In this document: one piece after another, positions 1 to 34,380 of the stretch
Layout of the letters: every line of letters begins with the position of its first letter
Position numbering within the stretch: the first letter of the stretch is position 1
Assembly: GCA_036490175.1 (NCBI GenBank)
Contig: DASXEJ010000022.1
Coordinates: 1 to 34,380 of the forward strand
DNA from: Pirellulales bacterium
GTDB taxonomy: Bacteria > Planctomycetota > Planctomycetia > Pirellulales > JACPPG01
Direction of reading: 5' to 3'
DNA: 34,380 nt
Notes under the pieces: generated by a model
Told to the model about the DNA's origin: nothing
What the model saw: only the letters and a program-made list of their open reading frames with translations
Database searches by the model: none
Made by a program: the position numbers and the translations under genes

Positions 1-61
1 ATCTTATTCAGGCCTCAAACCTGTCCAACAATTGGGGTCCACCTCACGCTAAACGCGCGGT

Positions 62-111
62 AAAAAATCCTCCCAAGCGAAAATGACCTGCATTTCGCTA
101 GGAGGTTTTTT
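62..111 (+). promoter_or_regulatory. Inverted repeat hiding the recombinase ribosome binding site
   Basis: The arms 62-85 and 91-111 pair almost completely around the loop ACCTG. The A-run 62-67 pairs with the T-run 106-111, CCTCC 69-73 pairs with GGAGG 101-105, and AGCGAAA(A)TG pairs with CATTTCGCT, with one bulged A and one C/A mismatch. The right arm contains the Shine-Dalgarno AGGAGG (100-105), seven bases before the ATG at 113. A stem ending in a T-run resembles an intrinsic terminator, and the mirrored A-run means it could act on either strand. The structure could end transcription entering from either side, or keep translation of the downstream recombinase off. Both roles are inferred; the repeat itself is plain. 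Confidence 0.6.
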
Positions 112-112
112 C

Positions 113-391
113 ATGCGCCATCCGATGCCCTGGTATCGCGAATCTGCGGGAACTTGGTACGTCCAGCTAAATGACAAGCAACTCAATCTCGGCCCGAATC
201 ACTCGGCCGCAATGACCAAATTCCGGCAGCTATGGGCCGGGGCGAAAGGCTACGGTTTGCACACGCCAGCCGTGGTCATTCTTGACAAGTTCCTGGACTA
301 CGCGACGGAACACAATAAGCCGTCAACGGTCGAGTTCTACATCGAAGCGGCGTATCCGGTGGACCGATCGGCTCGCAGCTTGTTGTGTTAA
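113..391 (+). pseudogene. Truncated tyrosine recombinase, N-terminal fragment
   Basis: The 92-residue product opens MRHPMPWYRESAGTWYVQL, followed by LNLGPN. This resembles the start of phage-integrase-type recombinases common in planctomycetes, where a WY...V.L..K...LG motif precedes the SAM-like core-binding domain. That domain starts (ILDKFLDYATEHNKPSTVEFY, roughly residues 55-76) and then breaks off; the last 15 or so residues look unrelated and a stop follows. The whole catalytic domain with its R-H-R-Y residues is missing, against roughly 350-400 residues for a full enzyme. The start at 113 is chosen over 83 because AGGAGG lies seven bases upstream. It is probably a dead remnant of an integrated element. 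The family call rests on a short stretch. Confidence 0.5.
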
Positions 392-392
392 T

Positions 393-404
393 CCAAATAT
401 TTGG
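393..404. repeat. 12-bp perfect palindrome before the S9 peptidase gene
   Basis: CCAAATATTTGG is a perfect palindrome right after the recombinase-fragment stop codon and about 80 bases before the peptidase start. It could be an operator for a dimeric regulator, but no second copy was noticed and no regulator is known. The rest of 392-486 holds only the ribosome binding site at its end. Confidence 0.25.
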
Positions 405-486
405 GAGGTTGTTGGAAGGGAATGCGCGTAAATGTTGCGTCTGAACGCCCCCCGCACCCTTGAAAGCCGCGTGGAAGGAGCAATCG

Positions 487-2604
487 ATGATTGTACGACC
501 TGAGAGCCGTTTACGCTTGTATCGCCCGCTGCGCAGGACGAACCGCCTGCTATCGCGAAGCCTTCACGAAAGGGTGCGTCTCGCCGCGGTCGTCGTCTGC
601 CTGGTGGCTGTTGTTTCCACGCCCGTGAGCGCGGACACAACTCTGATCCCGCGCCGCGCTCTGTTCGCTGATGCGGACCGGCCGGTCGTTACGCTGAGCC
701 CTGGCGGCGAGCGGATCGCCTACATCGAAGTTCAGGGTGCGACGCGATCGGCCTGGGTCGCGCCCGTGGACGATCCGGCAGCGCGAACTCGTGTCGAGTT
801 GCTCGAAGGCGGGCAACCCTTGGGGCTCTGGTGGTCGGCCGACGGTCAGCGCTTGCTCCTGCAACAGCAGGTCAAGGGCGGCGTGCGGCTCTCAAGTTGC
901 GATGCTTCGGGCGCCTCGTCGATCGACCTGACGCCCATGCGCGGCGTCAGTGCGCGACTCGAGCGACTGAGCGGAAAGCTACCTGGGCAGGCGCTAATTG
1001 CACTCAACGATCGCGATCCGCGGGTTCACGACCTGTGGAAGATCGATCTGGGCACCGCGGAAAAAGTGCTTGTCATGGAACGGACGGAGTTCCGCAACGT
1101 ACATTTCGACGCCAGCTTCCAGCCACGTGTCGCGGAGAAGTTGGGGCCCGAGGGAACCCTCGAGCTGCTGCGCCGCGCCGACGACGACACGTGGCTGCCC
1201 TTGCGAACGCTCGATGTCGATCGGTCGAATGCGCAACGCGCGCCCGGCGCCGGCGTCCAAGGGATCGTCGGCGTTAATGCCGCGGGTGACGTTCTGTATC
1301 TGGTCGACAACACAGGCCGCGACAAGTCTGCGCTGCTGGCCGTCGAGCTAGCGACCGGGCGCGAAACCGTGCTGGCCACCGACGCCGATGCCGATATCCG
1401 TCCCATAGCGGTTGTCGATCGGGTGACGGGCCGTGTGCTGTCCGGCACCGCGCAATTCGACAACCTCCGCCGCTACGTGATCGACGACTCGGTACGAGGC
1501 GACTTTGCACTGCTCGAAAAACACTTCGGCGGACCGGTCGGCACGATGGGGATCAGCGCCAAGGATCGCGCATGGCTGGTCGCTCCCCTCGATGGCGGAC
1601 CCGTGCGATATCACGTCTACCAGCGGTCACAGCAAACCGTTCGGCCGCTCTTTGCGGCCAACAGCGCGCTAGATCGATACCCGCTGGCCAAGCGGTCCGC
1701 GCATGTGGCCACCACGCGCGACGGCCTGCGGCTGCCATGCCATCTCTATTTGCCTCCGGGAACCGATGCCAACGGCGATGGCTTGCCCGACGCACCGCTG
1801 CCGACGCTATTGTTCGTCCATGGTGGTCCGGACGCTGCCTATCCGTGGGACAGTTGGACGACCAACCGCTGCCTGCAGCTGTTGGCCAATCGCGGCTACG
1901 CGGCGCTGCGCGTCGAGTTCCGCGGCGCCGGAGGTTTTGGCAAGTCGTTCCTAGAGCAAGGCTGGCGCGAGTGGGGAGGCAAGTCGCAGCAAGACCTGGT
2001 CGATCTGGCGCACTGGGCCGTCGACCAGCACATCGCCCCACGAGAGAAAATCGGCATCTGGGGCTGGTCCTTCGGCGGGTTCTCTACGTTCGCAACGCTG
2101 GCATTTTATCCAGACGAATTTGCCTGCGGGATGTCGCTGTATGGACTGTCGGACCTGGAGAAGTTTGCCCGCCGTACGATCCTGTTTTCGCGCGACACAG
2201 CGCAGCGCGTGGGCGATCCCCGGACTCCCGACGGGCTCGAGCTGTTGCGCCGCCAGTCGCCGCTGCACTCGGCCGAACGCGTGACCAGCCCGCTGCTGGT
2301 GACGCACGGCGGCAAAGACGTCGTGGTCCCTCAGCAACACTCCGATCTCTTCGTTTCGGCACTCGAGAAGCATGGCAAAGAGGTGACCTATCTCGTCTAC
2401 CCCGACGAGGGACACGACTATTATCGACCGGAAAGCTGGATCTCTTTCTGGGCAGTCGCCGAGCGATTCCTGCACGAGCATCTGGGCGGCCGCTTCGAAC
2501 CAGCAGCCAACGACTACGAAGGGGCGAACCTGCAGGTCCTTGCCGGATCGGAGCGGATCCCTGGGCTAGCGCCTTTTGCAAAAACTAAATCGCGAGATTC
2601 TTGA
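487..2604 (+). CDS. Secreted S9 family serine peptidase (prolyl oligopeptidase/acylaminoacyl peptidase type)
   Basis: This 705-residue protein has a basic N-terminus and a hydrophobic segment ending in VSA (about residues 34-51), a long signal peptide. A beta-propeller-like region follows (about 60-410), then an alpha/beta-hydrolase domain. The triad is visible: nucleophile in GWSFGG (Ser528), Asp611 in GGKDVVVP and His643 in DEGHDY; the oxyanion-side HGG motif is at LLFVHGGPD. Such enzymes cut short peptides, often after proline or from acylated N-termini; this one should act outside the cytoplasm. The ATG at 487 is preferred over an upstream TTG at 460 because GAAGGAG lies six bases before it. 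An aspartate-rich DANGDGLPD loop precedes the catalytic domain. The gene stands alone; its substrate cannot be told. Confidence 0.9.
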   Translation: MIVRPESRLRLYRPLRRTNRLLSRSLHERVRLAAVVVCLVAVVSTPVSADTTLIPRRALFADADRPVVTLSPGGERIAYIEVQGATRSAWVAPVDDPAARTRVELLEGGQPLGLWWSADGQRLLLQQQVKGGVRLSSCDASGASSIDLTPMRGVSARLERLSGKLPGQALIALNDRDPRVHDLWKIDLGTAEKVLVMERTEFRNVHFDASFQPRVAEKLGPEGTLELLRRADDDTWLPLRTLDVDRSNAQRAPGAGVQGIVGVNAAGDVLYLVDNTGRDKSALLAVELATGRETVLATDADADIRPIAVVDRVTGRVLSGTAQFDNLRRYVIDDSVRGDFALLEKHFGGPVGTMGISAKDRAWLVAPLDGGPVRYHVYQRSQQTVRPLFAANSALDRYPLAKRSAHVATTRDGLRLPCHLYLPPGTDANGDGLPDAPLPTLLFVHGGPDAAYPWDSWTTNRCLQLLANRGYAALRVEFRGAGGFGKSFLEQGWREWGGKSQQDLVDLAHWAVDQHIAPREKIGIWGWSFGGFSTFATLAFYPDEFACGMSLYGLSDLEKFARRTILFSRDTAQRVGDPRTPDGLELLRRQSPLHSAERVTSPLLVTHGGKDVVVPQQHSDLFVSALEKHGKEVTYLVYPDEGHDYYRPESWISFWAVAERFLHEHLGGRFEPAANDYEGANLQVLAGSERIPGLAPFAKTKSRDS

Positions 2605-2674
2605 AGCAGCGGATCAACCTGAAGCGACGCACGAATCCATCGGGGTGCTTGGTTCTGGACCGGAGCCTCGGGAT

Positions 2675-2695
2675 GTGCCGCGCGGCGCGCTTTTT
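2675..2695 (+). terminator. Candidate intrinsic terminator after the S9 peptidase
   Basis: GTGCC (2675-2679) pairs with GGCGC (2684-2688) around GCGC, and a run of five T follows at 2691-2695. It lies about 70 bases after the peptidase stop codon. The stem is short but GC-rich. Confidence 0.35.
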
Positions 2696-3100
2696 CAGGG
2701 GGGCCAGATTTGTGGTTGACGGCGGGCCGCGCCGATTTATTCAATTTATGGAATTATTCACCGCTACAAAAAACGACGACGTTGACTTAACCAGACTGAC
2801 AAAAACACTGGTTTTCTGGGCAAACGTGTGCGGACGACGACCCGCCAACGTCAAGTAGGCGTTATCGCCAACTGTGGAAGTCGGCGCGTCACTGCTTGTC
2901 GATCGAGGTCTGCAATTGTGCGCCAGCCAAGCGGACGAAGACCGTTCCCCGTCGATGAGCCAGGGCACGATTCGCGGCGCCGGCTTTCGTATTGCCGTTG
3001 CAAACGCTCGGCAAGCGACGCAGCGCCAGGCGACAAGTCTGGCAGCGCCAAAGGTTCCCGCTTCTCTAACTGGTGTATCGCGGCAACTCGCGGGCCACCG

Positions 3101-3262
3101 CACGCGGTTGCGAAACGCGGGATCGCGCTCGAGCACCTTGCTGATCGTGTTGAGCGCATGCCCCAACAGTCGGGCCGCCGCGCTGCACGCGAGGACCACG
3201 ACTAGCAGTTCACAGAACTCCCCTTGCTTGAGCACCGTCAACTTCGCCGGCCGACCACGTTT
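3101..3262 (-). pseudogene. Remnant of a helix-turn-helix protein (KRGRP type)
   Basis: About 54 residues read like the N-terminal half of small planctomycete proteins that open with KRGRPxKL and carry a resolvase-like helix-turn-helix. Visible here are KRGRPAKLTVLKQGEFCELL, then SAAARLLGHALNTISKVLERD and PAFRNRV. In such proteins an aromatic-rich segment (WRAAAWLLER-like) normally follows; here the reading dissolves into unrelated Arg/Ser-rich sequence in all three frames. No good start codon or ribosome binding site is seen. It is taken as a broken gene; the family assignment comes from pattern memory only. Confidence 0.35.
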
Positions 3263-3676
3263 TGTAATTGCAGAATGCCCGCGAGAAATCTGCGACCGCG
3301 GCGCCCAGGGCGGCAACAATATCCTGCCCTCGCCACGATCCAGGGCAGGACGTGCGTCCATCTTACCGGCCCACCTGGACTGATTTCGAGATACGACCGC
3401 GGCGATTCCGTCGGTTTACGAAGGACCGCTATCAAGATTGCGAGGCGGGCCTTGGCCGTGCAGTATGCTGCCAACGAGCGGCGGTTTCACGCTCAGCCAA
3501 GCCTCTACTCACGACGCGTCAGATCGGCCCGACCGTATCGACCAGCACAATTGCAAGCAGCGCCGTCTGCTCACACGCTCGAAGGTTGGACGCAGCCCGA
3601 CGGTGCCGCAGCGCATCGACGAGTGGATAATGCTGCCGCCAACCGAGCAGGCAATAATAGGCAGTCACTCGGTAAG

Positions 3677-4165
3677 TTACGTTTCAACGCGCTGCAACGA
3701 ATATCGCAGGCCAACCCTCTTAGCAAACGATTCAAACACTCCTAGCTCTTCTTTAAGCAATTCAAGCCACGCATCGTATTCATGCGTAGTTGTACCAAGG
3801 ACGAGACTTCCGTTGGCGCGCAGGAAACCGAGGTCCTCAGGGAGCGGTATTTCCGCGTGCGCAGACCAGGCGTATAGGCCGGACGCAACACGTTTCAAAG
3901 CGTCAATGCTTTGTGGAGTGACGGTGTATCGCGATTTTAACGCGGTCCGGGAGTCAACATCGAGAAGTCTCGTGCCGGGCCATTCGACGACGTTCTCTTG
4001 GACAAACAAAAATGGATCTAGCGTGACGAATGGGGGTCGTCCCACCTCTGCAATACCGAATTGGTCGATCACGTAGAATTCTGAACTTCGAGCAGCAGCG
4101 AAATCCAATAGGCCGTAATAAGCCGCCCCGGTAACATCAGAAGTTAGGTTTACGATACGAATCAT
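3677..4165 (-). CDS. Conserved-looking protein of unknown function
   Basis: The 162-residue product starts MIRIVNLTSDVTGAAYYGLL and has normal amino-acid balance, with even hydrophobic spacing and no high-GC shadow bias. No signal peptide or membrane segment is present, so it should be cytoplasmic. A C-terminal motif, IPLPEDLGFLRANGSLVLGT, followed by THEYDAWLEL, seems familiar from small planctomycete hypothetical proteins of similar length, but I cannot attach a function. The gene is oriented against its neighbours and has no clear ribosome binding site before the ATG. It lies between decayed DNA and a decayed paralogue, and could be a single-gene insertion. An immunity-type or accessory role is possible but unsupported. 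Confidence 0.7.
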   Translation of the reverse strand: MIRIVNLTSDVTGAAYYGLLDFAAARSSEFYVIDQFGIAEVGRPPFVTLDPFLFVQENVVEWPGTRLLDVDSRTALKSRYTVTPQSIDALKRVASGLYAWSAHAEIPLPEDLGFLRANGSLVLGTTTHEYDAWLELLKEELGVFESFAKRVGLRYSLQRVET

Positions 4166-4289
4166 CGAACGCGAAACTGATCAAATATGTTCAATGCCGA
4201 TGTGTCGACCGACATTTCCCAAATGGAATGCACCAGGGAGCTAATTCCGGAAGTGCGGCGACACGATTATAACAAACGTCCCCGAAGGT

Positions 4290-4514
4290 GTGGCACGCAG
4301 AAAGCGTTCGTATGTCGGCAATCGCGGTCGGCGAATCGTATTTCAGCGCCCAAGCCAGGGCGACTCGGTCGATTACGCCTACGAGGTGCCGTGGTCTCGG
4401 CGGATACTGAGAGACAAGCCCGCACGGGTAATCTATTTTGATCGACGAAAACCAACTGATCAGGAATTAGAACTGACTGCCTGCTTTCCTGAGGCGCTAG
4501 TCTGCACGCACTAA
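4290..4514 (+). pseudogene. Decayed C-terminal copy of the RRRWYQFGLGT tandem family
   Basis: The 74-residue frame lacks the RRRWYQFGLGT membrane anchor but matches the C-terminal half of its downstream neighbours. It has VPWSRRILRDKPARVIYF, then a short linker and LTACFPEALV. The corresponding pieces in the copies at 6094 and 6519 are LPFWRVWLGDAP...ARAFPESDV and APFWRRWIGDES...KRLFPEAETL. Its 3' flank (4529 onward) also resembles the flanks after 5949 and 6884. A GTG at 4290 begins the open frame, but no ribosome binding site or TACAAT element precedes it. It is most likely the oldest, N-terminally lost member of the array; a functional short protein is less likely. Confidence 0.5.
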
Positions 4515-4528
4515 TCACCCCTTCCAGC

Positions 4529-4670
4529 AGGCGGCCATCGTTGTCGTTTCTGGCCGCGACTAGCTAGCTTGAACCCATTCAAACACAACGACCACAAGCG
4601 ACCGCAATCCGGCGACCTGAGGGTTTTCGTTGCTGGAATCGGTGCGCTGGGGAGCGGTACAATAGGTCGC
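4529..4670 (+). repeat. Array flank unit A (3' flank plus upstream element)
   Basis: The block gcggccatcg...tggccgcgac (4530-4560) recurs in altered form at about 5963-5994 and 6897-6929. The following cttgaaccca...acaacgacc has a counterpart after 5994. From 4604, gcaatccggcgacctga leads through ttgctggaatc to TACAAT, as in units B and C. The repeated flanks show that gene and intergenic DNA were duplicated together. Confidence 0.6.
4658..4670 (+). promoter_or_regulatory. TACAAT -10 box, candidate leaderless promoter (copy A)
   Basis: TACAAT at 4658-4663 is followed by aggtcgc and then ATG at 4671. A -10 hexamer normally places the transcription start about seven bases downstream, which here is the A of the start codon. 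The same layout recurs in two more copies. No good -35 at 17 bases is seen; ttgctg lies 22 bases upstream of the hexamer in the sister copy at 5517. Confidence 0.5.
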
Positions 4671-5417
4671 ATGTCTACTGGTCCCACGCCTCGCCGCCGC
4701 CGCTGGTATCAATTTGGCTTGGGGACGATTCTGACGGTGATCATCGTCCTTTCGATTCCACTTGCATGGGTTGCAAGGGAGCGAGGCAAGTCACTGCGAG
4801 AACAGCGAATCGCTGACCAGCTTCGCGAGCGCGGCTTCAAGACCGTCATGCTCGCCGGCCCCTATGACTCGTGGGCACTGGAATTGATACACAAGTCGCC
4901 ACCACAAGGTTGGTGGCGCGATTTCGCCAGACTCCTTCTGGGGAAGAGAATTCTTTTGGTATACGATCCGCCGCCTGATTTCAGTGACCTCACCTTGCTC
5001 GCCGGGCTTACGAACTTGCAAGGGCTACACGTCAACTCCCCGCCCGTCAGCGACATCAGTCCGCTTTCCGGGTTCCCGAAACTTGTGGTGCTAGTCCTAA
5101 AGGGCGCGGACGTAAGCGACCTCACCCCGCTAGCTGGGCTGAAAAATTTAGAAGTCTTGCACATCGGCGGTGGTGCAGTTAATGACCTCTCGCCATTGGC
5201 CGGACTCCACAAGTTGCGCATGCTTTGGCTTCACTCTACGAACGTCAGTGACCTCACGCCTCTCGCCGGACTTACAATCCTGGAGACGTTCGTCGCGCGG
5301 TTTGAACCTATCCCCCTGTCGCAGCTCGAATTCTTGCAAGAGGCCCTGCCGAATTGCAGAGTCAGCAACGATCGGTTTGCCATCGAGCTATTGAAAATCC
5401 GAATTAGGAAACCGTGA
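4671..5417 (+). CDS. Membrane-anchored leucine-rich-repeat protein
   Basis: The 248-residue protein begins MSTGPTPRRRRWYQFGLGT and has one membrane helix (about residues 16-36), placing a short basic N-terminus inside. After about 70 linker residues come roughly five 22-residue leucine-rich repeats of internalin type (LSDLTLLAGLTNLQGLHV, VSDLTPLAGLKNLEVLHI and so on, about residues 102-215). Such repeats bind proteins; the partner is unknown. The end, QEALPNCRV, echoes the FPEAxV ending of the short paralogues. The start at 4671 follows from family conservation and the TACAAT element; a TTG at 4569 opens the frame further but would translate the repeated promoter. It is the only family member here with repeats. 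Confidence 0.8.
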   Translation: MSTGPTPRRRRWYQFGLGTILTVIIVLSIPLAWVARERGKSLREQRIADQLRERGFKTVMLAGPYDSWALELIHKSPPQGWWRDFARLLLGKRILLVYDPPPDFSDLTLLAGLTNLQGLHVNSPPVSDISPLSGFPKLVVLVLKGADVSDLTPLAGLKNLEVLHIGGGAVNDLSPLAGLHKLRMLWLHSTNVSDLTPLAGLTILETFVARFEPIPLSQLEFLQEALPNCRVSNDRFAIELLKIRIRKP

Positions 5418-5455
5418 TCGCATGAGCCACCTTTGAATTCGATCGCAATAATTCG

Positions 5456-5529
5456 GCAATCGCAGTCGGGTGACCTGGGGTCGTATCGTTGCTGGAATCA
5501 GTATCCCGGTGAGCGATACAATACGTCGC
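5456..5529 (+). repeat. Array flank unit B (repeated upstream element)
   Basis: From gcaatcgcag through gtgacctgggg, ttgctggaatcagtatcc and cggtgagc to TACAAT, this block matches unit C (6024-6093) at most positions and unit A more loosely. Identity with C runs on into the coding region (ATGCCCCAAGCA in both), so B and C look like the most recent duplication. In the 5418-5529 gap nothing else was seen. Confidence 0.65.
5517..5529 (+). promoter_or_regulatory. TACAAT -10 box, candidate leaderless promoter (copy B)
   Basis: TACAAT at 5517-5522, then acgtcgc, then ATG at 5530: the same seven-base distance as copies A and C. No Shine-Dalgarno sequence lies in the seven bases, as expected if the message begins at the ATG. 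Confidence 0.5.
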
Positions 5530-5949
5530 ATGCCCCAAGCACCATCCACCCGCCGCCGCTGGTATCAGTTCGGCCTGGGAACGATGTTTGTCCTGGTGAC
5601 AGTGGTCGGGGCATTCTTTGCCTACCACATCAATTGGATTAGGCAGCGGCACGAGGCTAGAGCATGGCTGGGCATGCAGATGATTGGCGGATCATTCGCC
5701 GTCCCCCTCAAGCCGCCCTCTTCCTTTCCGTGGATGCTAAAACTATTAGGCGAGGAACCAAATCGACTTATTCTTATGCGACATGGGCCGACTGAACATT
5801 ACCAAGGTAGGCGTCCAATTCCCGATGAATACCTGCAACTTGTGCATCGCGTTGAGAAGTTGTTTCCTGAGGCCGTCGTGAAGGATGTGACTTGGAAAGC
5901 ATGGGACGACGAGGAAGAGGAGAAGCCAGAATCAGCACCACAATCCTAA
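5530..5949 (+). CDS. Small membrane protein, RRRWYQFGLGT family copy 2
   Basis: The 139-residue protein starts MPQAPSTRRRWYQFGLGT, with a single membrane helix at about residues 17-34 (MFVLVTVVGAFFAYHI), then an IRQRHEA stretch that probably begins a helix. The C-terminal domain has FPWMLKLLGEEPNRLILM and VEKLFPEAVV, the two conserved blocks of this array, and ends in an acidic tail (DDEEEEKPES). The basic N-terminus should be cytoplasmic and the rest outside or in the periplasm. The family is widespread in planctomycetes as far as I recall; its function is unknown. The start at 5530 is set by the family motif and the TACAAT element rather than a ribosome binding site. Confidence 0.8.
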   Translation: MPQAPSTRRRWYQFGLGTMFVLVTVVGAFFAYHINWIRQRHEARAWLGMQMIGGSFAVPLKPPSSFPWMLKLLGEEPNRLILMRHGPTEHYQGRRPIPDEYLQLVHRVEKLFPEAVVKDVTWKAWDDEEEEKPESAPQS

Positions 5950-5962
5950 GTCGCTGCCCGTA

Positions 5963-6093
5963 GCGACCGTTCATCGACGATACTGGCCGCGACAAGCCTG
6001 AACTCCTTTGACACAGCGACCCAGGCAATCGCAATCCGGTGACCTGGGGGCATTGATGGAATCAGTATCCCGGTGAGCAGTACAATGGGTCGC
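5963..6093 (+). repeat. Array flank unit C (3' flank plus upstream element)
   Basis: The first part (gaccgttcatcgacgatac then tggccgcgac) is a diverged copy of 4529-4560. The middle (ctgaactcctttgacacag, cgacc) matches 4570-4603. From 6024, gcaatcgcaatccggtgacc and ggaatcagtatcccggtgag repeat unit B. Same order as in unit A, so the duplicated unit is gene, 3' flank, promoter. Confidence 0.6.
6081..6093 (+). promoter_or_regulatory. TACAAT -10 box, candidate leaderless promoter (copy C)
   Basis: TACAAT at 6081-6086, then gggtcgc, then ATG at 6094. Spacing and the last five bases (gtcgc) before ATG match the other two copies. Confidence 0.5.
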
Positions 6094-6513
6094 ATGCCCC
6101 AAGCACTATCCACCCGCCGCCGCTGGTTTCAGTTCGGTCTTGGGACGCTGCTCATGGTGGTGACTTTAGTCGCTCTCGTCCTGAGCTGGGAGCTGCGCCT
6201 CGTCCGCAAGCGACAAGATGCCTTGGCAATGATCAGCGAACGCCAGGGAGTAGTTGAACGTCCCATTGGTCAGACCGTTTTGGCGAGGCGAGGGGAATTG
6301 TGCGGCGTAGCTCGCGATTACGAATCTCCCACCTTGCCCTTTTGGAGAGTATGGCTCGGAGACGCTCCGGTCGATTGCTTCTTGCTTCCAGCCGTAACTT
6401 TCTCGAAGGAGGAGATGCTTGGAATTGCTCGGGCATTTCCTGAGTCTGATGTTTGGCGAGTCGATGATGCGGGCAATGCGATTGATGCGGTGAACACCGG
6501 CGAGTCGTATTAG
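6094..6513 (+). CDS. Small membrane protein, RRRWYQFGLGT family copy 3
   Basis: The 139-residue protein starts MPQALSTRRRWFQFGLGT (Y to F in the motif). One membrane helix follows (about residues 17-36, LLMVVTLVALVLSW) and then a charged LRLVRKRQDA segment. The C-terminal half carries LPFWRVWLGDAPVDCFLL and IARAFPESDV, aligning with its neighbours. DNA identity to copy 2 is high at the start and falls off after the membrane helix, so the anchor is conserved while the outer domain diverges. It ends five bases before copy 4, with which it is probably co-transcribed. Function unknown. Confidence 0.8.
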   Translation: MPQALSTRRRWFQFGLGTLLMVVTLVALVLSWELRLVRKRQDALAMISERQGVVERPIGQTVLARRGELCGVARDYESPTLPFWRVWLGDAPVDCFLLPAVTFSKEEMLGIARAFPESDVWRVDDAGNAIDAVNTGESY

Positions 6514-6518
6514 TCTCC

Positions 6519-6884
6519 ATGCCCCCAGCCCACAAGACCCGCCGCCGCTGGTATCAGTTTGGCCTGGGGACGATGTTCGTGGTGGTGACGGTCTTTGCCA
6601 TCGGGTTGGGGTGGGCGATGAAAGGCATCGGAGAGCGCCGTGAAGCGGTTGAGAATATCAGACGCCATCTTGGACTTGCAGCTCACCATGCTGAGATAGG
6701 ACCGGATGGGCGGACTCGTGTAATAAATCTGGCTCCCTTCTGGCGACGGTGGATCGGCGACGAATCATGGAGGTTTATTGAAGTGCCAGAAAACACGAGC
6801 GACGTAGAGATGGAAAGACTCAAGCGACTTTTCCCAGAGGCCGAGACACTGCGACGGCGCCAGACTTTGGCACCACAGTCTTAA
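6519..6884 (+). CDS. Small membrane protein, RRRWYQFGLGT family copy 4
   Basis: The 121-residue protein opens MPPAHKTRRRWYQFGLGT, with a membrane helix at about residues 17-33 (MFVVVTVFAIGLGWAM), an IGERREAVENIRRHLG helix, then APFWRRWIGDESWRFIEV and LKRLFPEAETL. It is the shortest intact copy and the only one without its own TACAAT element. The ATG lies five bases after the stop of copy 3, so expression probably depends on read-through and translational coupling. Function unknown; topology as in its siblings. Confidence 0.8.
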   Translation: MPPAHKTRRRWYQFGLGTMFVVVTVFAIGLGWAMKGIGERREAVENIRRHLGLAAHHAEIGPDGRTRVINLAPFWRRWIGDESWRFIEVPENTSDVEMERLKRLFPEAETLRRRQTLAPQS

Positions 6885-7230
6885 GACACCACCCGCAGCC
6901 GGCCTTCGTTGACGTTTCTGGTCCCGACCTAGGCGACAAGGTATTGTCTGGGGTCCGTTCGCTCTGCAGACCGTGGACGACGTAGCCAGCCAGGACGAGA
7001 TAATCTGGTCAGATGCGGACCTGGTAGGATCGGCGGCCTATGCCCCGGGGAATCGGTTTTGGTGTCGAGAGCGTTTCTCGTGACGCACGGTTTACGCGCT
7101 GCACAGCGGATGATAAATTCTTATATCTGTGCAAGTTGTGCCCCACTCTCGTGGGTCAGCAGCCGGCTTCTGGCGCAGCCTGGATTGATACGGAGATTGG
7201 CCAGTTCGTCCTAGCGTTTGGGGTACACGC
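6885..7230. other. Intergenic stretch between the array and the protease gene
   Basis: The first 45 bases (to about 6929) are a third, diverged copy of the array 3' flank (cggccttcgttgacgtttct). After that nothing recognisable was found. A 64-codon open frame from 7040 has no family features and no ribosome binding site and is left out. No clear promoter or terminator could be picked. Confidence 0.5.
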
Positions 7231-10026
7231 GTGAGGGAGCCATTGGATCCGTATCTTACCTGGCTGAAGATTCCGCCCGAGCGACGCCCGCCGTCGCACT
7301 ATGACCTGTTGGGCCTAGAAGCCTTGGAAGCCGATGCGGCGCGCATCGAGCAGGCATCGGTAGATCGTGCCGAGTTCTTGCAAAGGCTGATGTACGGCCC
7401 AGACGGTGCGATCGCATTGCGTGTGTCACGCGAGATAGGCATGGCATTCGCCGTGCTGTGCGATCCCGCGAGCAAGCAAGAATATGACGAGACCCTGCGA
7501 TCCGCTATTGAGTCCGGCTCGCCCACGCCAACGGAAGTGTCACCGCCGGAAGCGCCACCGGACGAGGCCAAGTCGGAGGTAGGTGGGCCCCCCGTGGTCG
7601 CCGTGCCTCCGGTCGAGATCGATCCGAATGCAATAACGATCGACCAGCACGCCGGATCAACAACGACCGAAACCGAGGTAACGTCGTCAAATGCCCAACT
7701 TGTATGGCTCGTTTCGGGGGGTGTCCTGGCGGCTGTGTTGATCCTCGGGCTCGGTGGGATGTGGAATCGGCTGCGATCATCCCCTGCTCCCGATGTCAAG
7801 AATGGCGTCGAGGTTGCAATCGTGCCCGCGGACGTGGATCGCACGGTTACCACGGCAGAAGATGCCAAGCAGGCCGCGCCGATCAAGCAAGCAGCTACAG
7901 CGCGAAACGGTGCCGAGCCGTCGCCCGCGAAGATTCCGGCGGGAACCTCTCAGGCTGTGTCATCGCCTGCGATTCCGGCTGGTGGAATCACGGAAATCGA
8001 GGGGCGCCTGACGGGCATCTCTTGCCGTTCAGGCGAGCTGCACCTGTTGATCGAACGGGAAGAGACAAAGGGCGAAGAAGCGAAACTTGTCGAGCTCGTG
8101 TCGACCAACTTTGCCGTTGTCCAAGGAGCTCAGGACTATCTGGAGGGGGACGCCGTACGTGTGGGCTCGCGCCCGATCGAAGCGCCGTCGCCGTCGCCGA
8201 AATATCGACTCGATTCCGACGGTGAGATTCGCGAGTTGACGCGGCTCGAGCGATTGGGAGAGTATCACTCGAAGGTCGAGATCGACAAGCCGCGACCGTC
8301 CTCTTCTTTTCGCAAGGAAGTTCTCGATGATCAACTGATTCAGCTTGCGCATTTTTTCCCAAACGAGGGGAGCGAAGTCCACTTTCATGCACGCTATGCC
8401 GGCATCGACGACGACTCGATTGTGGTGAGTTCCGGTATTGCGGAAGACATCACGGCGCGGATTCAGATTCCGTACGAGAATTCTGAGTCAGTGTTCGCTG
8501 ACTTGGCGATTGATGACGACGTGACCGTTGTCGGGTCGTTCGTTGGTCCACTGGAAGACAACGAGGTCGCGTTGAAATTCATCGCTATCAGCAAGGCCGG
8601 TGGTCTGGCAATGCAGATCAACCTGAAGGATCTTGAAAAGGCGCATCCTGAGGTCAATGCGAACAAGTCGGTGGTGCGCGTCATCGTAAAAAAGGCCGAC
8701 GAGGAAGTGGAAGCAACGGGATTTGTTGTGGGCGCATCCATCATCGCCACCAACTTCCACGCTGTTGAGAATTCGGTCGATGTCGAGGCGGAGCTCGCCG
8801 ATGGTGCGAAAATCGTCATCAGTGGCGTCTGGGCCGTTGATCCGGACCGCGACATTGTGCTCTTGGCGACGCAGCAGCCGCTGCCCTGCCCAGCCTTGGC
8901 GCTGGCGAAGAGCTTGCCGAAAAAGGGTGACGCCGTGTTCGCACTCGGCGCGCCACCAGGGCAAGCATTCGAGTCTCGCGCGGGGACCGTAATCTCGGTT
9001 CAGACGAACGACAAATTCCAGTCGGAGGTTCGCTTCCGGGGTGGCCACGCGGACTTGAAATGGTTGGAGATTTCCGCACGCGTCGCGGCCGACAATAGCG
9101 GCGGCCCGTTGATAAATTCTGCCGGCGAAGTTGTGGGCATAAACACGTATCTCGAGCAAGCAGATCACGTGAACGTGGCGGTATCGATCGACGACATTCG
9201 CGAGGTTCTTGCCCGCAAGAAGCCGGTGACGCCGCTGGCGAGCTTGCCCAAGCGGACGATGGAAGCAGAGCTAAAGGCGTCGGGCGCCGTGAAACCCAGT
9301 GGTGCAACCAAGAAGACCAAACGCGACGGGTCGTCTACGCTGGGCATTGAGCTGCCGACTGGCAAAGTGCTCGACATCGAGGAATTGTTCATCAAGCCAT
9401 ACAAAGCCAAAAGCGCCAATCTCAAGCCGGATACAAAGACCGACCATTATCGCGCCGAATTCAAGCATCCGAATGGTAAAGTGGCAGACGTTTTGATCGC
9501 CAGGAGAGGAATTCTCGACGGCATCGCGCTTGCTAAATATGCGGACGGAGACACTGCTGCGTTTGGCACGTACGCACAGGGAATATTGCACGGAATCCTG
9601 CTCACCTGGGATGAACGCGGGCGAAAGGTTCTCTTCGGACAGTATCGCAATGGCCGAGAGCATGGTTTTATATGCCTGTTCAAGAACGGGGACTTGTGGT
9701 TCGTGCAAGAGTCGGACCGCGGCAAGACAAGCATGTCCTATGTGTTCAAGGAAAACCAAATTCTGAAGAGTTATCAGGCCGACGACACCGCTGACGAACT
9801 GCTGGCGCCGGCCATCAAGGAGCTGGCAGCAAAGAAGAAGGAGCTGCAACTGGCAGCGACAAAGGTAAAAGAACAGGTTCAGGACGTGTACAAGGACGCG
9901 CAAAAGAAACGTGCAGTGCAGAAAAGCAAAGCCGGTCGGGCAAGCGCGGTCAAGGACGCCGCGCAACGTGACGCCATGAATAATTCCGCCGTCGAGGGTC
10001 TTCATCGAAGAGCGATGGGGAAGTAG
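7231..10026 (+). CDS. Membrane-anchored trypsin-like protease with J-like N-terminus and MORN-like C-terminus
   Basis: The protein has 931 residues. Residues 1-90 hold the planctomycete J-like domain (PPSHYDLLGL ... EIGMAFAVLCDPASKQEYDE), which lacks the HPD motif of true DnaJ. A Pro-rich linker and a membrane helix (about 157-177) follow. The chymotrypsin-fold domain covers about 490-660, with His510 (NFHAV), Asp541 (DRDIVLL) and Ser623 in DNSGGPL; most relatives have GNSGGP, so Gly to Asp before the Asn is unusual. Residues about 695-840 contain MORN-like pieces (YADGDTAAFGTYAQGILHG, YRNGREHGFICLFKNGDLW). A Lys/Ala-rich coiled coil ends it. No PDZ domain was seen. The protease domain lies after the helix, probably outside the cytoplasm. 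The GTG start has GGGG eight bases upstream. It is likely an HtrA-like quality-control or signalling protease; the substrate is unknown. Confidence 0.85.
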   Translation: MREPLDPYLTWLKIPPERRPPSHYDLLGLEALEADAARIEQASVDRAEFLQRLMYGPDGAIALRVSREIGMAFAVLCDPASKQEYDETLRSAIESGSPTPTEVSPPEAPPDEAKSEVGGPPVVAVPPVEIDPNAITIDQHAGSTTTETEVTSSNAQLVWLVSGGVLAAVLILGLGGMWNRLRSSPAPDVKNGVEVAIVPADVDRTVTTAEDAKQAAPIKQAATARNGAEPSPAKIPAGTSQAVSSPAIPAGGITEIEGRLTGISCRSGELHLLIEREETKGEEAKLVELVSTNFAVVQGAQDYLEGDAVRVGSRPIEAPSPSPKYRLDSDGEIRELTRLERLGEYHSKVEIDKPRPSSSFRKEVLDDQLIQLAHFFPNEGSEVHFHARYAGIDDDSIVVSSGIAEDITARIQIPYENSESVFADLAIDDDVTVVGSFVGPLEDNEVALKFIAISKAGGLAMQINLKDLEKAHPEVNANKSVVRVIVKKADEEVEATGFVVGASIIATNFHAVENSVDVEAELADGAKIVISGVWAVDPDRDIVLLATQQPLPCPALALAKSLPKKGDAVFALGAPPGQAFESRAGTVISVQTNDKFQSEVRFRGGHADLKWLEISARVAADNSGGPLINSAGEVVGINTYLEQADHVNVAVSIDDIREVLARKKPVTPLASLPKRTMEAELKASGAVKPSGATKKTKRDGSSTLGIELPTGKVLDIEELFIKPYKAKSANLKPDTKTDHYRAEFKHPNGKVADVLIARRGILDGIALAKYADGDTAAFGTYAQGILHGILLTWDERGRKVLFGQYRNGREHGFICLFKNGDLWFVQESDRGKTSMSYVFKENQILKSYQADDTADELLAPAIKELAAKKKELQLAATKVKEQVQDVYKDAQKKRAVQKSKAGRASAVKDAAQRDAMNNSAVEGLHRRAMGK

Positions 10027-10190
10027 ACGTCGTAAAAGATTTTCCCCTCTCCAATGACGTGCATGAACCGTACGACGTTCTGCATCGCCAACGTGCGCGG
10101 ACGCCGTTTAGGGGAAGGCGGTGCTTGACGTCGAACGCCACGGTAGCCATTCTTCGCAGGCTTTCCATCGCAGGCACGCGCTTGCGACAC

Positions 10191-10553
10191 TTACTTTGGA
10201 AAGAGACTGCCACACTGCGGGCATTTCACTAGCGGCGCATCGCTGGGAGGAATTCGCAATCGCTTGCCGCAATGCGGGCATTGGCAGGCAATTCCTGGAG
10301 GCCGCGCGTCCGATGGCGGAGGTGAAGCAACTGGCCTTTCTGCGGGCGGAGCGGTTGCGGTTTTTGGCTTGGGTGCAGATACCTTTGTTTCGTTCGCACG
10401 GACCGAAATCTGCGGCGTTTGTTCACTCGCCGGTGCGGTCGGCATGGCCTTTAACTCGTGGTTGCATAGCAGGCACGCGACTGTCGTGCCAAGGTCCACA
10501 TCCTCGAGCAACATGTACTTGTTGCAACTTGGGCACTTCGAAATGAACGGCAT
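10191..10553 (-). CDS. Small double zinc-ribbon protein
   Basis: The 120-residue protein has one CxxC pair set at each end: Cys7/10 with Cys27/30 (CPSC...CLLC) and Cys92/95 with Cys111/114 (CPHC...CPQC). Between them is a Pro/Ala/Lys-rich, probably disordered linker (about 36-88). Each set should bind one zinc ion. The start MPFISKCPSC at 10553 is preferred to a TTG eight codons upstream because zinc-ribbon proteins of this kind begin a few residues before the first Cys; neither start has a clear ribosome binding site. It lies 64 bases after the Hsp70-like gene on the same strand and may share its transcript, so a role as chaperone accessory is possible but not shown. Confidence 0.75.
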   Translation of the reverse strand: MPFISKCPSCNKYMLLEDVDLGTTVACLLCNHELKAMPTAPASEQTPQISVRANETKVSAPKPKTATAPPAERPVASPPPSDARPPGIACQCPHCGKRLRIPPSDAPLVKCPQCGSLFPK

Positions 10554-10617
10554 AGAGGGTGTCACCACGACAAACAATATATGACTGGCAATTTGACGGC
10601 GGCCTGGCGATTCTGCC

Positions 10618-12240
10618 TCAACGAATTTCGAGATTCTGGACGAATTCAGACTCTTGGCAAATCTCGTCCTCGGTCAACCCTGCCCGCAGCTGCATGTCGG
10701 TCTTAACAAAGCGGCCCGTCGTCATGTCGAGCACGGTCACGCCGATTCTTCCATTGGCCGCATATTCCAAGCGCACCTGCATGGGCGCCCCCGCCGGCAA
10801 GTGATTGGAGAAATTCTTGACCGCCCAACTGCCGACCTTTGTGTTGTCACGCAGCTCTCGTGAGTCGCCTTCGAAGACATGGATGTCTAGCTTCGACGCG
10901 GACCCTTCGGCAAGACGGTACATCTTGCTCTTGGCGGCGGGAAGTTGCGTATTCTTTTTAATTAATGACGAGAAACCCAATTCACCGCCGCGTAGGGCGG
11001 CCACGCCCAGGCCAAAGGCGCATACGTTGACGACGCCCACGCTTCTCAACTCGTCGCAGACTTCTTCCAGCAATCCGACCTGCAGCACGTCGCTGCGCGA
11101 GGCCATGATGCCGGCATGAATAGCGGCCCCGCGCGCCACGACCTGGTCCGGGTCGAGACTGTCGTCGGGCGTTTTTCCGCTCAGCCGGGCTAGCATCTGG
11201 CTCACCATCGGCATTTTCGTCGAACCACCGACAAGCAGGACACGATCAATGTCACTCCATCCGAAATCGGATTGACCGAGTGCCGTGCCGGTCTGCCGCA
11301 GCACCAGGCCGGTTTGTGTTTGGGTCTCAATGAGCAAGTCGCGGGTCATGTCGTTGAACGCGGATTGCGACAGCTCCGTGCTCATCTCGTGCCCCGCATA
11401 GGTGTATTCCAACTGCGCGGTCGGAAACTCGCTGAGCAGAACCTTGGCCTCTTCAGCCTTGGTCAGCAAGGCGTCGCGATTCTTGCGCGAGACCTTCGCA
11501 TCCTGCGCTTGCAGTGGATTAACGCCGAACAGGCGCTCGAATCGTAGCGCTGCCTCGCTTACGATCCGGTCGTCCCAGTCCTTACCGCCCAGTTGCGCAT
11601 GCCCGCCACTGGCCAACGTCTTGAACTCGTTCAGTGCCAGGCGGACAACGCTGACGTCGAAGGTCCCCCCGCCAAGATCGTAGACCAGTGCGGTCATTTG
11701 CCCAGACGGCATGTCGATTTTCCGGCCTGCGCGGACACGTTCGTCAGGCCCCTCCAGGCGATATGCCAATGCTGCCGCGGTCGGCTCGTTAACTATGTCC
11801 AAGACGCGCAGGCCGGCGATTCGTCCGGCGTCCTGGGTTGCCTTTCTGCGGGCGTCGTTGAAAAACGCGGGCACGGTAATGACCGCATTCGAAATCGGTC
11901 CTACTCTCTTCTCGGCGTCGAGCTTGAGCTTGCGGAGAACGATGGCCGACAATGTCTCTGGCCGCATTTTTCGGCCATCGACTTCTGAAGAAAAGTAACG
12001 TTGTCCCATGTCGCGCTTGACGAACATGGCAACGCGTTCGGATTCAACCCCCGCCATTTTCTTGGCGGCCTCTCCGACTCTGGCGGAATCGCCCTTGAGA
12101 TAGACGACGCTCGGCGTGCGCGGCTCGCCGGTGCGATTGGGGATTGTTTTGACGTGCCCATGCGCATCAAAATGAGCAATCACCGAATAGGTGGTGCCCA
12201 GATCAATTCCGACGAGATTCTCCGTATCATCGCTAGGCAT
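10618..12240 (-). CDS. Hsp70/DnaK-family protein without lid domain
   Basis: The 540-residue protein has a complete nucleotide-binding domain: VGIDLGTTYS (about 10-19), VITVPAFFNDARRKATQDAG (120-139), NEPTAAALAY (151-160), DLGGGTFDVS (188-197) and VLLVGGSTKMPMV (334-346). A short beta-type substrate domain follows (about 395-530), with GLGVAALRGG near its start. The helical lid and the EEVD-like or DnaK C-terminal tail are absent, against about 635 residues for DnaK. It is therefore an ATP-driven chaperone-like protein, distinct from housekeeping DnaK, probably needing a J-type partner. The ATG at 12240 fits a predicted promoter at 12291-12319 and the conserved domain start; the 20 upstream codons would overlap that promoter. 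No dnaJ or grpE lies beside it. Confidence 0.85.
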   Translation of the reverse strand: MPSDDTENLVGIDLGTTYSVIAHFDAHGHVKTIPNRTGEPRTPSVVYLKGDSARVGEAAKKMAGVESERVAMFVKRDMGQRYFSSEVDGRKMRPETLSAIVLRKLKLDAEKRVGPISNAVITVPAFFNDARRKATQDAGRIAGLRVLDIVNEPTAAALAYRLEGPDERVRAGRKIDMPSGQMTALVYDLGGGTFDVSVVRLALNEFKTLASGGHAQLGGKDWDDRIVSEAALRFERLFGVNPLQAQDAKVSRKNRDALLTKAEEAKVLLSEFPTAQLEYTYAGHEMSTELSQSAFNDMTRDLLIETQTQTGLVLRQTGTALGQSDFGWSDIDRVLLVGGSTKMPMVSQMLARLSGKTPDDSLDPDQVVARGAAIHAGIMASRSDVLQVGLLEEVCDELRSVGVVNVCAFGLGVAALRGGELGFSSLIKKNTQLPAAKSKMYRLAEGSASKLDIHVFEGDSRELRDNTKVGSWAVKNFSNHLPAGAPMQVRLEYAANGRIGVTVLDMTTGRFVKTDMQLRAGLTEDEICQESEFVQNLEIR

Positions 12241-12290
12241 GAGGTCGACAAAAGGACGGGGATAACCGCGAAAAGATGCACTGGGGTCGC

Positions 12291-12319
12291 ATCCTAACAC
12301 AAGTGAAAAGTTCGGGCAA
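12291..12319 (-). promoter_or_regulatory. Candidate sigma-70-type promoter of the Hsp70-like gene
   Basis: Read on the minus strand: TTGCCC, 17 bases, TAGGAT. Both boxes match four of six consensus bases at ideal spacing. The predicted start gives a leader of about 45 bases before the ATG at 12240. It is the only such pair noticed in this gap. Confidence 0.4.
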
Positions 12320-12350
12320 TTCGCCCCGCTTATGCCGGCCCCCTTGCGTA

Positions 12351-12393
12351 TTTAAAGAAACGCGACCGGCGGCGCATGCCGCATTGATCCGGT
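12351..12393 (-). terminator. Candidate terminator at the end of the long minus-strand operon
   Basis: On the minus strand a nested hairpin (ACCG with CGGT outside, GCGGC with GCCGC inside) is followed four bases later by TTTCTTTAAA. It lies about 40-80 bases past the stop of the ABC ATPase gene and before the Hsp70 promoter. The T-tract is interrupted and the stem has an internal bulge, so the call is tentative. Confidence 0.3.
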
Positions 12394-12430
12394 GTCGGAG
12401 CAGACGAATTTAAAGATGCCCTGTGTGGCG

Positions 12431-13093
12431 TCAGCAGCCAGGGGCGTCGATATGCTTGAGCCGTCCCTGTTCTATCACGGCGATCCGATCGGCCATGCGC
12501 CGCGCTTCGGAGGGCGAGTGTGTCACATAGATGGTGGTCACCGACCTATTGCGCACTATGCCCTCCAGCAATTCGACGAGTTCATTGCGCAGGTCCTCAT
12601 CGACATGCGCCAGTGGCTCGTCGAACAGCAGTACGTTCGGATCAATGACCAAGGCTCGCGCGATGGCCAGGCGCTGCGCCTCGCCGCCACTTAGCTCGCC
12701 GGGCGGGCGGTCCCAGGCACGGCGGGGCAGCTTCATTTCATCGAGCGAGAGCTCCGCCCGCGTGCGACGTTCGCTCCGCCCCAAGTGGTGCAGCACGGCC
12801 TCGATATGCTGTCGTGCGGATAGATGCGGCCATAACGACAGGTTTTGGAAAACCATGCCGATCTTCGGCACTCGCGCGGCGCCGGAATCGTCGGCTGCGA
12901 ATGCAACCGACCCTGCCGTGGGATCATCCAGACCTGCGATGATTCGCAGCAATGTGGACTTGCCAGCCCCCGACTTGCCTAGCAGGCCAAGAGAAGTCCC
13001 AGTCTCGATGGTCAAATCAATATGATCGAGCGCAACGTGATCACCGTATCGTTTCACGACGCCGCGACAGTGAATCGTTACACTTGCGGTCAT
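12431..13093 (-). CDS. ABC transporter ATP-binding protein, ferric/polyamine importer type, short form
   Basis: The 220-residue ATPase has all core motifs: Walker A GKSGAGKST (39-47), Q-loop Gln83, signature LSGGE (134-138), Walker B LLFDEP (155-160), D-loop LAHVDE and H-loop His192. It would power the fused permease just upstream. FbpC/PotA-type subunits usually have about 330-360 residues with a C-terminal TOBE domain for dimer contact and regulation; here the protein stops right after the ATPase core (IDAPGC). The start at 13093 (MTASVTIHCRGVVKRYG) is chosen by domain alignment; the open frame extends 105 codons further into the permease gene and is not credible there. It is the last gene of the cluster, 41 bases after the permease stop. 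Confidence 0.88.
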   Translation of the reverse strand: MTASVTIHCRGVVKRYGDHVALDHIDLTIETGTSLGLLGKSGAGKSTLLRIIAGLDDPTAGSVAFAADDSGAARVPKIGMVFQNLSLWPHLSARQHIEAVLHHLGRSERRTRAELSLDEMKLPRRAWDRPPGELSGGEAQRLAIARALVIDPNVLLFDEPLAHVDEDLRNELVELLEGIVRNRSVTTIYVTHSPSEARRMADRIAVIEQGRLKHIDAPGC

Positions 13094-13134
13094 GGCGATG
13101 TAGATCGTATGTGACAACCGCGCACGACGAGGCG

Positions 13135-14733
13135 CTACAGTGGTTCGAGGCGGCGGTTGGTGAGTAAAAAGTAGATGAATGCCGGAACGACGGCTAGTAC
13201 TAGCTGTAAAAGCGCCAGACTCGCAGTGACGTAGGGAGGACCGAAGTGCAAAAAGGTGAGCAAGCGCAACGCAAGCGTGCCAGAGCCGGGGGCACAAAGC
13301 AGCTGGCTTATCTCGACATCTGCCATGGAAAGCGCTGATGCTATAACAGCGGCTGCGGCAAGATGGGGCGCCATCAACGGTCCGACAATCCAGCGTGTCT
13401 GCTGCCAACGATTCATGCCGGACAACTGTGCGGCCTCACGCCAATTCGGAGACATGCGTGCGTAGCCGTTGGCGACAATGTGCGCCCCGAAGGGCAAGGC
13501 ATGGTACGCCAGGGCCAAGACGAGCAAAATTCCGCTGTCCCCTAGCCAAGCGGCATCGACCCAATCCTGATAATGGAAGAACCGGGCATAGGCGAGTCCA
13601 ATCACGAGCGCCGGAAACGCCGCCGGCGCCATCGTCAATAGTGTGAGGGGCAGAAATCTCGGACGTGCGTAATACGCACCACATGTCAGCCCAAGCCCGC
13701 ATGCTGCCAAAGTTGCTGCGACCGCCAGGCACAAGGTATTGAAGGTCTCGGGAAGCGCTTCCTGCACGGCGGCGACGAATCGCGAAAACGAACTGCACTC
13801 ATACACCAGCGCACCGATCGGCAACAGAATTGCCAAGGAAGAATAGATCAGCAGGAACCCGCCAAAAACCCAGGTGAGTGGACGTGGGGCGCGAGCCAAG
13901 CTGGTGCGAGCTACATGTCCGTCGACATATCTTCGTCGTCGCTCCTGGATGACAAAGGCCGTTGTCGCGGCCAAGGCAATCGAAACCAGTGGGGCCGCGG
14001 CGCGCGCCGCTCCGGCCTGATCCAAATAGTTCGACATCCGCAAATAAACATATGTGGGATACAACCGGCACTGCAGCACATTGGGCACCGCAAAATTGCC
14101 GATAGCCAACGCGAACGTCAACAAAGCCGCGGCAATTATTTCCGGGGCTAGCGATCTCAACATCCAAGTGATTCGCGCTGGCGCGCTAAAATACAACCGC
14201 GCAGCATCGAAGCCGGCATGGCCCAAGCGCGCCATGCCGCGCCCGATCAGAACCATCGCCAAGGGAGTATAAATCTGAGAGAGGACGATCGTGGTGCCGA
14301 TGTAATGACCGCCATCTATAGCGCCAGGCACGCTTCGCCAGCTGGAGCCAAGGCAACGATCGACGATGCCACCGGGACCATAACAATACATTCCGCACAG
14401 GGCCCAGACGGTGGCCGGAGCAACAAAGGGAATTAGCCACAGCGCCGCCAGTATTTGCCGACCGGGTAGCCGCGTTAGAACGACAAACGCCGCCAACAAA
14501 GTACCCTGTGCCAGTGAGAGTAGAGTCGCACAGACTGCCACCGCCACGCTTGCCGACAAGGCCGCGCCGTTGATAATCGCCGGCTCGCCGGCTTGCCACA
14601 ACGCGGGTCGTCGATCCAACAACAACAGCCACACGGCAGGAAAGCTCAACGCGACAACTGCCGCTATCGATAACCATGGCCAGTGCGACTCGCGGCCTCG
14701 GCGAGATGCGCCTGGGGCGGATCGGCCAATCAT
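13135..14733 (-). CDS. ABC transporter permease, two fused halves (FbpB/ThiP type)
   Basis: The 532-residue membrane protein has about twelve hydrophobic helices arranged as two similar halves, each with a binding-protein-dependent transport loop. In the second half GANGYARMSPNWREAAQLSG resembles the EAA motif that docks on the ATPase. This one-chain, two-domain layout is typical of class-I importers for ferric iron, thiamine and some sulfate-like ions. The ATG at 14733 overlaps the stop of the solute-binding protein gene as ATGA, with a GGAG about 12 bases upstream; this start is preferred to an ATG eight codons earlier. It forms the channel for the neighbouring lipoprotein and ATPase. The substrate is not fixed by the permease sequence. 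Confidence 0.85.
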   Translation of the reverse strand: MIGRSAPGASRRGRESHWPWLSIAAVVALSFPAVWLLLLDRRPALWQAGEPAIINGAALSASVAVAVCATLLSLAQGTLLAAFVVLTRLPGRQILAALWLIPFVAPATVWALCGMYCYGPGGIVDRCLGSSWRSVPGAIDGGHYIGTTIVLSQIYTPLAMVLIGRGMARLGHAGFDAARLYFSAPARITWMLRSLAPEIIAAALLTFALAIGNFAVPNVLQCRLYPTYVYLRMSNYLDQAGAARAAAPLVSIALAATTAFVIQERRRRYVDGHVARTSLARAPRPLTWVFGGFLLIYSSLAILLPIGALVYECSSFSRFVAAVQEALPETFNTLCLAVAATLAACGLGLTCGAYYARPRFLPLTLLTMAPAAFPALVIGLAYARFFHYQDWVDAAWLGDSGILLVLALAYHALPFGAHIVANGYARMSPNWREAAQLSGMNRWQQTRWIVGPLMAPHLAAAAVIASALSMADVEISQLLCAPGSGTLALRLLTFLHFGPPYVTASLALLQLVLAVVPAFIYFLLTNRRLEPL

Positions 14734-15758
14734 CGGTGGAAATGCTCCAGAGTCCACCGGCTGCTCTCTTCCAGCTTGTCGAGCAGCTGCTGGTCGCTTA
14801 TATCAAACCAGCGCGGAGTGGACTCGCCTTCTTGCCCTGCACCGATCGTGCCACCTCGAATGGCCATATACCCGCTCGCCTGACCACAGAGCATCGACTC
14901 TACGTCGGCGGAAACGAGATAATCCACAAGAGCGCGTGCCGTCGCGGGATGAGGCGCCTGTTCGATCAGGCACACGGTACACGGGCACAAAAACGTTCCG
15001 ATCGTATCCTGATCAGGAAGGATCATCTCGACCGGCTCATTGGCTGCTTGCCCTTCACGCACGTCGTCTGTATCCGTCAGCCCAATGAGAACACCGCCGG
15101 ACGATTCATCATGCCTGGCCACCAGGTTTTTCACCATGGCGTTGCCATCGACAATTTGCACGTCATTGGCGAGCAACTCTCCGAGAAACTGCTGCGCGCG
15201 GTTGCTGCCAATGGTGGCAAACAAGGCCGCAATGTGGGCCTTGGTCGTGCCGAATTGCGGATTGGCGATGGCGACTTTTCCGCGCCATTTAGGGTCGGCC
15301 AACTCAAAGATGCTGCGCGGAACTTCGGCAGGAGCGAGATGTTTCGAATTGTAAACGATCACACGAGCCCGCGTCGCGACAGGGGTCCACAGGCCAGACT
15401 CCGGCTTGCCGTGGGTGGGTATGTCCTGTGCGGCGGGAGATTCATACGCGGCGAGCACTCCGGCTTGTGCCAAAAGGCAGGTCTGAGCCAGTTCGTTATT
15501 CCAAAATACGTCGCAGCGAGGATGGTCGGCCTCGGTTAGTAGCCGCGCCACCAGGCCAGTGGTCTTGGCCGCTTCGGCATCGTACACCGCGCGCACTTTT
15601 ATTCCGCTGCTATTCTGAAACCGGTTGAGAATTGTCTCCGCGCGGCTGCGATCTATGGCAACGTACACGACCACTTCGTTGGTGTTACGTGTACAGCCAA
15701 AGACTATCGGCGCCATCGCGACTAACCCCATCGTCAACACCGCGCCGCGCCTGTTCAT
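14730..15758 (-). CDS. Solute-binding lipoprotein, family 1, FbpA-like
   Basis: The 342-residue protein has a signal ending PIVFGC, with Cys22 the likely lipidated residue. The mature part follows the family-1 binding fold: VVVYVAIDRSRAETILNRF at the start, WKGK-like PKWRGKVAIANPQFG in the middle, PHPATARALVDYLVS near the end. Overall it aligns in pattern with iron(III)-binding FbpA proteins. The paired tyrosines (YY) that bind iron in classic FbpA are not seen; at the corresponding place the sequence reads IGLTDTDDVREG, an acidic loop shared by a subgroup. Iron, another metal or an oxyanion are all possible ligands. ATGA overlaps on both sides couple its translation to the cytochrome gene before it and the permease after it. 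Confidence 0.82.
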   Translation of the reverse strand: MNRRGAVLTMGLVAMAPIVFGCTRNTNEVVVYVAIDRSRAETILNRFQNSSGIKVRAVYDAEAAKTTGLVARLLTEADHPRCDVFWNNELAQTCLLAQAGVLAAYESPAAQDIPTHGKPESGLWTPVATRARVIVYNSKHLAPAEVPRSIFELADPKWRGKVAIANPQFGTTKAHIAALFATIGSNRAQQFLGELLANDVQIVDGNAMVKNLVARHDESSGGVLIGLTDTDDVREGQAANEPVEMILPDQDTIGTFLCPCTVCLIEQAPHPATARALVDYLVSADVESMLCGQASGYMAIRGGTIGAGQEGESTPRWFDISDQQLLDKLEESSRWTLEHFHR

Positions 15759-16738
15759 TTCTCATTTAACTCCACTACCGCGCGCGATACTAATAAGGAC
15801 TCGGCGTCAGTATACCAGGGGTAGAGTTTATACAGCAGCGATACATCGGCGAGCACTGCATCCTTGACGACGGGGAATCGGACCTCGACGGTCTGGCCGG
15901 CGCGAATCTTGTCCGCGCTGGCTTCCCCGCGGAAGGGCGTTACGCCTTTGATCGTGTCTTGTTGCGAAAGCACGATCTCGCCATCGGCGGCGCGTTCGAT
16001 AATTTGCACGATCAACATGCGATGATGTCGTTCGCCTGGAAAGTTATGGCCTGTGGTTTCGTTGGCAAGGCGCACCACAACCTGCTCGGAATCCCGCGCG
16101 GCTTCCATGCGAACGCCACTGCGGACGGTGGCGTCGTCGTGCCCACCCAGGAATGCATGGCTGCGCCCCTTCCCGGTGCCCGCGAGCATCGGCATGTGGC
16201 ACGTCTGGCACTCCTGCCGTTTGGACGCGAAGGAACTTGCCGACCAATCTTTTTGAGATGCTACGTGGCAGACTCCACAAGATGCACTCGACATGAACAA
16301 GGGAGACTCGGTGGGGCGGCAGGGAGCATTTGCGATCGTGCGACGCGCGGCGACCCCGCCATCGGGCAACTGATGGCACGTTAAGCAATTTACGCCCGAC
16401 TCGACATCGGCAACCCGCAGGACCGGCTCCGCGTCAGGCGATGCCAGCGTCGGCTCGGCGGCATGGCATGATTGGCACTTCCGGTCAAAGCCAAAGGTGC
16501 CGAATGATGCCTGTACCGTCGCGTCGCGCCATGCGCGGGCGTGCATCGACGCCTCCCACTCGCGCCAGGCGTCTTGATGACATTGCTGACAGGAGGTGTG
16601 GTCGAGTTTTGCGCCGTCGCCGGCAGGTATGCTCGTGCGACGCGAATTAATCCCCGTGACAACAAACAATGCGGCTATGAGCAATCCGAAGACTGCGGCC
16701 ACGAATATGCGGACCGTGCGCGCCACTTGAGCTTTCAT
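15755..16738 (-). CDS. Membrane-anchored five-haem cytochrome c
   Basis: The 327-residue protein has an N-terminal hydrophobic anchor (about 10-29) and five CxxCH haem sites at 50-54, 88-92, 118-122, 154-158 and 177-181. Extra His residues (HARAW, SHAFLGGH, TGHNFPGERHH) can serve as distal ligands. A beta-sandwich-like C-terminal part (about 205-327) contains the GHNFPGE motif seen in many multihaem cytochromes of the c554/perf-type group. It should sit on the outer face of the cytoplasmic membrane and pass electrons. Its stop codon overlaps the start of the solute-binding lipoprotein (ATGA), so synthesis is coupled to the ABC importer. A role in metal reduction linked to uptake is suggested by this context only. 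Confidence 0.88.
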   Translation of the reverse strand: MKAQVARTVRIFVAAVFGLLIAALFVVTGINSRRTSIPAGDGAKLDHTSCQQCHQDAWREWEASMHARAWRDATVQASFGTFGFDRKCQSCHAAEPTLASPDAEPVLRVADVESGVNCLTCHQLPDGGVAARRTIANAPCRPTESPLFMSSASCGVCHVASQKDWSASSFASKRQECQTCHMPMLAGTGKGRSHAFLGGHDDATVRSGVRMEAARDSEQVVVRLANETTGHNFPGERHHRMLIVQIIERAADGEIVLSQQDTIKGVTPFRGEASADKIRAGQTVEVRFPVVKDAVLADVSLLYKLYPWYTDAESLLVSRAVVELNEK

Positions 16739-16784
16739 CGGAAAAGTGGCCGTCGTCCTTGTTCACTGCGAATGATCATTGGCG

Positions 16785-18788
16785 TCATTGTTCCGATTCG
16801 GACTCGGCGGGTGCGGCTGTTCCGGACGGCGGCACGGTCGCGTCGCCGTCCTGTGCGTCGGGACTTTGAATCTGCTGCAACTGCTTTGACAATTCGCCCA
16901 ATTGCTCGATGCTGCGGCTGATCTTTTCCAACTCGGCGCGATCTTCGGGCTGCTCTGAATCCTCCAACTGCGACGCGATGGAAACCAATTCCTCGATCTT
17001 GGCGCTATTCGTAAGAATGAACTTCTGCGCCGTGAGGTAGTCATTCACTTTGATCAACGCCTCGATCGCGGCTTTCGCCTGAGGCAGGACATCCTCCACG
17101 CGACTTATATCTTCGTCGACCCACACCTCGTAAACGAACTTGCGCGCCTTTTGTTGCTCGGGCGACTTGATCTTCCATGCCTCTTTCAGCCGCTCTACGC
17201 GTTGCAGGACTTTGGGTTGGTCCGGCAATTCCTGGAGAGATTGTTCGTAATTGGTGATCGCCTCGTCGAAGTCGCCCGATTGCTCTTTCGCTTTGCCGAT
17301 GTCAACCGCCACCTTCGCGCGAGCGCGCTGATCGTTGACCTTGATGACTTCGCTCAGGCTGCTTTTCATGGCCTCAACCGTGCGCAGGTCGTTTTCGATC
17401 TGGTCGAGGGAAGCGCTGATTCCGGCGAATCGTTTGGCAACGTCGATTTTCAGGCTTTCTGCCTCTTTGCGCAGCCGTAAGGTGAGAAGCTGCGCGGGCG
17501 AGGCCAATTGATGCAAATCGTCGGCCAATTGTTCTGCACGCTTAAGGGCCTCTTCGTAACGTTTGTCCTGCTTGAGTGCGTTGATTTCGTCGACACCGAG
17601 GGTGTGAAAACTGCGCAGAAAGAACAGGTCTCGGATCAAAGAATGTATGCGTCGTTCGAACTCAGCCTTCATGCCGGCCGCGCGGTCGCGGGGAATCCGC
17701 ACCGTCGCCTCGATGGACTCCGACGTGATCACCAGCGGCAAAAGGAACTCGTCGCTATGTCCCTGCGTGATTTTGATAAACGCCAGCCGATTTAGGGGCT
17801 TTTTGGAGACCACGTAACCATTGCGATCAGGCGCCCCTAGGAGATCGGCATCCGTGATCTCGGAGAAGCCGCGATCATTGGCATACACGATGCAGTTCGA
17901 TAACGGATCACGGGTCCGTTCATCTTGAATTCGCAAGGTAAAGTCCCCTCGCACCGGCGAGATTTTAATCGCCTCGAAGCGCACGACGCGGGATCCTGTT
18001 TGCCAGGGGTTCTTCAGATTGGTATGAGCGTGGTACTCAATACCATTTTTTCCTTGATCAACTACCACCACGGTATTGGGGATCTCGCTATGAACAAGCG
18101 AGCCGTCGGGGCGTTTCTCTACCCTGACTACTTGCATAACGCACGGCAGCTGCAGAACTTGATCCAGTTCGTTTTGCCACTTGCTGCCTTGGAATTTCAA
18201 CTCCACCCGTCCCTCGTGGAAAAGTACCGTCGCCACAGGGCTGAACCCCTGGCAAATGGCCAGACAAGCGTCCTTGCCGACCAGTTGCCGATCGGAGATC
18301 GACGTGCTACGCACCGGTCCCAGTTGCTGCGTGCGCCCATCCCAGCGACGGAAGCGGATCTGGTATCCCGCCGTGGCGCGCTGGAAATCGAGGATCAAAA
18401 CCTGCGGTTGCACGTGGTTTTCGATCAATGTCACCGATACCAGGTTCTCTAAATCTTCGTCGCCAAGCTGGGCGCGCACGGCTGCCAGGCCGACGTCGTT
18501 ATCGTCTTTGCGTTCGGCATCCCCCGCGGCCTGTCCGTTTAAAGCGTCGTAGAGCTCGACTTCCACATTGACTAATGGACCGAAATAGCTGGTCAAGTGG
18601 TCCGAAATCTGGCGACGAATCCGATCGATAAAAAATCGTGAGAAGAGCGGTGTCTTGCTAAATCGCAAAACGACAACCAATCGGTAGGGCTCGCCGGCGT
18701 CTAACGACAGCAACTGATCGTCGGCTCGCGCGGAGCACGCGATCGCAAGAATAGCCAGGAGAATAAATAGTACGCGCAACGTACGCAC
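16785..18788 (-). CDS. Secreted protein with C-terminal coiled coil and TPR-like repeats
   Basis: The 667-residue protein has a signal peptide (MRTLRVLFILLAILAIACSA, cleavage near ARA-DD). Residues about 25-390 form a mixed, mostly beta region with no family I recognise (VVVLRFSKTPLFSRFFIDRI near its start). From about 395 on it is helical, with coiled coil and at least one TPR-like unit (AKEQSGDFDEAITNYEQSL, about 520-540), ending in an acidic, Ser/Pro-rich tail. The GTG start at 18788 lies three bases after the stop of the family-5 binding protein, with GAGG about nine bases upstream, so the two are probably translated together. A scaffold or partner protein of that binding protein is likely; the exact role is unknown. 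Confidence 0.75.
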   Translation of the reverse strand: MRTLRVLFILLAILAIACSARADDQLLSLDAGEPYRLVVVLRFSKTPLFSRFFIDRIRRQISDHLTSYFGPLVNVEVELYDALNGQAAGDAERKDDNDVGLAAVRAQLGDEDLENLVSVTLIENHVQPQVLILDFQRATAGYQIRFRRWDGRTQQLGPVRSTSISDRQLVGKDACLAICQGFSPVATVLFHEGRVELKFQGSKWQNELDQVLQLPCVMQVVRVEKRPDGSLVHSEIPNTVVVVDQGKNGIEYHAHTNLKNPWQTGSRVVRFEAIKISPVRGDFTLRIQDERTRDPLSNCIVYANDRGFSEITDADLLGAPDRNGYVVSKKPLNRLAFIKITQGHSDEFLLPLVITSESIEATVRIPRDRAAGMKAEFERRIHSLIRDLFFLRSFHTLGVDEINALKQDKRYEEALKRAEQLADDLHQLASPAQLLTLRLRKEAESLKIDVAKRFAGISASLDQIENDLRTVEAMKSSLSEVIKVNDQRARAKVAVDIGKAKEQSGDFDEAITNYEQSLQELPDQPKVLQRVERLKEAWKIKSPEQQKARKFVYEVWVDEDISRVEDVLPQAKAAIEALIKVNDYLTAQKFILTNSAKIEELVSIASQLEDSEQPEDRAELEKISRSIEQLGELSKQLQQIQSPDAQDGDATVPPSGTAAPAESESEQ

Positions 18789-18791
18789 CGA

Positions 18792-21464
18792 TTAGGGCCT
18801 CGCGGGAGTAAGCGACCAGTCCTGGACATCGCCAAAAAGCGTCCAGGGGTCGAGTGTAATGTTGTGCAGCCGATCACTGACGGCCACGTACGTATCCAGT
18901 TGCCAAAGCGGAATCACGATGGCGTTGGTGGCGATGTGCTCATGGATCCTGTTAGTCAACTCGCGGATCTTTGCAAATCTTTTATGCTCGCGCAATTGGA
19001 AGAACAGATTTACTAGATCGGGATCTGGGTCGTAGCCCATGAAGTTCGTGCCGGGGTCCTTGGCCTTTGGATCGAATAGCGGCCAGAGCCAATAGGTGGC
19101 ATTCAGAAAGTCGTGCCGCCAATAGACCAGATCGAAGTCGTGCTGCTTGACGACACGATCGTAAAACTCCCGGACGTTTACCGGTTCGATCTCGATCTCG
19201 ACCCCGACGTTTTGCAAGTCGTCTTTGATGCGGCCGCAGGCGATTTCGGTATTAGGGTCATCGTTGGGATACAGGAGGGTAATGGGTCGAATCGTACCGA
19301 GTTTCTTCTTGGCAAGATCCAGGAACGAACCGGCTTTGATTCGCTGAAATTGTGGCACCGTCGTGTTGTACGCCCACGAATCGTGAGGAAATGGTCCGGT
19401 GAGCTGACAATTGGCCCGGTCGTGCGCGTTTTCGCGAAAGTACTGGTTCAGAACTTCCTCGCGATCGATGGCGTGGGCGATCGCGAGCCGAAAATTACTG
19501 TCCGCAAGCGGCGTATTGGGCTGCGCATAGTTGGGCGCCAAGAAATACACGCTCGGAGTATTCAGGCGCTGCAGCGTGCTCTGTTTGCCGGCATGCGTGA
19601 GCGCATCCCGATGGGCTTTCCGGACGCCGTAGATCATGTCGACTTTCCCGGCGAGGAATTGGTCAAAGCCGGGCTGCGGCTCCATCTGGTGGAATTGAAT
19701 CTCTTTGATCCGCGGCAATCCGCGCTCACGGAAGCGCGGATTGGCCCGGAAGCGCACCGTATTTTGCCGGCGTTCGGCAAGAAAGTAAGGCCCGGTGCCC
19801 ACGGGTCGCTCGTTCAATTCCTCGAGAGCCACTTCGACGGGTGTGCCTTGCGGAAATCGATACTTCGGCAAGATCCAAAAGTCCATGAACGACATGGGCT
19901 GCCAATGGTCCATTTTCAGCAGCAAATCAACGCGAAACGGATCACCATGATCGTGGCTGACATTTTCCAGCATCGAAACTTGCGCGCTCGCCCAGGGATT
20001 TTGTCGTTGCAGTTGCTCAGTCCAGATCACGTCCTCGGCGGAGAAGTACATGCGGGCTTCCCCCTTCTGATCGTGATCACACCATTCGCAGCGCCGCAAT
20101 TGGAATTGTCGGCCGCGCGCCAGCGGAACCGGGGAATCCTCAGCCAGGCAGGGACGGTAATACAGCCCGCCGTCCACGCAATTGGTCCAGCGCACCAGGC
20201 TTTCGAAAATCAGAGATGCGGCATGGCGATCGACCGGAGTCTGCACCGAGAAGGGAGAAAAGTTCATCGGCAAATAGGGATACGCGCAGCGCATGATGGG
20301 ATATTCTTTGTCCCAGGCCTGACGATTGAGATCGACCAGGTCCAGCTCGGGCCAAATCTCTTGCGCAGCATCCAGGTATTGGGCAGCCCGTTCCCGGTCG
20401 CCGCTCGTATTCGCCTCGGCTGCCAGCTTGACCTGCCCTCGCGCCAGGTCAGCCATTTCGCGGCGCAAAAGCGCGGCGCCGCTGCTCTCGCGTGACCGGA
20501 GAGCGTGATCGAGATCGGCCAGCCGATCTCGCGCCTCGGAATACTGCTCTTGTTCGAACGCGCGGCGCGCTAGCCGCAAATAGGCGGCGTCATACCGATT
20601 GAGGAGTTGTACTCCGTCAGGATCCACTTCGGCGAATTGACTCTTCAGTTCGTCACACTTTTGTGCGGCTTCCAAATAGTGTCCCTGCGCTATCAAAGCG
20701 TCTACCGCACAAAGTCGCAGGTTATAGAGCGCCACCAAAAGCGGCTTGTGCAATAAGGCGCCGAATTTGTAATCCTTGCGCAGGTTGCGCTGGACTGCGG
20801 AATCGTGCTCATCGACGCCGTACTCGAGAATCTTCGTGGCGATCTTAAAGGCACTTGCCGGGCGCTTGCTGGAGACGACCCAAGCGGAACCCGGCTTCGT
20901 CAACTCTTCGAGGGAGACATTCAATCGTTCCGCGGCGGCACTCAGTATTCGATTCTCAAAGTATTGCACTTCCTTGATGTCGGCCCCCGGAATATTCCAG
21001 GGGATGGCCGCTTCGCGTGTCGTCCCTTCCTTGTAATACAAAAACTTGTACTCGCGCGCAGGCTCGATAAACGTGACATCCAAAAAAGTGGGTAGCAACT
21101 GTACCTTAACGGGGAGCTTGCGACTTCGAACAACGATCCAATCACAGGGGTGAAGTCGTACATCAGTTGGCAACGCGGACGTTGCATCCGCCGGACGTGC
21201 CGGTTTTGTCGTGGTGGACGCCGCACCACTCTCCTCTTCGGCTTCCTCAGCGGCCGGCGCAGCGGCGTCGGTTTTGGTGGGCTCGGCGCCGTCTTTTTGA
21301 TCGGCCGGTTCCGCGTCATCCTCCGACGCGTCGAGCTTCGATCGCGCCGGCGCTTCCTCCTTTGGCGGCGCTGCCAGGGCTTGCGCCTGCGGCGGCCCCC
21401 ACCCGGTGCCGCCCAACAGGGCCAGCATAAGGAGGATCGTTCCTTTGACAATTGTGCGAATCAT
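18792..21464 (-). CDS. Family-5 (oligopeptide-type) solute-binding protein with TPR-like insert
   Basis: The 890-residue protein has a signal peptide (about 1-31), then an acidic, Ala/Lys-rich spacer (32-95). A helical region with TPR-like repeats follows (about 235-375; ALIAQGHYLEAAQKCDEL, LARRAFEQEQYSEARDRLA). Residues about 395-885 show the DppA/OppA-type fold: FESLVRW, the conserved NERPVGTGPYFLAERR, ANPRFRERGLPRIKEIQFHQ, FRLAIAHAIDREEVLNQYF and the closing RELTNRIHEHIATNAIVIPLW. Classic relatives have about 530 residues and a linked permease pair; neither permease nor ATPase of that class is in the window. It may therefore act as a sensor or assembly factor, or feed a distant transporter. 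It is translated just ahead of the coiled-coil protein. Confidence 0.85.
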   Translation of the reverse strand: MIRTIVKGTILLMLALLGGTGWGPPQAQALAAPPKEEAPARSKLDASEDDAEPADQKDGAEPTKTDAAAPAAEEAEEESGAASTTTKPARPADATSALPTDVRLHPCDWIVVRSRKLPVKVQLLPTFLDVTFIEPAREYKFLYYKEGTTREAAIPWNIPGADIKEVQYFENRILSAAAERLNVSLEELTKPGSAWVVSSKRPASAFKIATKILEYGVDEHDSAVQRNLRKDYKFGALLHKPLLVALYNLRLCAVDALIAQGHYLEAAQKCDELKSQFAEVDPDGVQLLNRYDAAYLRLARRAFEQEQYSEARDRLADLDHALRSRESSGAALLRREMADLARGQVKLAAEANTSGDRERAAQYLDAAQEIWPELDLVDLNRQAWDKEYPIMRCAYPYLPMNFSPFSVQTPVDRHAASLIFESLVRWTNCVDGGLYYRPCLAEDSPVPLARGRQFQLRRCEWCDHDQKGEARMYFSAEDVIWTEQLQRQNPWASAQVSMLENVSHDHGDPFRVDLLLKMDHWQPMSFMDFWILPKYRFPQGTPVEVALEELNERPVGTGPYFLAERRQNTVRFRANPRFRERGLPRIKEIQFHQMEPQPGFDQFLAGKVDMIYGVRKAHRDALTHAGKQSTLQRLNTPSVYFLAPNYAQPNTPLADSNFRLAIAHAIDREEVLNQYFRENAHDRANCQLTGPFPHDSWAYNTTVPQFQRIKAGSFLDLAKKKLGTIRPITLLYPNDDPNTEIACGRIKDDLQNVGVEIEIEPVNVREFYDRVVKQHDFDLVYWRHDFLNATYWLWPLFDPKAKDPGTNFMGYDPDPDLVNLFFQLREHKRFAKIRELTNRIHEHIATNAIVIPLWQLDTYVAVSDRLHNITLDPWTLFGDVQDWSLTPARP

Positions 21465-21492
21465 ATTTGCTCGCTCGGTAGCGTTCTGGCCG

Positions 21493-22722
21493 TCAAGGGG
21501 ACACGAGGGTCATCATCATTTTATAGTCGGCGGCCTCATCGAAGCCCGCCTTACTGCAGGTGTCGTGCATGTGCGACAAGATTTGGCGCGCGAGCGAAAG
21601 GCGGTCTTCGCCGGCTCCGCGAGCGACGGCCAATGCCGATCTGTAGTAAGTCAGCGCGGCCTCTGGTTTGTCGATATCCGCGAAGTGAGCGCCAATATTG
21701 TTCAGTATTTTGCTGCGGTCTCCGTCATCAACCGCATACTTTGCCAAGGCGCGCAGCACGCCGACCACGCGTTTATCTTGGTCGGAAATGGTTTCCGACG
21801 TCTGGTAATTTGGCACAGCCACGTCCTCATGCGACGGACGCGCGGGCGATTGTTGCATATCAAGGCGCATTTGCGAGATCGCCGACGTAATGCCGAACAC
21901 GTTCGCGACGTTAAAGACTTCGGCCAGGTCGATCTCGGCCGATGCCCGATCCCGGGCGCCGCGGCGTACGAGACACTCAGCAAGGTTTAGATGCGCAGGC
22001 GCGAAACAAGGATTGATGGCCAATGCCCGATGAAATGTGCGTTCGGCGGCCTGCCAGTGGTCTTGAGCGGCATAAGCGGCCCCCCAAAAATTAAGTAAGA
22101 ACGGTGTTCCATGTACGTCCATCGCGCGCGCGCCGCGCTGCAGAAGCTCTCGATCTCGCACCTTTTCGTCCACGGCGAAGAAGCGCCGCATCTTACTGTA
22201 TTCATCGATGAAGTCCTTTTCGATTTCGGCCGTAATCGCTGTTTCGTTCTGCCGAAAGCGAACTCGGTGCGACCCGCGCGAGAGAAACAAGAAAGGCGCC
22301 GGCGACGCGGACAGCTCGGCAAGGTTAGAGAGTGGCAGCCGAAATCCATCGACATCCACCATGGCGGCGCCGGCGGGAATACGAATACTGTAGCGAGCCT
22401 GAATCGTTTGGCAGCGAATGTCGTCGTATTCCACAGAAATGCCCACCATGCCCGGTCCGCGCTTCGGGCGCTCGCCGGACTTGACAGCATCTTTTGCAGG
22501 TCGCGGCGCCGAGCGCTCCAGCTGCGACGACTTGGGGCCCGCATCCGCCGGAGAAGTCGCCGAGGTGCGGGTCTGCGGTGTTTCGCTCGCGGCGCGCGAT
22601 CGCGGCAACGTCGGGCTCAGCATTACCGCCAGCGCACAGCAAATCATGCCGAATACCGTCAACAGTTGTGGCGACGGATGTGCTTGCATCTCGCGCGATG
22701 TTGTTCGGAATCGTCTCGCCAT
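21493..22722 (-). CDS. Secreted TPR protein
   Basis: The 409-residue protein starts with a signal or anchor (LTVFGMICCALAVMLSP, about 20-36) and a disordered Ser/Pro/Lys stretch to about 95. A beta-rich segment follows, with IRIPAGAAMVDVDGFRLPL. The second half carries TPR units: AYAAQDHWQAAERTFHRALA, INPCFAPAHLNLAECLVRRG and GAHFADIDKPEAALTYYRSA. Such repeats serve as protein docking surfaces. It begins ten bases after the TolB-like gene and ends 28 bases before the family-5 binding protein, whose own helical insert could be a partner. A second ATG at 22689 is possible. No enzymatic motif is seen. Confidence 0.75.
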   Translation of the reverse strand: MARRFRTTSREMQAHPSPQLLTVFGMICCALAVMLSPTLPRSRAASETPQTRTSATSPADAGPKSSQLERSAPRPAKDAVKSGERPKRGPGMVGISVEYDDIRCQTIQARYSIRIPAGAAMVDVDGFRLPLSNLAELSASPAPFLFLSRGSHRVRFRQNETAITAEIEKDFIDEYSKMRRFFAVDEKVRDRELLQRGARAMDVHGTPFLLNFWGAAYAAQDHWQAAERTFHRALAINPCFAPAHLNLAECLVRRGARDRASAEIDLAEVFNVANVFGITSAISQMRLDMQQSPARPSHEDVAVPNYQTSETISDQDKRVVGVLRALAKYAVDDGDRSKILNNIGAHFADIDKPEAALTYYRSALAVARGAGEDRLSLARQILSHMHDTCSKAGFDEAADYKMMMTLVSP

Positions 22723-22732
22723 CGTGCAATGC

Positions 22733-24064
22733 CTAGTAGTGGTTGAGAAGAATCACAAAGACATCTTGCGTCAGGCCGTCGCGAGCGATAAACGCCAGCT
22801 CAGGAGTATCCGCCGTGGGATTTACGGCTAAATCGTTAGGAGTCGTACATCGTTGCGGGTAATCGACTTCGATCATTGCGCCCGATTTGACGTCAATTCC
22901 AACCAGCGGGTAATACGCTTGCTTGTGCCGGGCGTGCGAAAATCCCCAAATGCGTTCATTTGTGGGCTCCCACGCGGGGCCGGAAGATTCAAAATCTACG
23001 TTGACGACGACCTGTTCTCCCAGGTCGCGCACTTGCCCTACATTGTCGACAGGCGCCAATGCGATCTGCCAAGGATGATTCTCTCCCGACTTCCGATGAT
23101 AGAACGAGACAAAGCGCTCGTCGGGAGACCAGCAGGGACTGCGCACATCGTCTGACGCGTTGATCGGAACGACCTGCTCGCGCTCGGTGCGAAGATTGCG
23201 AATCACCACATTGTAGGCGCCAATGCGCCCCGCCCCTTCTCGTTGTCGCGCGATGAGAAGCCGCGTGCCGGTTCGATCCCAGCGCGGTTGAGAACCGCTT
23301 CCCAGTTTCTGGCCGGATTCAACACTTTCGCCGTCCGTCCAGGCTTCATGGATCAACTGGCCATTGCGTTCGTACACCAGCCGGCAAATCCCGTCCGTCC
23401 GTCGATACAGTGCCGGGTATACGTTCCGCGCGGTGTCCTTGGTCTTGGCAACAGGCTCGGCACCATCTTCGGAAACATAAATCTGCGCGGCCTTGGAATC
23501 GCGAGTCGTGCGCGCGAAGGCGTAGCTGGCCGCACTATTGACGCCCCAACGCAGCATCTGGTCGTTCGCACCGTCGGCAGAACTCAGCAGAGTGGGCTGC
23601 AGGGCAGATAACGAGGAGAACATTAGTAACTTTGTCGATCCTGAACCGACGTCGCTGCGCTGGAACGCTAGACGCTGGCCATCGTCAGACCAACTCGGCA
23701 GGTAGTGATTATTTTTGTCACCGTGTAACTTCAAGAGCACCACCGTCTCGATCCGCGGACGACTGACGATATCGCGCAGTTCCCGAACTGTGGGAATGCG
23801 CATGCCTGCGACCAGTGGCCGTCCCAGCTTGAGCTGCCCGAATTCACCGTCCACTAGTTCCTCGGCACACGCGCCGGTCGAGAACGCAATCGTCGTGTAC
23901 ATAATCAGGGCAAAGGCAGCCAGCGTTACAAAATCCTGGCAAGAGCGACGCGGCCGCGGCCAGCGGTGAAGCCGGTCGACGCGTAAGGCGCACACATTCA
24001 GCGCATTGCGCCAAGTGCGTTTCAGCACACTCTGCCAAAGGGTCTTGATACGAATCGAGGGCAT
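22733..24064 (-). CDS. Secreted TolB/PD40-like beta-propeller protein
   Basis: The 443-residue protein has a long basic N-region and a hydrophobic signal (about 47-64) with a likely cut at ACA-EE. The rest is built of PD40-type blades: LPSWSDDGQRLAFQRSDVG, SQPRWDRTGTRLLIARQ, SPCWSPDERFVSFYHRKSG, GPAWEPTNERIWGFSHAR. The S-W-S-x-D-G-x-R pattern is characteristic of TolB and related propellers. TolB works with Pal and the TolQ-R-A motor, so its place downstream of ExbB/ExbD/TonB-like genes fits a Tol-like role. The N-terminal TolB domain and a Pal gene are not seen, so it is not a plain TolB. Spacing to both neighbours is 10-12 bases. Confidence 0.78.
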   Translation of the reverse strand: MPSIRIKTLWQSVLKRTWRNALNVCALRVDRLHRWPRPRRSCQDFVTLAAFALIMYTTIAFSTGACAEELVDGEFGQLKLGRPLVAGMRIPTVRELRDIVSRPRIETVVLLKLHGDKNNHYLPSWSDDGQRLAFQRSDVGSGSTKLLMFSSLSALQPTLLSSADGANDQMLRWGVNSAASYAFARTTRDSKAAQIYVSEDGAEPVAKTKDTARNVYPALYRRTDGICRLVYERNGQLIHEAWTDGESVESGQKLGSGSQPRWDRTGTRLLIARQREGAGRIGAYNVVIRNLRTEREQVVPINASDDVRSPCWSPDERFVSFYHRKSGENHPWQIALAPVDNVGQVRDLGEQVVVNVDFESSGPAWEPTNERIWGFSHARHKQAYYPLVGIDVKSGAMIEVDYPQRCTTPNDLAVNPTADTPELAFIARDGLTQDVFVILLNHY

Positions 24065-24076
24065 ACCAAACGCCGC

Positions 24077-25351
24077 TTAATAGGGGAACTTCGCCACACG
24101 CGCAGTCGGTGTCTCGTGCAATACGATGGGTGTTTTGACCGCGGATTTTCCAACGGGGCGCATGTCGCACCGATAAGTGACCGGCTGCTGCCCAATGGCA
24201 ACGACACGCAACAAGAGGCCGCCCTCGATTGGGTATTGCTCCCATTGCGCGGCATCCAATGGGGGCAAATCAAGGGTCGTCTGTTCTCGCTTCCAGGGTG
24301 CAATCTGCCACCAGTCCTGATGGTCGTCTTTGTCAGGTGCGAGTTGGCCTTCAATCGTGACGGATGATGCCGCACCGGGGCTGGCCACACGCTGCGCATT
24401 GCACCAGAGCGAATTGGCGTCGGCCGGATCGGCGGTGAAGGTAAATCGGCATTTCAAGTCTGCGGTCATGGCTTGACGCAGCTTTTTCCGGTCGGCTGGC
24501 GATAACGCCTCCGCGGCAACCTTTCCGCCACGATGGTTCTGCGCCTTGCCACCCATGGCGAAAAACACCGCGTTAAAACGAGGCGCCAATCGTTGGCGCG
24601 CATTTGCACCTTCGGTCTGTAATGCGAGTCCGCAGCGGTGCAGCTGTTCGTCGTACAACTCGTCCGCACAGAGCTCGCAGTACAGATTGCAAGCGTCGCG
24701 ACCGCGCGCCGCTAGTAGAAAGTCCCTCTCGTCGCGCGAGAACCACTTCGAGTGCTTGTCGATAGCCGGCCGCATCTGATCGAGCACGGGCTGAGGGGCA
24801 TTTTCCATCGCCCACTGGAGTGCAAAGTCACGAAATAGCTCGTCGTCGCCGCCCGTTGGCAAGGTCTCAACACGCGCAGCGAGATAATCTTTGACGGCTT
24901 GTTTAGGTTTATTGCGTGCTTCTTTGAGGCCCCGTTCGATGCCGTCCGCCAGCAAATTGCTGATATTGCTTCGGACGCGGGCCGCCACATCCTGGGAGCT
25001 AACGATTTCGAACGGACAGATAAGTTCGCCGTCCGAGTCTGTCGACCCGTCCGGCTTTGTTAGTTCGATGCTGTTACGACTCAGCAGTTCTATTTCCAGA
25101 TCGCCAAAGGCGGGCTTCACGACCTCCAATTTGACTCGCCCGACGATCATTTCTTGAACGCCGAGTTCCAGTGTCATCTTGTCCTTATCGAAGACGATGC
25201 GGCGATCGCGAGTATTTTCTAGTAGATTTACGTGCAGGGTGTCCTTATGGACTTTCGCACTTGCCCCGGACTGCGCTCTTCCCATCGCCGAACACGCCAG
25301 CACCACGCCGAGAGTGCCGCAGGCAATGATTGTGAAGCTGCGGCTTGTCAT
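24077..25351 (-). CDS. Secreted protein of unknown function
   Basis: The 424-residue protein has a signal peptide (MTSRSFTIIACGTLGVVLAC, then SAMGRAQS); cleavage after GRA is likely and a lipoprotein cut before the Cys cannot be excluded. No family is recognised. A mostly beta N-part (about 35-110) precedes a helical middle with a tight cysteine cluster (ACNLYCELCADE and a further HRC, about residues 218-240) and a beta-rich C-part. The ATG at 25351 has GGAG ten bases upstream and follows the kinase stop by four bases; an ATG at 25369 would overlap the kinase gene by 14 bases without such a site. As part of the operon it is probably an envelope component. Confidence 0.7.
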   Translation of the reverse strand: MTSRSFTIIACGTLGVVLACSAMGRAQSGASAKVHKDTLHVNLLENTRDRRIVFDKDKMTLELGVQEMIVGRVKLEVVKPAFGDLEIELLSRNSIELTKPDGSTDSDGELICPFEIVSSQDVAARVRSNISNLLADGIERGLKEARNKPKQAVKDYLAARVETLPTGGDDELFRDFALQWAMENAPQPVLDQMRPAIDKHSKWFSRDERDFLLAARGRDACNLYCELCADELYDEQLHRCGLALQTEGANARQRLAPRFNAVFFAMGGKAQNHRGGKVAAEALSPADRKKLRQAMTADLKCRFTFTADPADANSLWCNAQRVASPGAASSVTIEGQLAPDKDDHQDWWQIAPWKREQTTLDLPPLDAAQWEQYPIEGGLLLRVVAIGQQPVTYRCDMRPVGKSAVKTPIVLHETPTARVAKFPY

Positions 25352-25355
25352 AGTG

Positions 25356-28300
25356 CTAGTTCTCCGCATGCTTGGGCTTTGCCTGGGATGTCAGAACCAG
25401 CAATGTCCCGTCGTCCAAGGGAACTAGGAACTGGTCATGACCAAGGGGAACGGCGGCGGTGGCAGGACCGGCAGCGACCGGTAACTCACGGTTCCGATGC
25501 GTATGACCATCGTCCCAATTGAGAATTGTGAGCTGTCCTGCCTCATCAATTACCACCAGGCCCTCGTCGCTGGCAACAGGTTGGCCGCAAATTCGACCAG
25601 GCGTGGGCTCGGAGACCCAACGCAACTCTTTGGACGGAATGTCGATGCTGGCGACTTTGCGCGATTCCAATACCACGAGCGCGGACTGGCCATGGACGAA
25701 AGGGGACATGGTCGCGCGGCCAGGCAGAGCCACTTTCCAATGCTCCGGGGCAGCGTCGTTCCAATGGACGCCGTGCAACGTTCGGTCCCGGTCGGCGACC
25801 AACATATTGCTTGCGGACCAATCCGGCGGTAAGAATCCAGCTTTCGTCAACTTGATCGCGTTGCCAACTTCAAGGAAGCGCCACAGCCCCGCGTCACCAC
25901 GCTGCAGCGCCAAGCGACGCACGGTGCCATGATCCGAGAGAATGAACAAAGACTGGTTGCCGTCAGACATCAAGACCGGCCGCTCGCCGATCAAGCCATC
26001 TGCCGATCTCCAGCGATAGGTGGGCAACTGTGCGGGGGGCGCCTGGGGATTCAATTCGCACAATTGAATGTTGCCGTCGTCGCAAGGAACGGCGAGACGT
26101 TCCCCCATCAGGCACGGCTGGCCGGAAATCGAAGCCGGCAACGGCACGATGTTCCAAGCTGATTGTTGCCTTTTCGGGTCGAGCACCTGGGCGACGTCGA
26201 AAATCGCCAGCCGGCGGCCATTGTCGATCACGGCGACTACATGCGACGGGCTGGCTGCCGGGCCTAACAGGTAGAATTGCGACGCAATCATGCCGGCCGT
26301 GGAAAAGCCCTTCACAGCCGGTTGAAAGGGTGGGGCGACGTGATCAGCAGGGACCACGCCCTGAGGGATCTTCATACGCCAAATCTGGCCGCCGTGGTCG
26401 ACCAGCAACACGTGGCCGTCGTGTACCAAGGGGTTACTCCACAGACTGTGTCCCAAGGCGCAGCTCCACAGCGTCTTGCCCCCTTCGGCCTCGACTGCGG
26501 ATAGTGTGTAACCGCGCCCATCCGGTGACATGAGTGTGAGATAAAGAGTCTTGCCGTCGCTGGACGTCTGAGACTCTTGTACAGGAATCCCCTCGATGCT
26601 CGTTGAGTCTCCGGTCTTGGGCCACACCGTGGTGATGCGCTGACTGGGAACGTCGAGCAGTCGTTTTTGCAACTTGCCGCCCGTTACGACCCACAGCAAC
26701 TGTTCCTGCGAATTCACGGCTAAAGATCGCGCCGGATCGTCGTCCACTTTTACCGCGTCAGGATCGTCGATCATCCGATACAGGGCCTCCTCTTCGCTGG
26801 CGTCGATATTCAAATTGACGCCGTAGGCGCCGACGACACCCCGGTCCGTGACAAATGTCACGCGATCCGGCGCGACGAGCGGCGGGAGCCATGTCCAGCC
26901 CTCTAATGCCTCTTCCTTGAGAGGAGCATCGTGCGGCGAGCGAAAACCTCCCTCGTGAACACGAAAGACTCGCAACAAGGTGTTATCAAACCCTGCCGCC
27001 TGATTGAGGATCAAATACGGTCCGGCCAGGATCGGCTCGGACCGTAAGGATCCGCCAGGATGATTGGTAAAGAGAACCGATCGACAGGCCGGTCGCGACG
27101 GATCGTCCAGCACCTTGGGGTCGATGGCAAACAGCCGCTTGTTCTCTGCCGGAAAGTACACCAACCGCGTCAAAGGATCGTACTTTCCGCCGGACGCCAA
27201 CGGTTTGTTCACCCGAATGGTCCCCAGACGCTTTCCCAGCACCAGTTCCAACACATGGATCTCGCCGGTCGCCGTCGGCAGCAAGCCGCAGGTACGCGTG
27301 ACCGTGTCACCATCGGCAGCAAGGGTCGGTACGATCGTTGGCGCGGTAAAGACCGCGCCGTCGAGTTTGTAACTCCAGCGTACTCGTCCCGTGCGTTCTT
27401 CAAGCGCGAGCAATCGCCCCTCGCCGGGAGAGGCCGTTAGTAACAATGGAGGACTCGTTGGTGTTTCGGAAATGCGGACCGGTAAACCGTCGCAGTCGAT
27501 TCCCAATCGGCGTGCCCAGAGAAATGTTCCGCGCTCGTCAAAAGCGTACAGCACGCCTCTGGCCAGCGCCAGCACGACGGCAGAGGCGCGCATCTGCTTG
27601 TCTTGGGCAAGCGATTGCTTGTTAAGCAGCCACAACGTGGCTGAGGGTTCGCGCCCCTGCGCCGTCGTGGGCGGATCCTGGGATTCTATCGGTGATTGCG
27701 CCGCGACCTCGTAGGTGACCTGCTGAACCTCGAATTGTTCGGCTTGCCGTAACGCTTCTTCCAACTCCTTGGCCTTACCGAGTTGCGGATATTCCTTCCG
27801 CAGCGCGTCGTAACGCGCATAGGCTTTGTCCGGATCGACCGTGGCATCGCTCTCGCGCAGCTTTTTCAAGTCGCCCAGCACCAGATCACGCGCACGCTCA
27901 CGACGGACTTCCGCATCAGCGTCTTTCAAAGACTCGTCGAGCTTTTGAATCCTATCTTTGACCCAGTCATCCTTCATGGAGTTGGCGACTGTGGAAAATA
28001 GTTCGAAGGCCGTCTTCGCCTGTTCAATTTTCGCGGGATTGCGTTCGCGGGTGGCTTCCTCGAGGAAGCGTCTGACGGGACGTTCCGTCAGGTCATACAA
28101 GTAATTTGCGTACAACGCGTACACTTCTTCGTCACGGTATTTTTTATAGATGCCATTCATACGATCGAGCAAGGCTTGCGCCGGATCGGTGGTCGCCGCG
28201 ATCTGCGCGTCGCAAAGCTCGACAAAGAATGGCACGTATTCATTCTTGGGAAACGCCGGATAGTCCTGTGCCAGCTTTGCGAAGTTGGCTGACGCCAGTT

Positions 28301-29840
28301 CCCAATGGCTGAGCCCGAATTCGTCCGCGACAATGCGATCCCAGACTTCCTCCGGGGGCGGATAAATCCGCCGGTAGGCCATCCGTCCCATCACGCCGAA
28401 TACGCCGAGTAAAACAACGCCTGCCACCAAGGCGATGCGCCAGGGGAATGCGCTAGGTTGATAATAAGTGTCTTCCGGCGGACTCGTATCGAATGGGTCA
28501 TCATCGGCGACCGCATCAACGACATCTGGCCGATCCTGACCGGGAGGGAGCGCACGCTCGAAATCCCCCTCGTCGGATGATGTCGCGGCGGGACCGCCGT
28601 GCGCCACGGTCTCGGCATGCCCTTGAACGTGATGCAATGTATTGTCGTGCGCAGGGCCAGCGGCGACGACATCTGCGTTTCCGCTGGTCCATTCCATCCG
28701 ATCAAAATCGTCATCTTCATCGTCGACAGCCATTGCCTCGACGAATTGCGGCCCAACGGTTTGGGGAGTCTGCTGACCCGACACGATCAAATTCGGCTCG
28801 ACTTTGAATGGATCGCAGCGCGCGTTACGACAGGGCAGCACCATACCTAGCGAACTGCGGTCGACGTGGTAGAGTTCGCCACAGCTTGGGCAGCGGACGT
28901 CGAAAGAGGACGCAACGCCGGCAGTGGGGGTCGGCGTGTGCGAGCCGTTCGCGAGCAACACGGCCACGTCCTGGCAGATTTCCAAGGGATCAGGACGCTT
29001 AGACGGTTGCACGGCCATCATTCGCTGCACGAGGCGGTCGAATGCCTCTGGTATATCGCTGCGCGTTTGGCAGATCGATGGCCTGGGGGCGGTGGCATGA
29101 CGCTGGTGCAGCCCGGCCAGATCCAGATCAAGAAAGGGCTGTCGGGCAGTGAGGCAATAGAAAATGGTACAGCCGAGGGCGTACACGTCCGCCGCGATCG
29201 TGGCGCTATGGGGGTCAACGAACTGCTCAGGCGCCATGTAAGCCGGCGTTCCGAGCGTCACGCCGGAGCGGGTCGTATCGAAGCTTCCTTGATCAAAGTC
29301 GGAAATCAATCCCAGGCCGTAGTCGACGATCTTCGCCTGATCGTCATCAGCGATCAGGATATTGCTGGGCTTGATATCTCGATTAACGACGCGTGACTGG
29401 GCAGCAACTTCCAGTCCTGCAGCCAGACCGGTTAGATACCGGGCGACACGCGCGAGTGGGAGTGGCTGCTCCGATTGGATCAGCTCGTCCAGCCGCTTTC
29501 CGTGCACAAATTCCATGACGAGAAATAGCCGGCCCGCCTCCTGGCCGTGTTCGAAGGCATGCACGATGTTGGCATGCTTGAGACGTATGGACGCCTCTAT
29601 CTCGCGCCGGAATCGTCGGCTGGCTTCCGGTTCGTTGGAACGCGGAAACTTAATCGCCACACGGCAGTTGTCGCGCGAGGTATCGCGCGCCTCATAGACT
29701 TCCCCCATCTCTCCGGAGGAAATCCGTTGTAAACCAGCATAACGGCCCACAAACCGGTCACGGCAGTTCGGACATTCCCAGGGAATTGTCCGACCATCGT
29801 CTGCCGAAAACTGAGTGTGACACGTGGGGCAATTTGGCAT
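25356..29840 (-). CDS. Membrane Ser/Thr protein kinase with zinc ribbons and PQQ-type propeller
   Basis: The 1494-residue protein begins with a zinc ribbon (CPTC, CPNC; 4-26). A PknB-type kinase domain covers about 34-295: ISSGEMGEVYEARD loop, Lys64 (VAIKF), NRD at 153-155, DYG at 173-175 and YMAPEQ. His of the HRD motif is Asn and Phe of DFG is Tyr, but Lys, both Asp and the catalytic-loop Asn are kept, so it may be active. A second Cys4-type ribbon lies near 313-345, a membrane helix near 463-485, a helical region to about 780, then a propeller to the end with PQQ-like blades (GVLYAFDERGTFLWARRLG, GRLLALEERTGRVRWSY). Kinase inside, propeller outside: a receptor-like layout. The ATG at 29840 is chosen by the ribbon; the open frame upstream overlaps the TonB-like gene. 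Confidence 0.88.
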   Translation of the reverse strand: MPNCPTCHTQFSADDGRTIPWECPNCRDRFVGRYAGLQRISSGEMGEVYEARDTSRDNCRVAIKFPRSNEPEASRRFRREIEASIRLKHANIVHAFEHGQEAGRLFLVMEFVHGKRLDELIQSEQPLPLARVARYLTGLAAGLEVAAQSRVVNRDIKPSNILIADDDQAKIVDYGLGLISDFDQGSFDTTRSGVTLGTPAYMAPEQFVDPHSATIAADVYALGCTIFYCLTARQPFLDLDLAGLHQRHATAPRPSICQTRSDIPEAFDRLVQRMMAVQPSKRPDPLEICQDVAVLLANGSHTPTPTAGVASSFDVRCPSCGELYHVDRSSLGMVLPCRNARCDPFKVEPNLIVSGQQTPQTVGPQFVEAMAVDDEDDDFDRMEWTSGNADVVAAGPAHDNTLHHVQGHAETVAHGGPAATSSDEGDFERALPPGQDRPDVVDAVADDDPFDTSPPEDTYYQPSAFPWRIALVAGVVLLGVFGVMGRMAYRRIYPPPEEVWDRIVADEFGLSHWELASANFAKLAQDYPAFPKNEYVPFFVELCDAQIAATTDPAQALLDRMNGIYKKYRDEEVYALYANYLYDLTERPVRRFLEEATRERNPAKIEQAKTAFELFSTVANSMKDDWVKDRIQKLDESLKDADAEVRRERARDLVLGDLKKLRESDATVDPDKAYARYDALRKEYPQLGKAKELEEALRQAEQFEVQQVTYEVAAQSPIESQDPPTTAQGREPSATLWLLNKQSLAQDKQMRASAVVLALARGVLYAFDERGTFLWARRLGIDCDGLPVRISETPTSPPLLLTASPGEGRLLALEERTGRVRWSYKLDGAVFTAPTIVPTLAADGDTVTRTCGLLPTATGEIHVLELVLGKRLGTIRVNKPLASGGKYDPLTRLVYFPAENKRLFAIDPKVLDDPSRPACRSVLFTNHPGGSLRSEPILAGPYLILNQAAGFDNTLLRVFRVHEGGFRSPHDAPLKEEALEGWTWLPPLVAPDRVTFVTDRGVVGAYGVNLNIDASEEEALYRMIDDPDAVKVDDDPARSLAVNSQEQLLWVVTGGKLQKRLLDVPSQRITTVWPKTGDSTSIEGIPVQESQTSSDGKTLYLTLMSPDGRGYTLSAVEAEGGKTLWSCALGHSLWSNPLVHDGHVLLVDHGGQIWRMKIPQGVVPADHVAPPFQPAVKGFSTAGMIASQFYLLGPAASPSHVVAVIDNGRRLAIFDVAQVLDPKRQQSAWNIVPLPASISGQPCLMGERLAVPCDDGNIQLCELNPQAPPAQLPTYRWRSADGLIGERPVLMSDGNQSLFILSDHGTVRRLALQRGDAGLWRFLEVGNAIKLTKAGFLPPDWSASNMLVADRDRTLHGVHWNDAAPEHWKVALPGRATMSPFVHGQSALVVLESRKVASIDIPSKELRWVSEPTPGRICGQPVASDEGLVVIDEAGQLTILNWDDGHTHRNRELPVAAGPATAAVPLGHDQFLVPLDDGTLLVLTSQAKPKHAEN

Positions 29841-29920
29841 GCTGGCTGCTGCAGGGACAACGTTTCCGGCCGGGTTGAATTGCTTAGATCGTGGAGCACC
29901 GAGGCCCACCGTGCACGTAC

Positions 29921-30976
29921 CTATCTTGGTTCTTGTGCAACGACCTGAACGTCGAAACCACCGCCGGTCCGGACCACCTCGAATTGCGTCGACTTGATAC
30001 GATCTTCCGATAGTCCGCGATAGGCAATCTCGAGCTTGGAGAGTCGGTCCTCGAGCCGCTGCGGCAAAAGCGTCATGAAGTAATCGCCCCGCGCTGACAT
30101 GTGCAAGTGCTCGGCGACGCGACGCGCTGAAGATGGATCTTGATCCATCCAAAACATCTGGTCGATCTCACCTTCTTTATGAATCGATTGACCAGGCGGT
30201 TCTTTGCTCAGATCGACATAAACGTAAGATCCACCATCGCCGGGAAAAACGATGGTGGCGCCCAATCCTTTGATCTGTGCCACGTAGTCTGCCGCGCTGC
30301 GCATGTTGAATCGGAGGATCCAGCGCGCTTGTCGTGCCGACCTTCCGCTCGCGGCGTCTCCTCCTCCGCCCCCTTGGCCCCCGCCGCCGGATCCATCTCC
30401 GCCTGTGCCGCCACCGGATCCGCCGCCGGCGCCGGCCCCGCCTCCTCCGCCCGACTTGTTTAAGTTTTGGGCCAGCCGTTTACGAATCGAATTGGCGGCG
30501 CTCTCGGCACGTTGCGCAACGTCGCCGGCCGAAACCGAAGTCTCACTGGGGCTGAAATCGGTATCCACGGGCGCGTCAGGTTGCACCTCCGTATCCAACT
30601 GGGCCGACGGCGTCGTTGGCAGCGGCATATCGCTCGACGTGGACGTCGATTGCTCGAGCGATTGTCCGGAATCACCCCCCGTTCCCGAGCCTGCTCCGGA
30701 CGGCAGGCCGTCCGCGCCGATGCCGGGCGCGGCGCCATCTCCGTCACCGTCGACAATGGCGATGGCGCCAATCGTCGGCGGGCGATGGTTGCGCTTGGCG
30801 AAGGCCGTCAACCCCAGGGCGAATAGCAACACGACAAATACGTGCAAGCTGATCGAGATCACGGTCGAGATCGGCAATTCGAAGCGGGGGGAGTACCGCC
30901 ACCAGAATCGCTGCCAGCTTGTCGTGGGACGCCGCGGAGCTTTTGCGGCTTTTTTAGGATTGGGCGCGGTAGCCAT
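29921..30976 (-). CDS. TonB-like membrane protein with Gly-rich linker
   Basis: The 351-residue protein has a basic cytoplasmic start, one membrane helix (about 36-58, ISTVISISLHVFVVLLFALG) with a His inside it as in TonB (SxxxH pattern, here S41...H45), a Ser/Pro/Asp-rich stretch and a run of almost pure Gly (about 175-210). A folded C-terminal domain (about 215-345) ends it. The order matches TonB/TolA: anchor, extended spacer, periplasmic domain. The C-domain does not show the usual TonB YP motif, and Gly replaces the Pro-Lys spacer. It starts 13 bases after ExbD-2; AGGGG of the ribosome binding site overlaps the ExbD-2 stop. It probably transmits ExbB/ExbD motor force to outer partners. 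Confidence 0.72.
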   Translation of the reverse strand: MATAPNPKKAAKAPRRPTTSWQRFWWRYSPRFELPISTVISISLHVFVVLLFALGLTAFAKRNHRPPTIGAIAIVDGDGDGAAPGIGADGLPSGAGSGTGGDSGQSLEQSTSTSSDMPLPTTPSAQLDTEVQPDAPVDTDFSPSETSVSAGDVAQRAESAANSIRKRLAQNLNKSGGGGGAGAGGGSGGGTGGDGSGGGGQGGGGGDAASGRSARQARWILRFNMRSAADYVAQIKGLGATIVFPGDGGSYVYVDLSKEPPGQSIHKEGEIDQMFWMDQDPSSARRVAEHLHMSARGDYFMTLLPQRLEDRLSKLEIAYRGLSEDRIKSTQFEVVRTGGGFDVQVVAQEPR

Positions 30977-30989
30977 GGCGATTTAACCC

Positions 30990-31604
30990 CTAGCCCTTTT
31001 TCATCAGGAAGTGGACCTGGTCGATGCCGGCGCCGCCGGCGGCGTCGATGACCTTGATGACCGTTCCGTATTCCACGCCGTCGGCGTCGAGAATCAACTC
31101 CTTGCGGTTTTGGCTCGACTGACTTGTCAGATTCTTTTCTAGTTCCGCTTCGGGTACTTCGGTCTCACCGACCCAAAACCGGGGTTGCCGTTGCTCCTGG
31201 CGCGCTCTGACTCGGATCATGAAGTTGTCGACGTCTTCGCTGCGCACCGTTCTCACGCCCGAATCGTCGGTGGTTTTCGTTTGTGGCATCTGTAAAACTT
31301 TTTCCAGCACCTGATAGCCCGTCGTCAGGATGAAGAAGATCAACAGCACCAGCGTCACATCGATCAAGGCGTTCATGTCGACGCCGCCATCGTCCTCTTC
31401 CCTGGCAACGGGCTCGGGCTCTAGCTCAGCAGCGATTTCGGCGAATTGTGGATGCTCTTCAATAACTTGCCATGCGGTATCGCGCGGTCCGCGCACCTCG
31501 TCGGTTGTGTCGAAGTCTCCATCGCGCAGGGCCTCGACAATGCGGGCCACGGACAAGCCGGCGACCTCTTTCGGCGATCCGCGATGACGTAGCGTCCAAC
31601 TCAT
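30990..31604 (-). CDS. exbD: ExbD/TolR-family protein 2 with N-terminal GYF2-like domain
   Basis: The 204-residue protein has an extra cytoplasmic domain at 1-58 (WTLRHRGSPKEVAGLSVARI, then DGDFDTTDEVRGP, AWQVIEEHPQF), of the GYF_2 kind. An acidic linker leads to the single helix NALIDVTLVLLIFFILTTG (78-96), with Asp82 the proton-path residue conserved in ExbD/TolR. The periplasmic part ends with a beta-alpha unit (ELILDADGVEYGTVIKVIDA) normal for ExbD. With ExbB it forms a proton-driven motor. Ordinary ExbD has about 140 residues. The start has AAGGA nine bases upstream and lies five bases after ExbD-1. Confidence 0.88.
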   Translation of the reverse strand: MSWTLRHRGSPKEVAGLSVARIVEALRDGDFDTTDEVRGPRDTAWQVIEEHPQFAEIAAELEPEPVAREEDDGGVDMNALIDVTLVLLIFFILTTGYQVLEKVLQMPQTKTTDDSGVRTVRSEDVDNFMIRVRARQEQRQPRFWVGETEVPEAELEKNLTSQSSQNRKELILDADGVEYGTVIKVIDAAGGAGIDQVHFLMKKG

Positions 31605-31609
31605 GCCAG

Positions 31610-32296
31610 CTATTCCTTCCCCTGGTGATCGCTCACCCCGGCTTCGATTCGATCGAATCCCTTGCTAGTCAGTCCTGCTAGAAGTGCTTGTATCGTTTCA
31701 TAGGGAACTTGGGCCTGCGCCCTGATGATCGTTGTCTCGACGCTTCCCTTGGGATGTTTCTCGGCGGTGTGATTGAGGAAATCCGCCAATTCGGCGCTGG
31801 CAAATTTGCGCTCGTCCCCGCCATCGAGAAAGAACTGCGGCTGCGAGGCCTCGAATGCGACGTTGATGTTCAGCGGCTCGCGCTCGGCGATGACGCGGGC
31901 GTTGGTCGCGGGAGGGGTCTCGACCGGCGAGGCGGTGATCATTTCGGCCGCCGTCAACATAAAAAACACGAGCAGCACCAAACTGATATCGATCAGCGGA
32001 ATCATGTCTGGGTCTTCTTCCTCCTCCGCATGACTGGAAGAGCCGAACCCTAGATCAACGGCCTCGTATGCCTCGGCTTCGTCGTCCGCGCTGACCGCGG
32101 CCGCGTGCGGCAAATAGGTGGCGAACTCGGGTACGTCCTGGATCACGCGCCAGTCCGTTTCGCCCGCGGCGCGGACGCAATCGTTCGCCGAAATGCGTCC
32201 TTGCTGGATCCAATCTGTCAATTTGTTGAAGTCAACGAGCGGAGAGACGACGTCTCGTTCGACGAGTCGCACTTGGAATTGCTTCGCTTGGGTCAC
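31610..32296 (-). CDS. exbD: ExbD/TolR-family protein 1 with N-terminal GYF2-like domain
   Basis: The 228-residue protein carries at 7-62 the same kind of extra domain as its neighbour (FQVRLVERDVVSPLVDFNKL, then WIQQGRISANDCVRAAG, DWRVIQDVPEF). An acidic spacer leads to MIPLIDISLVLLVFFMLTA (98-116) with the motor Asp103. The C-part is ExbD-like (ETTIIRAQAQVPYETIQALL). The GTG at 32296 is chosen as start: GGAG lies nine bases before it, it is 14 bases after the ExbB stop, and the domain starts there. The open frame runs 206 codons further up, but that stretch is ExbB read out of frame. Two different ExbD proteins next to one ExbB suggest a mixed motor. Confidence 0.88.
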   Translation of the reverse strand: MTQAKQFQVRLVERDVVSPLVDFNKLTDWIQQGRISANDCVRAAGETDWRVIQDVPEFATYLPHAAAVSADDEAEAYEAVDLGFGSSSHAEEEEDPDMIPLIDISLVLLVFFMLTAAEMITASPVETPPATNARVIAEREPLNINVAFEASQPQFFLDGGDERKFASAELADFLNHTAEKHPKGSVETTIIRAQAQVPYETIQALLAGLTSKGFDRIEAGVSDHQGKE

Positions 32297-32310
32297 GACC
32301 GCGGTCTCCG

Positions 32311-33003
32311 TTATTGTTTGTGAGCGACCGCGGCACTGGGATTGGGAGCCGTAGCTTTCGTAGCGGGCTTGGTACGCACATACTCTTGGACGAGCGCTAG
32401 CAATTTCTGGGCATTGCTCTTCATTTGGATTTCGACTTTGTGCACGTTGGCTTTGAAGAGCACGTGCGCGAAGACTAGCGGAATCGCGGTGACCAGACCG
32501 AGGGCCGTGGCGAAGAGGGCCAAGCCGATCTCGGTGCTTGCTTGTGCCGAGCCGCCGGCCTTGCCGGATTTGGCAGCTTCGCCCAATACTTGGAAGGTGC
32601 CGATCATGCTCACCACGGTGCCGAGCAGACCAACCATCGTGGCAATTTTGGCAATGGCCATAATGGAAGGGAGCAGGTAATTCAGATCCGGCACGAATTC
32701 CAGCTCGATCGCGCTGGCCATCGATCGCCGCATCGCCGCCGTACCCTGCGGAAAGGCGTGCAGCCCTCGCGCCAGCAGCCGCGGGATCATTCCCTTTTCG
32801 CGCTGACACAAAGTCAAAGCACCAGCAGGGCCATTTTGCGACAACTCTTGCTGCAAGCTTCCCAGGAATCGATCCATGTCCGTGCGGGCGTTGAAATTCA
32901 GCATCAGCCGCCAAGCGACCAGCGCTGCCGCGGCCAAGGACATGGCGAACATCACTATGGCGAACGCCATGTGGTTCGTGACAAACGTTGTAAAGGCTTC
33001 CAT
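32311..33003 (-). CDS. exbB: ExbB/TolQ/MotA-family proton channel protein
   Basis: The 230-residue protein has three membrane helices (about 12-33, 108-138 and 158-183). The conserved signature appears in the second and third: MVGLLGTVVSMIGTFQVL and TEIGLALFATALGLVTAIPLVF. The loop between helices one and two (about 34-107) is cytoplasmic. ExbB pentamers surround an ExbD pair and use the proton gradient to move a TonB/TolA-like partner. The two ExbD genes follow directly and the TonB-like gene comes next, so the full motor is encoded together. Length and layout are normal for the family. Confidence 0.92.
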   Translation of the reverse strand: MEAFTTFVTNHMAFAIVMFAMSLAAAALVAWRLMLNFNARTDMDRFLGSLQQELSQNGPAGALTLCQREKGMIPRLLARGLHAFPQGTAAMRRSMASAIELEFVPDLNYLLPSIMAIAKIATMVGLLGTVVSMIGTFQVLGEAAKSGKAGGSAQASTEIGLALFATALGLVTAIPLVFAHVLFKANVHKVEIQMKSNAQKLLALVQEYVRTKPATKATAPNPSAAVAHKQ

Positions 33004-33039
33004 GGGTGTGGACTGTCTCCCGGCAGGCTGGAACGGAAA

Positions 33040-34380
33040 CTATTTAGCGTCGCCCTGTGCGGATCGCCATTTACGCCATTGCTTGATCTGCCCTGCTGTT
33101 TCTAATGGTGACTGGCCTTCGCGCGGTCCGAATTTTTGACCTGTCAGTTCACGGAGCATCGCGGCAACTTGCGGCCATTGATCGCGCGGTATGCGCTTTA
33201 ACTGCTCGGCCTCGGGTATCGCATCCAGGACCAGCTTGGCGGCTTCAGGATCCTTGAGCTCGCGCAGCATCTTGATGGATGCCAGCCTGTCGCCTGGTGA
33301 AGAGTCTTTGGCGGCCAGCGTATCGATGGCGGTGTCGCGAAGCTGCACGCGCTCTTTGGCACTGACCCGTTCCAGGCGTGGTGACAATTGTTGCCAGATC
33401 AGCTTGCTCAACTCCGCGTCCGCGGCCGAAAGCCAGGCCACGCAATCTGCGGGTGACGCAGCGGCGATGGCTGTTTTGACGCGATCGCGAATGTTGGTTG
33501 ATACCGCTGGCTTTGCGCCTTGCGCCAATTGCCACACATCCATCAGGTGCTCGCGGGCATCCTTGGCCGTGAGTTTGTGGTCTCCGATCTCTTCGACAAG
33601 AAGTGCCTTGCGGTCTTCGTCTGCCACCGACATCATTCCCAGCAGTTCGCCGACGGGCTTATTGGCCCAATCCTTCTTGAGTATCTGGCCTTCTCGGGCC
33701 ACTTTGGCCTGGCGGTTCTTAACGGTATTGTTGAGCAGCGTCTTGAGTTTCGGATCGTCGGTCGCGTCGGCGGCTTTCTCAAGCACATCTCGACTGCATT
33801 TCTTTAGCACAAGCTCTCTGGCATTGTGGGCAAATTCCGTGACGGTTCCATCTACCTTGCGTCCCGAGGTTGCCAAGAGCAACGTGCTGATATCTTGCGG
33901 ATCGACGTCGCCTGATTCGAGCGCCTGCTGCAAAAGGTCCAAAAGATCCTTTGCGGCCTCACGATGCAGCGGCAACTGGTCATTACCCGGCACTTTGCCA
34001 TTCATCAATAGGGAACTAATGGAGGAGATCACCGCCTTATTCCCTTGTCCGCCCAGATGCGACACAAGCTTTTTTGCCATCTTCCGGTATTCGGGGATCT
34101 TCTCCAGCGGGAAGGTGGGGAATTCGGCGGGGTTGATATTGCGATTATCGAGATAGGCCAGGGCCGACAGACAATCTTTTGCGATCAATGTGCGGGATTG
34201 GATTTCGCCCTCAGTCAGACGCGCCTCGATCTTTCCCCCGCGCGCCGCTCCGCCTTTGGGCTTGGCGGCATCCTCAGCGCGCTTCTTCTTGAGCTGTTCG
34301 GGCGTGACGGCGCGCAACTCGCTGCGTTCCAAACTGGCAACCGCTTGAGGGACCTGACGCTTAATCTCGTTCAAGTAGTC
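33040..34380 (-). CDS. Helical-repeat protein of unknown function (5' end outside window)
   Basis: At least 446 codons are visible; the frame is open to the right edge, so the N-terminus lies beyond it. A TTG at 34374 is not a convincing start. The visible part begins with a basic coiled segment (LKKKRAEDAAKPKGGAARGG) and continues as Ala/Leu/Lys/Glu-rich helices in pairs, like an alpha-solenoid (HEAT-type) protein; clear repeats could not be fixed by eye. It ends WRKWRSAQGDAK. Planctomycete genes for secreted HEAT-like proteins often look like this. It stands directly before exbB with a 36-base gap and probably belongs to the same transcript. No enzymatic motif was seen. Confidence 0.7.
   Translation of the reverse strand, partial: DYLNEIKRQVPQAVASLERSELRAVTPEQLKKKRAEDAAKPKGGAARGGKIEARLTEGEIQSRTLIAKDCLSALAYLDNRNINPAEFPTFPLEKIPEYRKMAKKLVSHLGGQGNKAVISSISSLLMNGKVPGNDQLPLHREAAKDLLDLLQQALESGDVDPQDISTLLLATSGRKVDGTVTEFAHNARELVLKKCSRDVLEKAADATDDPKLKTLLNNTVKNRQAKVAREGQILKKDWANKPVGELLGMMSVADEDRKALLVEEIGDHKLTAKDAREHLMDVWQLAQGAKPAVSTNIRDRVKTAIAAASPADCVAWLSAADAELSKLIWQQLSPRLERVSAKERVQLRDTAIDTLAAKDSSPGDRLASIKMLRELKDPEAAKLVLDAIPEAEQLKRIPRDQWPQVAAMLRELTGQKFGPREGQSPLETAGQIKQWRKWRSAQGDAK

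Follow-up and report, generated by a model that had tools for sequence, protein, structure and literature searches.

Does the tight minus-strand gene series of this planctomycete contig encode one envelope machine? The window, meaning the whole stretch of 34,380 nucleotides that was analysed, is an entire contig of a 7.6-Mb assembly, and its end cuts the upstream edge of the cluster within a HEAT-like gene. An initial annotation had proposed one operon and one machine made of ExbB, two ExbDs and a TonB-like protein, a receptor-like kinase with propeller, a TolB-like propeller, TPR proteins, an orphan family-5 binding protein (SBP5), a five-haem cytochrome and an FbpA/B/C-type importer. To address this proposal, we compared the genome of the window (G000) with relatives designated here by other G and L numbers.

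Composition and spacing of the gene series

Translation, Pfam and NCBIfam agree on all the named parts, which lie in a tight series on the minus strand, as do all genes of the window described below except where stated. The series extends beyond the parts named within positions 12431-34380, with a HEAT-like gene upstream (33040-34380) and an Hsp70 gene downstream (10618-12300), both of which had been overlooked. Based on the likely start codons, intergenic distances range from -28 to +80 nt, the surroundings of the Hsp70 gene excepted. The widest gaps are the two annotated initially, 80 nt 5′ of the kinase gene (ATG at 29840) and 46 nt 5′ of the cytochrome gene, and a gap of 41 nt precedes the ATPase gene (ATG at 13093). 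A scan for promoter-like sites returned 6, with 7.0+/-2.7 expected by chance, so these sites weigh neither for nor against a single transcript.

Motor and transducer

The first visible gene of the core encodes the HEAT-like protein, whose 5′ end is cut and whose orthologues in G078, G008 and G014 are located immediately 5′ of the TonB-like or ExbB gene. A HEAT_2 match was obtained for the G078 copy (weak) and for the gene at the equivalent position in G762. It is followed by an ExbB/TolQ-type proton channel of 230 aa (32311-33003; PF01618, E=2e-19), which shares 38-40% identity with its orthologues, and by two ExbD/TolR-type proteins, ExbD 1 (31610-32296; PF02472, E=1e-16) and ExbD 2 (30990-31604; PF02472, E=5e-16). 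Alignment revealed that the channel aspartate is kept in both, as PLID in ExbD 1 and LID in ExbD 2. ExbD 1 also carries an N-terminal GYF_2-like segment with a GYF_2 score slightly under the cut-off.

The next gene (29921-30976) encodes a TonB/TolA-like transducer consisting of a transmembrane helix with an S-x3-H motif, a Gly-rich linker and a C-terminal domain. The motif is comparable with S16/H20 of E. coli TonB. It is present in all five Pirellulales orthologues and in six of the seven aligned rows, the exception being a more distant row. It fits the Ser/His (SHLS/His) motif by which, according to PMC12204202, TonB and TolA bind the motor. The C-terminal domain comprises 130 residues and was modelled with a pLDDT of about 90; Foldseek returned no match for it at E<0.001. 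A TonB C-terminal domain was found neither by Pfam nor among the fold matches of the transducer model, and no vWA fold was present among the fold matches of the C-terminal domain. The label 'TonB-like' suits the membrane helix alone; the C-terminal domain gave no TonB match.

Periplasmic and signalling proteins of the core

Downstream of the motor lies a gene (25356-29840) for a protein that combines a Zn-ribbon-like start, a Ser/Thr kinase domain (Pkinase, E=5e-41; the catalytic VAIK, NRD and DYG are present in the translation), a transmembrane helix and a periplasmic PQQ-type beta-propeller (PQQ_2, E=6e-22). The receptor-like kinase of the initial annotation is thus present in the window, but the kinase domain is not obligatory, being missing in G008 and replaced by FHA in G762. 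The following PPC-like secreted protein (24077-25369) has no Pfam match and has orthologues at the equivalent position that are 22-26% identical. Residues 334-405 of its model, a C-terminal beta-sandwich, weakly resemble pre-peptidase C-terminal (PPC)/collagen-binding domains (Z about 6, rmsd 2.2-3.1, 64-69 residues aligned), and fold searches with this protein and the transducer gave no confident match over the full length.

A secreted TolB-like (PD40) propeller (22733-24064; 42-48% identity with orthologues) matches the TolB family TIGR02800 weakly, with 30 bits and over the propeller region only; neither Pfam (TolB_N) nor NCBIfam detected a TolB N-terminal domain in the window's protein. 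Next come a secreted protein with matches to TPR families, TPRa (21493-22722; 41-45% identity with orthologues), and SBP5 (18792-21464; SBP_bac_5, E=4e-38), which carries an additional N-terminal region of about 350 aa and is nearest to dipeptide-, haem- and nickel-binding proteins. In Opp/Dpp importers a family-5 binder is accompanied by cognate permeases and ATPases, whereas no Opp-type permease adjoins SBP5 at the core loci examined. A search for SBP5 on plasmids returned no match. The final core gene encodes TPRb (16785-18788), which has a weak TPR match and orthologues in all core genomes.

Conservation of the core

We defined the core as the HEAT-like, TonB-like and ExbB proteins, the two ExbDs, the kinase-propeller, PPC-like and TolB-like proteins, TPRa, SBP5 and TPRb. 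Of 396 Pirellulales genomes, about 8 carry it and 7 have orthologues of SBP5; neither occurs in four same-genus genomes. Searching named genomes for SBP5 with a single sequence gave no match, and searching with an alignment gave five loci. The core is collinear in G000, G078, G014, G032 and G377, with portions in G184, L019 and G008, and in G078, G014, G032 and G377 it stays on a single strand up to the limits of the contigs. The sole rearrangement concerns the TonB-like gene, which is 5′ of ExbB in the relatives and 3′ of the second ExbD in the window. Identity to the window across Pirellulales families is 22-48%, which indicates that gene order outlived much sequence change. The gene series is real, and its core is more than a set of chance neighbours. 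This upholds the notion of a coherent envelope gene set, the ExbB-to-TPR core travelling as an ordered block in distant genomes.

Reduced versions were also found. G008 has a short form that lacks the kinase domain, the PPC-like and TolB-like proteins, TPRa and the N-terminal region of SBP5, and that retains the motor, the propeller, SBP5 and TPRb. G762, from another order, encodes the HEAT and TonB-like proteins, an FHA protein with propeller, SBP5 and TPRb. Two further genomes outside the order, G524 and G439, have TolB-like, TPRa and SBP5; a third, G460, has ExbB and ExbD, a propeller protein, TolB-like and TPRa. Cassettes of TolB-like, TPRa and SBP5 were found in other classes, in which SBP5 relatives adjoin Arf/Gtr-type small GTPases. 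SBP5 matches from the phylum search in G421, G432, G466, G484 and G502 have no core neighbours and were not counted.

The cytochrome-importer module

A membrane-anchored five-haem cytochrome c (15755-16738) opens a second module, its five CXXCH motifs being kept in all five orthologues. It is followed by an FbpA/PhnS-type binding lipoprotein (14730-15758; SBP_bac_6, E=1e-19; lipobox VFGC), a fused ABC permease of the FbpB type (13135-14757; BPD_transp_1) and an ABC ATPase of the FbpC type (12431-13093; ABC_tran, E=5e-32). This binding lipoprotein, fused permease and ATPase are shared with importers of the FbpABC and PhnSTUV types; the cluster differs in its 5′ cytochrome and 3′ Hsp70 and in the missing ferric tyrosine pair. 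The nearest NCBIfam models of the FbpA-type protein are 2-aminoethylphosphonate binders, below cut-off, and the nearest solved structures are ferric binders. Its aligned segment reads LTDTDD as against YHYYRF in the ferric proteins. With the ferric tyrosine pair replaced by TDTDD, iron is not supported as the ligand.

The cytochrome was found in 6 of 396 genomes, five of which possess the core (Fisher p about 4e-9, uncorrected for phylogeny); one of the five, G365, was scored as core-bearing because its TPRb ends directly 5′ of the cytochrome, and the sixth cytochrome genome, G073, is 65% complete. The cytochrome and the fused permease share exactly the same 5 of 97 relatives. At every locus examined the importer is preceded by the five-haem cytochrome, and in five it is followed by Hsp70. 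TPRb and the cytochrome are direct neighbours at four loci (G000, G078, L019 and G365). Across the nine core genomes the module adjoins the core in four, lies on another contig in two (G008 and G014) and is absent from three, the cytochrome being missing in G032, G184 and G377 and FbpB also in G032. About 1.5 kb beyond TPRb, G032 has a diverged c554-type cytochrome. An apparent FbpA piece adjoining Hsp70 in G184 was dismissed, since by eye it forms part of an IspG-like reading frame.

Together, the cytochrome and FbpA/B/C genes form a second module, separable from the core yet associated with it. From its distribution, the strong co-occurrence favours a functional link of the modules over coincidence. 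The proposal of one operon and one machine is therefore borne out in part: the modules co-occur strongly, but they are two and adjacent in only four of nine core genomes, so that the single-operon layout is a special case among these. One physical machine remains a proposal.

An Hsp70 subfamily that marks the system

The Hsp70 gene (HSP70, E=6e-104; likely ATG at 12240) belongs to a core-associated subfamily. It lies directly 3′ of FbpC in G000, G078, G008, G014 and L019 and, in G032, upstream of the TonB-like gene, adjoining the core; in G184 and G377 it was found on short contigs separate from the core. In a test of 14 genomes every one of the seven core genomes had a member of the subfamily, scoring 505 bits or more, and none of the five controls did; all other Hsp70s in the test, controls included, scored at most 354 bits. 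This split makes the Hsp70 a subfamily marker of the system, and of the associated genes it tracks the core best. It was not found in G365, an incomplete genome.

Comparison with known systems and alternative explanations

The cluster shares with Tol-Pal a row of proton-channel motor, TolA-type helix, TolB-like propeller and TPR protein, including a TolQ/TolR-type motor (PF01618 and PF02472 with conserved aspartates) and the Ser/His helix typical of TolA. It has in addition the kinase/propeller, SBP5, HEAT and PPC-like proteins and Hsp70. It might be a Tol-Pal-like system that has diverged and that serves envelope integrity or division, with ExbB/D as TolQ/R, the TonB-like protein as TolA, the TolB-like protein as TolB, a TPR protein as CpoB, and SBP5 and the kinase added; content and order parallel tolQ-R-A-B-cpoB, and the S-x3-H motif, the similarity to the TolB propeller and the lack of plug-domain receptors in the window genome agree with this. 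We nevertheless consider it unlikely, because no protein of the window has a Pal/OmpA domain (PF00691), the TolB N-terminal domain was not detected, and the cluster is rare, being present in some 2% of Pirellulales and missing from the same-genus genomes, unlike a housekeeping system; Tol-Pal is general. The OmpA-domain genes of the window genome are on other contigs (C332 and C149), none beside an ExbB gene, and its incomplete assembly yielded no canonical tol-pal locus. As it lacks Pal, the cluster is not filed as Tol-Pal. The Ton system shares ExbB, ExbD and a transducer with an S-x3-H helix and a flexible linker, but the cluster has no receptor, a C-terminal domain not recognised as TonB and two different ExbDs. 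No TonB-receptor plug domain matched in G000 (95.8% complete), which makes a classical Ton role unlikely in this host, and the cluster is not filed there as a receptor-driven Ton system. The other core genomes have 1-9 plug matches, the one in G008 being below cut-off.

The modules might also be two independent systems, the core on one side and cytochrome, ABC importer and Hsp70 on the other, co-inherited through a common host niche. Their location on separate contigs in G008 and G014, and cores lacking the cytochrome in G184 and G377 or the cytochrome and FbpB in G032, would suit this reading. It is made improbable by the four direct TPRb-cytochrome junctions and by the Hsp70, which ties both modules: it neighbours the core in G032, follows FbpC at other loci and occurs in all core genomes tested. 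We give little credence to a third alternative, an ExbB/ExbD-driven surface machine for adhesion, gliding or secretion. The vWA force transducers of PVC bacteria, as described in PMC12204202, are encoded with a TPR protein, one TolQ-like protein and two heterologous TolR-like proteins, and have a single helix, all of which the cluster shares; the two-ExbD motor with TPRs resembles the motor loci discussed there for vWA transducers and gliding. The GTPase neighbours of SBP5 relatives in other classes also speak for such a machine. However, the Pirellulales loci have no adhesin, outer-membrane barrel, GTPase or recognised vWA domain, the transducer C-terminal domain included; what co-occurs is an importer module; and SBP5, the kinase-propeller, the TolB-like protein and Hsp70 are not among the vWA-transducer neighbours described in the section of PMC12204202 consulted.

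A proposed force transducer around SBP5

The reading we prefer, with a probability of roughly 0.5, is a Ton/Tol-type, pmf-driven trans-envelope force transducer that would work periplasmic proteins around the orphan SBP5, often with a cytochrome-linked importer. Core conservation, the Hsp70 and the frequent cytochrome-importer set point to a real machine. Against this reading stand the cytochrome/importer module, unlinked or missing in five of nine core genomes, the short form in G008 and the unrecognised fold of the transducer C-terminal domain. From the observed gene set, conserved order, motor and transducer-helix motifs and co-occurrence of Hsp70 and cytochrome-ABC genes, we infer the following steps. 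ExbB and the two ExbDs would power the TonB-like transducer. Its C-terminal domain, not recognised as TonB, would in turn work on the TolB-like protein, the TPRs, the PQQ propeller of the kinase and SBP5, joined in a complex in the periplasm. SBP5 would capture a putative ligand, and the kinase or FHA protein may inform the cytoplasm of the state of the periplasm. Uptake of a solute, either redox-processed or associated, might fall to the cytochrome together with the FbpA/B/C-type importer, and Hsp70 could serve assembly or quality control. The rare and patchy occurrence of the system makes solute capture or sensing its likely purpose, not housekeeping.

Ton and Tol are the textbook routes for bringing inner-membrane energy to bear on the outer membrane. 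A literature search, with most subscription journals outside its reach, returned no description of the cluster. We tentatively raise the possibility that Planctomycetota possess a proton-driven envelope machine of a class not described before, with a motor, a new transducer C-terminal domain, an orphan peptide-binding-protein fold, propellers, TPRs, kinase/FHA control, its own Hsp70 and a coupled cytochrome-linked importer. If true, this would be a conserved third arrangement, in which proton motors drive further periplasmic machines, in a genome without a detectable TonB-receptor plug. The proteins concerned are otherwise annotated singly, as hypothetical, TPR, kinase or binding protein; the conserved block and its rarity, together with the Hsp70, cytochrome and importer that accompany it, supply testable partners and candidate functions.

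A plus-strand protein of the window

A protein encoded on the plus strand (7231-10026) starts with PPxxYDLLGL, and similar starts were seen upstream of HEAT in G078 and G008; Pfam detected no J domain in the window's protein. In G073 a gene 5′ of HEAT has J-like first residues but was set aside, as Pfam assigns it to the pyridine-nucleotide oxidoreductases.

Tail to tail with the Hsp70 of the window lies a gene on the plus strand (7231-10026) for a protein with a trypsin-like domain (PF13365). This protein begins with PPxxYDLLGL, a start that looks J-like, although its likeness to a J-domain was judged by eye only. Similar starts were found in the proteins encoded upstream of the HEAT gene in two other core-bearing Pirellulales genomes, G078 and G008, and in a protein adjoining the Hsp70 of a third, G032. 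Immediately upstream of its core, G032 also encodes a second TonB-like paralogue (L009, 4419-5447).

Inspection of the importer module in relatives revealed a 546-aa ORF on L019 (9206-10846, minus strand), which is located between FbpA and FbpB on the strand opposite to these and gave no Pfam match. The fused permease gene of G014 (L043, 5093-6652) is broken by an in-frame TAA.

In other planctomycete classes, the gene after a relative of the solute-binding protein SBP5 encodes a small GTPase of the Arf/Gtr type (GPGLSGKTTNLEIIH; L032, 7425-8081; L034, 16853-17527), reminiscent of MglA.

The genome of the window contains additional ExbB loci (L050, L051 and L052). At each locus one or two ExbD genes come after the ExbB gene, and at two of the loci a gene for a larger membrane or secreted protein comes next.
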